Assembly: GCF_024124545.1 (NCBI RefSeq)
Contig: NZ_JAMXSF010000001.1
Location: 496,001-560,000 of the forward strand
Source: Pseudoalteromonas sp. XMcav2-N
GTDB lineage: Bacteria > Pseudomonadota > Gammaproteobacteria > Enterobacterales > Alteromonadaceae
Direction: 5' to 3'
Length of the DNA: 64,000 nucleotides
In this document: piece after piece, positions 1 to 64,000 of the stretch
Layout of the letters: each line of letters opens with the position of its first letter
Position numbering within the stretch: the stretch's first letter is position 1
Position numbers and translations under genes: made by a program
The notes under the pieces: generated by a model
What the model was told of the DNA's origin: nothing
The model's database searches: none
Seen by the model: only the letters and a program-made list of their open reading frames with translations

Positions 1-629
1 CGGCACATGTAGAGCCATACAAAGGTTTTATCGACAAAGATAACAACATTCGTGCTAACTCAACACTGGAAGGCTACGCGAAATTACGTCCGGTCTTTGA
101 TCGCAAGCATGGCTCGGTCACTGCGGCAAACGCAACGCCGCTTACTGATGGTGCCGCTGCAGTATTGATGATGAGCGAAAGCAAAGCCAAAGCACTGGGT
201 TACGAAATCCTGGGCTATGTGCGCAACTATGCATTTACCGCTATCGGCGTGCACGAAGACATGCTGATGGGTCCGGCTCACTCCACGCCACTGGCGCTGG
301 AACGCGCTGGTCTGACTCTGCAAGACTTAGATTTAATTGAAATGCACGAAGCGTTTGCGGCGCAAACTCTGGCCAACATGAAGATGTTTGCCTCTGATAA
401 GTTTGCTCAGGAGAAGCAGGGTCGCAGCAAAGCGCTGGGTGAAATCGATATGGATAAATTCAACGTAAACGGTGGCTCTTTGGCCTATGGACACCCGTTT
501 GCGGCAACAGGTGCGCGTTTGATCACGCAAACCCTGAATGAACTGAAACGTCGCGGTGGTGGACTAGCGCTGACTACAGCTTGTGCGGCTGGTGGTCTGG
601 GTGCAGCCTTTGTATTGGAGAGTGCATAA
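1..629 (+). CDS. fadI: FadI, 3-ketoacyl-CoA thiolase (C-terminal part)
   Basis: Beta subunit of the fatty-acid oxidation complex; it cleaves 3-ketoacyl-CoA with CoA to acetyl-CoA and a shortened acyl-CoA. The reading frame is open from base 3, so the gene starts upstream of the window and only about 208 C-terminal residues are seen. The visible part carries the two C-terminal thiolase active-site blocks: the His motif [11 protein letters not shown] (near base 490) and the Cys motif TACAAGGLG (near base 576). The TAA stop overlaps the ATG of fadJ by one base (TAATG), the usual translationally coupled fadIJ arrangement. The nucleophilic Cys of the N-terminal half lies outside the window. Confidence 0.95.
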
Positions 630-2728
630 TGTCAGTATTTAGTTATGAATTAAACAGCCACCGCGTGGCCATCGTCACCATCGATGTGCCGGGCGAGAAG
701 ATGAACACGCTGCGCGACAGCTTTGCCGATGAACTGCTGACTATCCTGGAGCAGGGTCGCAGTGATGATGTAACTGGCATGGTGTTTGTGAGCGGTAAAG
801 ACGATAACTTTATCGCCGGTGCCGACATCAAAATGCTGGATCAGGCAAAAACCCGCGAAGATGCGTTGCGCTTATCTGAAATGTGCCAGCAGGCATTTTT
901 CAAAATGCAGAAGCTGCCATTCCCAACGGTTGCGGCCATTCACGGTGCAGCACTGGGTGGCGGTCTGGAATTCGCCCTGGCGTGTGATTATCGCGTATGT
1001 AGTGATGACGATAAAACCAAATTAGGTTTGCCAGAAGTACAACTGGGCCTGTTACCTGGCGGTGGCGGCACACAACGTCTGCCAAAACTGGTGGGTATTC
1101 AAAAAGCATTAGAATGGATGCTGACGGGCAAGCAAGTGCGTGCCAAGCAAGCTAAAAAAGCCGGTCTGGTTGACGACAGCGTGCCGCACAGTATTTTACT
1201 GGATGTGGCCATCAAACTGGCTCGTGGCAGCAAGCCTAAAGCACGTAAACCTAAGCTGGATAAGCTTAGCCAGCTGCTGGAATCAAATCCGTTTGGCCGC
1301 AACATCATCTTCAAAAAAGCGCAGGAAAACGTTGAGAAGAAAACCGGTGGCCACTATCCGGCGCCACTGGCTATTATCAAGGCCGTGCGTGCTTCAGTTG
1401 AATTAGGTGAACTGAAAGCCTACAAAACAGAAGCCGAAGGGTTTGCTGACTTGGTCATGACCGAAGTGTCACAGTCACTGCGTGGCATTTTCTTCGCGAC
1501 CACAGAGATGAAAAAAGAGTGGCAAAGCGACGACGCGCCTAAGATTAACCGCGCGGCGGTACTGGGTGGCGGCCTGATGGGCGGCGGTATTGCCCACGTG
1601 AGTGCGGTAAAAGCCGGTGTACCTGTGCGCATTAAAGATGTGGCACATCAGGGGATCAGCAATGCACTAAGCTACAGCTACAAGATCCTGTCTAAAAAAC
1701 AGAAAAAACGTATTCTGTCTAAAGCCGATCTGCAACTGGCAATGAACCGTATCACAGGTACCACTGACTACACCGGCATGCGTCATACTGATATCGTGAT
1801 TGAAGCGGTATTTGAAGATCTGGCACTGAAGCAAAGCATGGTGGCCGACATCGAGCGTGAATGTACAGAGCAAACCATTTTTGCCAGTAACACATCGTCC
1901 TTACCGATTGCGCAGATCGCTGAAAAAGCAGCGCGTCCTGAGAACGTGATTGGCCTGCATTATTTCTCGCCGGTCGAGAAAATGCCACTGGTTGAGATCA
2001 TCCCGCACGAGGGCACATCACAAGAGACCATCGCTCGTACCGTTAATTTTGCGCGCAAGCAGGGCAAGACGCCTATCGTGGTAAAAGACAAAGCGGGCTT
2101 CTATGTCAACCGTATTCTGGCGCCTTACGTGAACGAAGCGGCCAATCTGCTGCTAGCGGGCGAGCCAATCGAAAAGATTGATCAGGCTCTGGTTGAGTTT
2201 GGCTTCCCGGTTGGTCCTTTGGCACTGCTGGACGAAGTGGGTGTGGACATCGGCTCAAAAATCGCGCCTATTCTTGAAAAAGAACTGGGTGAGCGCTTTA
2301 AAGCACCGGATGCCTTTGCCCGCATGATCGACAGCAAGCGTCTGGGTCGTAAGACCGGCAAGGGCTTCTACAAGTATGAAGCCAAAGGCAAGAAAGTGGA
2401 CGAGTCTGTTTATGAGTTGCTGGGTATTACACCAGCACCACGTCTGAACAAGCAAGAAATTGCCAGCCGCTGTGTGGCGCAAATGCTGAATGAAGCTGCG
2501 CGCTGTCTGGACGAAGGTATCATCGACAGTGCCCGCGATGGTGACATTGGTGCCATCTTTGGTATTGGCTTCCCGCCATTCTTAGGTGGGCCGTTCAGTT
2601 ACATGGACAAGCGTGGCCTGAACAAAGTGTGTTCAGAGCTGTCTACCTATGCCACCGACAACGCGGTGTTTACACCAGCGGAGCCGCTGCTGGCTAAGGC
2701 TGAAGCGGGTGAAGCTTACTACAGCTAA
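629..2728 (+). CDS. fadJ: FadJ, multifunctional fatty acid oxidation alpha subunit
   Basis: Enoyl-CoA hydratase plus L-3-hydroxyacyl-CoA dehydrogenase (and by family epimerase/isomerase) activities, acting with FadI in cytoplasmic beta-oxidation. 699 residues against about 714 in E. coli. The crotonase domain is about residues 5-190, with the oxyanion/Glu regions ALGGGLEFALACDYR and LPEVQLGLLPGGGGTQR. The NAD-binding domain starts near residue 310 (LGGGLMGGGIAHV), and the dehydrogenase His motif LHYFSPVEKMP is near residue 444. C-terminal 3HCDH domains follow. The ATG at 629 was chosen over an upstream in-frame start at 581 because it gives the coupled TAATG junction and matches the usual N-terminus. 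Confidence 0.97.
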   Translation: MSVFSYELNSHRVAIVTIDVPGEKMNTLRDSFADELLTILEQGRSDDVTGMVFVSGKDDNFIAGADIKMLDQAKTREDALRLSEMCQQAFFKMQKLPFPTVAAIHGAALGGGLEFALACDYRVCSDDDKTKLGLPEVQLGLLPGGGGTQRLPKLVGIQKALEWMLTGKQVRAKQAKKAGLVDDSVPHSILLDVAIKLARGSKPKARKPKLDKLSQLLESNPFGRNIIFKKAQENVEKKTGGHYPAPLAIIKAVRASVELGELKAYKTEAEGFADLVMTEVSQSLRGIFFATTEMKKEWQSDDAPKINRAAVLGGGLMGGGIAHVSAVKAGVPVRIKDVAHQGISNALSYSYKILSKKQKKRILSKADLQLAMNRITGTTDYTGMRHTDIVIEAVFEDLALKQSMVADIERECTEQTIFASNTSSLPIAQIAEKAARPENVIGLHYFSPVEKMPLVEIIPHEGTSQETIARTVNFARKQGKTPIVVKDKAGFYVNRILAPYVNEAANLLLAGEPIEKIDQALVEFGFPVGPLALLDEVGVDIGSKIAPILEKELGERFKAPDAFARMIDSKRLGRKTGKGFYKYEAKGKKVDESVYELLGITPAPRLNKQEIASRCVAQMLNEAARCLDEGIIDSARDGDIGAIFGIGFPPFLGGPFSYMDKRGLNKVCSELSTYATDNAVFTPAEPLLAKAEAGEAYYS

Positions 2729-2744
2729 GCATTTGTCTGAACAT

Positions 2745-2774
2745 TAAAAAAGCCGCATTTATGCGGCTTTTTTA
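2745..2774 (+). terminator. Rho-independent terminator of fadIJ
   Basis: Perfect 7-bp stem GCCGCAT/ATGCGGC with a two-base loop, preceded by an A-run and followed by TTTTTTATTTT. It lies about 20 bases after the fadJ stop and can work in both directions because of the flanking A and T tracts. Confidence 0.92.
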
Positions 2775-2866
2775 TTTTCGGCTAAAATAAAGGGAATAAT
2801 TGTCGGCACACTGTTTGCTATCGGTAACAAAGGTGATAGCGCTCGTCATTTGCCCGGGGATATGGC

Positions 2867-4357
2867 ATGCACAACAGGTACTTTTTTACGTTTATTGCCA
2901 CGCTGGCTGGCGTAACTGTGCTGGCGAATGTTGTGATGTTCTATATCAGTGATGATGCCAACGAGGTGATAGCAAGATTTGAGCAGCACTGGCAGGAACA
3001 GGCCGATATTATTTTACGCGAGGCTGAGCTGCTCGATGACCTGGAACATCAACTCAGTAACGCAAACACCGCGCATCAGGTTAAGGATTATTTACCAGCA
3101 CAACCACGGCATGAAGTCGACGCGCAAACTACGGTTGCCCTGCAGATAGTGGCGATGATTGCGGCGCTTGACCTGAGTGAGATGGAAAGGCAAGCCCTTG
3201 AGCAAATTAAGCACTATCTTGAACACAACCCCACTCGCAGTGACAGCACCATAACATCGACCTCTGAGACGCATCCATCTGAGCAGCTGTATTCGCACCA
3301 ACATCAGCAATTAGACAGTGCGCTGCAAGCTTTACGTTCAGGCATGGAGGCTCGCATTCAGACAACCCGGCATCAGCACCAGGTGGCGCTTGAAAGCGTG
3401 ATCAACAAAGGCTCAATAGAAGCCTGGTTGCTGTTGTCATTGATAGCGATCCTGGCTTGTGCTGGTGCTGTGGTGATACGTGGGCAGCTCAGAACCATAG
3501 AAGAGCGAGCCTGTTTGTTTAATGCAATCCCGGATGCACTGTTGTATTGCGAGTATAACGGCAGGATCACGCGTGTTAATCAATCCTGCACAGAACTGTT
3601 TGGCTATGGCACTCATGAACTACTCAAAATGACAGTAGAAGACCTCATCCCTGTACGCTTTCGCGAGCTGCACCGTAAAGACCGGCGTAATTTTAGCGGA
3701 CGTGCGCAAATGCGTCGAAAAGGAGAGAACGGGCTGAATATCGTTGGCCTACATAAATCGGGTGATGAGATCCCATTGGATATTGCAATTGCCAGGACGG
3801 CACTGGGACAGGAAACTTACTTTGTGGCAGTGATCCGTGATATTCGCCCGGAATTACAGTTACAACAAAAAGCTGAGCTGGACTTTTTAACTCAGGTTTA
3901 TAATCGTGGTCAGATAGAGCAGCTCCTCAAAGACGAGTTAAGTCGTGCACATCGTTATCAGAGGTCCCTGTCGGTCATGATGGTAGACATAGACAAGTTT
4001 AAGACCCTAAACGACACTCTTGGGCATCAGGTTGGTGATGCAGCATTGGCTGAACTCAGTGGATTCCTGATGACTTCTATTCGCCCAAGTGACCGCCTCG
4101 GTCGCTGGGGCGGCGATGAGTTTGTGCTGGTATGTCCTGAAATCGGTGCCGAAAAAGCCTTACAAATGGCGGAGCGTCTGGTAATAACTTATAACGAACA
4201 GAACCAGTATGATCTGAGTTTGAGTATCGGCGTCACCAGCCGGGCTCAGGTTAGTTCACAGACAGATGTAGAGACACTGATTGGAGAGGCCGACGATGCA
4301 TTATACCAGGCCAAAGCCGCGGGTCGGGGCAGAGCCGTACTGTTCAGTAGCCATTAG
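2867..4357 (+). CDS. Membrane PAS-GGDEF diguanylate cyclase
   Basis: Makes cyclic di-GMP from two GTP at the inner membrane. 496 residues: TM1 at about 5-25, a mostly helical periplasmic sensor region of about 160 residues, TM2 near 188-207, a PAS domain at about 215-330 and a GGDEF domain at about 335-496. The active-site motif GGDEF (415-419) is intact. An RPSD I-site lies exactly five residues before it, so product inhibition is expected. No EAL domain is present. It stands alone after the fadIJ terminator. The signal sensed cannot be read from the sequence. Confidence 0.93.
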   Translation: MHNRYFFTFIATLAGVTVLANVVMFYISDDANEVIARFEQHWQEQADIILREAELLDDLEHQLSNANTAHQVKDYLPAQPRHEVDAQTTVALQIVAMIAALDLSEMERQALEQIKHYLEHNPTRSDSTITSTSETHPSEQLYSHQHQQLDSALQALRSGMEARIQTTRHQHQVALESVINKGSIEAWLLLSLIAILACAGAVVIRGQLRTIEERACLFNAIPDALLYCEYNGRITRVNQSCTELFGYGTHELLKMTVEDLIPVRFRELHRKDRRNFSGRAQMRRKGENGLNIVGLHKSGDEIPLDIAIARTALGQETYFVAVIRDIRPELQLQQKAELDFLTQVYNRGQIEQLLKDELSRAHRYQRSLSVMMVDIDKFKTLNDTLGHQVGDAALAELSGFLMTSIRPSDRLGRWGGDEFVLVCPEIGAEKALQMAERLVITYNEQNQYDLSLSIGVTSRAQVSSQTDVETLIGEADDALYQAKAAGRGRAVLFSSH

Positions 4358-4434
4358 CGCGGGTTTTTACTTTCCCCCTAAAAATCCGTACAATCTGCGG
4401 CCATAAACCGATTAGAGGGCCGCCTGCGAGTAGT

Positions 4435-4989
4435 ATGCACCACATTGACGATCTGATCTCGATATTTAACGCCTTGTTTTATCCAACGCACAATACCAAA
4501 CTGGTCGCAGGGACCGATGAACCCATTTATCTGCCTGCGGATACACAGTGCGATTATCATCGCATTGTTTTTGCACACGGTTTTTATGCCAGTGCGATGC
4601 ACGAAATTGCGCACTGGCTGGTGGCTGGCAAAGCGCGGCGGGAGTACGAAGACTATGGCTATTGGTACTGCCCGGACGGGCGCAGCAAAGATCAGCAACT
4701 GGCCTTTGAGCAGGTGGAAGTGAAGCCTCAGGCCATTGAGTGGGCACTGAGCGCAGCAGCCGGGTTTGCCTTTAATGTCTCTGTCGACAATCTAAATGGC
4801 GAGCCGACCTGCCGCTTTGCGTTTCAGCGTCGTGTTCATGCACAGGTGCTGGAAATGTTAACCTGCGGGTTTAATGCCCGAACCTTAGCTTTGTTAGAAG
4901 CGTTATCTCAATTTTACTCGACTTCCTGGCCACTCAATGCTGGCCAGTTTGAATGGCATTGTCCACAGGAGTTTGCAGATGCAGTTTAA
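4435..4989 (+). CDS. epmC: EpmC, elongation factor P hydroxylase (YfcM family)
   Basis: By family, hydroxylates the beta-lysylated lysine of translation factor EF-P, the last step of the EpmA/EpmB/EpmC pathway. 184 residues, the usual length. The family signature is clear: an HEIAHWLVAGK metal-ligand motif (near residues 60-70) followed by the YEDYGYWYCPDGR block. Its 3' end overlaps the next gene by 11 bases, indicating an operon with the ATP-NAD-kinase-like gene and yfcL. Confidence 0.93.
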   Translation: MHHIDDLISIFNALFYPTHNTKLVAGTDEPIYLPADTQCDYHRIVFAHGFYASAMHEIAHWLVAGKARREYEDYGYWYCPDGRSKDQQLAFEQVEVKPQAIEWALSAAAGFAFNVSVDNLNGEPTCRFAFQRRVHAQVLEMLTCGFNARTLALLEALSQFYSTSWPLNAGQFEWHCPQEFADAV

Positions 4990-6106
4990 ACTTGGATTAA
5001 TCGTGAACCCGGTTGCCGGGTTAGGCGGTGCTGTGGCACTAAAGGGCAGTGATGGCAGTGAAACCGCCGAGCTTGCCCGCTCGCTGGGTGCTGAGCCCAA
5101 GGCACACAGCCGCACGGCACAGGCCCTGGCGCTGTTACAGCCTTACCGGGACATCATTGAAGTCTATACCGTGAGCGGTGAAATGGGAGAAAACCTGGCC
5201 GTTGAGCACGGTTTTTCTACTCAGGTTGTGATGACTTGTGGCACGCCCAGCAGCCCGGAAGATACCGAGCAGGCAGCCAAACTGTTGGCCGATGCCAAAG
5301 TCGACCTGCTGCTGTTTGCAGGTGGTGACGGTACCGCGCGCAACATCTGCGGAGCCATTGGCAGCCAAGCCCCGGTGCTGGGTGTACCAGCCGGTTGTAA
5401 GATCCACAGTGGCGTGTATGCAATTACCCCCAAAGCGGCTGGTCGGGTAGTAGAGATGCTCATTAAAGGGGAGCTGGTTACCATAGACGACGCAGATGTG
5501 ATGGACATAGATGAAAGTGCTTTTCGTGCGGGAACCGTGCGCGCCAAGCGCTATGGTGAAATGCAGGTACCCAGTGAATTGCGTTACGTACAAAGCGTAA
5601 AAAATGGCGGAAAAGAAAGTGATGAACTGGTACTGGCGGATATCGCTGCGTATGTGATTTCAGAAATGGAAGAAGATGAGCAGTATATTATGGGCTCGGG
5701 CTCAACGGTGGCCGCCATAATGGAAGAGCTGGGCCTTGATAACACCTTACTGGGGGTTGATTTGATCCGCGACCATACTCTGCTGGGCAGTGACCTGACG
5801 GCGCAACAGCTGCTGGATGCTGCCTCACAGGCATCCACAAAGTTGGTGATCACCCTGATTGGTGGACAGGGCCATATATTTGGCCGCGGCAATCAGCAGC
5901 TCAGTCCGGCTTTGATCCGCCAGATTGGCAAAGACAATATCATCGTGGTTGCAACTAAGACCAAGTTGCAGGCACTCAATGGTCGCCCTTTAATAGCAGA
6001 TACGGGCGATCAGGATCTGGACAACGAACTGAGTGGCTACATCAAAGTAGTGACAGGGTATAATGACCATGTAATGTATGCCGTCGGGCATCAGGATTTA
6101 ATTTAG
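4979..6106 (+). CDS. ATP-NAD kinase-like family protein
   Basis: 375 residues with the NAD-kinase/diacylglycerol-kinase-like fold signature: an N-terminal IVNPVAGLGG nucleotide-binding start and the GGDGTARN motif near residue 118. The family comprises larger AcoX/ATP-NAD-kinase-like proteins, distinct from housekeeping NadK; the true substrate is not established here. The ATG at 4979 was chosen over one at 4937 because MQFKLGLIVNPVAG is the conserved N-terminus; it overlaps the end of epmC by 11 bases, suggesting translational coupling. Confidence 0.85.
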   Translation: MQFKLGLIVNPVAGLGGAVALKGSDGSETAELARSLGAEPKAHSRTAQALALLQPYRDIIEVYTVSGEMGENLAVEHGFSTQVVMTCGTPSSPEDTEQAAKLLADAKVDLLLFAGGDGTARNICGAIGSQAPVLGVPAGCKIHSGVYAITPKAAGRVVEMLIKGELVTIDDADVMDIDESAFRAGTVRAKRYGEMQVPSELRYVQSVKNGGKESDELVLADIAAYVISEMEEDEQYIMGSGSTVAAIMEELGLDNTLLGVDLIRDHTLLGSDLTAQQLLDAASQASTKLVITLIGGQGHIFGRGNQQLSPALIRQIGKDNIIVVATKTKLQALNGRPLIADTGDQDLDNELSGYIKVVTGYNDHVMYAVGHQDLI

Positions 6107-6114
6107 GAGACAGA

Positions 6115-6393
6115 ATGTCACTTCAAGCGTATATAGAAGCTGCGCAGCAGTTTTTTGATGAATTAGTAGATAGAGCAAGCGATGACGAGCTGTTTGCTGG
6201 TGGCTACTTACGCGGTCATTTCGACCTGGCGGTTGGCTATGCCCAGGTTGAGGAACTGGCGCTGTCAGTGGATGAGCTGAATGCTAAAGTCGAGGCGAGC
6301 CTGGTAAAAGCGTACCGTGATGGCGAGCTTAACGAAGAAGACAAGCATCATGTAGTGACCATCTGGGAGCGTCTTAAGCTGTTAGGGGTTTAG
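6115..6393 (+). CDS. YfcL family protein
   Basis: 92-residue acidic, mostly helical soluble protein matching the YfcL family in length and pattern (contains YLRGHFDLAVGYAQ and a C-terminal VTIWERLKLLGV). It starts eight bases after the kinase-like gene with RBS AGGAGA, so it is the last gene of that operon. In E. coli yfcL also neighbours epmC. Function unknown. Confidence 0.85.
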   Translation: MSLQAYIEAAQQFFDELVDRASDDELFAGGYLRGHFDLAVGYAQVEELALSVDELNAKVEASLVKAYRDGELNEEDKHHVVTIWERLKLLGV

Positions 6394-6402
6394 CCAGGGC
6401 TA

Positions 6403-6564
6403 ATACCAATTTCATTTAATACCTGTTCAATTTGAAGGAGCAAATATGACGCTAACGGCGTTAAAAATTTCTCATTTAGAGTAACTAAATAGCAAAATTT
6501 TTGCCTTGTTATCGACCCTATTTTCTCGCCTCAAAATGGAACACTTAATTAAGCAAATTGGTAT
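6403..6564. repeat. MITE-like inverted-repeat element
   Basis: A 162-base AT-rich segment whose ends are near-perfect inverted repeats: ATACCAATTTCATTTAAT at the left and, read on the other strand, ATACCAATTTGCTTAAT at the right. Inside lies a second nested inverted repeat (6462-6507 approximately, AAAAATTTCTCATTTAG against CTAAATAGCAAAATTTTT), so the whole unit can fold into one long cruciform. No coding capacity. Small repeats of this kind are dispersed in Pseudoalteromonas genomes as I recall them; no second copy was seen in this window. Confidence 0.75.
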
Positions 6565-6576
6565 AACTTTCCTTCG

Positions 6577-6603
6577 AAAAAGGCGGTTTAGCATCGCCTT
6601 TTG
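6577..6603 (-). terminator. Terminator of the NRAMP-like gene
   Basis: AAAAGGCG...CGCCTTTT stem with a nine-base loop, just beyond the stop codon of the minus-strand gene. Read on the minus strand it ends in a T tract, and A/T tracts on both sides may allow action in both directions. Confidence 0.7.
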
Positions 6604-6607
6604 GCAT

Positions 6608-7822
6608 TTACAGTATCCAGCGCCACACCACAAATAACGCCGCAAAAGCAATCAGGTAAGTCAGGCCTGCCCAGGTAAGCAGTTGTACTGGTTTACTTTG
6701 CTGTGCAAACAGCTCTTTCGAGATCAAAGAGAAATTCAGCCAGGCGAAAAATGGCGTGGTCAGAAATGCTAGTGTCATAGCAAACATCAGCATGTCTTTC
6801 AGGTTGGCTTTAAAGAACAACACCAGCACCATGCCGAAGATGGCCTGCACGGTAATGAAAATCGACAAGCTGGCCTTGTTTTGGTGCGGTTTGATCAGCT
6901 TAACCGCATCGTCCAGGGTTCTGGCGTAGCCGTCCAGTACCGTGATTGTGGTACCAAACATACACAAAAAGGCGATGGTGGCGATTAACCAGCGAGCCCA
7001 CTCACCTAAAGTCAGCGCATACATATCGATCAGCTGTTTAGAAAAGGCTACGCCGGCAAGTTCTATTTTCTGGCTTTGCCCGTATTGCAGCAACACTCCC
7101 AGGGAAAAGAACACCACTGCCAGAAACAAAGTCAGAAAGTAACCCAGATTAAAGTCAAATAAGCCCTGCGCTTTGCTGAGCGATTGAGTGCGGGTTTTGG
7201 CTTTTAACCACAGTGAGTTGATGGCCGATATTTCAATAGGAGCAGGCATCCATCCCATCAGAGCCACCATAAAGCCGAGTAATGCAAGTGAGTAAGGGGA
7301 CGGTGCCGGTTGCGGCGATGGGTGCACCTGACCTTGTGACACCGCGACCAATAAGGCGGCCAGAGTCGTGGCACATAGCACTGCCATAATCCCTTTACTG
7401 GCTCTGTCGAGCAATTTGTAATGACCAAACAATAAAATTCCCAGACACACAAACAGCAGGGCATAGCACAAGGTTGTCAGCGGCAGGTTCCATGGCAGGG
7501 CGTATTGTAGTAAGGCGGCCGTCAGTAAGAGTACACCCGCGGTATTCACTACTGCAGCGATGATATTCAGGGCGACAAAAAGATAGAACAGGGCCCGGTT
7601 TTTATTGTGATAACCAGTGACCAGGCTATTGCCGCTGTGTAGCGTATATTCCACACCAAAGCGGAAGAAAGGATACTTAAGCAAGTTAACCGCCACGACT
7701 AACCACAGTAGCTGCCAGCCGAACAGGGCACCGGCCTGCGTAGCGGCGACCAGATGCGAGCCGCCGACTGCGGCAGTGGCCATCAGGATCCCAGGTCCCA
7801 GGTTCTGGAGTTTAGCAAACAT
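6608..7822 (-). CDS. Atypical NRAMP-family (divalent metal-type) transporter
   Basis: About 404 residues and roughly 11 hydrophobic segments, an inner-membrane transporter of the APC-fold NRAMP family. The N-terminus LGPGILMATAAVGGSHLVAA aligns with TM1 of NRAMP proteins, but the metal-binding DPGN motif is replaced by VGGS. In TM6 the MPH metal motif is replaced by MPAPIE. The family is normally proton-coupled Mn2+/Fe2+ uptake, so the substrate here may differ. Start uncertain: ATG 7822 has a nearby GGAA, while in-frame GTG 7855 or TTG 7834 would add 4-11 residues. Single gene with its own terminator. Confidence 0.8.
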   Translation of the reverse strand: MFAKLQNLGPGILMATAAVGGSHLVAATQAGALFGWQLLWLVVAVNLLKYPFFRFGVEYTLHSGNSLVTGYHNKNRALFYLFVALNIIAAVVNTAGVLLLTAALLQYALPWNLPLTTLCYALLFVCLGILLFGHYKLLDRASKGIMAVLCATTLAALLVAVSQGQVHPSPQPAPSPYSLALLGFMVALMGWMPAPIEISAINSLWLKAKTRTQSLSKAQGLFDFNLGYFLTLFLAVVFFSLGVLLQYGQSQKIELAGVAFSKQLIDMYALTLGEWARWLIATIAFLCMFGTTITVLDGYARTLDDAVKLIKPHQNKASLSIFITVQAIFGMVLVLFFKANLKDMLMFAMTLAFLTTPFFAWLNFSLISKELFAQQSKPVQLLTWAGLTYLIAFAALFVVWRWIL

Positions 7823-7947
7823 TGATTCCAACACGACTTTCCTATTTTTTGCCACTCATGTTAACGATTTGAAAGCGTTTGCCAAGTGGAAAATGACTGG
7901 GCTAATGAGGTTGGGTGTTCAAAAGCCCTGTCAGGACGTGAAGTCGG

Positions 7948-8793
7948 TTAGCTGGTGAAGTACTCTTCGGTGTCGTCTTTGAGGTCCTGATAATCGTCCT
8001 CATCCAGATTCAGGGCATCCAGTACGCTTTGCTTCATCACGGGCCAGTCCGGTGCAGCCACAAAACGTTTGTTGGTATGGACCAGATTTTCGGCCATTTT
8101 CAGTGTGGAAAATGTGAGCATTTCTTCGTCGGTCCGTTTTTCCTGCAGATAAGTGACATCATGATGACGAAGAATGAGCTGGCAAATTGGTTTGGGCAAG
8201 TTCCAGCTATTGGCCAGGTAATAACCAATGACGGCATGGTTGGTCTGATAGTGCTCTTCTTCGAACTCAATCAGCATTTTATCGTAATTACTGTTTGCGG
8301 CGCCCAGTACTTCGACATAATCCGCATAGTTAAAAGCCATGGCTGGAATACCGGCATCGTGAAACAGGCCCAGCATATAGAGGTTCTCGACCGGGACTTT
8401 GCTTTTGATTTTATTACCAATCAAAGTTGCAACATCGGCAATTTCCTGGGCACTGTCCCAAAATCGCTCTAACTTAATACAACACTTTGACTGGTCAAAA
8501 GCCTGCTTAAGCAAGTAGCCGGTTACCAGCATAGTGATGCTGTTTAGCCCCAGAAACATGACGGCCTGACGGATGTCAGTAATGGTGCGCGAAAAACCAT
8601 AGCTGGAGGAGTTAATGACTTTGAGTACAGCAGCAGAAGTTGCTACGTCTGTCGCTATCAGGGCGGCGATTTCGCTAAGCTCGGGCTCTGGTTGTTGTAA
8701 TACCTGATGCAAGCTTTGCAACAGTTCTGGCTTTGCTGGCAGGCAAAAGCCATGATTCATATCCTTAAGCACGGCGTTGTCTATTTCGATCAT
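7948..8793 (-). CDS. HDOD domain protein
   Basis: 281-residue cytoplasmic protein made almost entirely of an HDOD domain (about residues 15-215), recognised by PAKPELLQSL, ATDVATSAAVLKVINSSSYG and the LGLFHDAGIPAM region. HDOD proteins resemble HD-GYP phosphohydrolases but usually lack catalysis and act as signalling scaffolds. Some HD-type residues (FHDAG, LRHHD) are retained. A short acidic tail follows. It lies 125 bases upstream of the NRAMP-like gene on the same strand. Target unknown. Confidence 0.85.
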   Translation of the reverse strand: MIEIDNAVLKDMNHGFCLPAKPELLQSLHQVLQQPEPELSEIAALIATDVATSAAVLKVINSSSYGFSRTITDIRQAVMFLGLNSITMLVTGYLLKQAFDQSKCCIKLERFWDSAQEIADVATLIGNKIKSKVPVENLYMLGLFHDAGIPAMAFNYADYVEVLGAANSNYDKMLIEFEEEHYQTNHAVIGYYLANSWNLPKPICQLILRHHDVTYLQEKRTDEEMLTFSTLKMAENLVHTNKRFVAAPDWPVMKQSVLDALNLDEDDYQDLKDDTEEYFTS

Positions 8794-8888
8794 AGCGGTC
8801 TCATTGAGAAAATACTAAAAAACACAATTAGCCCGTTGAGGGTCAGGCTATTTTGCCAAGTATAGTAGCTGAGTCGGATTACGCATTC

Positions 8889-8904
8889 TTTGCGTCAACG
8901 CAAA
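8889..8904. promoter_or_regulatory. Short palindrome upstream of abgT-like gene
   Basis: TTTGCGT-CA-ACGCAAA, a perfect 7-bp dyad with a two-base centre, flanked by further ACGCAT direct copies at 8881 and 8908. It lies in the 215-base divergent region between the HDOD gene and the AbgT-family transporter and could be an operator; it may also be chance. Confidence 0.35.
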
Positions 8905-9008
8905 ATAACGCATAAATAATACCCACGTAATGGATAAAGGAACAAATGAATTGGCATTGTTACGGTTGTTAAGTTAAAGTTGGCTAATTTTCTTTTTAGG
9001 GATTAACT

Positions 9009-10562
9009 ATGGAACAAGCGAAAAACGCAAATAACGACGCCAGCTTCGTTATGCGATTCCTCAATAATATAGAAAGGGTGGGGAACAAGCTGCCCGATCC
9101 GGCCATGATTTTCCTCGGTGCTATGCTGCTTATCTGGCTGTTATCCTGGATGTTTTCAGGTGTTAGCTTTGATGCTATCGATCCGCGCACCGGCGAGGCG
9201 ATTGTTGTCCACAACTTACTCAGTGGTGACGCTCTGGCGGGCTTTCTAGCATCAATGGTTAAAACTTTTACCGGCTTTGCTCCCTTGGGCGTAGTGCTGG
9301 TTGCTATGTTGGGTGTTGGTGTTGCTGAACATTCGGGTTTCATTAATGCAGGTCTTAAGCTCATGCTTAAACGCACACCTCAGGCACTGCTTACTCCCTC
9401 TATTATTTTGATTGCGATTGTCAGCCACACAGCTACTGATGCTGGCTACGTTCTGGTTATCCCGCTTGCTGGCGTTATATTCTACGCCATGGGTCGTCAC
9501 CCGCTCGCGGGTATCGCGGCTGCGTTTGCGGGTGTAAGTGGAGGTTTTAGTGCCAACTTTATCCCGTCTGGTATAGACCCGTTGCTACAGAGCTTTACGC
9601 AAAGTGCAGCACAAATTATTGACCCGGATATCGCGGTCAACCCTCTGAATAACTGGTTCTTTACCTCAGCATCAAGCGTCTTTATTATTCTGCTGGGCTG
9701 GTACATTACTGATAAAATCATTGAACCACGCCTGGCTTCTACTAAAGTCGATGGCGACACCGACGACCTGCCAGAGTTCAATGAAGTGACCAGCAAAGAG
9801 CGTTCGGCTTTTTACACCGCCTCTGCGGTTATGCTGGCGGGTATTGGCCTGCTTATCTTCGCCGCCAGTGGTGAAGACTCGGCACTGCGCAGTAAAAGTG
9901 GTGCATTGACGGACTTTAGCGCTCCTCTCATGCAGTCGATTGTACCGCTGATCTTCTTATTGTTTTGGATCCCGGGGGCCGTATTTGGCTTTATGGTGGG
10001 TACCTTTAAGTCTTCAAAAGACATGATAGATGCAATGAGTAAATCGATGAACTCGATGTCTTATTACATTGTGATGGCGTTTTTCTGTGCACTGTTTATT
10101 GCAGCATTCAGCCAGTCAAATCTGGGTGCGTTGCTGGCCATCGAAGGGGCTGAGATCTTAAAAGCAATGGCACTGCCAAGCTCTGTGACCGTGATTGGTA
10201 TTATTTTCCTGACTGCCTTTGTAAACTTATTTGTCGGTTCCAGCTCGGCAAAATGGGCACTGCTAGGCCCAATTTTTGTGCCTATGCTAATGCAGCTGGG
10301 TATTTCACCTGACTTGTCTCAGGCGGCATACCGGGTTGGTGATTCCAGTTCAAACATCATTACCCCGCTGATGCCTTATTTTCCGCTGGTGGTGGTGTAC
10401 TGCCAGAAGTACGTTAAAGACACGGGTATTGGCACGTTACTGGCGCTGATGCTGCCATACTCTATCGCCTTTTTGATAGGCTGGAGCTTATTCCTGTTGG
10501 CATACTGGGGTTTGAGTATTCCTCTGGGCCTGCAATCTAGCTACATCTACCCTGCGGGTTAA
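9009..10562 (+). CDS. AbgT-family transporter
   Basis: 517-residue inner-membrane protein with about 11-12 hydrophobic segments. The AbgT family is recognised from NKLPDPAMIF, GFAPLGVVLVAMLGVGVAEHSG, IVSHTATDAGYVLVIPL, FAGVSGGFSANFIPSGIDPLLQ and FVGSSSAKWALLGPIFVPM. Family members import p-aminobenzoyl-glutamate or export sulfonamides using an ion gradient. No aminobenzoyl-glutamate hydrolase genes (abgA/abgB) are adjacent, so the substrate is open. Start supported by TTTTTAGGGATTAACT upstream. Confidence 0.92.
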   Translation: MEQAKNANNDASFVMRFLNNIERVGNKLPDPAMIFLGAMLLIWLLSWMFSGVSFDAIDPRTGEAIVVHNLLSGDALAGFLASMVKTFTGFAPLGVVLVAMLGVGVAEHSGFINAGLKLMLKRTPQALLTPSIILIAIVSHTATDAGYVLVIPLAGVIFYAMGRHPLAGIAAAFAGVSGGFSANFIPSGIDPLLQSFTQSAAQIIDPDIAVNPLNNWFFTSASSVFIILLGWYITDKIIEPRLASTKVDGDTDDLPEFNEVTSKERSAFYTASAVMLAGIGLLIFAASGEDSALRSKSGALTDFSAPLMQSIVPLIFLLFWIPGAVFGFMVGTFKSSKDMIDAMSKSMNSMSYYIVMAFFCALFIAAFSQSNLGALLAIEGAEILKAMALPSSVTVIGIIFLTAFVNLFVGSSSAKWALLGPIFVPMLMQLGISPDLSQAAYRVGDSSSNIITPLMPYFPLVVVYCQKYVKDTGIGTLLALMLPYSIAFLIGWSLFLLAYWGLSIPLGLQSSYIYPAG

Positions 10563-10675
10563 TTACCTCTCAGGTAAAACCTACTCGCCGCTGGATGGGG
10601 CCGCAGAGCCTCATCCTTCTCTCACTTCCTGCTTTGTATTAATTCAAACTCATATTTTGTTTGGCAGTCGCAAAG

Positions 10676-10698
10676 AAAAAAGCCGGCGTCCGCCGGCT
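10676..10698 (-). terminator. Orphan minus-strand intrinsic terminator
   Basis: Stem AGCCGGCG at 10681-10688 and CGCCGGCT at 10691-10698 with a two-base centre. An A-run at 10676-10681 becomes the U-tract when read on the minus strand. On the + strand no T-run follows, so it does not fit the upstream transporter gene. Confidence 0.7.
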
Positions 10699-10845
10699 AC
10701 GTGGATTTGCTATTGGTTGGGCCAAAAGCACCAAGGGAAATTGTACTGCCTCCGTGCAGTAAATATTCAAGGGAGGCTCAAAAATCAAAGTAACCAAAAA
10801 GAGCACACATTGGTTAAGAGCGAGCGCATCATACCCATATTAAAT
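10676..10845 (-). ncRNA. Candidate minus-strand small RNA
   Basis: On the minus strand, sequence from about 10845 runs into an 8-bp perfect GC-rich hairpin (AGCCGGCG/CGCCGGCT) followed at once by TTTTTTC, a textbook intrinsic terminator. No minus-strand protein gene exists upstream of it for several kilobases, so the terminator needs another transcript to serve. The 5' end is not defined: AT-rich promoter-like words lie near 10830-10861, but none has canonical -35/-10 spacing. No known RNA family was recognised. Confidence 0.4.
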
Positions 10846-11020
10846 GACTAAATTATGACAATTGATCTATGTTCAGGGGTTTAATTTTGCGTGGTCTATT
10901 CAGCTGTATGCTAACTGCGCAGAAGCCGCACGCAGTGTGTGTTAATAGAGAAAAGTACTTGAATAGATTAGAATAGTTGCAGGCAAAGGGCCGGTACGGT
11001 CAACTAACGAGGAAGGTGAA

Positions 11021-11923
11021 ATGTTACGAGTCACGCTTGAGCAGTGGCGTATGCTTCGCGCTGTGGTAGAACATGGTGGTTTTAACCAGGCTGCCAAGGC
11101 TATCCATAAGAGCCAGTCGAGCATTCATACGGCTGTTCAGAAAATAGAAATGGCCCTGTCAGTTAAGTTGTTCCAGGTCGAAGGGCGTAAAACCCGGCTG
11201 ACTGAGGCGGGCGAAATGATGCTGCGCCGTGCCAGTTATTTGCTGGATGAAGCCGAGAAAGTTGAAGCGGTCGGTCAGACTCTGTCTAAAGGGGTAGAAA
11301 GCCACCTGCGCATAGCGGTAGATGAAATATTTCCTCAGACATTGCTTTATAAAGTGCTGGAGGCGACTTCTCAGGCCTATCCTTTGCTGCGCATTGAACT
11401 GGTTGAATCTATCCTCTCAGGCTCCTTTGAGGCACTGCAGCACGCCAAGGTCGATATTGCTATTTCACCTATGGTACTGACCGATGGATTCAGCGAGCAG
11501 CTGTGTCAGGTTGAGTTTGTGGCCGTTGCTCACCCCAAGCATGCCTTGCATCAGCTGGACCGTGAACTGACGTTGGAAGATCTTAAGTCTTTCAGGCAGA
11601 TAGTGGTCAGAGATTCTGCGCTGGGTAAAGGCACAGACAGTGGCTGGCTGGGGGCTGATCAGCGTTGGACGGTTAGCCACTTGCGCACTATGGTGGATAT
11701 GGTAACACAGGGGCTGGGCTTTGCCTGGCTGCCCAGAAGCGCGATAACACAGCAACTCAGTAGCGGGGCACTGCTACCATTAAAACTGACGCACAATCGT
11801 ACGCGTCTGGCGCAGCTTAATCTGATCTTTAGAGACGGAGATACACTGGGACCAGCAGCCCGGGCGTTTATCGGTGAGCTCAGATACCAGTGTATGGCGC
11901 TTGAAGCGCAGGAAAAGACTTAA
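11021..11923 (+). CDS. LysR-family transcriptional regulator
   Basis: 300 residues: an N-terminal winged helix-turn-helix (about 5-65, with FNQAAKAIHKSQSSIHTAVQKIE) and a C-terminal periplasmic-binding-protein-like effector domain. RBS GAGGAAGG precedes the ATG. The stop codon overlaps the stop of the convergent EAL gene in a four-base TTAA. It is not divergent from an obvious target, so the regulated gene is unclear; the upstream AbgT-type transporter is one possibility. Confidence 0.9.
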   Translation: MLRVTLEQWRMLRAVVEHGGFNQAAKAIHKSQSSIHTAVQKIEMALSVKLFQVEGRKTRLTEAGEMMLRRASYLLDEAEKVEAVGQTLSKGVESHLRIAVDEIFPQTLLYKVLEATSQAYPLLRIELVESILSGSFEALQHAKVDIAISPMVLTDGFSEQLCQVEFVAVAHPKHALHQLDRELTLEDLKSFRQIVVRDSALGKGTDSGWLGADQRWTVSHLRTMVDMVTQGLGFAWLPRSAITQQLSSGALLPLKLTHNRTRLAQLNLIFRDGDTLGPAARAFIGELRYQCMALEAQEKT

Positions 11924-14199
11924 AGTTCCTGCATTTGATGTGTTTTGACGAGTACCTGTTCAACCGCAACCGGACGGCTAAACCAGTAGCCCTGAAACTC
12001 TTTAACGCCCAGTTCAAGCAGCTTATTTAGCTGCTGCTGGGTTTCAACCCCTTCCGCCAGCGCAGCAATCCCCAGGTTATCACACATAGTGAGGATCCCC
12101 AGCAACAGAGCTTGTTGCTTTTGATCTGAGGTGATCTGAGTCACCAGAGAGCGATCCAGTTTGAGGCGTTTAATGGGCGAAGCCAAAACCCGGGCGATGT
12201 TAGAATATCCAATCCCAAAGTCATCGATACTGAGGCTGAACCCCATTTTATCCAGCGCTTCCATGATCTGATTGTGATCGTCCGCAAAACTGTATTCTGT
12301 CAGTTCAAATTCAAACATGCGCGGGCTCAGGCCGTAACTGTGCACAATGGCGAGGGTTTTACGGGCAAATTGCTCACAGGCAATATCCCGGGAGCTGATA
12401 TTGATGGCAATTGGCACGTGAATATCCGGGTGGCTCTGAAGTGTATAACAAACCTTGTGCAAAATACGTTGCGTCAGCTGATTGACCAGGCCAAACTCTT
12501 CGGCAATAGGCACAAACTCACCGGGAGACACCCATCCCAGCAGTGGGCTGTGCCAGCGCGCGAGTGCCTCATAGCCAATCACCGAGTGGGTATTGTCGTG
12601 CTTACTTTGCAGCACAATTTGTAATTCGTCATGTTCCAGCGCTTTTTCCAGCAACAGGGCCATTTCATGGCGGGCAAGTGTCTGGCGTCGGGTGCCGTGA
12701 TCAAAAATGGCCAGGTCATCGCCCGGACTGCGCAGTTCGCACGCCTGCTGCGCATTTTTCAATAAGCGCTCAGGAATGTAGCCATGCTCTGGGTAGGTTG
12801 CAATGCCCACGGCGTAGCGCGCATGAAATTGATGCTGACCCAGCTTAAGCCAGAAATCCAGGTGTTGATGCCAGCGCTGCGCGACTTCCAGCACAGGCGC
12901 GTCGGGTTCAATGATAATCGCCAGCCGGCCCGCACCAATATAAGCTATCTGGTCGAGCAGGCTGGGGTCGTGTTCTGCAACCTGGTTAATATGGCCATAC
13001 AAATGTTTATGGAGTTCACCATCAATCAGGTAGTCCAGTACGTGTTTGTTGAGGTTTTCGGCGATCAGCAGAGCAAATGGCCGCCCACGGTCAATATGCA
13101 CTTGTAACTGCTCAGTGAGCCAGGTTTTATTGGGCAAATTGGTTCTGGCATCAAAATACTTAGCTTGCTGATGCGCAACATCCAAAGCCAGCAGATCCTG
13201 CTGAAGTTGGTGCTGATCGGAGACATCGTTAAGGTACCAGGCACATAGCTGCTCGGAGTGATACTCCCGCGAGGCCAGTTCAATGGTCCGCTCGCCCACA
13301 CGAAAGACATTCACATCTGCATCAAACAAATCGTTGTTAATAAGCAGGTAGCTCAGGTCGTCCTGTGTGACACGGGCAAAATTACAGGGCAGGGGCTGAG
13401 TCTGGATCCCCAGTAAACTGCGCGCCTTCTCATTGGCTTCTACAATATTCAAGTCTTGGTCAACTAAAGCGATGGCGTGGAAAGATTTTTGAAAGAAGCG
13501 TTGGTAGATTTGTTTTTGAGAGGCAAGCAGTTCGTTGTTACTGGCCATGTGCAGGTTGAGTCGGCTGGCCGCCAAACTGGTGCGCCACACAGCCAGTGGC
13601 ACGGTACAGTTAAAAAAGAAAAACAGCAAAAAGTGAATATAGATATCGCCATCGACCAGCATGCGCTCACCCGGCGGGATCAGCGAAACATTTACCTGTT
13701 GCACTATCATCAGAAACGGCGCGATATTCAATATGGCATAAAAAATCGCAGTGCGCTTACCCAGTAACAACAAAGCCAGAATAGGCGTAATATAAACAAA
13801 AATAGACCCTAATTGAGCAAGGGGGAGCAGTGGAATAAATAACTTGATGGCCACCCCTGCGGCCACAATGGCAATCATCAGCAGGTGCGCGCACAGTTGA
13901 TAGGCACTACGGCTTAGTGTAAGCAGTACACCTATGGTGAGCGTAAAGCCAGATGTCAGCGCCAGCACATAGTCAAGTTCAAATGCCAACGCAGCAGGCA
14001 AGCTGTTGACGAAGATCCCCAGACACAATAACAGTCCTGTCACCAAAATGATACGCAGCGCACTAACACGCCAGTTAGGCACCTGACCTGGTGATTGGGT
14101 TTCTTCTTCTAGTAAGAAAAAGCGGCTTAAAGAACTCAAAACGTTACAGTTATTATTATTGTTTTTCCCGATACTAAGGCCATAAGAGCTGCAATTCAA
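11920..14199 (-). CDS. Membrane c-di-GMP phosphodiesterase (degenerate GGDEF-EAL)
   Basis: 759-residue inner-membrane protein. The N-terminal third has about six or seven hydrophobic segments (residues 45-210), then a PAS-like region (about 230-330), a degenerate GGDEF domain (the GGDEF position reads IGAGRLA near residue 420) and a C-terminal EAL domain. The EAL motif (YEALARW, about 543-549) and the downstream metal/catalytic blocks DDFGIGYS and AEGVET are intact, so c-di-GMP hydrolysis to pGpG is expected while cyclase activity is not. A poly-Asn run sits at residues 12-17. Convergent with the LysR gene. Confidence 0.9.
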   Translation of the reverse strand: MNCSSYGLSIGKNNNNNCNVLSSLSRFFLLEEETQSPGQVPNWRVSALRIILVTGLLLCLGIFVNSLPAALAFELDYVLALTSGFTLTIGVLLTLSRSAYQLCAHLLMIAIVAAGVAIKLFIPLLPLAQLGSIFVYITPILALLLLGKRTAIFYAILNIAPFLMIVQQVNVSLIPPGERMLVDGDIYIHFLLFFFFNCTVPLAVWRTSLAASRLNLHMASNNELLASQKQIYQRFFQKSFHAIALVDQDLNIVEANEKARSLLGIQTQPLPCNFARVTQDDLSYLLINNDLFDADVNVFRVGERTIELASREYHSEQLCAWYLNDVSDQHQLQQDLLALDVAHQQAKYFDARTNLPNKTWLTEQLQVHIDRGRPFALLIAENLNKHVLDYLIDGELHKHLYGHINQVAEHDPSLLDQIAYIGAGRLAIIIEPDAPVLEVAQRWHQHLDFWLKLGQHQFHARYAVGIATYPEHGYIPERLLKNAQQACELRSPGDDLAIFDHGTRRQTLARHEMALLLEKALEHDELQIVLQSKHDNTHSVIGYEALARWHSPLLGWVSPGEFVPIAEEFGLVNQLTQRILHKVCYTLQSHPDIHVPIAINISSRDIACEQFARKTLAIVHSYGLSPRMFEFELTEYSFADDHNQIMEALDKMGFSLSIDDFGIGYSNIARVLASPIKRLKLDRSLVTQITSDQKQQALLLGILTMCDNLGIAALAEGVETQQQLNKLLELGVKEFQGYWFSRPVAVEQVLVKTHQMQEL

Positions 14200-14828
14200 T
14201 GGGTAGAGGTAGTAAAACCTGCGCTAAATCAGCTTAACTGCGGTTTTTTTCAACATAGTGGAGGGGAATTAGGCAAACAACCTCGTAATTTCATTAACAA
14301 TCTTGTCATCTGGGACGCATGTGAGCTGAGATCTACCCAAGTACATGGCAGCAGACTCTTGTTGCAGTGAACGTGATATACGCACTCGTTGTATCATGCA
14401 CAGTTCCAACTAATCACGTACCCTTGCGAGCCGGGATCCATCACAACACGGTGCGAAAGTGCCACCAGACTATTGAAGCATGTCAGAGAAGCATGAAATA
14501 CGTCTACTTTTTGTGTCGAGGGAGTAAACCCGCGACACGTAGTTTCTGGTATTAGTTTGAACCTTGGAAATACGTTTATAAAGTAACGTAACTTGATGGA
14601 CTTACTATTTTCCCCTGGGATTGCCGATATTAGTAAATCAAGTTGCTTAGCATCCATTTGAGCACACCTTTTTGTTTATATCAGTTAGGATAGAGGGGGT
14701 GTGTATTAAAACGGAAAATGACACACAAAACTCAAATTTTGCTAGGCGCATGGTTTAGTTTCAATAGAGTCGCTTTGGCTTGAGCAAAGCATACAGTGGT
14801 GGTAGTTTATTGTTATTTAAAGTAATAA
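14200..14828. other. 629-base non-coding spacer at island edge
   Basis: No convincing gene on either strand; two short open frames (about 62 and 87 codons) lack RBS, family pattern and consistent coding bias. The sequence changes from the GC-balanced core to AT-rich DNA here, and all genes from here to about 19 kb are small unknowns. The EAL gene promoter lies in the first 150 bases. Confidence 0.5.
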
Positions 14829-14876
14829 ATGCTCGAAATGATGGTTTTTTTGAGTAAGGCGTTGAGTGGCTTTTGT

Positions 14877-15407
14877 ATGTTTAGATTCAGTTTTTTAATC
14901 TTGGTTCTAATAAGTTTTAGCAGTATGGCGCTTCCGTATGGAGGGTACTGGAAGCCTGAATTTAAAAAGTCTGTGTGTATTCTATGGCAAAACTCAAGTG
15001 TTGAAATTTCACCGGAATTAAATGTAAGTATCTATTCCAGCTTCACTTTTAAAGGGGAAGGGTACGAGTTGTCTGAATTACAAAAAAGCAATGGTTTCCA
15101 AAAGGGGCAACATACTTTAGATTTCATTATTTCTGGGGTGGATAACACTGCATTCGTTAAAGGTGACTATCCATTTGAGCTCTATGTTGATGGAAACGAG
15201 CTCAACAAGGTAGAGAGCAAAGATGCTCAGTACTTTTATTTAACAGGGATAAAAGTGTCTGATATCCTAGCGCGAGCTGAGAGAGGTGATGATTTTGTTG
15301 TGGCGCTGAAGTCAGCCTCCGATGAAGTTTTTACAGTAAAATTTAATAGTGAGCAAATTTCTCTGGGTACAAAAATGTATTTTACTTGTTCTGAAAACAT
15401 CACATAG
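14877..15407 (+). CDS. Exported hypothetical protein
   Basis: About 176 residues with an N-terminal signal peptide (hydrophobic FSFLILVLISFSSMA, cleavage likely after SMA), so probably periplasmic or secreted. Two Cys remain in the mature part (CILW near the start, CSEN near the end) and could form a disulfide. The body is beta-rich. Not recognised as a known family. The ATG at 14877 was chosen because it starts directly before the signal sequence; in-frame ATGs at 14829, 14838 and 14841 would add 12-16 residues. AT-rich compared with the core genes. Confidence 0.6.
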   Translation: MFRFSFLILVLISFSSMALPYGGYWKPEFKKSVCILWQNSSVEISPELNVSIYSSFTFKGEGYELSELQKSNGFQKGQHTLDFIISGVDNTAFVKGDYPFELYVDGNELNKVESKDAQYFYLTGIKVSDILARAERGDDFVVALKSASDEVFTVKFNSEQISLGTKMYFTCSENIT

Positions 15408-15420
15408 AAAGGGTGAAAAT

Positions 15421-15459
15421 TTGCTTGGGGGAGCTTTCATAATTGAGGTCTCCCAGCAA
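15421..15459. repeat. Inverted repeat after hypothetical gene
   Basis: TTGCTTGGGGGAG and CTCCCAGCAA form an imperfect stem with a 14-base loop, 14 bases after the preceding stop codon. No T-run follows, so it is either a weak terminator or part of the spacer structure of the island. Confidence 0.4.
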
Positions 15460-15476
15460 ATGTATCTAGCATATAA

Positions 15477-15506
15477 ATTAGTACTTGCTTCGTTGCCAGT
15501 ACTAAT
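15477..15506. repeat. 9-bp perfect hairpin in island spacer
   Basis: ATTAGTACT (15477-15485) and AGTACTAAT (15498-15506) pair perfectly around a 12-base loop. Directly after it comes GAGTTGAAGCGTTTTTA, which resembles the right end of the attC-like site at 21.8 kb (TTGAAGCGTTATGC), so this may be a decayed recombination site. Confidence 0.4.
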
Positions 15507-15525
15507 GAGTTGAAGCGTTTTTAGT

Positions 15526-15930
15526 ATGATTTTGAAGACACCCCAGAGGTGGGCGTTGGTAATCTTTGGTATGAGCAAAATGGTAGCGATCTCTATATTC
15601 CTACTGAGCTTTTCGGCAAATGCTGAAACTTGGCTTCAATACGATGAAAAAATTGAATGTCCCGATGTGTTAGAGTTAAGTGGTAATAACTTTATCATTT
15701 TTAATGACTGCTACGGTTTGGACCCAAAAGAACCAATAATCGAAACTGGGAAAGTTGAAATAGGTAACAACTATTTCTTTTTCTTGGATCGAAAGATTAA
15801 GCAGCAATCTTTTTTGCAAGAGAATGCCAACCGGCAGAAGCTAAAGGTTTTACTAAAAACTAAAGATGAGCTGAAGCTTCAAAGTGGTACAAAAGTATTC
15901 ATGTTTAAACGTATCAAATTGCCAAACTAA
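15526..15930 (+). CDS. Exported hypothetical protein
   Basis: Up to 134 residues; a signal peptide ends in FLLSFSANA with cleavage before ETWLQY. If translation starts at the in-frame ATG 15571 (MSKMVAIS...) the precursor is 119 residues and has a more typical signal peptide; neither start has a clear RBS. The mature part has a Cys pair (CPDVLEL, DCYGL) and a Lys-rich C-terminus. No family recognised. Same strand and style as its small exported neighbours. Confidence 0.55.
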   Translation: MILKTPQRWALVIFGMSKMVAISIFLLSFSANAETWLQYDEKIECPDVLELSGNNFIIFNDCYGLDPKEPIIETGKVEIGNNYFFFLDRKIKQQSFLQENANRQKLKVLLKTKDELKLQSGTKVFMFKRIKLPN

Positions 15931-16373
15931 ACAACTAGCATGGCAACGTAAGCGCTTCCTTTGATTGCGGCACTGGTGCAGCCCCCATATAAAAAGTCCC
16001 TCAAGCATGTGTTATTATGGGGGACAATACGAATGCTTCTTTAGCTTGGAACAAATCGACGTAAAATTGTTGGCTAACACGTTTGTTATCTATAGCGGCA
16101 ATCTCCGATATCCCTTTGTCAGTTAGATAAGTGAAAGTCGGTAGGCAAAATTAATGTCTATCAGGCAAAACTTCAGTTGTCTGCACCAATGAATTAAGGC
16201 GTCTGGCATAAATCTGTCGGCAGCCTCTACTAAGCATAGCGTATAGGATTGTGGCTTCTCGCATAGTATTGTAATTTGGTCAGTATTTGGCATATTAAAT
16301 GGTGTTAAACGATACTATGCGCTTATCACGCTGACTTGAAATATTGATATGATAGGACGCCCAGAAGCAAGCG
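15931..16373. other. 443-base spacer with two inverted repeats
   Basis: No gene seen. It contains CCCCCATA/TATGGGGG (15982-15989 and 16016-16023) and a perfect 10-bp pair CGCATAGTAT/ATACTATGCG (16260-16269 and 16312-16321). The spacer is long and structured relative to the small genes it separates, as in cassette-type DNA. Confidence 0.5.
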
Positions 16374-16391
16374 ATGTATGCCATTTTAGAT

Positions 16392-16892
16392 ATGAGAAAA
16401 ATTTTATTACTCTTTATTGTATTAAGCTTCAATACGTTTTCTGGCACAGTGCCGAACTGTTCTGAAAATGAACTGTTCGGTGGTAAACTGTTCGAGCTGG
16501 AAGTCGTAACCTCTTTTCATGGCAGCTATAACTTTAAGTTTTGCTTTGATGAAACGAGTTACGTTGTGTCAGAATATATAGAGCCGGTATCAACTCGTGG
16601 CCCTTTAAAAACTACGATAACACATGAGTCATTGGCCAGGTTAGACGTCAAGACCTCCCAGTATATCAAGGATCTTTACAGAGCCGTTCAAGCTACATTA
16701 GTAACCGATAGTGTGCATGGCATGGACGGGTCTACATGGTGCTTTAAGCCGAAAAGTGGAAGCTCATATTCTGAAACCTGTCTTTGGGCACCCAACGCAG
16801 CTTGGGAAAGAAGGAATCTCGGTAAGCTAGTTGAGCTTGGTGATAAACTTTTTGAAATATCAAATTTTGCTAGTCTAGAACATAGCGATTAG
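16392..16892 (+). CDS. Exported hypothetical protein
   Basis: 166 residues with a signal peptide MRKILLLFIVLSFNTFSG; the mature protein has four or five Cys (NCSEN, FCFDE, WCFKP, TCLWAP), suggesting periplasmic disulfides. No known domain recognised. The start at 16392 gives a classic signal peptide; an ATG at 16374 is also possible. No strong RBS. It is 17 bases upstream of the next small exported gene, so the two may be cotranscribed. Confidence 0.6.
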   Translation: MRKILLLFIVLSFNTFSGTVPNCSENELFGGKLFELEVVTSFHGSYNFKFCFDETSYVVSEYIEPVSTRGPLKTTITHESLARLDVKTSQYIKDLYRAVQATLVTDSVHGMDGSTWCFKPKSGSSYSETCLWAPNAAWERRNLGKLVELGDKLFEISNFASLEHSD

Positions 16893-16909
16893 GAATATAA
16901 CAAGACACT

Positions 16910-17290
16910 ATGGCGTTAACAGCTAGGCTCCTGTATTTGCCGCTTCTTCTCTTTTTATCAGGTTTATGTATGGCTACAGATAATAGCTCCCCACCAGAGG
17001 GGGTGTCACAAGAGGATTGGACTGCTTACCTTAATCACAAAAAAGAGTGGGCTGCAATGCTCAGACAGAGATATGACGATGAGTTAAAAAATTCGCCACC
17101 AATACCGCCTTGGGAGAAGTATCCTGAGCATGAGCCGGGTAGTCTTTTTTGGCGGATGGGTATTGGAGAGGAGTACTTAACGGACTATATCGGAGTGTAT
17201 TTTGAGCACTCATCGCAAGCAGAAATTAACGCCTATAAATTAAAATACCCTGAGCCACCAGATTGGGCTGGCTGGTATAAAGACCAATAA
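16910..17290 (+). CDS. Exported hypothetical protein
   Basis: 126 residues. The N-terminal hydrophobic segment ARLLYLPLLLFLSGLC ends in LSGLC, which resembles a lipobox, so it may be a lipoprotein; signal peptidase I cleavage after CMA is the alternative. The mature part is rich in Pro, Trp and Tyr (PPIPPWEKYPEHEPG, YPEPPDWAGWYKDQ). Function unknown; possibly cotranscribed with the gene before it. Confidence 0.6.
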   Translation: MALTARLLYLPLLLFLSGLCMATDNSSPPEGVSQEDWTAYLNHKKEWAAMLRQRYDDELKNSPPIPPWEKYPEHEPGSLFWRMGIGEEYLTDYIGVYFEHSSQAEINAYKLKYPEPPDWAGWYKDQ

Positions 17291-17657
17291 GTTAACTTAA
17301 ATAGTAAATGTAACACACCAGACAAGAGCGGCAGTGACACTCAATTGAGCCCGGTAGTTTGCGTTTCTCATGGCGGTGGTGGCAATTTTCTCATTTAAAG
17401 GCGTTTTGGGTGGAAGAAGTACTAATTAGTTTGTGTTTGGTTGGAAATAAGGTGAGATACAATGCCAGTTACACTGAATCTGTTACAGGGTCCCAATCAG
17501 TTGAGTAAAAAGAGGTCAATAGTTGCCTTGTTGGCCGTGGTGAGTTGATAGCTGCTGGCATCAATATTTACCTCCTGACTAGCTTTTACAATATTTTCAA
17601 ATGCTCCCAAGTTAAAACTTGCCCAAACGTTTTCTCTGCCTGGATGGTACTAGACTC
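17291..17657. other. 367-base spacer
   Basis: No gene seen. After the preceding stop it contains TAACACACCAGAC... and further on GGCGTTTTGGG, a pattern that loosely recalls the layout of long Vibrio-type cassette repeats, but pairing of the two halves is not convincing by eye. Confidence 0.4.
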
Positions 17658-18146
17658 ATGAAAAAGCTACTGCTTTATTTAATTCTTCTCTCAATAATTA
17701 TTACAGTACTCTTTAAGACTATTTCTTATTGGCCTGAAACTAAGGTGAAACATTTAGTCTATGTTTACATTTACTCAGAACAATATATTGATGCAATGAA
17801 GGAAGTTGAGAAAAAAGGATATGTTTCCATACAATGGTTGGGTAAATCGTCACTAAGAGAAGAGAGTTCGCTAGCTTGGGTAGCCGGCGAACCTAAATAT
17901 AAAAAAGTGGACAAGCCGGACTTAAGCAGAATAGTCAAGCCATTTGAAGATTCAGCTATTCATGCTCTCTGGCTACAAAATTATGGGGGGGCGTGGTTAG
18001 TTAGGAAAGCTTTTTCATACAAAGGTGAAAACGGTATAGGTGAAGGTATGTATGCGTTTGGTAACGTAAACCCCAAAGATGTTTGTTTACCCAATACTCA
18101 CTGTGTAGAGCACCTTTTTGGTCAGTGGTACGTTATAAAAAATTAG
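17658..18146 (+). CDS. Membrane-anchored hypothetical protein
   Basis: 162 residues starting MKKLLLYLILLSIIITVLF, a signal anchor or uncleaved TM segment, with the remainder outside the cytoplasm. Two Cys near the C-terminus (DVCLPNTHCVEH). The ATG at 17658 was preferred to one at 17619 because Lys residues precede the hydrophobic core. No family recognised; AT-rich. Confidence 0.6.
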   Translation: MKKLLLYLILLSIIITVLFKTISYWPETKVKHLVYVYIYSEQYIDAMKEVEKKGYVSIQWLGKSSLREESSLAWVAGEPKYKKVDKPDLSRIVKPFEDSAIHALWLQNYGGAWLVRKAFSYKGENGIGEGMYAFGNVNPKDVCLPNTHCVEHLFGQWYVIKN

Positions 18147-18250
18147 TACGAAAAAACTCAATATATAAGGCACAGTGTGTGCTTAAAAGAGCATAATCGT
18201 TATTTCTAACTGAGAAGGCTGTGGGATGCTTGATGAAAAAGTTATGATCC

Positions 18251-18466
18251 ATGGGCAGGTATGGCTATTCTGATATTGAGAAAGAAGTATCTTGGTGTAA
18301 AGCCTTGGTTTGGGATTACCAACAATATCGAAAAGAAAATGACCATGAACACTGTGCAATTTGTTATTGGACTATTTTTAAAACTCACGATGTGGCTTCA
18401 GGCTTCGCATATAGTGCAAACGGTCATTGGATCTGCCAAGAGTGCTTTGATTATTTTATAAAGTAA
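18251..18466 (+). CDS. Small putative zinc-binding protein
   Basis: 71 residues, soluble. Cys/His ligands are arranged as HEHCAIC near residues 33-39 and GHWICQEC near 58-65, which suggests a single zinc knuckle. It is the most plausible of two overlapping frames because the paired CxxC motifs are conserved-looking. No strong RBS; function unknown. Confidence 0.5.
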   Translation: MGRYGYSDIEKEVSWCKALVWDYQQYRKENDHEHCAICYWTIFKTHDVASGFAYSANGHWICQECFDYFIK

Positions 18467-18668
18467 GGCAACCAGAGAAGGGTTAAAGTCTGTGTCGAAC
18501 CCATTTGCTCTAAAACCATGGATACTTGATAAGTAGGAAATAGCCAGGCCTAATAATGTGCAATATAACGGTTGTGTGGGTAAGCCAGCTGAACGTGTTT
18601 TCAGGTAAGAGCCGATATGGCTAGAGGCATACGTAGGTTCGATGCAGCGAGGCTATAAAAAAGGAAAT

Positions 18669-19034
18669 ATGGACGGAATATTCAAACATAATGTCGTTAA
18701 TCTAGTAATTTCAACATTGGCTATCTTATGCGCTTACTGCATCGAACTGGGTGGTGTTTTGTTTTGGTTTGGGGGGCTGCTAGTTATTCCTGCAATCGCC
18801 GTTTGGTTTCAGTTTAAGTTTGCGCTCGGTTGTTTCAAGCTTCGCCTTAGTGTTGCGGTTGCACCCTGGTTAGTGCTTTGTCTGTCTGGGTTACTTTGGG
18901 CTTCAAAAGCGAGTCATGAAGGTCAACGAGCAATGAATATGCTCTTTTTTGAGATGCCCTTGTATTCTATTTTGATTGGAGCTTTGGTCGTAACAACCAG
19001 GTTTATTTATAAGAAATTCAGAGAAAGAAGTTAG
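18669..19034 (+). CDS. Hypothetical membrane protein
   Basis: 121 residues with about four hydrophobic segments (VVNLVISTLAILCAYCIEL, VLFWFGGLLVIPAIAVWF, LSVAVAPWLVLCLSGLLW, LYSILIGALVVTTRFIY) and a basic C-terminus (YKKFRERS), so probably inner membrane with the tail in the cytoplasm. AAGGAAAT precedes the ATG. No family recognised. It ends 20 bases before the inverted repeat that abuts the IS256 remnant. Confidence 0.55.
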   Translation: MDGIFKHNVVNLVISTLAILCAYCIELGGVLFWFGGLLVIPAIAVWFQFKFALGCFKLRLSVAVAPWLVLCLSGLLWASKASHEGQRAMNMLFFEMPLYSILIGALVVTTRFIYKKFRERS

Positions 19035-19053
19035 CTTCTTTATAAGGCTCAGA

Positions 19054-19115
19054 GACACCCACCCCAAACTGGCGTACAGTGTGTTTCTGATAAAGGAAAC
19101 CTTGTGGTGGGTGTC
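19054..19115. repeat. 10-bp perfect inverted repeat beside IS remnant
   Basis: GACACCCACC (19054-19063) and GGTGGGTGTC (19106-19115) are exact reverse complements. The right copy lies at the point where similarity to an IS256-type transposase stops, so the repeat may mark a deletion or insertion junction, or the end of a second small element. Confidence 0.5.
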
Positions 19116-19328
19116 GTCTTTGTTGGCGAGGTGCTGCTCGAGTTCAGCGTTTAAAGCCGCTTCTGTGATCTGCTTAATCAACGGCGTTAAAATACCATCT
19201 TTGCCAGTCAGATCCTGACCAGCCTGTAGCGCCTTAACGGCTTTGTCGATATCGAAGTTTTGAGTCATGTGTCACTCCTGTTTTAATCATAATAGTGAAA
19301 TGACACAGAATTTTGAACACTACCCCTC
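19116..19328 (-). mobile_element. Truncated IS256-family insertion sequence
   Basis: Only one end remains: an outer terminal sequence (GGGTAGTGTTCAAAATTCTG read on the minus strand from about 19328) and the first part of the transposase. The distal 1.1 kb or so and the other terminal repeat are missing. It sits between the small-unknown cluster and the LysR/azoreductase module, where it may have helped assemble the island. Confidence 0.7.
19127..19268 (-). pseudogene. IS256-family transposase, N-terminal fragment
   Basis: The first 47 codons match the conserved start of IS256-type transposases (MTQNFDIDKAVKALQAG, GILTPLIKQITEAALNAELE, then QHLA). The frame stays open for about 74 further codons, but these do not look like transposase and include the inverted repeat at 19054-19115. 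The DDE catalytic domain is absent, so it cannot be active. Confidence 0.75.
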
Positions 19329-19357
19329 CCGCAGATCAAGGCGTTATGAGGAAGAGT

Positions 19358-20248
19358 CTAACTAACCTTCGTTTGCAAATATGCCATAAAAGCATTTGTT
19401 TTTGCTGGTATGAAAGTTCGAGTTGGATAGATCAGCCAAATAGCGTTGTTAAAATTTTTTCCGCTGATATGCCAATCATCTAAGATACTCACTAATTTTT
19501 TGTTTTTTAATTCTTCTCTAATGATCCAATCTGGTAGTAAAGAGATGCCAAAACCACTTTTTATACACTCCTTAATGGCTGATGCTGAGGTAATTGTTAG
19601 CATTGGGCTGATAGAGACCGTTTCGGTATTTTGATCCTGCCTAAAATTCCATTCTTTATTAAAGCTATTATAACTGAAACTAATTAGTCGATGCTTTTGA
19701 ATATCTTGCGGGGCTTGAATTGAACAAGATGCCTCTAAATATTCTTTACTGGCCACCAATAGGTATCGAACGTCGATTAGCTTTCTTGCAATAAAGCTAC
19801 TATCACTCAAATTACCATGACGAATTGCTAAATCAAATTGCTCGTCGATGATGTTTGATTGACTATCTGAAAGCGTCAGCTCTACTCGAATCTTGGGATA
19901 TTGAGCGTGAAACCCCTTCATCAGAGGGGCTAAAACAGTTTGACCGAATGATGTCGAAGCAGTCACTCTCAGCGTACCGAATGGTTCGGAGGTTTGAGTA
20001 AGAATTTCTTGCTCTGCAAGTTCTAACTCTTCAATTAGGATTTCTACCCGTTGGTAGTAGTGTTCTCCTGATTGAGTGGGGGCAAGGCGACGAGTTGTAC
20101 GTTGAAATAATCGTGTTTGAAGTTTTTCTTCAAGTGAAGCAATCGCTCGGGACACAGATGAAGGCGCCATATTCAACTCCTTAGCAACCGCAGCGAAGCT
20201 TCGCGCTCTGTAAACTGAAATGAAAAGTCGTATTTGCTCAATATCCAT
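19358..20248 (-). CDS. LysR-family transcriptional regulator
   Basis: 296 residues, usual length. The N-terminal HTH (IEQIRLFISVYRARSFAAVA, MAPSSVSRAIASLEEKL, LFQRTTRRLAPTQSGE) resembles the AaeR/DsdC-like clade that often controls a neighbouring oxidoreductase. It is transcribed divergently from the FMN reductase/SDR pair with a 103-base shared region holding an inverted repeat, so autorepression and control of those genes are likely. Confidence 0.93.
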   Translation of the reverse strand: MDIEQIRLFISVYRARSFAAVAKELNMAPSSVSRAIASLEEKLQTRLFQRTTRRLAPTQSGEHYYQRVEILIEELELAEQEILTQTSEPFGTLRVTASTSFGQTVLAPLMKGFHAQYPKIRVELTLSDSQSNIIDEQFDLAIRHGNLSDSSFIARKLIDVRYLLVASKEYLEASCSIQAPQDIQKHRLISFSYNSFNKEWNFRQDQNTETVSISPMLTITSASAIKECIKSGFGISLLPDWIIREELKNKKLVSILDDWHISGKNFNNAIWLIYPTRTFIPAKTNAFMAYLQTKVS

Positions 20249-20252
20249 TAGT

Positions 20253-20317
20253 GCATCATACGCACGAATGATTTGCGTTTCATCTGGTTTTTTGATTTTT
20301 TTTGATGAGTATGATGC
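20253..20317. promoter_or_regulatory. Divergent promoter region with inverted repeat
   Basis: GCATCATAC (20253-20261) and GTATGATGC (20309-20317) are exact reverse complements, about 47 bases apart, in the short region between the LysR gene and the reductase gene. This spacing fits paired LysR sites on one DNA face. It is the best operator candidate for this regulator. Confidence 0.5.
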
Positions 20318-20351
20318 TTCTATCGCTTAACACTCAGTAAGAGAGCACACA

Positions 20352-20990
20352 ATGCCAACAATATTACGATTGGATTCTAGCCCAAGAGACAATTCGTCTC
20401 ATTCACGAGCGGTTGCTGATGCAGTAGAGCAATCGCTCATTTCTAATAGCGAAGATTGGAGCGTCATTAGACGAGACCTATCGACCCAGCATATTGATGT
20501 TATTAGCCAAGAAACGATAGAAGGTTTTTACGCGGCAAAAGAAAGCCTGCCTCAAAACCTTAAAAAAGCCATCGCCTTATCGGATGAATTGATTGCTGAG
20601 CTTGCAGAGGCCGAAACGCTGATAATTAGCGCGCCTATCTATAACTTTAGTATTCCTTCATCACTTAAAGCATGGATTGATCAAATTGTAAGGGTGAATG
20701 AAACATTTGCATTTGATGGTGATTCCTTTAACGGTTTGGCTAAAACGAAGCGAGCGATACTGGCATTATCTTATGGTGCAACAGGTTATACCCAAGGTGG
20801 CGAACTGTCTGATATGAATTTTTTCGAACCGTATTTGGTGTCTCTGCTTAAGTTTATAGGCATTAACGAACTTGAAGTATTTAGAATTGAAGGCACGTCG
20901 ATACTAGATTCAGATCAACTGGCAGTAGCAAAAGCAGAGCTTTATTCGCAAATAAACAAAACATTGAAAGGAGGAAATAAAAATGTCTAA
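20352..20990 (+). CDS. FMN-dependent NAD(P)H oxidoreductase (azoreductase family)
   Basis: 212 residues with the flavodoxin-like fold of AzoR-type quinone/azo reductases: N-terminal LRLDSSPRDNSSHSRA phosphate-binding loop, SAPIYNFSIPSSLKAWIDQIVR and the ALSYGATGYTQGG region that contacts FMN. Expected to reduce quinones or azo compounds with NAD(P)H in the cytoplasm. It is followed, with an eight-base overlap, by an SDR gene, so the two form an operon controlled by the divergent LysR regulator. Confidence 0.9.
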   Translation: MPTILRLDSSPRDNSSHSRAVADAVEQSLISNSEDWSVIRRDLSTQHIDVISQETIEGFYAAKESLPQNLKKAIALSDELIAELAEAETLIISAPIYNFSIPSSLKAWIDQIVRVNETFAFDGDSFNGLAKTKRAILALSYGATGYTQGGELSDMNFFEPYLVSLLKFIGINELEVFRIEGTSILDSDQLAVAKAELYSQINKTLKGGNKNV

Positions 20991-21759
20991 TGCTTTAAAT
21001 TTCTCGGGAAAAACTGCGCTCATTATGGGTGCAAGCAGAGGAATAGGTCTGGCAACAGCGGAACTGTTTGCTGAGCTCGGGGCTACGGTTGTGCTTGTTG
21101 GGAGAACGACTGATAGCTTAAAAAAAGCAGCGCAGAAGATAACGAATCAAGGCGGTACTGCCTTTGCATTTCACTGCGACGTTAGCAATTATTCGTCTGT
21201 AAATGCTGCTGTTGAGTACTGTATCAGTCAAACAGGACAAATAGACTTCTTAATCAATAATGCTGGAGTCATTGAGCCACTCGCGCATTTAATCGATAGT
21301 GACCCTGAAGAGTGGGCACTGGCCGCGGATATCAACTTTAAAGGTGTATATTACGGTATGCGTGCTGCACTTCCTCATATGGTTGAGGCGGGTCATGGCG
21401 TTGTGGTAAATATGAGTTCAGGTGCTGCTAATAGTGCGTTACCCGGATGGAGTCACTACTGTTCAACTAAAGTCGCGGCGAAGAAACTAACCGAAGTTGC
21501 ACATCGCGAGCTTCAAGGCACTAATATTCGAGTTGTAGGCCTCTCGCCAGGCACGGTAGCCACTGATATGATGTCGAAAATTCGTGATGCTAAGATTAAT
21601 GTGGTAAGCGATTTGGAGTGGTCGGCACATATCCCAGCTGAATGGGCGGCCAAAGCAGTCTCATTTTTATGTGGTCCAGAGGGAGAAGAGTTTGCAGGCA
21701 CTGACTTTTCAATTAAAACACCCGAAGGAAGGGAGCGTGTGGGTCTTCCTGTGAAGTAA
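20983..21759 (+). CDS. Short-chain dehydrogenase/reductase
   Basis: 258 residues, classical SDR. The NAD(P)-binding motif is GASRGIG (near residues 17-23), NNAG is near 95, and the Ser-Tyr-Lys catalytic set is present (MSSGAAN, then YCSTK). Strong RBS AAGGAGG about nine bases before the ATG; overlaps the reductase gene by eight bases. Substrate unknown. The attC-like site begins two bases after the stop. Confidence 0.92.
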   Translation: MSNALNFSGKTALIMGASRGIGLATAELFAELGATVVLVGRTTDSLKKAAQKITNQGGTAFAFHCDVSNYSSVNAAVEYCISQTGQIDFLINNAGVIEPLAHLIDSDPEEWALAADINFKGVYYGMRAALPHMVEAGHGVVVNMSSGAANSALPGWSHYCSTKVAAKKLTEVAHRELQGTNIRVVGLSPGTVATDMMSKIRDAKINVVSDLEWSAHIPAEWAAKAVSFLCGPEGEEFAGTDFSIKTPEGRERVGLPVK

Positions 21760-21760
21760 C

Positions 21761-21816
21761 TCATACCAAGTCAAACCAGCCGACCGCTAAAGTGTTGGCT
21801 GATTGAAGCGTTATGC
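21761..21816 (+). other. attC-like integron recombination site
   Basis: Fifty-six bases with the architecture of an integron attC site. The left inner arm TCAAACCAGCCGAC (21771-21784) pairs with the right inner arm GTTGGCTGATTGA (21794-21806), leaving one extrahelical base in the left arm. A nine-base spacer lies between them. The right core is AAGCGTTATGC, and the left outer part TCATACC is an imperfect complement of it. This resembles Pseudomonas-type attC sites ending in AAGCGTTAGGC. It follows directly after a stop codon, as attC sites do. No integron integrase is in the window. Confidence 0.6.
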
Positions 21817-21848
21817 GTGTCGGATCAATTTGGGTTTAGGAGTGCAGT

Positions 21849-22616
21849 TTGGCTAAAAAACATTATGTGGTTTGGAAAGGTCGAGAGACAGGCATTTTTA
21901 CAACGTGGGCGAAGTGTAAGTCATTAGTTGACGGCTTTGCGGGAGCGAGATTTAAATCGTTTCCAACTTTAGAGGAAGCGGAGTCTGCGTTCGGTAAAAA
22001 AGCAAAATCAACAGCACCAAAGGCGAAAGCCAATGTTGTTAAAACATCCAGCAAATTGAAATCCGCGCCCTTATCTCAAGAACAAATAGACGCAATGCCG
22101 TTTGAAGTGAAAATCTACACTGATGGTGCTTGTGAACCGAACCCTGGGGAGGCAGGGACGGGCCTTGCGGTATATGAGAACAACAAGCTAACCGAGCTCT
22201 GGTATGGTCTGTACCAATCATTCGGTACTAACAATACTGCCGAGCTTCATGGACTCAACCAGGCTCTACTGCTTGCAAAGGAAAAGCTAGCAACAGGAAG
22301 TTCAGTTGGTATCTTTTGCGATTCAAAATACTCTATCGACTGTATTACAAAGTGGGCTAGTGGTTGGGAGAATAAAGGTTGGACTAAGTCAGGCGGTGAA
22401 ATTAAAAATTTGGACATAATTAAACCAGCTTATTCTCTCTACCAAGAGATATCATCTCAAATTACGATTCACCATGTGAATGGGCATGTTGGCATTGAGG
22501 GTAATGAGTTAGCTGATAGGATGTCCATTCTGGCTATTGAGTCTCAGGATGAGAGTCTTTCTTTGTATAGAGAAACTCATAATATTCCTGAACTTTTGGC
22601 ACTGCGTGCTGGTTGA
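21849..22616 (+). CDS. RNase HI with N-terminal hybrid-binding (viroplasmin) domain
   Basis: 255 residues. An N-terminal caulimovirus-viroplasmin-like/HBD domain (about 3-48, YVVWKGRETGIFTTWAKCK) that binds RNA-DNA hybrids, a Lys/Ala/Ser linker, then an RNase H domain (about 83-235) that cuts the RNA strand. All four acidic catalytic residues are visible: YTDGACEPNPG, NNTAELHGL, FCDSKYS and NELADRM. The start is TTG at 21849, chosen because AGGAG lies six bases upstream and MAKKHYVVWKG is the expected N-terminus. It lies directly after the attC-like site, so it may be a cassette gene rather than the housekeeping rnhA. Confidence 0.93.
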   Translation: MAKKHYVVWKGRETGIFTTWAKCKSLVDGFAGARFKSFPTLEEAESAFGKKAKSTAPKAKANVVKTSSKLKSAPLSQEQIDAMPFEVKIYTDGACEPNPGEAGTGLAVYENNKLTELWYGLYQSFGTNNTAELHGLNQALLLAKEKLATGSSVGIFCDSKYSIDCITKWASGWENKGWTKSGGEIKNLDIIKPAYSLYQEISSQITIHHVNGHVGIEGNELADRMSILAIESQDESLSLYRETHNIPELLALRAG

Positions 22617-22668
22617 TAAATAAACATAACAAGAGACAATGGCGACAATAGCTAACTTAAACCACATC

Positions 22669-22711
22669 AGCCATCCCGAAGGCGTCATCCGGGCTGGCTA
22701 TTTTGTCCTTT
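22669..22711. terminator. Hairpin between convergent genes
   Basis: AGCCATCCCG and CGGGCTGGCT form a stem with one mismatch and a loop of about 11 bases, followed on + by ATTTTGTCCTTT. It is placed between the RNase H gene and the convergent response regulator and can serve as terminator for the + gene. Confidence 0.55.
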
Positions 22712-22724
22712 AAATCTGTGTGAC

Positions 22725-23477
22725 TCAGTCCTCAGTTTGCGTCCGTTCAGCGATCCGCGCCTTCAGAGTTTGCACAAAGCTCCGTGATACCGGGATTGGA
22801 TTATCTGCGCCTGCCAGCAGCACAAAGTGTTTGCGGGCCTGGTATTTAAGCGCTAACAGCTGCGTGGCATTAATGATGTAGCTGCGGTGCAGCCGGTAAA
22901 ATTGTGACTCGGGCAATTGACTGCAAAAGCCATCAAGCGTTTGCTCAGAAATAATAGTCTCTGTGTTGTGTATGTCTGCTCCGGGCTGGGTCAGGTGCAC
23001 CCGCCGATAGCGGCCAATACTTTCAATGTAATTGATGTGATCAAATTCAATGATCTTTTGCTGTGCATGATCACTGAGCGTCAGGCACGCTGCGGTACCC
23101 GACGGCTTACTCTGAATCTGCTGACGAATGATTTTGCCTATGCTTTTGGCAATCAGCTCCGGCCTGGCGGGTTTGATTAAGTAGTCGATGGCATTGGTGT
23201 CAAAGGCTTTCAATGCGTATTGTTCGTACGCAGTCATAAAAACCAGCTGATACTGCAAATCCTGCGTCGCTTTGGCGACATCAAAGCCATTGAGCTCTGG
23301 CATTTCAATATCCAGAAACACAATATCCGGGCGCTTAAGCATGATCTGTTCAATGGCGGATTTGCCATCGGCTGCCTCGGCAACAAGGGTGAGCTCATCA
23401 AAACCACTGATCACTTCTCTTAACTGTTGTCTGGCTGCCTGTTCGTCGTCGACGATCATCACGGTTTTCTTAGTCAT
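22725..23477 (-). CDS. LytTR-type response regulator
   Basis: 250 residues: receiver domain about 1-120 (MIVDDEQAARQQ, phospho-acceptor in VFLDIEMPELNG, FMTAYEQYALKAF, DYLIKP) and a C-terminal LytTR DNA-binding domain about 145-245 (YRLHRSYIIN). The ATG at 23477 (MTKKTVMIVDDE) was chosen over one at 23531, which would overlap the kinase gene and add an unneeded 18 residues. It lies 16 bases after the histidine kinase gene, so they form a two-component operon of the LytS/LytR (AlgZ/AlgR) type. Confidence 0.92.
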   Translation of the reverse strand: MTKKTVMIVDDEQAARQQLREVISGFDELTLVAEAADGKSAIEQIMLKRPDIVFLDIEMPELNGFDVAKATQDLQYQLVFMTAYEQYALKAFDTNAIDYLIKPARPELIAKSIGKIIRQQIQSKPSGTAACLTLSDHAQQKIIEFDHINYIESIGRYRRVHLTQPGADIHNTETIISEQTLDGFCSQLPESQFYRLHRSYIINATQLLALKYQARKHFVLLAGADNPIPVSRSFVQTLKARIAERTQTED

Positions 23478-23493
23478 ACACGGCTCGGTTTGG

Positions 23494-24552
23494 TTATCGG
23501 GGTAGCTGGATAAAAGCGCTGGTGCCTTCATCGCAGGAAACCAGTTTGAAACTCGCGGCGCCCCGATAATGCAGATTCAGGGTTTCACGAATAATGCGCA
23601 GTCCCTCGCCCTGACTGAGCTGGGTGTCATCAAAAGGCGCGCCTGTATCCTGCACTTCAATCAGCAAGCTATGCTCCGTCGTTTCAATAATGATACTGAT
23701 ATGGCCTGCGCGTGCGTAGGGGGCAATGCCATATTTCACGGCGTTTTCAACAATCGGCAGTAACAGTAAGGAGGGAACCGGCAGCGGGTCGAGTTCACCC
23801 GGGCAATCCAGATCAAATGTCAGCCGATCGGCGAACCGTTTTTGTTGCAGCACAAGGTAAAGCTCCACCAGTTTGAGTTCCTGCTCAAGCGTAACAAACT
23901 GTTGTTTGGCCAGTTGAATGGTGTGGCGCAGTAGATCACTCAGGTCGTAAATCAGCGCTTTTGCTTTGCGCGGCTCTTGAGTAACTTCACTGGCGATCAG
24001 GTTAAGCGTGTTGAACAAAAAGTGCGGATTCGACTGCATTTTCAGCATTTGTAACTCAGCTTTTTGTGCCTGTAGCTGCGACTGAAAGTGATAGGTTTGC
24101 TGCTTGAGCATCAGCATGACCGCAATGTAGACCAGGGTCTCAAGTAACATAATCACTATGGGCAAAAAGGTCACCTGGGTCACTGCATCGCTGGTGGGCA
24201 AGCTGACGATGGGGCCAATCAGCACGTACAGCAGAATGATGGAAAACGGCCTGAGCAGCCAGATGTCATGACGACACCACGCAGGTAAAAACTGGGCGGG
24301 AAAAAACCGCGTACAGATTGACTCACACAGGTTAAACAGCAGGTAGCCTGCACAAAACCCGCTCCATATTTTCACTATCACCTGAGCAAACAGGGTCAGC
24401 GTAAATTTATCGAGCAGCAGCAACACACTGGATATCAGCAAGATGTTGAACCAGGGCCAAATCAGTAAAAATATCCAGGCCTGGGTGGTACTTTTGTTAT
24501 AAAGCCCGGGCTGGCTCGCTGTGATAGGTGCTGTATTCACTCGGTGATCCAT
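23494..24552 (-). CDS. LytS-type sensor histidine kinase
   Basis: 352 residues. The N-terminal half has four hydrophobic segments (about 28-48, 60-80, 95-115, 130-148), then the His_kinase motif QSNPHFLFNTLNLIASEV (phospho-His near 185) and an HATPase domain with LPIVENAVKYG and GEGLRIIRETL. Inner-membrane sensor that should phosphorylate the adjacent LytTR regulator. Upstream it shares a divergent region with the dehalogenase-like lipoprotein gene, a possible target. The signal is unknown. Confidence 0.92.
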   Translation of the reverse strand: MDHRVNTAPITASQPGLYNKSTTQAWIFLLIWPWFNILLISSVLLLLDKFTLTLFAQVIVKIWSGFCAGYLLFNLCESICTRFFPAQFLPAWCRHDIWLLRPFSIILLYVLIGPIVSLPTSDAVTQVTFLPIVIMLLETLVYIAVMLMLKQQTYHFQSQLQAQKAELQMLKMQSNPHFLFNTLNLIASEVTQEPRKAKALIYDLSDLLRHTIQLAKQQFVTLEQELKLVELYLVLQQKRFADRLTFDLDCPGELDPLPVPSLLLLPIVENAVKYGIAPYARAGHISIIIETTEHSLLIEVQDTGAPFDDTQLSQGEGLRIIRETLNLHYRGAASFKLVSCDEGTSAFIQLPR

Positions 24553-24732
24553 TCGTCATTGATAGAGTAAATGGTACAAGCAATTTTGCCTGGATGAAAC
24601 GTTGCTACGACACCATTGGCGCAGACTTTTACACCATCTGCACGCAACAGGCTGGGGTGGCCAATTGTGTGGTGTTATTCCTGTGTCCTGATAAGACAAG
24701 TCATTGTCATCTGATACATAAGGAAAACAAAC

Positions 24733-26583
24733 ATGATTTACAACATTCGATCATCACAATTCAAATTAAAGCAGTCAGTGATGACTTTGCGTAAGGTCAT
24801 TGGCGTATGCCTGTTCAGTAGCATATTGGTGGCCTGTAGTGACAACGATGATGACACGGCCAGTGTCGAAGAAACGGTCAGCGCAGATATCCCGGTAGAA
24901 ACCCGGCCCGCAACCGGGCCGCTCAGTGAGGCCTGCCTGGAGGCAGAAATGGTGCCTTCAACCACCAGCAAAGGCGTGGAGTTTATCCGTACCCCGGATG
25001 CATGTTTTGATGAGTTACCCGGCTATGACTTTGCAGCGAATTATTTGGATATTGAAGGGCTGAGGCTGCATTACGTTGACGAAGGACCAAAAGACGGTGA
25101 AGTCGTACTCATGCTGCATGGCCAGCCGAGTTGGTCGTATTTATACAGAAAAATGATCCCCATTCTGGCAGAGGCCGGTTATCGAGTGATAGCGCTCGAT
25201 AATATGGGGATGGGCAAGTCGGATAAACCACTCGATGTTGCAGCGCATCAGTACGAACATCATGTGGCTTGGACCAAGACGTTTATTAATCAGCTACAAC
25301 TCACCGATATCAATTTGTTTGTGCAGGACTGGGGCAGTTTGATCGGGTTGAGAGTGGCAGGGAATATGTCTGAGCGCTTTGCCAGAATCGTCGTTGCAAA
25401 CGGGGATATGCCGATATTTCCAACCGGTGGTAATCCGTTTCAGTTGCCAGACTTTAACATAGATGAGTCGCTAACAATGGATGCCAGTACATTCTTCGAT
25501 ACCCGATCGACGCACCCGATTGAAGGATTTCAGCAGTGGATCGATTATGCGGCTACAGCACCAGAGCTGATGGCGGGGGATGTGGTGCAAAAACTCTCTG
25601 CAATTGAACTGAGCGACGCCGAAGTCAATGCATACAATGCACCTTATCCCAATGTGCAATTTAAAGCGGCTATTCGCGCCTTTCCTTCGATGTTATCCGG
25701 CATAGAGGCTCAAAACTTAGCTGCGTGGCAAACTTTAGGCGCTTATCATAATCCGTTTATGTTTAATGCGGGCGAATATGATAAGGGGTTGGGGAGTGAA
25801 GCAAATCAAAGCAAGTGGGTTAATCATGTTCCAGGTGCAAAAGGAGTGGAGCATAGGCGCTTTCAGGCCGCACACTTTATTCAGGATGATGTGGGTGAGG
25901 ATCTGGCGCTGCATTTGCTAGCCTTTATGCAAACGACTGCGCCGCAAGCACCATTGGTAACGGGAGGAGCAAATTACAATATGCGGTACTGCGAGATCTT
26001 ATTACCTTATATGCAAGACGATAAAGTGATCGCTCAGGTATGGGGCACGCCGGGCGTGAATATGTGCGAGCAATCTCAGTGGGAAGCCATCGACTTTGAA
26101 GAGGTAGCAGCGCAATACGATGCCTTGAGTGCTATCCCAAACGGTCCGCGCTTTTTTGTAGTGGATGAAAGCCGGGGTGGGGACGTCATTACGCAAGATG
26201 CTGATACGCAATTTCGCCTTTTTGGTGAGTTGAAAATGCGCTTACTGACCACCGCTGACATGAGTGCTGCGCAGGGCGAGCAACTTCCTTATGTCGCCGG
26301 TGAAGTATCTAGAAGCAATACCTGGCACTTCTATAAAGGCAGGCGTATTTATGAGCTGACCGATAACACAGGTCAGGTTTTTGTGATGCAGTCGTTCAGC
26401 CGCATTTCGGACGCCTCATTGCAGATGGATGACTTGGCAAACCTGGGAGATAAACTCTCGCTGCCAGAGGGTTGGACGTTTTCAAGCCGTATTTTGACGG
26501 AACCGCTTGATGTAACAGCCGTTGAGGGCATTGCCTATGTATTGCAGGATGAGCTGGGCAATAGTTATCAGCTTCGCCAGTAA
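24733..26583 (+). CDS. Haloalkane-dehalogenase-like lipoprotein with C-terminal extension
   Basis: 616 residues. The N-terminus has a lipobox (LVAC, Cys35) and an acidic tether. Residues about 80-400 are an alpha/beta hydrolase closest in pattern to class-I haloalkane dehalogenases: oxyanion HGQPSWSYLYRKMIP, nucleophile Asp199 in VQDWGS with the halide-type Trp200 beside it, and catalytic His381 in AAHFIQDD. Residues about 410-616 are an extra domain of unknown type, absent from ordinary dehalogenases of about 310 residues. The ATG at 24733 has RBS AAGGAA; a second ATG at 24781 would give a shorter signal peptide. Probably anchored to the outer membrane or periplasmic face. Confidence 0.8.
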   Translation: MIYNIRSSQFKLKQSVMTLRKVIGVCLFSSILVACSDNDDDTASVEETVSADIPVETRPATGPLSEACLEAEMVPSTTSKGVEFIRTPDACFDELPGYDFAANYLDIEGLRLHYVDEGPKDGEVVLMLHGQPSWSYLYRKMIPILAEAGYRVIALDNMGMGKSDKPLDVAAHQYEHHVAWTKTFINQLQLTDINLFVQDWGSLIGLRVAGNMSERFARIVVANGDMPIFPTGGNPFQLPDFNIDESLTMDASTFFDTRSTHPIEGFQQWIDYAATAPELMAGDVVQKLSAIELSDAEVNAYNAPYPNVQFKAAIRAFPSMLSGIEAQNLAAWQTLGAYHNPFMFNAGEYDKGLGSEANQSKWVNHVPGAKGVEHRRFQAAHFIQDDVGEDLALHLLAFMQTTAPQAPLVTGGANYNMRYCEILLPYMQDDKVIAQVWGTPGVNMCEQSQWEAIDFEEVAAQYDALSAIPNGPRFFVVDESRGGDVITQDADTQFRLFGELKMRLLTTADMSAAQGEQLPYVAGEVSRSNTWHFYKGRRIYELTDNTGQVFVMQSFSRISDASLQMDDLANLGDKLSLPEGWTFSSRILTEPLDVTAVEGIAYVLQDELGNSYQLRQ

Positions 26584-26638
26584 TACCCTTGGTCACCTTA
26601 CCTGAGGGGGAGGTGGCCGAACTGCCTGTAAGGGACGC

Positions 26639-27088
26639 ATGAATAATTTTACTGATTTCAGAGAGTTCAAAGCACTCGTTTTTATTTCGCTACTTGTATA
26701 TTTCTTATATGCAATTGCAGAGGTGTTTGTCTGGATAGCGGTTTTTGACTTTATGTATACCAATGACTTTACAGACGCTGAAATGGATGAGGCAATCATT
26801 AGATCTCCTGTGGTCATTGGTGCTCTTCTGTTCATTGTCGGCTTTTTTAACGCGCTCACCGCTTATTTTGTAGCAGGCTATCTAAAAGGCAATTTCGTAA
26901 AGTCAGCAGTGCTGACAATTATGGTGGTAGAAATGATCGATTTGCTTGTGGTTTATTTTTTACCTGTAGATGATATTGTGTTCCCTGTCTGGCGAAATAT
27001 TATCTTTTTCACAGTTGGCTGGGGAGCGATTGTACTTGGCGCATGGGCAGCGTGTTATAAGCGTGAACGACAAGCCAAACTGAGTTGA
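26639..27088 (+). CDS. Hypothetical membrane protein
   Basis: 149 residues with four hydrophobic segments (about 14-34, 58-78, 85-105, 118-136) and a basic C-terminal tail, so an inner-membrane protein with both ends likely cytoplasmic. RBS AAGGGA precedes the ATG. Not recognised as a named family. It is in the same direction as, and 55 bases after, the dehalogenase-like gene; cotranscription is possible. Confidence 0.65.
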   Translation: MNNFTDFREFKALVFISLLVYFLYAIAEVFVWIAVFDFMYTNDFTDAEMDEAIIRSPVVIGALLFIVGFFNALTAYFVAGYLKGNFVKSAVLTIMVVEMIDLLVVYFLPVDDIVFPVWRNIIFFTVGWGAIVLGAWAACYKRERQAKLS

Positions 27089-27257
27089 GATGCGTAAAGC
27101 GCTCGGCCTGGCTGCTTGTATTATTTTAATTTAGATTGGCTAGTCTGGACCAATTCTCAGCACGTAAGCGATACCAGTCGGTTATTCTTTTCATACAGGG
27201 GTCTGGATCAGCCATGGGGTTTTCGTTGTTCAGGTAAAATTAAAGAGTCAGGTCAGG

Positions 27258-27983
27258 ATGGAACTACTTACTTTAGCCATAGTTATTACCGCATTTATCT
27301 GTATTTTTACTCTGGAGGTCATTGCTCCCGCGTCTAAAAACAGCTGTGATCGGCGCTGGATGATCCTCGCCTCAGGTATCAGCTTATTTCAATCGATCAG
27401 TACGGTCGGTGCAGGTCTGATTTTTGTTGATGTATTTAGCACTGTGTCTTTACTGAGTTTTAGCAGCGAAAACATGTTCCTGCAGGGTTTGCTTGGTTTC
27501 TTGCTCACCAGTTTTGTTGCTTATTGGTGGCACAGAGCTATGCACAAGTTTGACTTGTTGTGGCGTGTCTTTCATCAGCTACATCATAGTCCCAGACGTA
27601 TTGAAGCCCTCACGTCTTTTTATATGCATCCTTTTGATGGCGTTGCTGCCACGTTTTTGAATGCCTTGTGTTGCTATTTTATTCTGGGCCTCGATGCCTA
27701 TGGGACTGCCGTAAGCCTGATCATTGCGGCTTTGTACAACATTTACATACACGCAGATCTGAAAACGCCATACTGGCTGGGCTTTGTGTTGCAACGCCCT
27801 GAAATGCACAGAGTTCATCATAAATATATGCATCATAAGCAAAATTACGGATTAGCTATCTGGGATCTGTTATTCGGCACTTTTTCCAATCCAAAAGCGT
27901 ATGTCCGGCAGGTTGGTTTTGATAAAACACGTGAAAACAGGGTTTACGACATGCTCAAGACCAAAGATGTCTATAAGTCATGA
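27258..27983 (+). CDS. Fatty acid hydroxylase / sterol desaturase family protein
   Basis: 241-residue membrane di-iron enzyme. The His clusters of the family are visible: WHRAMH (near 91-96), FHQLHHS (near 105-111), MHPFDG and MHRVHH (near 178-183), set among four or five hydrophobic segments. Members hydroxylate or desaturate lipids, or act on sterol- or carotenoid-like substrates; which one cannot be told here. Starts at an ATG just after GTCAGG. Confidence 0.88.
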   Translation: MELLTLAIVITAFICIFTLEVIAPASKNSCDRRWMILASGISLFQSISTVGAGLIFVDVFSTVSLLSFSSENMFLQGLLGFLLTSFVAYWWHRAMHKFDLLWRVFHQLHHSPRRIEALTSFYMHPFDGVAATFLNALCCYFILGLDAYGTAVSLIIAALYNIYIHADLKTPYWLGFVLQRPEMHRVHHKYMHHKQNYGLAIWDLLFGTFSNPKAYVRQVGFDKTRENRVYDMLKTKDVYKS

Positions 27984-28089
27984 ACTGTGATAGACAGTGT
28001 CAATGCACTCAGTGATCCATGGCGGTTGATTGAGCACGCACAGAGTGTGCTTTTTAGTCTCGTTTTTCTTATTGTGATTTTTATCCTGC

Positions 28090-28112
28090 ATTGCGTATTG
28101 CAATAACGCAAT
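28090..28112. promoter_or_regulatory. Long dyad upstream of LruC gene
   Basis: The 23 bases read ATTGCGTATTGCAATA followed by ACGCAAT, which is near-palindromic (core TATTGCAATA perfect, flanks ATTGCG/CGCAAT). It lies about 95 bases before the ATG of the exported GEVED/LruC protein in a promoter-sized gap, making it an operator candidate. Confidence 0.4.
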
Positions 28113-28205
28113 TGTTAAAAATAAAACCCCTTTAAAATCAGTGCTATAAAGTTGGCCTCATGCTTGCAATCTCTCTAACAGCAAATCAAAGCGTTGGAGA
28201 GTCAC

Positions 28206-30272
28206 ATGAAAAAGATATTGTTCGGAGCCTGCGTGTTTTCCGCAGGACTATCAGCCGCCCCATTCGACACATGTCCGTCCAAGGCCTTTTTGGTGCAGGG
28301 CAACACAGCAACTATGTATGGCGTTAACCTGGTCTCAGGTTCGTACACCACGTTCGCTGAAAATGTTGGTACCAACAACAAGCTCAATGGCATCGGGTTT
28401 AGTGTCCACGACCGTTACATTTACGGCTGGGATTACAGCAACAAAGACATCGGTCGGGTGGGAAAAGACTACGTGCTTGAGCCTATCATGACATCGGGAT
28501 TCCCCGATACCAACTTTTACGTGGGTGATGTCGCTATTCACGAGAATGCATTTTATGTTTACAAGAAAGGCAGTAGCTTAGGCCTGTATCGCGTATCGCT
28601 CGACGAAAACAGCGACGACTATTTGCAGGCAGAGCGCATTATTGATGGTAGCGCGTTGAACCTGAATATTTTTGATTTGGCGTTCGCGCCCAATGAAAAT
28701 GCCAGCCTGGCGTATAGTGTAGACAGCAATGGTAATCTGCACCGCATTGATGTTTCTAACGGCACCAGCACCAACCTTGGCAACGTGGGCCAGTCCGGGA
28801 CATTCGGTGCCGTCTATTTTGATGTGGAGAGTAATTTTTACATCAGCAGAAATCAGGACGGGCATGTTTATAAAATAGATATAAACGATACAAATAATAC
28901 CCAGCTTTTCGCGTATGGTCCGGTTTCCAATACTAACGACGGTGCACGCTGTGCAACGGCCCCGATTATTGATGATACAGAAGACCCAACCATAGACTAT
29001 GGCGACGCACCGGATAGCTATGGCACCTCGCTTAACGCCAATGGTGCGCGTCATAATGTGGGTGACTTATTTTTTGGTCAGAGTGTCAGTGCAGAATATG
29101 TACCTAAAGCCACAGACGACGACAACGGCATTAGCTTTTTAACAAACCTTGAAACAGGCTATGAAACGCTGGTTTCGTTCACGCTATCAAAATCAGGGTA
29201 TGTGAATGCCTGGATTGACTGGAACGGTGATGGCCAGTTCCAGGAGTCAGAGCGTGTGATACGCGAGTACCAGGGGGTTGCCGGTGAAAACCGTGTGCTC
29301 ATACCTGTGCCTGTTGATGCTGTTGCAGGCAGCACCTGGGCCAGATTCCGGGTCTCGAACACCAGTGATATTGCACCACAGGGCGGGATTGATAACGGTG
29401 AAGTGGAAGATTTGAATGTCTCTGTTGTTGCCAGCAGCCTGATCCAGAACTCGACCTCGTGGAAAACCGCCGCGTTTGAAGACTTATGGCCGCAAAAAGG
29501 TGACTATGACTTTAACGACGTGGTGGTTCGATATCGTGTGACGACCAGCCAGATTGGTAACCAGGTTGTGCGTTACAACATTGAAGGTGCGCTGATTGCA
29601 GTCGGGGCCGGTTATCACAATGGCTTTGCCATTCGTCTAAAAGACATTGCCCGTAAGCATGTGGATGAAGCCCAAATTGAACTGACTATTGACGGTACGC
29701 CGCAGACGGGCAGTCCGCTGGAAGCTAACAGAAACGAAGCGATAGTCGTTATATTTGCCGATACCAGAGAGATGGTGCCGGTTCAGCCAGGCTGCAAATT
29801 CTTCAGAACTGAAACAGGCTGCAGTGATATCCAACGAGCACCTTATTCGTTTGAAATCACTATCCCCTTGGCAACCAGCTACAACGCGAATATCGCGACA
29901 AACAGCAAGGTTGACCCGTTTATTTTTGCAGTAGATGGTCATTACCACGGGCCATTCGTAGACCAGAACAATGGCCGAGGCTGGGAAGTCCATCTTAAAA
30001 ATCATGCGCCAACCGAAGCGTTTGATAGCAGCTATCTGGATCAGGGGGATGACACCTCTTCAACCAACGGCTACTTCCAAACGTCTACGGGTTTGCCCTG
30101 GGCACTTATCATTAATTCTCAGTGGGACCATCCAATGGAGCGCGTTGATATGTCTCTTGCGTATCCTCAATTTGTGGAATTCGCCCAGTCAGCAGGCGCA
30201 CAGAACGCAACCTGGTTTGAGAATCCAGTTTCTGATTACCAGTACACCATCAGCAACGCAGCGCAAAACTAG
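28206..30272 (+). CDS. Exported GEVED and LruC domain protein
   Basis: 688 residues with a signal peptide (MKKILFGACVFSAGLSA). Residues about 20-250 look like a repeated beta-propeller-like block with Asp/Asn-rich strands. A GEVED-type segment (about 265-410) starts DYGDAPDSYGT, contains AWIDWNGDGQFQ and ends in DNGEVEDL. The C-terminal LruC domain (about 420-680) has WPQKGDYDFNDVVVRY and a W-D-H-P block near the end. Such proteins are secreted, probably Ca2+-binding, with roles in surface or matrix attachment proposed in related bacteria. The ATG at 28206 follows GGAGAG. Nine bases separate it from a lipoprotein gene. Confidence 0.85.
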   Translation: MKKILFGACVFSAGLSAAPFDTCPSKAFLVQGNTATMYGVNLVSGSYTTFAENVGTNNKLNGIGFSVHDRYIYGWDYSNKDIGRVGKDYVLEPIMTSGFPDTNFYVGDVAIHENAFYVYKKGSSLGLYRVSLDENSDDYLQAERIIDGSALNLNIFDLAFAPNENASLAYSVDSNGNLHRIDVSNGTSTNLGNVGQSGTFGAVYFDVESNFYISRNQDGHVYKIDINDTNNTQLFAYGPVSNTNDGARCATAPIIDDTEDPTIDYGDAPDSYGTSLNANGARHNVGDLFFGQSVSAEYVPKATDDDNGISFLTNLETGYETLVSFTLSKSGYVNAWIDWNGDGQFQESERVIREYQGVAGENRVLIPVPVDAVAGSTWARFRVSNTSDIAPQGGIDNGEVEDLNVSVVASSLIQNSTSWKTAAFEDLWPQKGDYDFNDVVVRYRVTTSQIGNQVVRYNIEGALIAVGAGYHNGFAIRLKDIARKHVDEAQIELTIDGTPQTGSPLEANRNEAIVVIFADTREMVPVQPGCKFFRTETGCSDIQRAPYSFEITIPLATSYNANIATNSKVDPFIFAVDGHYHGPFVDQNNGRGWEVHLKNHAPTEAFDSSYLDQGDDTSSTNGYFQTSTGLPWALIINSQWDHPMERVDMSLAYPQFVEFAQSAGAQNATWFENPVSDYQYTISNAAQN

Positions 30273-30281
30273 GAGAGCATC

Positions 30282-30863
30282 ATGAACAAATTAATCGTAA
30301 CTCTAATCACTTTATTATTAACGGCTTGTGGTGGTGGTTCTGGTGACTCACAGGGGCAAACTCAGACAAACAATACTGCATCAAGTGCTACCAGTAACGC
30401 GGGGCAAAGTAGTGCAGCCAATACCGAGCAAACACAAACAGCTAATGCTGCTGAGCAGGATAGCAATAGCGAAACGCAGGAAGGCTCTGCAGAGGAAGCG
30501 CAGAATGACGACACGCAACCAGCGCAAGACAGTGGCAGTACGGAAGGCATGGAGGCTGTGATCGTTGATGAAGCTTTCGACTTTCGTACTGATGTGCCCG
30601 TGGCTGTGTCAATTGCGTCCAATGTTGTGAATAGCCGTGCATTTATTAATATTTGTCAACAGGATGCCCCATTGACGGACGACGACACGTGTTTTTTAAG
30701 AGCGCCTGTCGATAGTAACGGTCTGTTTGTTCAAATTGTGTTGCCACACTCAGAGCAAAAGCTCAAAGCCGAGATCTGGTATTACAGCACCGATGTTGAG
30801 CCGCTGGTGTATAACTGGGAGTTTGACGGGTCGCAACAACAGCAAACATGGGAAATAAACTAA
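30282..30863 (+). CDS. Ser/Thr/Gln-rich lipoprotein
   Basis: 193 residues. Signal peptide with lipobox LLLTAC followed by GGGSG, then a low-complexity linker of about 75 residues rich in Ser, Asn, Gln, Thr, Ala and Glu, then a compact beta-type domain (about 95-193) with a Cys pair (ICQQDAP...TCFLRAP). RBS AGGAGAG. Start nine bases after the LruC gene and a terminator follows, so the two form a bicistronic operon and may work together at the outer surface. Confidence 0.82.
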   Translation: MNKLIVTLITLLLTACGGGSGDSQGQTQTNNTASSATSNAGQSSAANTEQTQTANAAEQDSNSETQEGSAEEAQNDDTQPAQDSGSTEGMEAVIVDEAFDFRTDVPVAVSIASNVVNSRAFINICQQDAPLTDDDTCFLRAPVDSNGLFVQIVLPHSEQKLKAEIWYYSTDVEPLVYNWEFDGSQQQQTWEIN

Positions 30864-30910
30864 TGTGCACTAAGTAATTCATATTGTGGTGACTCACAAT
30901 AATCCAACGC

Positions 30911-30947
30911 AAAGCATATCCCTGCCCAGAGATATGCTTTTTTCTTT
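30911..30947 (+). terminator. Terminator of the LruC-lipoprotein operon
   Basis: AAAGCATATC and GATATGCTTT form a perfect 10-bp stem around a 10-base loop, followed by TTTCTTT. It is placed about 50 bases after the lipoprotein stop. Confidence 0.9.
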
Positions 30948-31156
30948 AATTGGTTAAATATGCAGCTTTCAGCCCTATGCCATATACATTAAAAAGTTCA
31001 TCATTCACAAATGAATTGTTGTTTGAGGCGGTAACTATTGGGTGATGGTTTTTGTTCAGTTACTATTTATTCTTACAAAGTTTAGCTTGATGATCAGCCT
31101 GAACACTTAAGCCAGCTAACAGGCGGTTAAATATTGAGGTAATAAAGGACAATTGT

Positions 31157-31498
31157 ATGAATGACGAACCATGGGTTAATAGTGAGCTTTTTAACGGGGA
31201 AGCGATCACAGGTAATAGAGCGGGTCTGGAAATGCTGAAGGCTGCGATTGAACAAGCGCTAGACAATACCTCTGGCTCTCAGTGTCACGATGTTTGTACC
31301 GAGAATATTGTTGTTCATCTGGCCGATAAAGAAAGCTATTATAATCAACTCAATCTGGATGAGCGCTCTGTACTTCAAAAGTTAAGGGATCAACTACTCG
31401 CAGTTACTTTTGTTATTTGGTTTTTCTTGTTGCCTTTTATTGCCGTTGGCTTAATGATTTACAACACCTATTTTGAGACAGTGAGTGCCGTTGCCTGA
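31157..31498 (+). CDS. Hypothetical protein with C-terminal membrane anchor
   Basis: 113 residues: an acidic soluble N-terminal part (about 1-78) and one hydrophobic segment near the end (LLAVTFVIWFFLLPFIAVGLM). Probably tail-anchored in the inner membrane. Two Cys in QCHDVC. RBS AAAGGA. No family recognised; 63 bases before the GspG-like gene. Confidence 0.6.
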   Translation: MNDEPWVNSELFNGEAITGNRAGLEMLKAAIEQALDNTSGSQCHDVCTENIVVHLADKESYYNQLNLDERSVLQKLRDQLLAVTFVIWFFLLPFIAVGLMIYNTYFETVSAVA

Positions 31499-31561
31499 TA
31501 CCCGCTCAGCCAATTCAGGGGACCAAAATGCCCTGGTTACAGTAAATCAGGTGAGTGCTTT

Positions 31562-32065
31562 ATGGGTTTAAAGAGAACTGTAAAAATCAGTGGAGTGATG
31601 TTACTGGCTTCACTATGCTGCGTCGGGTTTTTGATGCCTGAGTTTATCAATAAAACCGACTGTAAACGCGATACCAGCCAGCTGCATTTTCGACAACTGG
31701 GTGATGCATTAAGCATGCATAAGTTACAAACCGGCCAATATCCAACTAATAGGGAAGGGCTTGCGCATCTGACCTCTGCACACACCCATGGACATCAGGG
31801 GAAATTTATATCTACACTGCCCCAGAATAGGTGGAGGAACGACTATTATTACTTTAACCTTGAAGAGCGCCTTATTTTACTTTGGGATTTGGGGGCTGAT
31901 TCCTTACCTGGTGGTGCAGAAGGAGGTCAGGACTTATGCTACCTCGTAAATCAGCATACAGATAACCCGGAGTTAACCTCACATATTGAGGCCGTTTTAG
32001 CTAAGCTACCTAAAGAAGCTGCACCTGTTTGCACCAAAATTTACTCGGGTGCTGCTCATCACTAA
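31562..32065 (+). CDS. GspG-like (type II secretion pseudopilin-type) protein
   Basis: 167 residues with one N-terminal hydrophobic segment, then a pattern like the C-terminal domain of GspG major pseudopilins: LGDALSMHKLQTGQYPTNRE, a proline-containing LPQNRWRNDYYYF block, and a DLGADSLPGGAEGGQDL calcium-site-like block. It lacks the canonical prepilin GFTLIE cleavage motif, so it is not a normal pseudopilin. It stands alone, away from any gsp operon. Function unknown; possibly a stand-alone exported GspG-fold protein. Confidence 0.65.
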   Translation: MGLKRTVKISGVMLLASLCCVGFLMPEFINKTDCKRDTSQLHFRQLGDALSMHKLQTGQYPTNREGLAHLTSAHTHGHQGKFISTLPQNRWRNDYYYFNLEERLILLWDLGADSLPGGAEGGQDLCYLVNQHTDNPELTSHIEAVLAKLPKEAAPVCTKIYSGAAHH

Positions 32066-32107
32066 TAACAAGAGTACAAATAAAGCTTATCTGCACTCCT
32101 GATCTTT

Positions 32108-34510
32108 CTAGAGTTTAAAGCTTTCCACCAGTTTGATGGGCTCTCCATCGACGTCCAATACAGCGACAACCTTCAGTACCCCGTTTTTGAGCTTTTCAGG
32201 CTGGCGTAAGTGCGGTTGCCAGCGCTTTTTTTCGTATGGAGATAGGGTGACATCCTGCTGCCAAAGTGCTGGTTGAGCTGCGGGGCTCTGGTAGGGAAGA
32301 AACTGCACCGACAGTTTGCCATGGGTGTCTCCGGAATAGGGTCCGGTCAGACTTATCTGCAGATCCGAGTTGTCTTTGCTGAGCTGGGCATTCAAATACA
32401 CGCCATCAAATTGCTGATTTTCCAAAGTGATTTGACCCGTTTGTGTTAGGCCCTGCCAGCTCAGGGTGTAGCCTGCCTGGCTCTGAGTTACCGACAACGG
32501 CAGTTTGTGTCTTCCCGGCGTTAAAGAGAAAGATTTTCCGCTTTGAAGCTTAATGTCGGCAGTTTGCTGACTGGGGTTGTTTACCGAAATAAAAGGCACG
32601 TCACCGTCAAACCGCAACGAGAGTTCGATACCACTGAGCGCATACAACGCATCATCAGAGAGCTGTTGTTGCCAACTTTCGAGCATGTTTTGTAAGTTTC
32701 GGTTCAGTGCTGAGTGCAGGCTTTGATTGGTTTGTTTTGCCAGCTGAGTGTCCAGTGTGGCCATACAATTCGGCAGTTGAGCCGAAAATGCGACACAGGT
32801 ATTGAAGGCTCTGTGTGCCAAATCTGCGCCTGCAAAGTACCAGGGGTTAGCTGTGACTATCTCAAGGTCTGGTACTTCATAGGTATGACTATACAGATAT
32901 GGCGTAACAGTGTGATTCATGTTGCGACCCAGCAGGGAGACCTGTTGGAAGTCGATTGCACTCAATACGTTGTCAGGTACTGTAAAGGCAACCTTTTGTG
33001 TGCTGTTAGCTGATTTAATCTCAACTTCCAGCCCTGAACTGGTTGTGCGCAGATTGAGACCCAGTTGCAAGGTTTGCTCTAAACTTCTGAGAATTGCCGG
33101 CGTGAGTGCAACCTCCTGTGTGGTGCCGCTGGTAGTATCAATGACTGATAGTCGCGTGCCATCATTCAGTAGCACTTGCAACATCTGGTCCTGAGTAAAA
33201 TCAGCTTTTTCAGTCAATCCAGCACGTTGTGCAAGACTGTCATTGCTAAGTTTGGTTAGCAAGCCTACCCCAATTTCACCTCGGGTCCGTTGTTCAGGTT
33301 GCAGTGTTAATAAGGCCGCGAAAGAATCTTTGCTGACCGGGTTGATTGCAGGGTGTGGCTGAGGTGCGGGGAAATCCAGTACCGGGTGGCGTGTGCTACG
33401 AAACGGCGTAATATCTAAGCGTTGAAGGGCTTTTTCATCGTTGCTGCGCAGCCAGTAGCCCGGGCCATTTTGCTCCCAGGGACCTCGTACAATATAAAAG
33501 CTCGGCTTTGCTGTTTGAACGAACTGGACAAAGTCGCGCTCCAGCTGTGGCCAGTCTGAAAAGGTGGTTTTCAGTAGGGCATTGGCGGTTGGCAAGGTAG
33601 CGTCAGAATCTGGGTTCAATGCCATCAGGGTGCGCAGGTAGCGTTTAAAATACTGATAGCGCAGTGGGTCACTTAACAAAAAATGCACGATGAAAAAGTT
33701 AAGGCCACGGCGCAGTTGTGGGTCATCATTGATCTGCTCAAAGCTGGGTTGTCCATTCTTATGATACTGCGCCAGTCCCATGATCTGGTAGTTCATAGGG
33801 GCACGGTCGAATACCATGACTCTGAGTTGTTTTTTGTCGCTGTCATAGGTGTGGCTCGCGATTGCGTCGGCCATGCCTTCGGTGATCCAGCTTGGTGCCC
33901 AGGTTGCATGACCATTGAGCGCCATATGAAAAGCGTGCATAGTTTCGTGGATCACAATATAGCGTTGATGGTGATGTCGGTGGCTTGGAAAACTGTATCC
34001 GGCACGGTTGTAATACATGGTTTCGCCCCCGGCTGTTTTGTGTACGCCACGCAAAAAACCGTCGTCCAGCATGGCTTCACGTACACGCTCACGAGAGCTG
34101 CCGTAGACGACAGCAATGCGCTGATTATCAATGTTCGCGGGTGCCATACCAAACAGCTCAACGTAGTGGGGGTAAGACATTTCCAATAGCTCAAGATAGA
34201 GGCGGACTTTTTCCTCGCTCAAATCGCTTTTGAGCGCAAAATGTTTGCTGACCCACCAGTTATAGCCTCGGCTATTGGTTATCTTGCCATCGCTGTATGT
34301 ACGCGGTATTTGTTTACCGACATAGGTAATGTCGATGTGATTAAGCGTGCTGGTTCTGCCCGCTACGTCAATATCCACACGCATCTGGGCTGGGCTCGGG
34401 ATTGTCTGTTCTATCTGGCCAGAAACTCGAGCCACCTGACTCTGAGGCGGTTTTTCTAACGACTGGCAGCCGCTCAGGAGTGCCAACGCAATTAAACTCA
34501 ATCGTAACAT
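32108..34510 (-). CDS. Lipoprotein with HExxH metallopeptidase motif
   Basis: 800 residues. Lipobox LSGC (Cys15), so a surface or periplasmic lipoprotein. A zinc-peptidase motif HETMH (188-192) is followed by WITEGMAD with a Glu at 211, 18 residues after the second His, as in gluzincin peptidases. The remaining 550 residues are beta-rich; a PDZ-like stretch may lie near 400-470. The specific family is not recognised. It is divergent from a POT/MFS-type peptide transporter gene, and the 66 bases between them hold a 14-bp palindrome shared with the hydroxyproline locus, which suggests a role in degrading collagen-like or other peptides. Confidence 0.78.
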   Translation of the reverse strand: MLRLSLIALALLSGCQSLEKPPQSQVARVSGQIEQTIPSPAQMRVDIDVAGRTSTLNHIDITYVGKQIPRTYSDGKITNSRGYNWWVSKHFALKSDLSEEKVRLYLELLEMSYPHYVELFGMAPANIDNQRIAVVYGSSRERVREAMLDDGFLRGVHKTAGGETMYYNRAGYSFPSHRHHHQRYIVIHETMHAFHMALNGHATWAPSWITEGMADAIASHTYDSDKKQLRVMVFDRAPMNYQIMGLAQYHKNGQPSFEQINDDPQLRRGLNFFIVHFLLSDPLRYQYFKRYLRTLMALNPDSDATLPTANALLKTTFSDWPQLERDFVQFVQTAKPSFYIVRGPWEQNGPGYWLRSNDEKALQRLDITPFRSTRHPVLDFPAPQPHPAINPVSKDSFAALLTLQPEQRTRGEIGVGLLTKLSNDSLAQRAGLTEKADFTQDQMLQVLLNDGTRLSVIDTTSGTTQEVALTPAILRSLEQTLQLGLNLRTTSSGLEVEIKSANSTQKVAFTVPDNVLSAIDFQQVSLLGRNMNHTVTPYLYSHTYEVPDLEIVTANPWYFAGADLAHRAFNTCVAFSAQLPNCMATLDTQLAKQTNQSLHSALNRNLQNMLESWQQQLSDDALYALSGIELSLRFDGDVPFISVNNPSQQTADIKLQSGKSFSLTPGRHKLPLSVTQSQAGYTLSWQGLTQTGQITLENQQFDGVYLNAQLSKDNSDLQISLTGPYSGDTHGKLSVQFLPYQSPAAQPALWQQDVTLSPYEKKRWQPHLRQPEKLKNGVLKVVAVLDVDGEPIKLVESFKL

Positions 34511-34540
34511 TTTGACTTTCTCTTATTAGTGTTTTATGTA

Positions 34541-34554
34541 TATTGTATACAATA
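34541..34554. promoter_or_regulatory. Palindromic operator copy 1 (TATTGTATACAATA)
   Basis: A perfect 14-bp palindrome in the 66-base divergent gap between the metallopeptidase lipoprotein and the peptide-type transporter. The identical 14 bases lie at 53978-53991 in the divergent gap of the hydroxyproline genes. GntR-family (FCD) regulators bind palindromes of this form, and such a regulator is encoded at 57.7 kb. Confidence 0.75.
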
Positions 34555-34576
34555 ATAATCAATAGGATCCAAGTCA

Positions 34577-36355
34577 ATGTCGATAAATACATCAACCAGG
34601 CAACGAGATACAGGGAGGCAAAGTACAGATGCTTCTGAATCAGGGTTTAGCCGTGCATTTTATGTCGCTAACCTCATGGAAATATTTGAGCGGTTAGCCT
34701 GGTATGGCTTTTTTGCGGTGTCTTCTGTGTATATGACCACGCCCAGTGCTCAGGGCGGGGTCGGATTTACCGATCTTGAGCGCGGCGCGGTACAGGGGAT
34801 CATCCCGTTTTTTCTCTATCTTTTGCCCGTACTGACTGGCGCACTGGGCGATCAGCTTGGCTATCGAAAAATGTTTTTGCTGTCATTCGCCATTATGGCT
34901 CCGGGGTACTTTTTACTGGGTCAGGCGCAAAGCTTTTGGCCGTTTTTTGCTGCACTAAGCCTGGTTGCTCTGGGGGCTGCTTGCTTCAAGCCTGTGGTAG
35001 TCGGCACTATTTCTCACAGTACTAACGACAGTAATCGCGGCCTTGGGTTTGGCATTTTCTATACCATGGTTAATATTGGCGGTTTTCTTGGGCCTTTGCT
35101 TGCTGGAGCGCTCAGGGCGATAAGCTGGGATGCTGTGTTTATGATGTCGGCATGCTGGATCTTGCTGAATTTTATTCCTGTTTTGTGGTTCTACCGTGAT
35201 CCGCCGAGCCTTAAGCGGGAGAAAGCGTCGCTTCGTGATGTTTTGCGAGAAGCTCAGTCTGTGCTTGGTAATGGCCGTTTTGCGTTGACGTTGTTAGTCG
35301 CCGTGGTGCTCTTGATGTGTTCAGGAATCGAGGCCCTCAGCTATATTGAAGCGTTTTCACTCATTGGGCTCTGGCTGGCTATTAATGTGATTTGGGATCA
35401 GACCGCCCGCAGAGTCACGCAGAAGAAAGCTGTCTGGTGGGCACAACCCATGAGGATCAGTAATATGCGATTTGCAGTGTATCTGGCCATTCTTGCAGGG
35501 TTCTGGACAGTGTACAACCAGCTGTTTTATACCTTGCCTTTGTTTATCCGTGACTATGTAGATACCCGAGATTTACTGAACTTTATAGCCTTTTTTGGCG
35601 AGGATGTCGTTGCTTTCTTTGCATATGTAGATAGCACGCAGCTACAAAATGCAGTTCAGGTATTACATTCACAATTACAAGCGGGCACTGTACCAGCCGT
35701 TGAAGCCCTGCGCTTGGAGTGGGTTCACCTTAAAGTAAATGTACCAACCCACGAATTGACAACCCTGATGGCTGATTTGAAAGCGTCGGAAACACTGACG
35801 AGCGCAAAGTTGCAACAGACCACGCTCGCACTGCTTGAATATCGGCAGATTAATCCCGAGTATTTGATCAACCTGGATTTCGCAGCCATTGTATTGCTCC
35901 AGATCCTGGTTAGTTATTTGTGTCAGCGGATAAAGCCGTTTTATGTGCTGACAGCAGGACTGGTTGTTATGTTTGGGGCCTTTTCACTCATGGCCATAGA
36001 GCTGACAGCAACGAGTGGGGCATTGATGGTTACAGTGATCTTGTTAATTGCATTGGGAGAAATGCTGACCTCACCTAAAAGTCAGGAGTACGTAGCCAGT
36101 ATCGCGCCGCCTTCACAGGCTGCCCTGTATATGGGCTACTACTTTGTGTCTATGGCTCTGGGCTTTTTGTTTGCCGGCTTCTTATCTGGGTGGAGTTATG
36201 CCACCTTGGTCCAGCAAGATGGCCGACCTGACCTAATGTGGGGGTTGTTTGGTGTATTGGCACTGGCGACGGCTATTGCTTTATACCTGTTTAACCGTTT
36301 TTTGATTCAAAGGCCTTTACAACAGGTTTCAGTGGAGGAACAAGCCGCTTTATAA
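34577..36355 (+). CDS. POT/MFS-family peptide-type transporter with soluble insert
   Basis: 592-residue inner-membrane protein of the major facilitator superfamily with features of proton-dependent oligopeptide transporters: an ExxER-like EIFERLAWYGF in TM1, GDQLGYRKMF between TM2 and TM3, and FYTMVNIGGFLGPLLAG. Residues about 325-430 are a long, mostly helical hydrophilic insert between C-terminal-half membrane segments that standard members lack. The start is 23 bases after the shared palindrome. It is followed by an Xaa-Pro-dipeptidase-like amidohydrolase, so import of Pro-containing di- or tripeptides is a sensible inference. Confidence 0.82.
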   Translation: MSINTSTRQRDTGRQSTDASESGFSRAFYVANLMEIFERLAWYGFFAVSSVYMTTPSAQGGVGFTDLERGAVQGIIPFFLYLLPVLTGALGDQLGYRKMFLLSFAIMAPGYFLLGQAQSFWPFFAALSLVALGAACFKPVVVGTISHSTNDSNRGLGFGIFYTMVNIGGFLGPLLAGALRAISWDAVFMMSACWILLNFIPVLWFYRDPPSLKREKASLRDVLREAQSVLGNGRFALTLLVAVVLLMCSGIEALSYIEAFSLIGLWLAINVIWDQTARRVTQKKAVWWAQPMRISNMRFAVYLAILAGFWTVYNQLFYTLPLFIRDYVDTRDLLNFIAFFGEDVVAFFAYVDSTQLQNAVQVLHSQLQAGTVPAVEALRLEWVHLKVNVPTHELTTLMADLKASETLTSAKLQQTTLALLEYRQINPEYLINLDFAAIVLLQILVSYLCQRIKPFYVLTAGLVVMFGAFSLMAIELTATSGALMVTVILLIALGEMLTSPKSQEYVASIAPPSQAALYMGYYFVSMALGFLFAGFLSGWSYATLVQQDGRPDLMWGLFGVLALATAIALYLFNRFLIQRPLQQVSVEEQAAL

Positions 36356-36460
36356 CGCTGTTTGTTCCGACGTTTGGCGAAGTTGGTCGCACTTAGGTTG
36401 CCTTTGTTGTCTTGCCATGACTAGACTGAGTCGACTAATTACTACAAAAAAGAAGCGAAT

Positions 36461-37738
36461 ATGTTGAAAACAACTCTGATCAGTGCCGCAGTGCTTATGG
36501 CCTGTGGCAATGCCTTTGCCGACACATTGGTACTCAATGCCGACGCTGCACTGGATGTTAACACAGGAAAACTCATCCGGCCCGCCACTGTGGTAGTCGA
36601 AGACAACACAATCGTGTCGGTATCACGAAGCAACCGTAAAGCCTACCCAGAAGATGCCACTGTGATTGATCTCAAAGGCCATACACTGTTGCCGGGGTTG
36701 TTTGATATGCATGTGCACCTTACCGGTGATGCACAAGTTCATGGTTACAAGCGCTTGCAGCGCACTGCACCGCGTTCGGCAATCACAGGAGTGCGTAACG
36801 CCAAGCGCACGCTTGCAGCAGGGTTTACGTCTGTGCGTAACCTGGGCGCTGGTGGCTATGCTGATCTGGCGCTGCGTGATGCTATCTATGATGGTGATGT
36901 ACCAGGACCTCGCATCTTCGCATCGGGCCCGGCGCTGGGTATAACGGGCGGTCACTGCGACAATAACCTGTTTACCCACGAGCACAAGGTGGTAGCACAA
37001 GGGGTGGCCGACGGCCCCTGGGCAGTCAGACAAAAGGTGCGTGAAAACATCAAATATGGTGTGGACGTAATTAAGTTCTGTGCAACTGGAGGTGTATTAT
37101 CCAAAGGCACTAAAGTGGGTGCACAGCAATATTCGTTTGAGGAAATGCAGGCGCTGGTAGCAGAAGTGCATTTACGTGGCCTAACCGTGGCTGCTCATGC
37201 GCATGGAACAGATGGCATTAAGTCAGCTATCCGTGCCGGGGTGGATTCAGTTGAACATGTCAGTTTTTTGGATGATGAAGCTATCAAGCTTGCCAAGCAA
37301 CATGGTACTTATTTCTCAATGGATATTTACAATACCGAATATATCCTGAGTGAGGGAGAAAAAGCCGGTATTTTACCCGAAAGCCTGGATAAAGAACGAA
37401 AAGTTGGCGGCACTCAACGAGCCAGTTTTACGAAAGCCGTTAAGGCCGGTGTGAACATGGTGTTTGGCTCAGACGGTGGAGTGTACCCTCATGGTCAAAA
37501 CGGCAAACAATTTAGCCGTATGGTCAAGTTTGGCATGAATGAGCTTCAGGCGCTTCAGGCCGCGACTATCAATTCTGCGACCTTGTTAAAGATGCAGGAC
37601 AAGCTCGGTTCTCTGGAGGCGGGTAAGCTGGCTGATATCATTGCTGTACCGGGAAACCCGTTAAAAGATATTCAGGTGATGGAAACCGTAACCCTGGTAA
37701 TCAAAGACGGCAAAGTGGAAGTGGATAAACGTCAGTAA
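36461..37738 (+). CDS. Exported amidohydrolase (Xaa-Pro dipeptidase-like)
   Basis: 425 residues with a signal peptide (MLKTTLISAAVLMACGNAFA). Amidohydrolase-superfamily barrel: metal motif DMHVHL near residue 86, bridging-Lys region VIKFCATGG, HAHG, EHVSF, and GSDGG near 340. The pattern resembles the Sgx9260/Cc2672-type Xaa-Arg/Lys/Pro dipeptidases, which cleave dipeptides with C-terminal Pro or basic residues. Located 105 bases after the peptide-type transporter on the same strand. A periplasmic location fits a dipeptidase acting before uptake. Confidence 0.83.
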   Translation: MLKTTLISAAVLMACGNAFADTLVLNADAALDVNTGKLIRPATVVVEDNTIVSVSRSNRKAYPEDATVIDLKGHTLLPGLFDMHVHLTGDAQVHGYKRLQRTAPRSAITGVRNAKRTLAAGFTSVRNLGAGGYADLALRDAIYDGDVPGPRIFASGPALGITGGHCDNNLFTHEHKVVAQGVADGPWAVRQKVRENIKYGVDVIKFCATGGVLSKGTKVGAQQYSFEEMQALVAEVHLRGLTVAAHAHGTDGIKSAIRAGVDSVEHVSFLDDEAIKLAKQHGTYFSMDIYNTEYILSEGEKAGILPESLDKERKVGGTQRASFTKAVKAGVNMVFGSDGGVYPHGQNGKQFSRMVKFGMNELQALQAATINSATLLKMQDKLGSLEAGKLADIIAVPGNPLKDIQVMETVTLVIKDGKVEVDKRQ

Positions 37739-37762
37739 ATTTAATTACGCTCAATTGAAAGT

Positions 37763-37788
37763 GGCCTGTGCGGTTTTACCCGCAGGCC
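37763..37788 (+). terminator. Hairpin after amidohydrolase gene
   Basis: GGCCTGTGCGG and CCGCAGGCC pair with one bulged base around a short T-rich loop, 25 bases after the stop. No clear T-run follows, so it is only a possible terminator between this and the convergent membrane-protein gene. Confidence 0.5.
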
Positions 37789-37821
37789 GCTTAACCTTAC
37801 TTGAAAGGGCGAATTAACAAA

Positions 37822-38271
37822 TTAAGACGCTGTGTTGTGAGGCTGCTTTTTTGCTTTGAGTGGATACAAGATGAGCAATGGTAGCATGAGTGCCAGCATC
37901 CACAGGTAAGCGCCAATATGCAACTGCAACAAGACCACACTTATGGAAGAGCCAATCATGGCAACGGGGTGGACGAAAAACACCACCACAATCACGGCAG
38001 TACAGAATCCCGCAATACGACCCAGTTTTTCCTTATAAGTGACCAGGCTTATCAGCCAACTGATATTTGCCAGCCAGGGTAATATCAGCAGTAGTCCGAG
38101 CCCGGGCATTTGAGGCAACATAACAAATCCAAAAAAAACCTGTGCAGGTCCCAGTATGAGTACTTCATAGCCATCGATAAGGTGTTCTGCTGAAGATTCC
38201 AAAGGAGAAATAGCAGGCAGGCATAGAGAAATAAGGTAAATGGCGATAGAAAGTTTGAGTGTTAGTTTCAT
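37822..38271 (-). CDS. Hypothetical membrane protein
   Basis: 149 residues with four hydrophobic segments (about 5-22, 38-58, 60-82, 110-140) and a basic C-terminus (LKAKKQPHN). Inner-membrane protein without recognised family; convergent with the amidohydrolase gene and divergent from the AraC-type regulator. Confidence 0.6.
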   Translation of the reverse strand: MKLTLKLSIAIYLISLCLPAISPLESSAEHLIDGYEVLILGPAQVFFGFVMLPQMPGLGLLLILPWLANISWLISLVTYKEKLGRIAGFCTAVIVVVFFVHPVAMIGSSISVVLLQLHIGAYLWMLALMLPLLILYPLKAKKQPHNTAS

Positions 38272-38483
38272 AGAGTCCTTTGTGATTTAAGGTGGTAAAA
38301 CATCACTTGCCCGCCACTCGCTGACTATCGTATATTTAATCTAATACTTTGTAAAATATACACTTTGATAGTTGTTCAATTCGCCTTGAATAACATGGCG
38401 TCTATTTCAGCTCGTTGGTTGCACCCCTTAGCTGTTTCCAATATGCTACCACTTGTCGTTTTTACGTTTTTGAGAGAGCTTAA

Positions 38484-39611
38484 ATGAGTGTGTTAGGCAC
38501 GCTGATCTACTCTAGTATGCTGGGTATGCTGTTACTGGCGTTGCTGCAGGCGGTTAATAAACCCCGACAGAGACAAACTACTTACCTGATAGCGTTACTC
38601 GCCTTACTGATAGTTCATGTGTGCGGTGAACTGGTAGTGTATTCCGGTGCATATCGTTACGTGCCCTGGCTGGTGGGTGCGCAGTTTCCCGTCCGTGTAC
38701 TGTTAGGTCCGGCACTGTATTTTTACGCCTGTGCGACCATGTCTCCTAATCCTGAGTTTTCGAAACGGACTTATGCATGGGCGCTATCTGGCCCGATTTT
38801 GGTGATGGCGGTGATGGCTCCGTTTGTGTCCGGCCTGAGTTCTGCTGAGAAACTGGCACTGGCGGACCCGGCAACCCGAGATCCTCAGCACTACAAGCTG
38901 GCTTTATTCTCTTGCTTTGCCTCAACGCAGATCTTTGTTTTGTACACAGCGGTTTATTTTATTAGCGCTTTAAAACTTCATGCCCGTCACCGGCAGCAAT
39001 TAATGGAACGTTTTTCTGACATTGAGTCACGTTCAATCAGTTGGTTTGCCGTCATCTTATTGCTGTGGGGCTTGGTTTGGCTGTGTTATGCCACCGGTTA
39101 CATTTCGGTGTTCTTGGGTTGGCGCTGGTTTGGACAGGGGGTGATACTACCGATTTTTGAGGCTTGCGTACTACTTGCCTTCGCCTATCTGGCACTTAAA
39201 CAACCGATTTTGACTCCGGCCGACAAAGGAGAGCCGAGAGCCCGGCAGCCTCGTACATCGACAGTAAGCCTGGATAGAATGCAACGTATTTCGGCTAAAC
39301 TGGAAAAAGCGATGGAAGAAGAGCAATTGTTTATGGAAGAGGATTTGTCTTTGAATAAACTTTCCAGTGCAATTGGCGTAAGCGAAAATCACATTTCAGA
39401 AACTCTGTCTCAATTAATGCAGACCAACTTCTTCCAGTTTGTAAATCGCTATCGAATATCACAAGCTGAAAAATTACTCAAAGAAACAGACATGCAGGTG
39501 TCGAGCATTCAGTTTGAAGTGGGTTTTAACTCTAAGTCGACCTTTAACACCGCGTTTAAGAAAGCCACGGGATTGACTCCTTCGTTATATCGTAAGCAAC
39601 AGCATAACTGA
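38484..39611 (+). CDS. AraC-family regulator with 7TM-like membrane domain
   Basis: 375 residues: about seven hydrophobic segments in residues 1-240 (membrane sensor), a charged linker, and a C-terminal AraC/XylS DNA-binding domain (about 265-372) with two HTHs (LNKLSSAIGVSENHISETL and VSSIQFEVGFNSKSTFNTAF). A membrane-embedded regulator. Its last 56 bases overlap the 3' end of the convergent membrane-protein gene. Targets unknown. Confidence 0.88.
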   Translation: MSVLGTLIYSSMLGMLLLALLQAVNKPRQRQTTYLIALLALLIVHVCGELVVYSGAYRYVPWLVGAQFPVRVLLGPALYFYACATMSPNPEFSKRTYAWALSGPILVMAVMAPFVSGLSSAEKLALADPATRDPQHYKLALFSCFASTQIFVLYTAVYFISALKLHARHRQQLMERFSDIESRSISWFAVILLLWGLVWLCYATGYISVFLGWRWFGQGVILPIFEACVLLAFAYLALKQPILTPADKGEPRARQPRTSTVSLDRMQRISAKLEKAMEEEQLFMEEDLSLNKLSSAIGVSENHISETLSQLMQTNFFQFVNRYRISQAEKLLKETDMQVSSIQFEVGFNSKSTFNTAFKKATGLTPSLYRKQQHN

Positions 39612-40278
39612 TTAAAACAGCTGAAATAAATGCCGCTAAACATACTCTGGTGCTTTTGAATTGCCAGCTTTGCGCCTGACCGATTCTGTATAGGATTAAC
39701 CCTGTGATAATCACGGTCGGCTCATAGAAAAACCTGGGAGGTAAATCAAATGGAAAGAAAAACAGACCATGGATCAGGCGACCAAGTCCCGGAGGCAGCA
39801 GCATTACAGATGCAAGCAGTATCCAGTGTGCGTGTTTGTGTGAAGAGCCGGCGCTGAAAATTGCCCGATACATAAAGAATGCGAAGAGCGGGAAAAGGGC
39901 GATATCAAGACTCAACACCAACCTGAATATAACGCTGGTGGTGACACGTTCCTGGTATACGGTGGTGTATAAAACCACCGTTGAGACAATAAAAGCCAGC
40001 AAGACAAAAGCAAGGCAGTATCCAAGTGTTCGGTGCGGTATCAAGTGCTTTTGGTAAACCAGTGTTGCCTGGCTGAGCATACCGGCCACCCAGACAAAGG
40101 ACAAAGCGCCGTGCCAGTGATGCATCGTAGTCAGTGATGAAAACTGCAGAATATAACTGGGGATAAACCCCAGCAAAATTATCAGCCCAATGACCCAAAG
40201 CCAGGTTACATAGAATGCAAAGGGTAAGTCAGGGGTCTGCGTCTGTGACGGATATTTATAATCGATTACGGAACCCAT
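39556..40278 (-). CDS. Hypothetical multi-pass membrane protein
   Basis: 240 residues with about seven hydrophobic segments. His-rich features (TMHHWHGALSF, HKHAHWILL, LIHGLFFF) could bind haem or metal but no family is assigned. Its ATG overlaps the stop of the upstream S66 peptidase gene by one base (TAATG), so the two are translationally coupled. Its 3' end overlaps the convergent AraC-type gene by 56 bases, which is unusual. Confidence 0.65.
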   Translation of the reverse strand: MGSVIDYKYPSQTQTPDLPFAFYVTWLWVIGLIILLGFIPSYILQFSSLTTMHHWHGALSFVWVAGMLSQATLVYQKHLIPHRTLGYCLAFVLLAFIVSTVVLYTTVYQERVTTSVIFRLVLSLDIALFPLFAFFMYRAIFSAGSSHKHAHWILLASVMLLPPGLGRLIHGLFFFPFDLPPRFFYEPTVIITGLILYRIGQAQSWQFKSTRVCLAAFISAVLISYAVAYDITKESIPWLS

Positions 40279-41261
40279 TAGTTGTTTTGCCGTGTATGGA
40301 TGTTTATGTTTACTCTACCATCCAATGCCTTGAGCGTGCATTGTCCGCCAATGGGAACGGTGAAAATAGGTGTTGTATGACCAAAGTCGAGATTGCACAC
40401 GACCGGGCAAGATGTCAGTTGCTCAAAACTGCTCAGGAGCTCTGTCAGGTCGTTAAGGTCTACTTTGCTGTCGGCTTGAAAGCGGCCGACCACTAAACCG
40501 GCAATATGCTCAGCGCCCTGATGAGACAACAAAGATTGCAGGTTACGTTCAAATTCCGTCAGGGTCAGGTCACCCAGCAGGTTATCTTCTTCGACAAATA
40601 AAACCGCTCCGGTTAAATCTGGCATGTAACGGGTACCCTGCAATAAATTGAATGAGCAAAGGTTGCCACCCAAAATGGTGCCTTCACACGTCCCTTTGTT
40701 GACAATGATGGGGCCCGGGTTGGGTATAAAAGTGCGACTGGTTTGATCGATAAACCAAAGATCATCAGACCAAAACTCGCTGGCGCTAAGCGCATAGTCC
40801 GTGCCACCCAGTAAGGCGAGCTCAAAATGTCTGAGGGTAAATTCCAAACCCTGTTGCATGCCAAAAGAGGAAAAATGCGGACCCAGATAAGTAATCTGGC
40901 CTGTTATGGCATAAATAGCGTTGAGCAGTACGGTGATGTCGGAGTATCCGCAAAGCGGCTTTGGGTTATCCCGGAGTATGTCCCAGTTTAGATGGTCGAG
41001 CGTCCTGTTTGCGTTGTGGCCGCCAATGGTACTTAAAATGAGCGCAACTTCTGGGTCTGCAAAGGCGTCATTCAAATCTTTTGCCTTATCGAGTATCAAC
41101 TGGGCTGTTGTAACTTCTCGGTGTATGTAATGGGGAGCAAAGTCGCAATGGATACCCAGCCCAGCCAGTGTTTCAATGGCGGTGGCCGTTGTTTCTCGGG
41201 ACAAGATCTCAGCAGATCTGCTGGGGGATACAATGCGTGCCCGTTTTTTATGTTCGTTCAT
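40278..41261 (-). CDS. S66 family LD-carboxypeptidase / MccF-like peptidase
   Basis: 327 residues, usual family length. The Ser-Glu-His catalytic set is visible: nucleophile Ser in CGYSDIT (near residue 106), Glu in FVEEDNLL (near 225) and His in LDFGHT (near 295). Family members trim LD-bonds of murein tetrapeptides or, as MccF, inactivate microcin C7-type nucleotide antibiotics by cleaving an acyl-sulfamoyl bond; sequence alone does not decide. RBS AAGGAA. Coupled to the following membrane-protein gene. Confidence 0.88.
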   Translation of the reverse strand: MNEHKKRARIVSPSRSAEILSRETTATAIETLAGLGIHCDFAPHYIHREVTTAQLILDKAKDLNDAFADPEVALILSTIGGHNANRTLDHLNWDILRDNPKPLCGYSDITVLLNAIYAITGQITYLGPHFSSFGMQQGLEFTLRHFELALLGGTDYALSASEFWSDDLWFIDQTSRTFIPNPGPIIVNKGTCEGTILGGNLCSFNLLQGTRYMPDLTGAVLFVEEDNLLGDLTLTEFERNLQSLLSHQGAEHIAGLVVGRFQADSKVDLNDLTELLSSFEQLTSCPVVCNLDFGHTTPIFTVPIGGQCTLKALDGRVNINIHTRQNN

Positions 41262-41291
41262 ATGTTTCCTTATACCTGATTACACTGCATG

Positions 41292-42068
41292 TTAGGGCGT
41301 CTGATTTGGTTGCAGAAAAAACTGCCGGATGATGGGGCCGACCAGCGCCGGTAACTCCTGATGAGCGGCATGGGTGGTGAAGGGAATATTTGCAAAGCTG
41401 ACGTCTTTAATACGCGCTTTGAGTGCAACGGCTTCTTCCAGAGAAAAAAGAAAGTCGTTGTCACCTCGCATGATCAGGGTAGGGCAATCAATTTGTGCCA
41501 CCAAATCACAAGGGTAGCCAGACTCCTTGGTATCAAGCCAGAGCGTTTTTACTGCCTCAACCAGGGCAGGAAAGTTCGGGGCTGGGTTCGATGCCTGATA
41601 ATAAGCGACTCCCTCAGGAAACAGCTCAGTCCACATTTCAACGGTTAGGCCGCGCAGTTTTTCAACCGCCGGATCACCTTCTTCCAGACGCCAGGATGAT
41701 CCCAGTGTCAGCAATCGAGTAACCTGAGCCGGGTTTTGCACCGCCAGACGATAGGCGACTATCCCGCCATCGCTGAAACCAAACAGAAAGTAGCGTGAAA
41801 TACCCAGCCAATCAAGCAATGCTTGCACGTCGCTTTGATATTGTGCATAGCTCAAAGGTACATCGCCCAGGCTTGATCTTCCCTGGCCTCGCAAGTCAAT
41901 GGATATCAGTCGGAAATGAGTACCCAGATATTCAGTGAGTACATCCAGATCCCGGGTTGAGCCCAAACCTCCGTGCAGCATGGCCAGAGGAAAACCGTCC
42001 GGATTACCACTTTGCTCATAGTGAATCGATATGCCATTGATATCTGCATAGGCTGACTGTTTTGTCAT
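41292..42068 (-). CDS. Alpha/beta hydrolase
   Basis: 258 residues. Oxyanion region HGGLGSTRD, nucleophile elbow GFSDGG (Ser near 98), and a late His in FTTHAAHQELP near 236-240. A lid region lies about 130-190. Likely an esterase- or lactonase-type enzyme of unknown substrate. RBS AAAGGG seven bases before the ATG. It is one of a run of small minus-strand enzymes, 30 bases upstream of the S66 peptidase gene, so possibly cotranscribed. Confidence 0.85.
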   Translation of the reverse strand: MTKQSAYADINGISIHYEQSGNPDGFPLAMLHGGLGSTRDLDVLTEYLGTHFRLISIDLRGQGRSSLGDVPLSYAQYQSDVQALLDWLGISRYFLFGFSDGGIVAYRLAVQNPAQVTRLLTLGSSWRLEEGDPAVEKLRGLTVEMWTELFPEGVAYYQASNPAPNFPALVEAVKTLWLDTKESGYPCDLVAQIDCPTLIMRGDNDFLFSLEEAVALKARIKDVSFANIPFTTHAAHQELPALVGPIIRQFFLQPNQTP

Positions 42069-42116
42069 GATAGAGCCCTTTATGTGGGGTATTGATACTG
42101 TAGTTTGTGAACAGCT

Positions 42117-42416
42117 TTATGAGTGGGTTCGATCTTCCACTTCGTCAAAGGTTTCAACGGAAATTCGCTCAGCCAACAGGCGCATCTTATGCATTTGTTC
42201 GGGGTTGCTGTTATCCCAAAAGTGCACCCAATCTGCACGCGAACGCCATTTGGCTATAGTTAGCACTTTATTTGGGTCATCAGAGCTTTGTAGCATAAAA
42301 CTGCCCAGCGCACCCTGAACGGACTTATGAATTGCATCCATTGTCGCGCGCCATGTTGCCTGAAACTCGGCGATATTTTCAGTGGGTACTTGCCACCGAT
42401 AAATTACCCTAAACAT
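42117..42416 (-). CDS. Antibiotic biosynthesis monooxygenase (ABM) domain protein
   Basis: 99 residues, ferredoxin-like fold of the ABM family (MFRVIYRWQVPTENIAEF, then VLTIAKWRSRADWVHFWD). Such small proteins are cofactor-free oxygenases or haem/quinol-related enzymes; the real substrate is unknown. The ATG at 42416 was chosen because GGGAG lies eight bases upstream and the domain starts there; an upstream in-frame ATG would add 57 low-quality residues. Confidence 0.82.
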   Translation of the reverse strand: MFRVIYRWQVPTENIAEFQATWRATMDAIHKSVQGALGSFMLQSSDDPNKVLTIAKWRSRADWVHFWDNSNPEQMHKMRLLAERISVETFDEVEDRTHS

Positions 42417-42595
42417 AGGTATGTCTCCCTGAGTTAGCCTGCTCATACTAGCGTAATATTGACACTGATATTGGTTATGTCTTTGAGTTTTCAGACTATC
42501 ATCAGGCGTATTGATACGCTCGCATTTTTTGTACGTGTGCCTATATCTGCTGACAGAGTGTGTCACTGACCGCTCTAAATTTGGCACGGAACAGG

Positions 42596-42967
42596 TTACT
42601 CGGCATGCAGGGCGATACAGTTTCCTTCAGAATCTTCAAACTCCGCAACCCAGCCAAATCCGCAAACGGATGTTTTGGGGTAGAGGGTTTTACCTCCCAG
42701 AGACAGCACCTTAGCCAGTGTTGCATCGATGTCATCGGTATGAAAATACAGCCGCGTGCCCGCTTTAGATGGTACATAACTGTCTCCTGTAACCAGTGCA
42801 CCGGTTATGCCGGTTGCCTGATCATTAGATGGGAATAGTGCCATATCATGCCCATCGATGACTGCATGTTCGAACTGAAAACCAAATACGGCGTGGTAAA
42901 ACGCCATCGCGCGATCCAGATCTGTGACTGGAATTTCAAAATATCCAACTGGGTTGTTCTGTGGCAT
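42596..42967 (-). CDS. VOC (glyoxalase/bleomycin resistance) family protein
   Basis: 123 residues, one vicinal-oxygen-chelate domain: VGYFEIPVTDLDRAMAFY at the start and FGWVAEFEDSEGNCIALH at the end, with candidate metal ligands His/Glu in the usual places. Family roles include glyoxalase, dioxygenase and drug-binding proteins. Substrate unknown. Same strand as the neighbouring small enzymes. Confidence 0.88.
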   Translation of the reverse strand: MPQNNPVGYFEIPVTDLDRAMAFYHAVFGFQFEHAVIDGHDMALFPSNDQATGITGALVTGDSYVPSKAGTRLYFHTDDIDATLAKVLSLGGKTLYPKTSVCGFGWVAEFEDSEGNCIALHAE

Positions 42968-43158
42968 TTCTTTTTCCGCTTTTTAAAGGGTCAATTTAGT
43001 ATGGCACGTTTGTGCCATGCTTTTATCCTAAGCTATGTGATCACATACTTAGCTGTTTTCTCGTCAGACATACCATTGCGTCATATGTACCTGAGCGTTA
43101 CTTTAATTTGGCAGTATTATTTTACTTTTTGGTGAATATCCGGGCGGTAATTAAGCTA

Positions 43159-43590
43159 TTACTCCCTTATGGCGTCTGCCTGAAAAACGAACTGACCTTT
43201 ATTATTGTTAAACCCAATTGATTCGTAAAATCGATGTGCATCTTTTCTTAGTATGTTGCACCTAACTCTGACTGTTCCCGGGTGTTGCGCACGCACATGG
43301 TTAACCAGCGTTCGGCCTATCCCTTGCCCCTGGGCGTCAGGAGACACAATTAGCCCTCCGATTTCATAGAAGCCGGCTGATGCCAGTCTCCGTGCGTAGA
43401 ACACATGTATCCAGCCCACGATTAGGCCATTTCGCTCTGCAACGTAGAGCTTGTCCTGAGGAGAGTTGAGTAGTGCATGCAGGTTTTCGTATGCCTCTGA
43501 GGGAGATAATTCGGTATAACCCAGATGGCCAGAGACTTGGTGAATTGCCTTTGAGTCCGATGCCTGCGGTTCTCTGATAATTACGGTCAT
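43159..43590 (-). CDS. GNAT-family N-acetyltransferase
   Basis: 143 residues. The acetyl-CoA binding motif A is GLIVSPDAQGQGIGRTLV, followed by a motif-B-like AHRFYESIGF. The ATG at 43590 is preceded by AAGGAA eight bases upstream and starts at the domain; a longer frame to 43647 is not supported. Acceptor substrate unknown. Confidence 0.9.
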   Translation of the reverse strand: MTVIIREPQASDSKAIHQVSGHLGYTELSPSEAYENLHALLNSPQDKLYVAERNGLIVGWIHVFYARRLASAGFYEIGGLIVSPDAQGQGIGRTLVNHVRAQHPGTVRVRCNILRKDAHRFYESIGFNNNKGQFVFQADAIRE

Positions 43591-43702
43591 ATGGCTTTTC
43601 CTTAAAGTTTCAATTTCACAGTGTGATACCTGCCGTAACAGCTGCATGTTTTTATCGGGTATTTAAACATTGAGTGCGGGGAACTGGCTAAATAAGGCAT
43701 AG

Positions 43703-44002
43703 TTAAGGATGCACTGCTGCGCCTCCAAAGGCTTCTGCCAGATAATTAATGATTGCTTCAGGTTGTGTGAGCGTTTGCTCATCGTCCAAAATAAGCACAG
43801 GCAACCACTGATTGTCCTCGCCAAGAAGTTCAACTACAGCTTTTCTTGGTTTCGCAAAATCAACGCGACGTACATCCACTTGGTCTGCCCAGTGAGGGTT
43901 TACAGTCAGTGCACCTTCAATCATGGCACAGTGGGAGCATATCCACATTTTTCCGGGCCCATCTTCAAAGGGCATGCTGAGTACAAACAAAATGGGTTTC
44001 AC
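43703..44002 (-). CDS. DUF3088 family protein
   Basis: 99 residues. Matches the DUF3088 pattern: a thioredoxin-like start with a CSHCAMIEGAL motif, VRRVDFAKPRKAVVELLGE, then a PVLIL strand and a C-terminal INYLAEAFGG helix. A thioredoxin/glutaredoxin-like fold is likely. Function unknown. Confidence 0.82.
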   Translation of the reverse strand: MKPILFVLSMPFEDGPGKMWICSHCAMIEGALTVNPHWADQVDVRRVDFAKPRKAVVELLGEDNQWLPVLILDDEQTLTQPEAIINYLAEAFGGAAVHP

Positions 44003-44211
44003 CTAAACTCCTTACAATAGGTTTTATTTCGGGAACAGAGTACATCAACTAATGTCAAAAGTGTCTGTTTATTCGACGAATGACGAGTTAGGTCCTGCAT
44101 CCATGATCTATTACTCATGGGTTAAACAGTTGATGTAGGTGAGCAACTTAGCCAACACGACCAGCTAGCCAATCCAGTCGTGTTAAAGGAGAGTCAGTTT
44201 TGTGGCGCCTG

Positions 44212-44748
44212 TTAGCTGCTGAGTTTATCCAACAAGGTAGCAACTGTTTTGTGATTTCTGGTGGTGGCTCTGACCTTAAGTTTGCGCTCAAAAAAATTGG
44301 TATGTATTTTAGTTCTGCCATACCCGTTGGGGCAATAAACGTAAACCATAGTGCCACAGAGACGGTATTGATCTGGCAAGAAGGCTTGGTCGTCCATCTG
44401 CTCAGTCAGTTTGGTATCAGGTATGTCATTGAGGAAGGTAAAATGGCTTTTACTTACATCCTGATCAGAAACAAATGTAGGCATCTCATCGTAAATGGCT
44501 TGCAGTGCATCAAAGGTAAACAGGAACAAATCGACATCCTGATAGTCGTAGGCATCACCAAGCAATTGTGTGATCGTGGCTTTGATCTCTGAACTGGTCA
44601 GCGAGGTGTCAAAGAGCAGATTACCAGATTGCAGATAATAGCTGACATTATCCATCCCCAGTTCAGCGAGTTGCGTACAGAGCGTTTTCATGTTTACTTT
44701 ACGCTGGCCGCTGACGTTAATTCCACGCATCAGGCACACATATTTCAT
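44212..44748 (-). CDS. DUF1697 family protein
   Basis: 178 residues beginning YVCLMRGINVSGQRKVNMKT, the DUF1697 signature, followed by LQSGNLLFD and a C-terminal TRNHKTVATLL, all conserved family blocks. A small cytoplasmic protein of unknown activity, widely spread in bacteria. Confidence 0.9.
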   Translation of the reverse strand: MKYVCLMRGINVSGQRKVNMKTLCTQLAELGMDNVSYYLQSGNLLFDTSLTSSEIKATITQLLGDAYDYQDVDLFLFTFDALQAIYDEMPTFVSDQDVSKSHFTFLNDIPDTKLTEQMDDQAFLPDQYRLCGTMVYVYCPNGYGRTKIHTNFFERKLKVRATTRNHKTVATLLDKLSS

Positions 44749-44800
44749 ACGATTGATCCTTTTTTACTTATTGTTTTTAAATGGCATACCCCAATGCATG

Positions 44801-45271
44801 CTAACCCCGTGTATCCCTGGAGTAAATAGCCGCTTCTGATGCTGTGAAGTTAGTCTTAAATGTAAAGGCATAGGGAGTATCTCCCTCTTGTCTCAAGTGC
44901 ATCAGACGCGCTAATGCTTCTTCTTGCGTCGGGATATGATCTTCCTCAATCCACCATAGCACATAAGTATCTTCTGCCAGGCGATGAAACCATTCGCCTT
45001 TTCTGCGCATAAAGTCACGATGGTGGGTCCGGAACATGAAGTTTTTAAGCGCATCAACAGACTCCCACACCGACATATTGACAATAATACTGGGGTCGTC
45101 AAACATCTGAATGTGAGTTGCGTCGCCCGATTCGTCTTTCAGTCGCCAGACAAACCCCTCACTGTCTTCAGCAATACCATTTATCAGCTCTAAGTTGTCG
45201 ACAAAATCTTTTATCTCGGGGGCATCTAGCGGGTATTTTGTTTTAGCTATATTTAACTGGGCCAGTTTCAT
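44801..45271 (-). CDS. DUF3291 family protein
   Basis: 156 residues. Signature: LAQLNIAKTKYPLDAPEIKDFVDNL, VNMSVWESVDALKNF, HRDFMRRKGEWFHRL and YVLWWIEEDHIPT. Related to ABM-like monooxygenase folds by structure. The ATG at 45271 has AAGGAG seven bases upstream; the longer frame to 45337 is not supported. Function unknown. Confidence 0.9.
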   Translation of the reverse strand: MKLAQLNIAKTKYPLDAPEIKDFVDNLELINGIAEDSEGFVWRLKDESGDATHIQMFDDPSIIVNMSVWESVDALKNFMFRTHHRDFMRRKGEWFHRLAEDTYVLWWIEEDHIPTQEEALARLMHLRQEGDTPYAFTFKTNFTASEAAIYSRDTRG

Positions 45272-45859
45272 GTGTGCGCTCCTTGAGGTTCTTGTAAGCC
45301 TTGATGTGGCGGTTGATGTTTTTTTATTCACGACCAATGGAGGATATAAGGTTGTTTTTCAGGAACACAAGGGCGCAGCTTTTGGATCATACCTGTACCG
45401 TTTTGTGTTGATTTGTCAATTGACTGAATAATAAAAGCTGAGGACATTGATTGCATAATTCCTGCTGAGGTGGGGTTGTAGATCTGCTGTCCATAAAGAT
45501 ATGTGCGTTATATATCGAGCAAGTTTGAGCGCGCTGAGTCTGCTTTTCATGCACTAGTTAACGTGCGTGGAAGGGGCTTCTTAGCAACAGGCTAAACCAA
45601 TTTACTAGTAGTGCACTTTCGATATGACGAGACGGTATCAGAGCAGAGTCTTTCTGTTGTGCTACGCTCATATATTGACGGTGTATGTGAACGCATAGTT
45701 ACAAGGATTATACCACTGTACAACACAGTGGCAGGGTTAGAGTCAGCTCAAAGGTTACTCTTTTACGCTCATATTCACACCTTCTGATGCTAAATAAAAC
45801 CACGGTAAGCCTTTCATTGCATTAGCCTGGTTTAATACGTCTTCTTGGAGCACGTGCTT
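45272..45859. other. 588-base intergenic region before chemoreceptor
   Basis: No gene seen on either strand. It contains a small perfect hairpin CCACTGT/ACAGTGG (45713-45731) and AT-rich stretches that must hold the chemoreceptor promoter. Confidence 0.5.
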
Positions 45860-47554
45860 ATGTTAAAGAAGCTAAAAATTGGTGCGCGAATATATCTAAT
45901 GGGTACCTTACAGCTTGTCCTGATGCTGGTCATGGGTTTGGTTGCAGCCTCTCAAATGGTAAAAATTGGGTATGAGCTTTCTGATATTGCGGAAGAAGAC
46001 ATTCCGCTTGCAAACTTTGTTACTAAAATTACTGAACATCAGCTTGAACAGGCAATCATATTTGAACGAGCATTGTTTCATGGCTCGCTATCTTATCAGG
46101 GGCAAGCCGGAGCTGAGCAGACGTTACAGGAATTGAAACAACAATGGTCGCTGCTAAATAACAAGATAAATCAAGAATTCAAAGTCATAGAAGCATTTAC
46201 GCAGCAAGCCATAACAAAGGTTCATTCAGACGAAGTCGAAGCCAAATTCAGGCAAGTGGCTGACTCAATAAAGTTAATAAATAAACACTATCAGCACCTT
46301 GTAAAGGAGTCTGATCATGTCTTGAGTGTTATAGGTAACGTTTCTATGCAAGAGCTGACAGACAAAGCGCACAAAGTAGAAGCGCTGGAAGACAACCTGA
46401 AAGACGAAACCATAGCCTTACTTGATGATATTCAGGCTTTTACTCAGAAAGCGGCTTTAAAGGCAGAAAGAGATGAACAGAATGGATTAAAATGGATATT
46501 GATAACGCTGGGTGTTGCGTTAGTTTTTAACTTGATTGCTCCTTTCGTGGTAGGGCATTCGATTACCAGCCCGATTTCAAATTTGTCAGAACGACTGCAT
46601 GAGATAAGCGAGGGAGATGGCAATCTCACCATTTTGCTCAATGACACTGCCAAAGATGAAACTGGTGATGTAGCAAGGGCTTTCAATCAGTTTTTGAGCG
46701 TTTTAAGGGGGTTGATTTCTAAAACCAATAAACACGCTTTTGAACTGGGCAGTTCATCGCATCAGGCCTTAGAAATCATGCGCCGAACGGCTACGGATTT
46801 AGAACAGCAAAAACATCAAACTGCGTTGGTTGCGGCGGCAGTGACCCAAATGGCGGCAACAACAAAAGAGGTTGCACAGAACACCAGTCATGCAGCAGAT
46901 GTCACACAGCAAGTTATTGGGAGTGTAGCAAGTGGCAAAAAGGTTGCGGAGGACTCGCAGTATATTATGACTCAGATGGCCGAACAGGTGTCTGAAGTAT
47001 CAAACGTGATAGCAAACCTGGTTGCTGAAACAAACAATATTGGCAGTGTATTGGCATCTATTCAGGGGATTGCGGAACAAACCAATTTACTGGCACTCAA
47101 TGCGGCGATAGAGGCTGCGAGAGCAGGGGAAAGTGGCAGAGGTTTTGCGGTGGTTGCTGATGAGGTCAGAACGCTGGCTCAGCGAACTCAGTCTGCAACT
47201 GTCGATATTCAGGATCTACTGACCCGGCTTCAGAGTGAGGCCAATGAGGCTGTACTCAGTATGAGCAAAGGCAGCGATAGTACCCAGCTGTGTTTAGAGA
47301 AAAGTGCACTGGTTAGCAAGGCATTTGCTGATGTTGAAAACTCCGTAGAAGAAATTGTTCAGCTAAATGTTCAAATTGCTACTGTGGCTGAGCAGCAATC
47401 TGTGGTGACGGAAGAAATAAATCAAAATCTTGTGAACATCAGCACATTGGCGGACGAGACCGCGCAGGGAGCAAAGGAAACGGAAAGTGCCAGTGAGAGT
47501 ATGAAACTGAGGGTGAGTCAATTACAGACTGGTCTGGATTCTTTTAGTGTTTGA
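45860..47554 (+). CDS. Methyl-accepting chemotaxis protein
   Basis: 564 residues: TM1 about 12-34, a helical periplasmic ligand domain of about 170 residues, TM2 about 213-233, HAMP, then a cytoplasmic signalling domain. The highly conserved hairpin tip ([19 protein letters not shown] and [18 protein letters not shown], about 406-443) is intact, so it should couple to CheA/CheW. The ATG at 45860 follows GGAG; an upstream TTG at 45845 would add five residues. Ligand unknown. Confidence 0.95.
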
Positions 47555-47669
47555 TAAACACAGGAAGCTTACATTGTATTCAGAGTGGCCTGCAGCGTCT
47601 GGTTTATCATACAACACTTAAAGAAAGAACGGGAAGGCACTTTGGTCTAATTGTCAAAAGCGTCTTCGC

Positions 47670-47837
47670 TCATGCCTGCCTGATATAGATTTGAAGCGAG
47701 TTTTTTATATCAGGGACCGTTGTGATGGACTCGCGCCAATTGACTGCAATACCATTGAATCCAGAAAATGCGCCGGCAATTTGACCACCTATTGTCGCTG
47801 TTGTATCGGCATTATTGCCAAATTTGTGGTACGTAAT
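47670..47837 (-). pseudogene. ADP-ribosylglycohydrolase remnant (C-terminal)
   Basis: On the minus strand, 55 codons read HKFGNNADTTATIGGQIAGA followed by a further W-containing stretch (SGFNGIAVNWRES) and a stop. This matches the C-terminal metal-binding block of DraG-type ADP-ribosylglycohydrolases (typically GGDxDTxAAIAGAxxGA, then a W near the end). An in-frame stop lies just upstream and no further N-terminal similarity was found, so about 85% of the gene is lost. One metal-ligand Asp is also changed (GNNAD rather than GGDTD). Confidence 0.7.
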
Positions 47838-47853
47838 TCAGCCCCGTTCAAAC

Positions 47854-47878
47854 AAAATCCCGGCTCGGTGGCCGGGAT
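47854..47878 (-). terminator. Terminator of the sugar dehydrogenase gene
   Basis: ATCCCGGC and GCCGGGAT form a perfect 8-bp stem around a six-base loop. On the minus strand it is followed by TTTTG. It begins about 15 bases after the stop of the PQQ-type dehydrogenase. Confidence 0.8.
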
Positions 47879-47892
47879 GAGGGTATGGCTGG

Positions 47893-49029
47893 CTACTTGG
47901 TTTTGGGTATCACTTTATAGATCCCGCTGCCATCTATTCCCAGGTAAAGATCACCGTTGGGATGGGTCGCTATGCTGCGCACACGGCCGGCGCCTTCGAA
48001 GAGCTTACTGTGACCAACCACTTTATTGCCGTCAAGTTCAACCAGTACCAGATGGGCGAATTTCATTGAACCGACAACCAGATGGCCTTGCCATTGTGGG
48101 TATTTGTCGCTGGTAATAAATTCCATACCGGATGGTGCAATAGAAGGAACCCATACCCAGTCAGGTTGTTGCATTCCATCTCGGGTGGTTTCGTCGGTGA
48201 TCTTTGTTCCGTTATAGTTAATTCCGTATGTGATCACAGGCCAGCCATAGTTCAGGCCCGGCTTGATGATATTGATCTCATCGCCGCCCCTAGGGCCATG
48301 CTCATGGGTCCAGATCTCGCCCGTTTTGGGGTGCATAGCCATACCTTGTGGGTTGCGGTGGCCATAGGAATACACACTTTTACGCGCATCCTTTTGTTTT
48401 GCAAATGGGTTTGAATCGGGGATAGTGCCGTCGGCATTGATACGATGAATTTTACCTGCATCATGATCTAAGCGCTGCGGGTGCACGTCCCGGTTGCCCC
48501 TGTCTCCAATCGAAAAGTACAGGTAGCCATCTTTGTCGAATTCAATGCGAGAGCCGAAATGAAAAGAGGGCTTGGTATTTGGAAAACCATCAAATATTAA
48601 CTGCTTATCAACCAGCTTCATATCTTTGAGGCGTGCACGCATGATAGACGTATTGCTGCCTTTTTCTTCGCCTTCAAAGCCGGAATAAGAAAAATAGATC
48701 CAACCGTTTTCGCTATAGTCAGGGTCTACCTCGATATCCAGCAGGCCACCCTGGCGCTCAGCATGTACCTCTGGCACACCTTCGATCGGTTTGTCGACCA
48801 GCTTGCCCTCTTTGATCAGGCGAAGTTGCCCCGATCTGTCGGTGACCAGCAGCTCTTTGTCGTTTAGCCACACCATTCCCCAGGGGATCTGAATACCCCT
48901 CGCAACCAGTTCCAGTTGATAGTTATCAGCGCTCTTTGCAACTGGGATAGTTTGAGGCTCAACCGCCTGGATGCTCTGGGCAGAGATAAAAAATAAGCTT
49001 AATGCAATGTTGTTTAATGTTTTCTTCAT
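47893..49029 (-). CDS. PQQ-dependent aldose sugar dehydrogenase-like protein
   Basis: 378 residues with a signal peptide, so periplasmic. Six-bladed beta-propeller of the glucose/sorbosone dehydrogenase family (YliI/Asd-like): IPWGMVWL, EGGLL-type block RQGGLLDIEVDPDY, YGHRNPQGMAMHPKTGEIW, HEHGPRGGDEINI and the late PSIAPSGMEF. Expected to oxidise aldoses using pyrroloquinoline quinone. No pqq biosynthesis genes in the window. Single gene with its own terminator. Confidence 0.93.
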   Translation of the reverse strand: MKKTLNNIALSLFFISAQSIQAVEPQTIPVAKSADNYQLELVARGIQIPWGMVWLNDKELLVTDRSGQLRLIKEGKLVDKPIEGVPEVHAERQGGLLDIEVDPDYSENGWIYFSYSGFEGEEKGSNTSIMRARLKDMKLVDKQLIFDGFPNTKPSFHFGSRIEFDKDGYLYFSIGDRGNRDVHPQRLDHDAGKIHRINADGTIPDSNPFAKQKDARKSVYSYGHRNPQGMAMHPKTGEIWTHEHGPRGGDEINIIKPGLNYGWPVITYGINYNGTKITDETTRDGMQQPDWVWVPSIAPSGMEFITSDKYPQWQGHLVVGSMKFAHLVLVELDGNKVVGHSKLFEGAGRVRSIATHPNGDLYLGIDGSGIYKVIPKTK

Positions 49030-49472
49030 GCTTGCTCAACTTAAGTCGACAGAAAGAGGCTCACAGATTAGCGCGTTTTGGTCAAAAATGTCACCGGGTG
49101 CGGTAAGCGGCAGGTTGCCAGCGGTCAGAGCGGGTGAAAATTGTTCGAACAATTCTTCTGGGCTAAAAATGGCTCAGAATTGCCAATAAACCGTTTACTG
49201 GTAACTATTCACTAACTTTAATGAGGGCGGTATCTCACGGGGTATATATAAGTAATTGATAATTAGCTTTATTATTCTTGGTTCTCTTGATGTTTTAGGT
49301 AAGAAGATAAAACAGCATAACTGCATTTTCACTACAGAATTTACAAACTGAAACCTCCATTGCACAGTGTTTTACATCCCTTACATTCGGGCGAAATTCT
49401 TTAATTTGAACGTGTCAGCGTTGTCATATAGGCTTGCGCGAATTTTTTAGCTTTACCCCGGAATGTGTCTCT
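49030..49472. other. 443-base divergent intergenic region
   Basis: Separates the sugar dehydrogenase from the divergent porin and holds both promoters. It contains a perfect 16-bp palindrome AATTGTTCGAACAATT at 49139-49154, about 110 bases before the dehydrogenase ATG, a possible operator. One such palindrome is expected by chance in a window this size, so the case is weak. Confidence 0.45.
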
Positions 49473-50705
49473 ATGTCATTTAATTCCCGACGCACTATTT
49501 TGTTTTCGAGTGCCCTGATCATTGGCTCTGCCTCCGTTGATACGAACGCGACAGAGTTAGATACGCTGAAGCGTGAACTTGTTAATTTGCAGCAAAAAGT
49601 GGTACAGCTTGAAGCACAACAAGAAGCGGACAATAAACCTGCTGAGCAGGGTGTAAAGGTAGGCGGTGCTATTCGCTTTAATTATGGTATGAACTCCTAC
49701 GATCAGGACAGTGAGCGTCGTGGTGGTGACATCGACTTTGACCTGGCTCGTATTAATTTATCAGGTAAGGTTACTGATATCGGTATCAATGCGGAAGTGC
49801 GATTTCATGACTACATGCGGGTTGTGAAGTTTGCTTACCTGGACTACGACCTCACACCGCAGTGGCAGGCTCAGCTCGGCCTGGCTCCCGTACCATTTGG
49901 TAATACGCCGGTTGCATCACACAGCTACTTTATGACACCCAATTATTTCGTTGGTCTGGAAGAGGACTATGATTTAGGTCTGGTGTTCAAACGTACTATG
50001 CAGGATAACTGGCAACTGGATCTGGCCTTTTTCAAAAACGACGCTCACGGTGGCATAGATGGTGCGGCGGAAGATCGCAAAGACCGGTACTCGGTGGATA
50101 TCGTTGGTCTGCGCACTGCGGGTGAGTACGTTTACGACACGCCTGAACAAAAGCTGGCTGAGTATAACACTCTGGCAGGGCGCTTTGCCTATCAGCTGGA
50201 TCACGCTTTTGGTACTACCCAGATCGGATTCTCAGCACTGCATGGCGGTCTGGACAATGGCATCTCTCGGGCCGGCAATTATCACGCCTGGGCTGTGCAT
50301 GCGTCTAGTCGATATCACCAGTGGTATGTCCATTTTCAACACACCGAGTATGATTATCAGGTCGATGAATTTACCCAGATTGCGGTTGCTGCAAATGCGA
50401 TGTATGACACCATAGCGGCAAAGGCTTCGTCGACGACTATGGGCGTGTCCTATGACTGGCAGGTTGAGTTTGGACCGTTAACTGAGCTGACCGTTTATAA
50501 TGACTTTGGCTTAATGCATGGCAAATCTGATGACAGCGCAAACACCTGGATGAATATCACCGGTATGGCTGTGGCGGCAGGCCCTGTATTTGCCTATGTC
50601 GATTTGGTACATGCCAAAAATCAACCTTTTGTTGGTGGCACGCTTGTAGGTGACAGTGAAGGCTCTGAGCGCCGTTTTAACATCAATGTAGGCTATTACT
50701 TCTAA
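49473..50705 (+). CDS. Outer-membrane porin
   Basis: 410 residues. Signal peptide, then a short coiled-coil-like stretch (ELDTLKRELVNLQQKVVQLE) and a 16- to 18-strand-type beta barrel with alternating hydrophobic/polar residues, ending in NINVGYYF with the C-terminal Phe typical of outer-membrane proteins. This is the DcaP/phosphate-porin-like class with a periplasmic coiled coil. Start at 49473 (MSFNSRRTILFSSA) gives a normal signal peptide; an ATG at 49434 would add 13 residues. Solute unknown. Confidence 0.88.
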   Translation: MSFNSRRTILFSSALIIGSASVDTNATELDTLKRELVNLQQKVVQLEAQQEADNKPAEQGVKVGGAIRFNYGMNSYDQDSERRGGDIDFDLARINLSGKVTDIGINAEVRFHDYMRVVKFAYLDYDLTPQWQAQLGLAPVPFGNTPVASHSYFMTPNYFVGLEEDYDLGLVFKRTMQDNWQLDLAFFKNDAHGGIDGAAEDRKDRYSVDIVGLRTAGEYVYDTPEQKLAEYNTLAGRFAYQLDHAFGTTQIGFSALHGGLDNGISRAGNYHAWAVHASSRYHQWYVHFQHTEYDYQVDEFTQIAVAANAMYDTIAAKASSTTMGVSYDWQVEFGPLTELTVYNDFGLMHGKSDDSANTWMNITGMAVAAGPVFAYVDLVHAKNQPFVGGTLVGDSEGSERRFNINVGYYF

Positions 50706-50720
50706 TCCCGAACACCACAC

Positions 50721-50747
50721 AACCTCTGAGTATTCAGCTCAGAGGTT
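50721..50747. terminator. Hairpin between porin and peptide gene
   Basis: AACCTCTGAG and CTCAGAGGTT form a perfect 10-bp stem with a seven-base loop. No T-run follows on either strand, so termination would be weak; placed between convergent genes. Confidence 0.55.
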
Positions 50748-50764
50748 GGGCCGTGCAGACTGAA

Positions 50765-50968
50765 TTACAGCTTGCAGTAATCCCCAGAGCAAGCCAGTTT
50801 TGAGCACTGCTGCGAGCAGTCCACCAGCGACGTAATCACACATAACACGCCTGCAGAAATAGACGCAGCTTGCTGACCGCCAGCAACCTGAGGTGTGGCG
50901 TGCTTTGCCAATCCAGCGTGTTTATCCGATAAACGTTTTAGTTGGGTCTTTTTAACCTTTAGTTTCAT
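50765..50968 (-). CDS. Putative RiPP precursor peptide (Gly-Gly leader, Cys-rich core)
   Basis: 67 residues. The N-terminal part is a Lys/Leu-rich leader (MKLKVKKTQLKRLS...) ending in TPQVAGG at residues 25-31, the double-glycine cut site used by C39 peptidase ABC exporters. The core of about 36 residues has five Cys (43, 51, 55, 60, 65), seven Ser/Thr and a hydrophobic start, as expected for a lanthipeptide-like or disulfide-rich bacteriocin. A strong RBS AAGGA lies six bases before the ATG. No modification enzyme, peptidase-transporter or immunity gene is adjacent. Assignment rests on leader pattern and RBS; the chemistry is unknown. Confidence 0.7.
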   Translation of the reverse strand: MKLKVKKTQLKRLSDKHAGLAKHATPQVAGGQQAASISAGVLCVITSLVDCSQQCSKLACSGDYCKL

Positions 50969-51325
50969 GATTATTCCTTGTTGATATGGGTATGTAATAG
51001 TCTCGGGCAGCGTCTTTTTTGGGTTGATTGAGTGCGCCGCCCACTGTATTTAATCGCATACAATTTAATTGGTCAAATAATTTTACTAAGTAAAAATATA
51101 TTCAATGAATACAAAGCAGTAGTGTATTTTTGAGTGAGTATTTCACGGAAAGTTGGTCGACTCACAAAGTGATTGGGAAAATCATTTACCATGATGCATT
51201 GTTTTTATTTGTGTTTAATTGCTCAATGCCACTTGAAGTGAACCTGTGTTGAGTGCGAAGACGTGTATTGATTAAAGCAGGTTGGTTTATGGCGGCGCCG
51301 TTTGGAGCACGGCGCCTGAGGTTGA
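50969..51325. other. 357-base region upstream of peptide gene
   Basis: AT-rich, with no protein gene. It carries the promoter region of the Gly-Gly peptide (minus strand) and, at its right end, a GC-rich hairpin after the M24 peptidase gene. Nothing else recognised. Confidence 0.5.
51294..51316 (-). terminator. Hairpin after M24 peptidase gene
   Basis: GGCGCCG and CGGCGCC form a perfect 7-bp stem around a nine-base loop, ten bases past the stop on the minus strand. No U-tract follows, so it may act as a 3' end stabiliser rather than a full terminator. Confidence 0.5.
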
Positions 51326-52540
51326 TTAGTTATTTAACCCAAATGGATCGTCGATTGAATACGCTGGTTGGGTAAACCACTTTGGTCCGTCTGGCGTCAT
51401 GTAAAAATGATCTTCCAGTCGGATGCCAAATTCACCCGGAAGGACCAGCATAGGTTCATTAGAAAAGCACATACCGGCCGCCAGCGGCTGCGGATTGTCT
51501 TTTACCAGATACGGCCACTCATGAATGTCCAGTCCTATACCATGTCCGGTGCGATGTGGACAGCCAGGTAACTGATAGTCAGGCCCCAGGCCTTGTTTAG
51601 CCAGATAGTTGCGGGCAGCGAAATCGACATCGCCACAAGGAGTGCCAATTTGCGCGGCCTCGAATGCGGCGAACTGGGCATTTTTTTCGTGTTGCCACAT
51701 GGTGCGTTGATGCGCTGTTGGTTCACCGAATACATAGGTCCGGGTAATATCACTCAGATAGCCATGGAGCTTACAGCCAGTATCTATTAATACAACATCG
51801 CCCTGTTTTAGCGTCTGTGGGTCTTTTACACCATGCGGAAAAGAGGTGGCTGTGCCAAATAACACGATGCAAAAATAACTGCCGGTTGCACCCACTTTAC
51901 GGTGCGCTTCATTGATGAAGGCTTCCACCTCTGTGGTGGTGATCCCCTCATGAAGTATCGAGGCTGCTGCTTTGTGCACTGCGAGCGTCATGTCCATGGC
52001 CCGCTGGATAAGGGCCAGCTCTGAGTCAGACTTATGCATGCGACAGTGGGCCGTGACGCACTTGGCGTTGATCAGGTTGAGCGCAGATCCGGCCTGACGA
52101 ATGCCATCGGCGATAAAAAAAGCGGCGCTTTCATCAATGCCCAGCGTCGCATCCGGTGAAACGCCCAGATCAGTCAGCACCTTGGTCAACAGGCTGTAGG
52201 GGGACTGCTCTTCCTGCCAGGTATGCATAGGGCCTTCTATCACCTGATAGTCCTTGACCGAACCGACTTCAAAAAACGGTACTATAAACTGTACTTCGCC
52301 TTGCGCTGGTAAAATAGCGCCGACCATACGCTCGCTCGGATACCACTGTAACCCCGTAAAATACTTTAAGTTAGTGCCAGCATTCAGATAAACAGCAGCA
52401 ATATTGTGCTGGCGCATAAAGGCTTGCGCTGTTTCTATGCGGTGTAAATACTCTTCGGGTTTAATTGCAACCACATCCCGTGTCATATCTGTCAGTGCGG
52501 CCAGTGCCGCTTCACGATTCTGGTAACCTATGCCTTTCAT
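51326..52540 (-). CDS. M24-family Xaa-Pro peptidase
   Basis: 404 residues: N-terminal creatinase-type domain (about 30-165) and a C-terminal pita-bread metallopeptidase domain. The five metal ligands are visible: Asp in VVLIDTG, Asp in LSDITRTY, His in RTGHGIGLDIHE, Glu in FSNEPML and Glu in IRLEDHF. Cleaves an N-terminal residue before proline (Xaa-Pro aminopeptidase/prolidase type) in the cytoplasm. It follows the D-amino-acid dehydrogenase by 22 bases in one operon. This placement suggests release of Pro or hydroxy-Pro from imported peptides. RBS AGGAAT. Confidence 0.9.
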   Translation of the reverse strand: MKGIGYQNREAALAALTDMTRDVVAIKPEEYLHRIETAQAFMRQHNIAAVYLNAGTNLKYFTGLQWYPSERMVGAILPAQGEVQFIVPFFEVGSVKDYQVIEGPMHTWQEEQSPYSLLTKVLTDLGVSPDATLGIDESAAFFIADGIRQAGSALNLINAKCVTAHCRMHKSDSELALIQRAMDMTLAVHKAAASILHEGITTTEVEAFINEAHRKVGATGSYFCIVLFGTATSFPHGVKDPQTLKQGDVVLIDTGCKLHGYLSDITRTYVFGEPTAHQRTMWQHEKNAQFAAFEAAQIGTPCGDVDFAARNYLAKQGLGPDYQLPGCPHRTGHGIGLDIHEWPYLVKDNPQPLAAGMCFSNEPMLVLPGEFGIRLEDHFYMTPDGPKWFTQPAYSIDDPFGLNN

Positions 52541-52562
52541 AGTGATTCCTGTTTGTTATTCG

Positions 52563-53828
52563 TTATTGAAAACGCGCAATACTGTAGGGGCCAATATCCA
52601 GCGTTGTTGGTTGACTTGCAATGCACTGTGCGATGAGCTCACTGGTGATTGCGGCCTGAGTCAGGCCCAGATGCTGATGTCCCAGTGCAAAGTAAATGCT
52701 CGGATGATGCGGAGCTTGTCCTATCACCGGCAAAGAGTCGGGCAGTGAGGGCCGCGATCCCATCCAGTGTTCGCCCTGTTGCAAATTGTTGTTGTCCTTG
52801 AGTATGGCCCGGGCATGGGTCAGTAACATCTCTGCACGCTCATAATTAGGGCGGGTGTTCAGACCTGCAAACTCCACGGTCCCTGCCAGACGAAGACCAT
52901 GTTGCATGGGGGTCATGATAAACTGGCGATCGGCAGAGGCCACCGGACGGCTCAGGCCACTTGAGACCGATAGCATAGTGTGGTAACCACGCTCTGCTTC
53001 GATTGGGAGTTTATAGCCAAGCTGAGCACACAGAGTTTTGCTCCATGCCCCGGTGGCCAATACAAGCCGGTCAAAGGTGCGGCAACTTTGTGTCAGTGTG
53101 GTTAGCTTTACCTGAGCCTGGTCAGGGCTGCTTGAACAATCACCCTGGGGGGTGATAGCACATACTTCGGACTTAACGAAGGTTCCTCCCAGTGCTGTAA
53201 ACTGCTCAAATAAAGCCTGACTTAGCTGATAAGGGTCGGAGGTATGGCCCACTTCAGTAAAGTACAGCGCGTAGTGAATACTGCGACTCAGGCCTGGCTC
53301 CAACGCAAAGAGTTGTGTGTGGTCCAGCAACTCAACGGCAACCCCTTGTTGCTGGTACTTATGCTGTATGGCGCGGATCTCTTTGATTCTGTCATGTTCA
53401 AAGGTCAGCAGGCTGCCATTCAGGCTGATGTTGCTCTCAAAGTCCTCCTGCAAAAGCTGCCTGAACGCCGGTAAGGCTGCTTCGTTTAGTGCCCGCAAAG
53501 CCCGGGTATGGCGTTTAAACCGGCTCGGCAGCATATTCAGGCAAAAGCGGCTCAGCCAGGGAAGTGCTTTAATAAAGTATTTGTGATCAATGCGCAGGGG
53601 ACTGAGCTTATCGAGCAGCATCATGGGTAAGCGAGGCAGCAGGGCCTTGTCAGCCAACGGAAATACTTGCTCGGTTGCGAAGTGACCGGCATTACCCCGC
53701 GAACATTGCTCACCAATACCTGCCGGGTCATACAGCGTGATACTGTGTCCCTGACGGGCGAGTTGTAAGGCATTACACAAGCCAATTACACCAGCTCCCA
53801 CAACTGCAATTTGAAGTGAATGTGTCAT
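52563..53828 (-). CDS. FAD-dependent D-amino acid (D-hydroxyproline) dehydrogenase
   Basis: 421 residues. The N-terminal Rossmann motif VVGAGVIGLCNALQLARQGH binds FAD; the DAO/DadA-family fold continues to the C-terminal LGHQHLGLTQAA block. Next to the epimerase and deaminase genes it most likely oxidises cis-4-hydroxy-D-proline to 1-pyrroline-4-hydroxy-2-carboxylate, passing electrons to the respiratory chain. It is transcribed away from the deaminase gene, sharing a divergent region that holds the 14-bp palindrome. Confidence 0.9.
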   Translation of the reverse strand: MTHSLQIAVVGAGVIGLCNALQLARQGHSITLYDPAGIGEQCSRGNAGHFATEQVFPLADKALLPRLPMMLLDKLSPLRIDHKYFIKALPWLSRFCLNMLPSRFKRHTRALRALNEAALPAFRQLLQEDFESNISLNGSLLTFEHDRIKEIRAIQHKYQQQGVAVELLDHTQLFALEPGLSRSIHYALYFTEVGHTSDPYQLSQALFEQFTALGGTFVKSEVCAITPQGDCSSSPDQAQVKLTTLTQSCRTFDRLVLATGAWSKTLCAQLGYKLPIEAERGYHTMLSVSSGLSRPVASADRQFIMTPMQHGLRLAGTVEFAGLNTRPNYERAEMLLTHARAILKDNNNLQQGEHWMGSRPSLPDSLPVIGQAPHHPSIYFALGHQHLGLTQAAITSELIAQCIASQPTTLDIGPYSIARFQ

Positions 53829-53977
53829 TGTTATTCTCGTTTGTCAGATTGCATGTTATCAACCAGATGCCACTGTAAAGCTAACCAAAAAATAAACCGT
53901 TTAATTTTCATTGATTTACTAATTTGTGTGCTGCAATTTTTGACGTTCTGGCAATTTTCTTAAATTTGGATATTGAT

Positions 53978-53991
53978 TATTGTATACAATA
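53978..53991. promoter_or_regulatory. Palindromic operator copy 2 (TATTGTATACAATA)
   Basis: Perfect 14-bp palindrome, identical to 34541-34554, 41 bases before the ATG of the DapA-family gene, within the divergent region of the hydroxyproline locus. It is the probable site for the GntR regulator at 57.7 kb. A degenerate form (TAATGTATCCCAAT at 57654-57667) precedes the regulator gene itself. Confidence 0.78.
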
Positions 53992-54031
53992 TACCTATGA
54001 TGGCAAGCACAAACTAAGCAGAGGACTTATC

Positions 54032-54946
54032 ATGAAAGTAGATTGGCAGGGTGTTTATCCCGCAGTAACGACCCAGTTTAATGACGACGAAAGCATCAAC
54101 TTTGACACCACCAAAGCGATGATCAACACCCTGATTGAAGAAGGGGTGCACGGTATTATTGTATTAGGCACAGTGGGTGAAAACTGCTCGCTACGTGCTG
54201 AGGAAAAACGCGATGTATTGCGTGCAGCAAAAGAAGTGGTTGCAGGACGAGTACCCGTTATTTCGGGTGTGGCCGAAACGACCACAGCACTGGCTGTTGA
54301 GTTTGTGCGCGACGCTGAAGAAATCGGTGTTGACGGTTACATGGTACTGCCTGGCATGGTTTATCGTTCTACAGAGCGAGAGGCCATCCACCATTATCAG
54401 CAGGTTGCACGCAACACCACCTTGCCTGTCATGATATACAACAACCCGGTGACTTATGGCGTGGATGTCTCAATTGAAGGCATGAAAACCCTTGCTGAAG
54501 AAGCCAATATCGTGTCTGTGAAGGAAGCAACAGAAGACACTCGCCGGATCAGCGAATTGTTCTCGGCCTTTGGCGATCGCTATGTGGTGTTCGGCGGGGT
54601 AGATGATATCGCACTGGAAAGTTTAATGCTGGGTGCAACCGGGTGGATCTCTGGCCTGACAAATGTATTTCCCCGTGAGTCTGTCGCTATCTACAAGCTG
54701 GCTCAGCAGGGCCGTTACGAAGAAGCGCGTGAACTGTGGCGCTGGTTCTTGCCTTTGCTACGTCTGGACACTATTCCAACTTTGGTACAGTGCATCAAAT
54801 ATGCAGAGCAACTGGCTGGACGCGGCAGTGAAGTGACTCGCTCTCCGCGTTTACCGCTGACCGAAGATGAGAAAGCCTATGTTCGTCGTTTGTATGATGA
54901 GGCACTGACTAACCGGATTGATTTAAGCAAGTTTAATCTGGATTAA
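54032..54946 (+). CDS. DapA-family 1-pyrroline-4-hydroxy-2-carboxylate deaminase
   Basis: 304 residues, class-I aldolase-fold (DHDPS/NAL family). Visible: GTVGENCSL, the Tyr in MIYNNPVTYGVD, and the Schiff-base Lys in VSVKEATEDTRR (near residue 165). In hydroxyproline catabolism this family deaminates 1-pyrroline-4-hydroxy-2-carboxylate to 2-oxoglutarate semialdehyde. Start at 54032 follows AGAGGA; the upstream 36 codons of open frame cross the operator and are not coding. Four bases separate it from the epimerase gene. Confidence 0.9.
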   Translation: MKVDWQGVYPAVTTQFNDDESINFDTTKAMINTLIEEGVHGIIVLGTVGENCSLRAEEKRDVLRAAKEVVAGRVPVISGVAETTTALAVEFVRDAEEIGVDGYMVLPGMVYRSTEREAIHHYQQVARNTTLPVMIYNNPVTYGVDVSIEGMKTLAEEANIVSVKEATEDTRRISELFSAFGDRYVVFGGVDDIALESLMLGATGWISGLTNVFPRESVAIYKLAQQGRYEEARELWRWFLPLLRLDTIPTLVQCIKYAEQLAGRGSEVTRSPRLPLTEDEKAYVRRLYDEALTNRIDLSKFNLD

Positions 54947-54950
54947 GCCT

Positions 54951-55952
54951 ATGAATAAGGGAACATTTTTCTGCATTGACGGGCACACCTGTGGCAACCC
55001 GGTACGGCTGGTAACCAGTGGACATCCACAGCTTAAAGGCGCGACCATGAGTGATAAACGCCAGCACTTTTTGGCCGAATATGACTGGATCCGTCGCGCA
55101 CTGATGTTTGAGCCCAGAGGGCACGACATGATGTCAGGGTCATTCTTGTATCCACCTACCACAGCAGACGGTGACGTAGCTATTTTGTTCATCGAAACCT
55201 CTGGCTGTTTGCCCATGTGCGGGCACGGCACCATAGGTACCGTGACATTTTCGCTGCAGCAGGGGCTGGTAACACCAAAAGAGCCAGGACGTCTCAGGTT
55301 AGATACCCCTGCCGGGCGGGTCGACGCTTATTATTCGATGCGCGATGGCAAGGTGGAATGGGTCAAGCTGTTTAATGTTCCCGCATTCTTGGCACACAGG
55401 AATGAGGTGGTCTCAGTTCCCGGAATAGGGGAGCTGCAGATCGACATTGCCTATGGGGGGAATTTTTACATAATTGTTGAACCTCAGGACAATTTTAAAG
55501 GCACGCATGCGACGAGCGCCGCTGAGCTGCTGGCGATGAGCCCTAAAGTCCGTGATGCCGTCAATGCGCAGATTGCCTGTGTACATCCATTAGATCCGAC
55601 TGTATGCGGTGCCTCTCATGTGTTGTGGACAGGGGACCCCAAACAGCCTGATTCCAGTGCCGCCAACGCGGTGTTTTATGGTGACAAAGCGATAGATCGC
55701 TCTCCGTGTGGCACCGGTACCAGTGCGCGTATGGCTCAGTTGTTTGCAAAAGGCGCACTGCAAAGTGGCCAGGACTTTATTCACGAAAGCTACATTGGCA
55801 GCCAGTTTATTGGTCGCATCGAGGGCACCACAGAAATCGCCGGTCACAGTGCCATATTGCCCAGCATTCAGGGCTGGGCCCGTGTTACAGGGCATAATTG
55901 TATTACCGTGGATGACGACGACCCATACGCATTTGGGTTTCAGGTGCTTTAA
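54951..55952 (+). CDS. 4-hydroxyproline 2-epimerase
   Basis: 333 residues of the proline racemase family. The two catalytic Cys of the active form are present: MCGHGTIG (near residue 88) and SPCGTGTS (near 253), as in hydroxyproline epimerases rather than Thr-containing dehydratases. Converts trans-4-hydroxy-L-proline to cis-4-hydroxy-D-proline. Four bases after the deaminase gene. A strong hairpin follows before the aldehyde dehydrogenase gene. Confidence 0.93.
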   Translation: MNKGTFFCIDGHTCGNPVRLVTSGHPQLKGATMSDKRQHFLAEYDWIRRALMFEPRGHDMMSGSFLYPPTTADGDVAILFIETSGCLPMCGHGTIGTVTFSLQQGLVTPKEPGRLRLDTPAGRVDAYYSMRDGKVEWVKLFNVPAFLAHRNEVVSVPGIGELQIDIAYGGNFYIIVEPQDNFKGTHATSAAELLAMSPKVRDAVNAQIACVHPLDPTVCGASHVLWTGDPKQPDSSAANAVFYGDKAIDRSPCGTGTSARMAQLFAKGALQSGQDFIHESYIGSQFIGRIEGTTEIAGHSAILPSIQGWARVTGHNCITVDDDDPYAFGFQVL

Positions 55953-55954
55953 CC

Positions 55955-55982
55955 GTGAACAGGCTGATGCCAGCCTGTTCAC
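55955..55982 (+). other. Intra-operon hairpin
   Basis: GTGAACAGGCTG and CAGCCTGTTCAC form a perfect 12-bp stem with a four-base loop, right after the epimerase stop and 24 bases before the next ATG. No T-run follows. It may be a 3' stabilising or processing structure that sets the relative level of the aldehyde dehydrogenase. Confidence 0.7.
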
Positions 55983-56006
55983 TCCATTTGTCTTAAGGAG
56001 ACAGCC

Positions 56007-57500
56007 ATGACTTTGACAGGACAGAGTTTTATTGCCGGGCAATGGCGCGGTAATGCAGACAATGGGCAGTTTTTTGCGTTTTGCCCGCAAACCAATGAGA
56101 GACATCACCAGGCGTTTTTTAATGCCAATCATGCACAGCTGAACGACGCAATTTCTAAAGCGCAAACCGCATTTAAAACCTATCGCCGAATTGCGTATGC
56201 ACAGCGTGCAGCCTTTTTACGTAAAATTGGCGAAGAGATCCTTGCGCTGGGCGATGATCTGATTGAAACCACCATGTTGGAAACCGGGCTACCCAGAGCC
56301 AGGCTGGAAGGCGAGCGCATGCGCACGGTAAATCAACTCAACGCATTTGCTGCAGCGCTTGAACAGGACTTGGCTCCACTGGCGCTGACACGTCAGGATC
56401 CCGCAGATCCAGACCGAGCCCCCTTACCTAAACCTGCCACCGAATTGCGTTATTTGCCTGTCGGCGTAGTGGCGGTTTTTGGTGCATCTAATTTTCCTTA
56501 CGCTTTTTCGACGTTAGGTGGTGATACAGCAGCTGCACTGGCCGCGGGTTGTCCTGTGATTGTGAAAAGCCACACCGCACATCCGGGTACCAGTGAGTTA
56601 ATGACGCGTGCCATTGAGCGTGCCATTCGTGATTGCCAAATGCCAGATGGCGTGTTTTCGATGATCCAGGGCGCAGACTACGCACTCTCCCATCAACTGG
56701 TTGGTGCTGCGGCGGTTAAAGCGGTTGGATTTACCGGATCGCTGAATGTGGCCAAAGCTTTGCTTGAGACCATCCATCAGCGTGAAGAAGTGATCCCCCT
56801 GTATGGTGAACTGGGCAGCGTTAATCCGCAACTCATTTTGCCTGAGTATGCGCAAGCGCAGGGCACAACACTGGCCACAGCATTGGTTCAATCTTTGCTG
56901 ATGGGCAATGGTCAGTTCTGCACCAGTCCGGGCCTGTGGCTGGTTCCTCATGGACAAGCTCAGTTTGAAGCGACGGCCGCAAGGGCAATTGAAGCCGCAC
57001 CATCGGATACTTTGTTAACGCCAAGAATTTTGAGTAGTTTTGATAAAGCTATGGATGAATTGAAGCGCAATCCTCATGTCAGCACACTGGCTTGTGCTCA
57101 GCAGAGCCAGCCTTTTCATGCCAACGCCCATTTGTTTGCCTGTGAGGCGGAAGATTTCATCAAGGATGCCAGCTTGCACGAAGAAGTGTTTGGTCCCAGT
57201 GCCCTGATCGTTCGATATCGTGATGAAGCACAGCTGTTGCGTGTTGTAGAGCAACTGGAAGGCCAGTTAACAGCCAGTGTGCATGCCACTAAGGCGGAAG
57301 CCGCGGTGCAGGAAACGCTTTTGGATGAATTGAGCTACAAAGTAGGCCGTCTCATCTTTGGCCAGATGCCAACCGGTGTTGAGGTGTGCGGGTCGATGAA
57401 TCACGGCGGACCGTATCCGTCATCGACGGATGTCCGTTCGACTTCTGTCGGGATACAAGCGATGACGCGGTTCTTACGACCATTATGTGTACAGAGTTAG
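56007..57500 (+). CDS. 2,5-dioxovalerate (ketoglutarate semialdehyde) dehydrogenase
   Basis: 497-residue aldehyde dehydrogenase. Conserved blocks: FGASNFPYAFSTLGGDTAAALAAGCP, the general-base Glu in YGELGSVNPQ and the nucleophile Cys in GNGQFCTSPG. The pattern is that of the NADP+-dependent 2-oxoglutarate-semialdehyde dehydrogenases, the last step of hydroxyproline breakdown to 2-oxoglutarate. RBS AAGGAGA. Terminator-like hairpin after the stop. Confidence 0.92.
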   Translation: MTLTGQSFIAGQWRGNADNGQFFAFCPQTNERHHQAFFNANHAQLNDAISKAQTAFKTYRRIAYAQRAAFLRKIGEEILALGDDLIETTMLETGLPRARLEGERMRTVNQLNAFAAALEQDLAPLALTRQDPADPDRAPLPKPATELRYLPVGVVAVFGASNFPYAFSTLGGDTAAALAAGCPVIVKSHTAHPGTSELMTRAIERAIRDCQMPDGVFSMIQGADYALSHQLVGAAAVKAVGFTGSLNVAKALLETIHQREEVIPLYGELGSVNPQLILPEYAQAQGTTLATALVQSLLMGNGQFCTSPGLWLVPHGQAQFEATAARAIEAAPSDTLLTPRILSSFDKAMDELKRNPHVSTLACAQQSQPFHANAHLFACEAEDFIKDASLHEEVFGPSALIVRYRDEAQLLRVVEQLEGQLTASVHATKAEAAVQETLLDELSYKVGRLIFGQMPTGVEVCGSMNHGGPYPSSTDVRSTSVGIQAMTRFLRPLCVQS

Positions 57501-57540
57501 GCAATCACAGAAGATAGAACGTCTGTAACCCCCGTGGAGT

Positions 57541-57578
57541 GCGGTTGCATAAGCTTGTTTCTTAGCTTGTGCAACCGC
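57541..57578 (+). terminator. Hairpin terminator after aldehyde dehydrogenase
   Basis: GCGGTTGCA/TGCAACCGC outer stem with an inner AAGCT/AGCTT extension around a short T-rich loop, followed by CTATTTG. A strong structure with a weak T-tract, between the aldehyde dehydrogenase and regulator genes. Confidence 0.7.
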
Positions 57579-57687
57579 CTATTTGATCATGATATCATCT
57601 CATAGCGTGCGAACTATGTGCCTCACAGCGTGCAATTTATGGCAATGCACGTATAATGTATCCCAATGATAATAATTAATTAACCCT

Positions 57688-58356
57688 ATGGCGATTGTAC
57701 ATAAAACCCGAACTCAACTGGTTGCGGAAGCGATCCGAGAAAAAATCCTTTGTGGCGAAATTAAAGCCGGAGAACCTTTACGTCAGGCCGCACTGGCCGA
57801 TGAACTGAATGTCAGCCGGATCCCTGTCAGAGAAGCACTGCTGCAGTTAGAAGCGGAGGGGTTGGTAAACTTTGAAGCACACAAAGGGGCTACCGTGACC
57901 CGATTGAGCGCAGAGCAAATTGATGAGATTTTTGATTTGCGCGCGATTTTGGAAGCGGAGTTACTGAGCCATTCAATTGAAAATCTGACCAAACGAGACC
58001 TGCTTGAAGCTGAAGCGATTTTGGCCGATCTGGAAGAAGCGACCGATGCTGGTGATACGCAGTTGGCAACGGGTAAACTCAATGCCGAATTTCACAGCAA
58101 ACTGTATAGCCGAGCTGAGCGCCCTCAGACTCGTGAGCTGGTCGATGTGTACAGTAAAAATTCAGAACGGTATGTTCGTATGCATATATTGCTTGCTGGT
58201 GGTTTGAAAACGGCGCCAGAAGAGCATCGCACTTTACTTAAGTTGTGCCACGAAAAAGACAAAGCCGGTGCCTGCGAGTTTCTGAAAAAGCATATTATAG
58301 GTGCCAAAGACGACATTAAAGCCCTGCTGTTGCGCCTTGAACAGGAAGCGAAGTAA
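57688..58356 (+). CDS. GntR-family (FCD) transcriptional regulator
   Basis: 222 residues: N-terminal winged HTH (about 8-72, TQLVAEAIREKILCGEI, LNVSRIPVREALLQLEAEG) and a C-terminal all-helical FCD effector domain (about 85-215) with conserved His/Asp metal-type residues (FHSKLYSRA region). FCD regulators control sugar-acid and amino-acid catabolism. Its place at the end of the hydroxyproline locus, and the palindromes at 53978 and 34541, make it the likely regulator of both sets of genes. The degenerate copy upstream suggests autoregulation. Confidence 0.92.
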   Translation: MAIVHKTRTQLVAEAIREKILCGEIKAGEPLRQAALADELNVSRIPVREALLQLEAEGLVNFEAHKGATVTRLSAEQIDEIFDLRAILEAELLSHSIENLTKRDLLEAEAILADLEEATDAGDTQLATGKLNAEFHSKLYSRAERPQTRELVDVYSKNSERYVRMHILLAGGLKTAPEEHRTLLKLCHEKDKAGACEFLKKHIIGAKDDIKALLLRLEQEAK

Positions 58357-58405
58357 GTCCACAGACATTTAACCCAGCACTTAGCGGGTAAGCAAAAGAT
58401 GCACT

Positions 58406-58434
58406 CTAGCCAGGGCACTATGCACGCTGGCTAG
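58406..58434. terminator. Hairpin between convergent genes
   Basis: CTAGCCAG and CTGGCTAG form a perfect 8-bp stem around a 13-base loop, in the 92-base gap between the GntR gene and the convergent sulfotransferase gene. T-tracts are weak on both strands. Confidence 0.55.
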
Positions 58435-58448
58435 CCTTCATATTCAAG

Positions 58449-60017
58449 TCAGAATAAGATCCCTTGTTCATTAAGAAATAACTTGGCTGCATCGGTATGA
58501 GGCGCAAAGCGTTTCCAGCGCCCGATTGCCCGGCGGTTGAGTGGCTCTCGTACTTGTACTTTACTGGCCGTCGATACCGGCGCATCGTTAAGGTGAAAGT
58601 GCATACAGCTGTCTTGCCAGGGGAGCTCGCAATAAGCCAAAAGCTTTGAGATTTCTTGCTCCGGATTATCGACCAGCGATTCGTACTGCATCATATAAAA
58701 CTGCTCGCCATGGAGCTGTTTCCAGTGCTGCATTAAGTGATTAAAGCGGGCATAGAGTCGTGCCGTATCCATGAGATCCAATGAGTAGGCGTAGTAGGGG
58801 TTATTGATGGTAAAAAGCTGGCGGAAATTACCAATACAGGTGTCCATAGGATCACGCATCAGACAGACTATTTTGGCATTAGGCAGTGCCCGGCGGATCA
58901 AGTCAACATAGAAAAAATTAAAGGGTAACTTGTCAACAAAATGGGCGTGACTACCTGTGACTACCCGGGTCGCATCCAGATAAGTTTGTCCAAGTTGCTG
59001 CGCACAGCATTTATAGGCCTGCTCCAGAGTGGTGGGATCCAGTACGGTTTGGCTGGTCGTCTGAGCCAGACGTTTCACACTGATCCCAAAATCTTGTAGC
59101 TCACCGGCAGACATCACCTCACTGTGACTGGACAAGATCCGCTCAACCAGAGTGGTGCCGGAGCGCGGCATACCCAGTACAAAGATGGGCTCACGGCTTG
59201 AGTGGCCGGCGTTCTGATCATAGGGCTCAGCCTGACTGAGACTCTGAATGCGCTCAAAGAGTGCTTCATTGCCTTTGTGGTCAAATGGGCGTGCCGCATG
59301 CAATGCTGCTTTGCCCTGCTGTAGTGCATGATAGGCGTCATTAAATTTGCCAAGATCCTGATACTCTTTGGCCAGAGCATGACCCAGGTGCAATCTGGAT
59401 TCAGCAGAACTTGCCCGCTCGAAGGCTCCCTGTAAACGCCCAATATGATGTGCATCAGGGGTCGCTTTTTTTAGATCTGACAGCGCAAAGTGCGCTCTGT
59501 GGTGATCAGCGTCCAGTGCGAGTGCCTGCTCAAACGCTTGTTCAGCCTCATTAAACAGTCCGACAAATTTCGCACTTACGCCAAAGTTATAATAATACTG
59601 GGGATTATTCTGGGTCAGTTGCAGAGCCTGGCGGAAAAAGGCCAGAGCGTTTTCATGCAACCCCACATGGCTGAGCGCCACGCCAAAGGTGTCGGCATCG
59701 AGTGCTCGGGTGAGTGAGCCCGGGTTTGTCTGCTCTGCTGTTTTGCGGGCCAGCGACAGCTCTCCCTGCAAGGCATAGCATCTGGTTAATTGCGCGCGGT
59801 ACTCATCACTGCTGTGCAACCCCAGGGCTTTTTCAAACAGTCTGACTGCCTTTTTTAACTGCCCGACCTGAAGGTTGATCACACCAAGCAGAAAGTAGCC
59901 GTCGGCATAGTCGGGCGCATCGCGCAACAGGTGTACAAGGTGCTGATGGGCCGTTTCCAGCTGGCCCTGATTCAGAGCTGCCACGGCGCTTTTATGTCGT
60001 TGCTGGATTGATATCAT
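58449..60017 (-). CDS. TPR-repeat sulfotransferase
   Basis: 522 residues. About residues 5-260 are tetratricopeptide repeats (for example YADGYFLLGVINLQVGQL, YYYNFGVSAKFVGLFNEAEQAF); about 270-515 is a PAPS-dependent sulfotransferase domain with the 5'-phosphosulfate loop LGMPRSGTTLVERIL (near 280) and a VCLMRDPMDTCIGNFRQ 3'-phosphate motif. The fusion resembles bacterial tyrosine-type sulfotransferases. It lies 73 bases after a TonB-dependent receptor gene on the same strand, a pairing common in Alteromonadales. Substrate unknown. Confidence 0.92.
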   Translation of the reverse strand: MISIQQRHKSAVAALNQGQLETAHQHLVHLLRDAPDYADGYFLLGVINLQVGQLKKAVRLFEKALGLHSSDEYRAQLTRCYALQGELSLARKTAEQTNPGSLTRALDADTFGVALSHVGLHENALAFFRQALQLTQNNPQYYYNFGVSAKFVGLFNEAEQAFEQALALDADHHRAHFALSDLKKATPDAHHIGRLQGAFERASSAESRLHLGHALAKEYQDLGKFNDAYHALQQGKAALHAARPFDHKGNEALFERIQSLSQAEPYDQNAGHSSREPIFVLGMPRSGTTLVERILSSHSEVMSAGELQDFGISVKRLAQTTSQTVLDPTTLEQAYKCCAQQLGQTYLDATRVVTGSHAHFVDKLPFNFFYVDLIRRALPNAKIVCLMRDPMDTCIGNFRQLFTINNPYYAYSLDLMDTARLYARFNHLMQHWKQLHGEQFYMMQYESLVDNPEQEISKLLAYCELPWQDSCMHFHLNDAPVSTASKVQVREPLNRRAIGRWKRFAPHTDAAKLFLNEQGILF

Positions 60018-60044
60018 CCTGATTGGTCACTTTTAATAACATAA

Positions 60045-60068
60045 AGGCTCATCACTATGGATGAGCCT
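60045..60068 (-). other. Hairpin between TonB receptor and sulfotransferase genes
   Basis: AGGCTCATC and GATGAGCCT form a perfect 9-bp stem around a six-base loop. On the minus strand it is followed by TTTATGTTATT. It is likely a partial terminator that lowers expression of the sulfotransferase relative to the receptor. Confidence 0.65.
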
Positions 60069-60090
60069 GGGAGTGGGAGAGTTAAATTTA

Positions 60091-62502
60091 CTAAAGTTCA
60101 AATTGATAGTCGAACTTAATCCCGACTGTCAGAGGCTTATTGAGGTAATGGCCATAGTTTCGTTGGATCTCAGCACCATTGGCGGTGGTGATATCCCGAA
60201 CGTCCCGGCGCACAGAGGTAAACGCATACTTATTGAATAAGTTGTTTACGTACAAAGTGGCAGACCACATATCGCCAGTCAGCTTGGCTGAGAGGTTGCT
60301 GATCCCATAACCAGACAGGGTTTCGCCGCTATCGCGCAAACCTACTTTGGAAATGGTATCGCTCTGCGCGGTTAAACCATAGTTGATATCTAAGGTCTTA
60401 TCGCCCATCACTTCTGTTGAGTAGTTTACGCCCAGCGAGAACTGATGTTCCGGAGAACCTGGCAGCCTGTCGCCATCTTTGGCGCCATCTGTGCCGTCGA
60501 CATTAAACAGGAAAGGTGCATCTGCGGTTAACTCAGCCTTAGTGTAGGCATAGGTTGCATACATACTGATATAATCATTCACAATAGCACGTGTGGATAT
60601 CTCAACCCCTTTGGCATTGGCAGAACCTGCATTAGATGTATAAGGCAGCTGCCCGATAACAGTGGCACCAGAGATTTGGGCATTGTCCCAGTCAACGTTA
60701 AACAGCGCCGCATTAAAGTGTAAGCGGTTTTTTAACCAGGTACTCTTTAGACCCACTTCATAGTTTGTTGTTGTGTCAGCTTCATAGAGCATCTCATCGG
60801 GCATGCCACAGCCGAGCTGTTTGTCTGGCAATGGATCCGGGCAAGGATCCAGACCGTTAGAGCCACCAATACGGAGCCCTTCACTGACTGTGATATAGGC
60901 CATGACAGAATCTGTAAACTGATAGTTGGCATTGAATTTAAACAGGTTGCCGTCGTCATCGGCGTTACTATCTTTAAAGTCCAGTGTGATGTCGTCTGGT
61001 TTGGCGCCACTATATAACGTGTTTGCCAGCGGGAAGTCTACGGCAGACGCTGCTTTTACTTCATACTCATAAAAACGTGCACCCAGCGTGATAGTCAGTT
61101 TGTCGGAGACCTGATAGCCAACTTCACCAAACAGTGCCTGTTCGGTTATTTCACTGCGATCGACCGAGAAATATTCAAGGTTGTCCGGGCGGGTTTGCGC
61201 ACCCTCGAATTCGGCAACGGCAAATTCACCAAAACCTGGGGTAAATTCTTTACTGCTGGCATCACTTTCAAATTTGTTGTAGAAACCGCCTACAATCCAG
61301 TTCCAGTCGGAGTCGCCCTGCGATACCAGGCGGATTTCCTGAGTGAAGGTATCTTCCTCTTCTTCTTCGCGGGTAAATGCTGAGAAAGAGGGGAATTCTT
61401 CATAGCCGTAATCAAGGCGGATCAGCAAGTCTGTTTGATCGCGTTGACCGTCGGCTTCAAAGCTCGACCAGCCCGACGCTGAGACCAGTTCGGCAAAGCC
61501 CAGATCGGCTTTTAGCTCCAGGCTAAGCAGATCGTCTTCTTTGTCTCTGGGCTCCTCGTAGCGATAACCTGATTCGTACTTGCCGATACGATCATTCAGT
61601 CCGTTTGCAGGATTGAGTGACTGATAATGCACGATAGAACGGCCTTCACTTTCTTGTTTCTGATAAAAGTAGTTGAGCGTGCCGTCAAACCAGTCGTTTG
61701 GTTTCCAGCGCACAGAGATGCGCCCTGTGGTGGTGGTCTCGCCGTTCGCGTCGGCAACCCGTCGAAGGTTGTTATCTACCGCACTTTGATCTGTCCAGTC
61801 GGGATCGGCTTTTGATACACCGGCTTCGCGTACCACATAGTTATAATCAATAAACCCGGGGTCGTTATAGTGATTCAGGCTGGCACGCAGCGCCAGTTCA
61901 TCTTCGATGATGGGAGCGTTAAAGACAAAACCGCCTTCACCGCCTACAGAGTCGCTTTCTTTGTTCTGAAACATATCACCATACAGCTGAACCGTGGTGA
62001 TATCTAACTCAGGCGCTTTAAGCATGTAGCGAATGGCGCCACCTAAGGTGCCTGCGCCATACAGGGTGCCCTGGGGGCCGATCAATACTTCGACTCGCTC
62101 TACATCAGTCAGGCGCATATCTAGTGACACCGGTATTTCATTGATATAGGTAGCAACTGTACCGCCATCAGAGCCGGGGCCTGATGAGTTGGTGTTGAGA
62201 CCTCGTACTATGATAGGTGAGCCTGAACGACCCCCCTGATCCGTCACTGTCAGTCCCGGCACCCAGCGTGCAACATCGGCCAGCTCACCGATGTTCTGAT
62301 CTTTCATTACGTCTGCATCAAGCGCAGTAATGTTGAGCGGAGCTTCTTGTACAGAGCCACTGCGTCGGGTTGCCGTGATCTGAATAACTTCGAGTGATTT
62401 TTCTTGCACACCGGCTTCGTCGGCATTAACTGCGGATGACAGCAGCAGCGAGCCTGGCAGCGCACCGGCGATGGCCAGAGAAATGAGTTTAGGTTTTAGC
62501 AT
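60091..62502 (-). CDS. TonB-dependent outer-membrane receptor
   Basis: 803 residues. Signal peptide, a TonB-box-like segment (SLEVIQITATRR), plug domain (about 45-165, with LADVARWVPGLTV and IIVRGLNTNSS) and a 22-strand barrel ending in FDYQFEL. Uses TonB energy to import a large or scarce substrate. The pattern lies in the carbohydrate/peptide-type group rather than clear siderophore receptors. Start at 62502 chosen because AGGA lies about ten bases upstream and the signal peptide starts there; a frame to 62544 lacks an RBS. Forms an operon with the TPR-sulfotransferase. Confidence 0.93.
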   Translation of the reverse strand: MLKPKLISLAIAGALPGSLLLSSAVNADEAGVQEKSLEVIQITATRRSGSVQEAPLNITALDADVMKDQNIGELADVARWVPGLTVTDQGGRSGSPIIVRGLNTNSSGPGSDGGTVATYINEIPVSLDMRLTDVERVEVLIGPQGTLYGAGTLGGAIRYMLKAPELDITTVQLYGDMFQNKESDSVGGEGGFVFNAPIIEDELALRASLNHYNDPGFIDYNYVVREAGVSKADPDWTDQSAVDNNLRRVADANGETTTTGRISVRWKPNDWFDGTLNYFYQKQESEGRSIVHYQSLNPANGLNDRIGKYESGYRYEEPRDKEDDLLSLELKADLGFAELVSASGWSSFEADGQRDQTDLLIRLDYGYEEFPSFSAFTREEEEEDTFTQEIRLVSQGDSDWNWIVGGFYNKFESDASSKEFTPGFGEFAVAEFEGAQTRPDNLEYFSVDRSEITEQALFGEVGYQVSDKLTITLGARFYEYEVKAASAVDFPLANTLYSGAKPDDITLDFKDSNADDDGNLFKFNANYQFTDSVMAYITVSEGLRIGGSNGLDPCPDPLPDKQLGCGMPDEMLYEADTTTNYEVGLKSTWLKNRLHFNAALFNVDWDNAQISGATVIGQLPYTSNAGSANAKGVEISTRAIVNDYISMYATYAYTKAELTADAPFLFNVDGTDGAKDGDRLPGSPEHQFSLGVNYSTEVMGDKTLDINYGLTAQSDTISKVGLRDSGETLSGYGISNLSAKLTGDMWSATLYVNNLFNKYAFTSVRRDVRDITTANGAEIQRNYGHYLNKPLTVGIKFDYQFEL

Positions 62503-62996
62503 TGTAGCGCATCCTGAAATGTACTGGTTGTTGTTTTTATGCAAACTAAGAAAGCATAAAGTGAATCAGGTAACAAGATCATTGAAAAAGGTACGTGAAT
62601 TAATATTTATTATATTTGCAAATATATTCACTATCAACGGGTTTTTAGGCAAATTCATGCATGAAATTTCAATAAAAAAATTTTCTCGATAATTAGTGGT
62701 TTTGTGGGTTTGTTTATCTTTCATCTGGTCAATATATGCAGTTATTTGAATTAATTATGCGGGTTATGTTTTGGTTGATTGTTGTTTAGTCTTTGTGCCA
62801 GCGAAAAAGTATGCACTGAGTGTAAAACCTCACCGTTTCACATACATTGTTGAAAGGCTTGATGTATGGCTATGTCAGCACAAAAGGTCGCGGCTGGTTG
62901 CTATGATTAATTTTAAATGAAAGGTGAATAAGTATGCCAATGAGTGTGTCGGTGTGAGTATTGGTACTGAATAGGATTGCAAAATGACAATGCACG
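62503..62996. other. 494-base promoter region of TonB receptor
   Basis: Very AT-rich. It contains a perfect 16-bp palindrome TATATTTGCAAATATA at 62611-62626 and a perfect 12-bp palindrome TTCATGCATGAA at 62654-62665, both candidate operators within 160 bases of the receptor start. No gene seen. Palindromes of this length are expected about once by chance in AT-rich DNA of this size. Confidence 0.5.
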
Positions 62997-63404
62997 TTAG
63001 GTGGGTTTGGGTGGCAAAGTTGCATTTAGCTGACTTTGTTCTTCTGACGTCAGCGTATCGCGCACATGGGCACTGTCGTAAAAAGAGTGGATCTGACTAA
63101 TGGTCCCATTTGCAATTGTCAGCCAGTCGCAAGAAGGAATAATTCCCGCTGGAGTGTGATTTTCAAACCAGATGGCAGACTCATCTGGTCCGGCAATAAC
63201 CGAAACTATGGTTAGTTTTTGCACACTCTTAGCCGCCAGAGGTGCCACTGTGTTCAGGTAGTGTTCGCGACCTGTTAACCGGCCAAATGGACTAATATGC
63301 AGAAAGTCTGGTGCAAGATAGGTGTTCAACCATGCCATATCCCGGTCTATCCAGGCCTGTATCCAGCCGCGCGCTAATTGCTCGGACGTAAGCGTGTGTG
63401 CCAT
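62997..63404 (-). CDS. SnoaL-like / NTF2-fold protein
   Basis: 135 residues, soluble. Pattern of SnoaL-type polyketide-cyclase-like proteins: LARGWIQAWIDRDMAWLNTYLAPDFLHISPFG, then GREHYLN and a late ISQIHSFYDSAHV. Such proteins are small isomerases/hydrolases or of unknown role. Single gene. Confidence 0.8.
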   Translation of the reverse strand: MAHTLTSEQLARGWIQAWIDRDMAWLNTYLAPDFLHISPFGRLTGREHYLNTVAPLAAKSVQKLTIVSVIAGPDESAIWFENHTPAGIIPSCDWLTIANGTISQIHSFYDSAHVRDTLTSEEQSQLNATLPPKPT

Positions 63405-63580
63405 AGCATGTGCTTATTATGATTGTGTTCGAAAGTGGTGCCCCAAGTATAGTCGGGTTTTAACGGGTCGCACCAAGGGAACATCAATCCGCGCTACTTA
63501 GAGAATAACACTGCAAAGACTTGGTTGTATTGATATTTGTCGGCATACTGAAAGTCCGTGTTGTTATTGAAGACCTTACT

Positions 63581-64000
63581 ATGCGATGTCTATTTTTATG
63601 TTTGCTCGTTGTCTGTTCCTTTCATTTAAAAAGCGCCGAGCTTTACCCAGGGGCACCCGCAGCGGCCAGCGACTATGCGTTCTTGATAGGACACTGGCAG
63701 TGCCGCTATGAGCAGCTGGACCCGCAAGGGAAGACACTGTTCTCAGCGCCATGTCGCTGGCATGCTCACTATGCCTTTGACGATAAAATGGTAGTGGACG
63801 ATTTCAGCCTGCTGGATGCACAGGGTAATGTAACCTACGCAGGCAGAACACTCAGAACCTTTTCACTCCAGGACAAACACTGGCATCAGGTATTTCTGCC
63901 CGTACAAATGAGCGCAACCCTGAACCCATTTACTGCACACAAAGATAAAGAAGGTGTCCACCTTGAAGTTGAACAGCGCCTGCCAAACGGCGAGCTACAA
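63581..64000 (+). CDS. Exported hypothetical protein (5' part, cut by window end)
   Basis: 140 codons from ATG 63581 to the window end without a stop. Signal peptide MRCLFLCLLVVCSFHLKSA, then DYAFLIGHWQCRYEQLDPQG and a beta-rich body with CRWHAHYAFDDKMVVDDF. The FLIGHW start and repeated strands resemble DUF1579-like lipocalin-type proteins. No strong RBS. Function unknown. Confidence 0.6.
   Translation, partial: MRCLFLCLLVVCSFHLKSAELYPGAPAAASDYAFLIGHWQCRYEQLDPQGKTLFSAPCRWHAHYAFDDKMVVDDFSLLDAQGNVTYAGRTLRTFSLQDKHWHQVFLPVQMSATLNPFTAHKDKEGVHLEVEQRLPNGELQ

Follow-up and report, generated by a model that had tools for sequence, protein, structure and literature searches.

The exact 14-bp palindrome TATTGTATACAATA is very probably the operator of HypR, an FCD-type GntR regulator, and release of this regulator by hydroxyproline or a pathway intermediate would turn on genes for the use of collagen or gelatin. 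The palindrome is found at positions 34541-34554 and 53978-53991 of the window, the 64,000-nucleotide stretch of Pseudoalteromonas sp. XMcav2-N DNA that was analysed. The initial annotation had reported the same palindrome in a divergent intergenic region at both loci, and the exact matches are confirmed. It had also proposed that the regulator at 57.7 kb governs both loci as one regulon; this is the best reading, and the box tracks the regulator across the genus. The suggestion that the regulon serves the use of collagen or gelatin is strengthened by relatives in which this box stands at genes of M9 collagenases. Beyond that annotation, the analysis brings in a third exact site, a predicted 3-hydroxyproline branch, published HypR regulons with largely similar content, a predicted collagenase-like fold and a small peptide.

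The palindrome and the genes beside it

The putative HypR box 1 (34541-34554) lies in a gap of 66 bp between two divergent genes, 30 bp before the gene of an 800-residue predicted lipoprotein metallopeptidase (32108-34510, minus strand) and 22 bp before that of a POT/PTR2-type peptide transporter (34577-36355, plus strand). The metallopeptidase has the motif HETMH at residues 188-192 together with E211, in a predicted domain fold resembling that of M9 collagenases. The transporter matches PF00854 (37.0 bits against a cut-off of 27) and MFS_1, and its score for TIGR00924 is under the cut-off of that model. It is followed by an Xaa-Pro dipeptidase of the amidohydrolase type (36461-37738, plus strand; NF051886, 613.6 bits against a cut-off of 500).

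The putative HypR box 2 (53978-53991) is located in a divergent gap of 203 bp, with the start of hypD 40 bp away on one side and that of hypO 149 bp away on the other. On the minus strand, hypO (52563-53828; PF01266) codes for a DAO-family protein similar to D-hydroxyproline oxidase/dehydrogenase, a role suggested by context, and downstream of it is an M24 peptidase of the Xaa-Pro type (51326-52540; PF00557 and PF01321). The plus strand carries hypD (54032-54946; PF00701), a DHDPS-family predicted pyrroline-4-hydroxy-2-carboxylate deaminase whose start was placed at an ATG and not at the TTG at 53924; hypE (54951-55952), a 4-hydroxyproline epimerase with a Cys/Cys pair in the alignment (NF010578, 575.8 bits against a cut-off of 376); hypH (56007-57500; PF00171), an aldehyde dehydrogenase whose context predicts specificity for alpha-ketoglutarate semialdehyde; and hypR (57688-58356), the FCD-type GntR regulator, with PF00392 and PF07729 above cut-off and named also from co-occurrence with the box. 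The regulator is encoded together with the hydroxyproline catabolic genes in an operon behind box 2; the same run of genes is kept in many relatives, as is the position of the box before the hyp genes. Upstream of hypR itself no box was found, the best match having four mismatches. The genome encodes three further FCD proteins, which resemble PrpR, PdhR and FadR, judged by eye from their neighbours or sequence.

The window holds no further copy of the palindrome with up to two mismatches; at the same tolerance dinucleotide shuffles gave a mean of 0.17 matches, and two of 100 shuffles reached two. In the whole genome (5,703,353 bases) three exact copies and four more with one mismatch were found, and the backwards pattern used as a control had no match. 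The motif is not abundant in unrelated intergenic regions of these 5.7 Mb. Its palindromic core before the hyp genes, TTGTATACAA, has the GT-2nt-AC spacing that is printed for HypR sites (PMC4494728). A scan for the 10-bp core with one mismatch returned 194 places against 149 for the control and is therefore uninformative. Copies of the core at C6:97379, C19:39150 and C42:156910 were set aside, their flanks being unlike the box; the first of these, some 200 bp upstream of a POT-like gene, may yet be a site, although it is a T/A-rich palindrome directly after a gene end. A one-mismatch site at C12:66362 lies upstream of a 529-residue protein with a weak reprolysin match, of which a 51% relative with a core site occurs in genome G013; as a member of the regulon this site is plausible only.

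The third exact copy precedes genes for a TonB receptor, a 3-hydroxyproline dehydratase-like protein, an M24 peptidase and a pyrroline-2-carboxylate reductase. The reductase (L008:16346-17281) passes the NCBIfam equivalog cut-off of NF004793, with 392.6 bits against 322. The alignment of the dehydratase-like protein gives MCGH and SPTGTG, compared with SPCGTG in HypE, by a residue signature from PMC4113996 that also has exceptions; its best match is NF045511, with 306.8 bits against 540. The gene set behind the third box is predicted to form a 3-hydroxyproline route.

Distribution of the box and alternative explanations

In 60 Pseudoalteromonas genomes, 142 sites of the core 12-mer were found in the 38 genomes with a HypR orthologue and two sites in the 22 without it. 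Each of the 38 has between 2 and 9 sites, while 20 of the 22 have none and the remaining two hold a single site each. Some match to HypR is present in all 60, so FCD/GntR paralogues persist where the orthologue is missing. It is important to note that the regulator and the pathway are gained or lost jointly and that the genomes are related, so finding the box and the regulator together does not count as independent evidence that HypR binds. Among 147 genomes of the family, 49 contain an exact copy and none contains the backwards control. In 16 genomes of the genus, 48 of 74 sites stand at genes homologous to the candidate targets of the genome studied here; the number becomes 58 with labels added after the sites were read, leaving 16 sites with no labelled target. 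In 23 other genera of the family, 30 of the 40 exact sites read are at hydroxyproline, M9-collagenase, TonB-receptor or DPP4-type genes, and 10 have no labelled target; some target labels, those of TonB receptors, rest on 24-37% identity. Overlaps of the boxes with promoter-like sequences are near chance, and the best site upstream of this genome's one Pfam M9 collagenase has three mismatches.

The recurrence of the box at homologous genes in the 23 other genera, together with its rarity, the shuffles and the backwards-pattern controls, led us to reject a chance repeat or a structural DNA element, such as a terminator, unrelated to the regulator. The few genus sites between convergent genes (three) or inside genes (two or more) would fit such an element, to which we give almost no weight. 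Binding by another FCD/GntR regulator, PrpR-, PdhR- or FadR-like, with only an indirect link to HypR, is very improbable: the 22 genomes without the HypR orthologue keep such paralogues yet hold two sites in total, and hypR lies in the operon behind box 2, in a run kept in many relatives. For this alternative it can be said that FadR-subfamily proteins share the TKGT/ACMA site type (PMC4494728) and that the related sequence TTGTCTACAA is found directly before a prp-linked regulator.

It is also conceivable, although unlikely, that HypR answers to proline or peptides generally, collagen being one source among several. PMC5343134 calls the regulon one of proline/4-hydroxyproline utilization. General Xaa-Pro peptidases, DPP4-type peptidases and TonB receptors are among the targets found here, and in three genomes genes predicted to encode oxaloacetate decarboxylase also have a box, as read by eye. 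However, boxes stand at M9 collagenases and at both hydroxyproline routes, and the proline dehydrogenase gene on contig C39 is not among the near-exact sites. Control of collagen use by HypR remains the preferred reading.

The predicted metallopeptidase and a small GG-leader peptide

A site of the box 1 type is present upstream of the metallopeptidase in all 39 relatives, with 0-2 mismatches, compared with 0.7% of shuffled regions. Alignment A1 contains 36 of the 39 (L105, L120 and L122 omitted: duplicate, short frame, near-duplicate) and alignment A2 contains 34 of these 36 (L103 and L115 omitted). The protein has no Pfam family at E 0.001, and PF01752 (M9) is absent even at E up to 10. PDB sequence searches gave no convincing match, and the profile-profile comparison with M9 gave a weak one over 35 columns around HExxH (probability 2.8%, P 0.016). 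The full-length AlphaFold model found no useful fold match; the peptidase domain alone did. For the predicted model of this domain (pLDDT 68), VIA rows 1-13 are M9 collagenases with Z of 12.2-14.1, a rank list with which other folds are compatible, and Foldseek gave E no better than 5.4e-03.

In predicted domain fold the 800-residue protein is like M9 collagenases (PDB 7wss and 9l5o, ColG/ColH/ColT), and it shares the layout of HExxH and W..EG.A[ED]. However, the distance from HExxH to Glu is 24 in the aligned M9 proteins and 19 here. A weak match to flagellinolysin (NF033876) around HExxH occurs in 35 of 35 members, at 18.9 bits where the cut-off is 205, and the metallopeptidase is without flagellin parts; PMC7643111 describes the flagellinolysin domain as remotely homologous to clostridial collagenase. 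The lipoprotein is a candidate collagenase-like peptidase, its predicted domain being closest to those of M9 collagenases.

A 59-residue GG-leader peptide has a GPPGPP-type core (HIGPPGPP or HIGPPGAP) and three Cys residues. All 7 orthologues have a one-mismatch HypR-type box 74-76 bp upstream, and the gene surroundings among them are of at least four kinds. None of the other GG-leader peptide genes that were read has a HypR-type box, and no convincing further GG-leader peptide adjoins the core sites in 70 regions of the genus. Pfam and NCBIfam gave no match to the 59-residue peptide at useful scores. Neither this peptide nor the metallopeptidase appears in the open-access papers searched on collagen-like bacteriocins and on collagen regulation in Pseudoalteromonas, most of them judged by listing. 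We tentatively suggest, as the less probable case, that HypR controls a small exported collagen-mimicking peptide released on contact with collagen (a bacteriocin entering by the collagen-peptide uptake of rivals, a decoy or a signal) and that the lipoprotein represents a new cell-surface collagenase-like family.

Proposed mechanism and known HypR systems

HypR most likely binds the palindrome as a dimer and, when bound, would repress by covering the adjoining promoters. Hydroxyproline or a pathway intermediate may be the inducer that releases it. Surface or secreted peptidases, TonB receptors, the peptide transporter and the Xaa-Pro peptidases would then be switched on, as would 4-hydroxyproline breakdown and, via the third box, 3-hydroxyproline breakdown. 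We infer binding, repression, inducer, enzyme activities and growth on collagen from the sequences.

The regulator is not of a new kind: a HypR regulon had already been predicted for Alteromonadales (Leyn et al. 2016, PMC5343134). HypR is also named for Shewanella (PMC3223726). The proteobacterial regulon of Leyn et al. shares with ours the GntR-family regulator, the hyp genes and, in Alteromonadales, collagenases; the PrdP/AmpP/YpdF (prolyl) dipeptidases, the di/tripeptide permease PdtP and a TonB-dependent transporter (receptor) are likewise common to both. Relative to the article text, the additions here are the M9-like peptidase that has no Pfam family, peptidases of the M43 and DPP4 types, and the GG-leader peptide. 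The printed regulon has an inferred ornithine cyclodeaminase, whereas a 3-hydroxyproline route is predicted here, which suggests that the former is part of this route instead. The M9-like peptidase, the 3-hydroxyproline branch and the GG-leader peptide look new, though some may stand in RegPrecise or the supplement. In Streptomyces coelicolor, HypR was shown at the bench to be an FCD/GntR repressor of hydroxyproline genes and an M9 collagenase gene (PMC6608401); regulator type and targets are shared, ours being read from sequence alone, but its motif CTNTGC(A/C)ATGTCAC is less symmetric and the lineage is another.

The hint of two sites thus extends to a probable genome-wide collagen programme that would be testable by one gene deletion. 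It includes a candidate collagenase-like peptidase family without a Pfam model and an exported collagen-like peptide that may be tied to the use of collagen.

The palindrome and its genes in one genome

The two copies of a 14-bp palindrome reported in the initial annotation, at 34541-34554 (box 1) and 53978-53991 (box 2), are both exact; with up to two mismatches allowed, the window contains no other match. The window corresponds to C11:496001-560000. The genome-wide motif scan proposed there as a check (5.70 Mb, 44 contigs) gave three exact and four one-mismatch copies, while the pattern read backwards gave none. The looser pattern WATTGNATNCAATW is found at six places in the genome, including C2:119687, and its control at none.

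Box 1 is located between the gene of an 800-aa predicted lipoprotein metallopeptidase (32108-34510, minus strand) and that of a POT/PTR2-type transporter, which is followed by a Xaa-Pro dipeptidase gene whose score exceeds its curated cut-off. Box 2 is located between hypO and an M24 peptidase gene on one side and hypD-hypE-hypH-hypR on the other; HypE exceeds the 4-hydroxyproline epimerase cut-off. The region upstream of hypR itself (57688-58356), which encodes the FCD-type GntR regulator HypR, contains no box. At both boxes there are promoter-like hexamers that overlap the palindrome or lie beside it, at numbers near the chance level (2 found versus a mean of 0.6, and 3 versus 1.2); such an arrangement would fit a repressor. 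A TonB-dependent siderophore-receptor-like gene (60091-62544) follows the hyp operon on the opposite strand, with no box nearby.

The third exact box, C11:471083, is upstream of genes for a TonB receptor bearing a carboxypeptidase-regulatory domain, a proline-racemase-family protein, an M24 peptidase and a pyrroline-2-carboxylate reductase that exceeds its cut-off. The proline-racemase-family protein has Cys/Thr at the positions where HypE has Cys/Cys. PMC4113996 reports such a Cys/Thr pair for trans-3-hydroxyproline dehydratases and places pyrroline-2-carboxylate reductase in the ornithine cyclodeaminase superfamily. On this evidence, both hydroxyproline isomers are probably covered by the regulon; the 3-hydroxyproline branch is a prediction, because the proline-racemase-family protein falls below the curated dehydratase cut-off.

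Among the one-mismatch boxes, C12:51913 is 101 bp upstream of a TonB receptor gene with a DPP4-type peptidase gene behind it, C22:315171 is 228 bp upstream of the gene of an M43 peptidase that carries PKD, GEVED and PPC domains, and C14:13834 is 76 bp upstream of the gene of a small GG-leader peptide; the fourth is C12:66362. In six genomes, relatives of the M43 peptidase (75-77% identity) are preceded, at a distance of about 200-209 bp, by a core site (a copy of the core 12-mer of the box). The sole Pfam M9 collagenase of the genome, on C33, has a three-mismatch site 67 bp upstream with one half-site intact, and three M9 relatives have exact cores 67, 73 and 77 bp upstream. Near the C12:51913 box, a 1474-aa protein that is NRPS-like by eye (L010:11751-16175) is surrounded by aminotransferase-like and transporter-like genes.

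Box and regulator across the genus and family

The genome encodes four FCD proteins. By eye, the neighbours of one are prp-like genes and those of another pdh-like genes; a third is FadR-like, and the remaining one belongs to the hyp operon. Among 60 genus genomes, HypR orthologues were called at a best match of E ≤2.1e-58 and at least 49% identity (best in the remaining genomes 3.4e-15); one stop codon is listed in each of four orthologous frames. The 38 genomes with an orthologue contain 142 core sites, 2-9 per genome, while the 22 without contain 2 in all; the backwards control gave 3 and 4, respectively. No probability is attached to this co-occurrence, because the genomes are related and the pathway is gained or lost together with the regulator.

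Every core site (74) was read in 16 of the 38 HypR-bearing genomes. A labelled target was found at 58; ten of these labels (M9, M12B and one GH18 chitinase-like) were derived from the same 74 sites, and the stricter count without them is 48. The targets include hypO/hypD, TonB receptors (some labelled on about 27% identity only), M43, M9, the M24/reductase pair and the metallopeptidase. The GH18 chitinase-like target may be due to chance. The other 16 sites have no labelled target, and three of them are between convergent genes. In L128, L137 and L140, loci of three genomes, the core palindrome is conserved between convergent transporter and AstB genes, with no gene seen downstream. In L187 and L188, loci of two genomes, a core box separates the gene of a 429-aa lipoprotein-like protein, which has no Pfam family, from a large gene; in L187 the latter encodes a histidine kinase.

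The exact 14-mer is present in 49 of 147 family genomes and 27 of 52 genera. From at least 65 exact sites outside the genus, 40 were chosen, spanning 33 genomes of 23 genera. Thirty are at hyp, M9 collagenase, TonB-receptor, DPP4-type or related genes (M9 collagenases at nine), one of them, L257, being doubtful with a 29% DHDPS match. Among the ten others, a TonB-receptor frame starts at the box of L221, and in L234, L239 and L258, from three genomes of two other genera, the exact box precedes a three-gene run that resembles oxaloacetate decarboxylase oadGAB by eye; the other six are without explanation.

The metallopeptidase and the small peptide

The metallopeptidase matched no Pfam family at E 0.001, and at E ≤10 nothing beyond sub-threshold fragments of DUF1570 and M1. 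The nearest named relatives are Pseudoalteromonas rubra records, which makes the source organism most likely a Pseudoalteromonas. The 39 named relatives are mostly from Pseudoalteromonas, with Bowmanella and Pseudoteredinibacter/Cellvibrionaceae records and one small Bermanella MAG contig, which looks like a Pseudoalteromonas locus. All 39 retain HETMH (residues 188-192 in the present protein), and each is preceded by a box within 400 bp: an exact one in 13, one with a single mismatch in 23 and one with two mismatches in 3. Among shuffled upstream regions, 0.7% had a box at up to two mismatches. These are not 39 independent events, since 20 of the loci lack an exact box and several groups consist of near-identical strains. 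Within 10 kb, the transporter is found at 26 loci and HypR at 10.

The model of the peptidase domain has a mean pLDDT of 68 and a pTM of 0.72, with values below 50 just before the HExxH helix. In structure comparison, rows 1 to 13 are M9 collagenases (Z 14.1-12.2 over 215-239 residues, 10-14% identity), followed by M1 aminopeptidases from Z 10.3 downward. The best Foldseek E-value was 5.4e-03, and the profile-profile score was poor. Flagellinolysin, whose domain PMC7643111 describes as remotely homologous to the peptidase domains of clostridial collagenases, is weakly matched by all 35 members of the alignment of the metallopeptidase and its relatives, far under its cut-off. By its predicted fold the metallopeptidase is collagenase-like, and it is not placed in M9.

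The small GG-leader peptide (59 aa; L012:9582-9758, G000:C14:13581-13757, minus strand) has a collagen-like GPPGPP core. Seven of 108 genus genomes have an orthologue of it, and all seven orthologues retain GPPG[PA]P and a one-mismatch box 74-76 bp upstream; near-identical strains are included, so that about four cases are independent, and the five neighbourhoods compared are of four kinds. The mismatch is at the same box position every time, and box variants of this kind also occur upstream of the metallopeptidase in relatives. Eleven other small ORFs, one of uncertain GG-leader status, lack both GPPG and a box (best 4-6 mismatches). It is our guess that this is a collagen-imitating exported peptide under HypR control. 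Many short peptides with a common MKLKL...TPxxAGG leader and varied Cys-rich cores occur across the genus (for example, L201-L214), with five matches in this genome at E ≤0.01; those tested received no name from Pfam or NCBIfam.

Comparison with known HypR regulons

A GntR-family HypR with hyp targets was predicted in 2016, and in Alteromonadales its predicted targets also included collagenases, prolyl dipeptidases, a di/tripeptide permease and a TonB receptor (PMC5343134). In Streptomyces, an M9 collagenase gene was shown to be controlled by HypR, with a motif that differs from the present box (PMC6608401). The regulon described here is therefore of a known kind. Within the open-access literature searched, supplements and RegPrecise aside, the additions to it, namely the collagenase-like peptidase, the 3-hydroxyproline branch and the small peptide, may be new.
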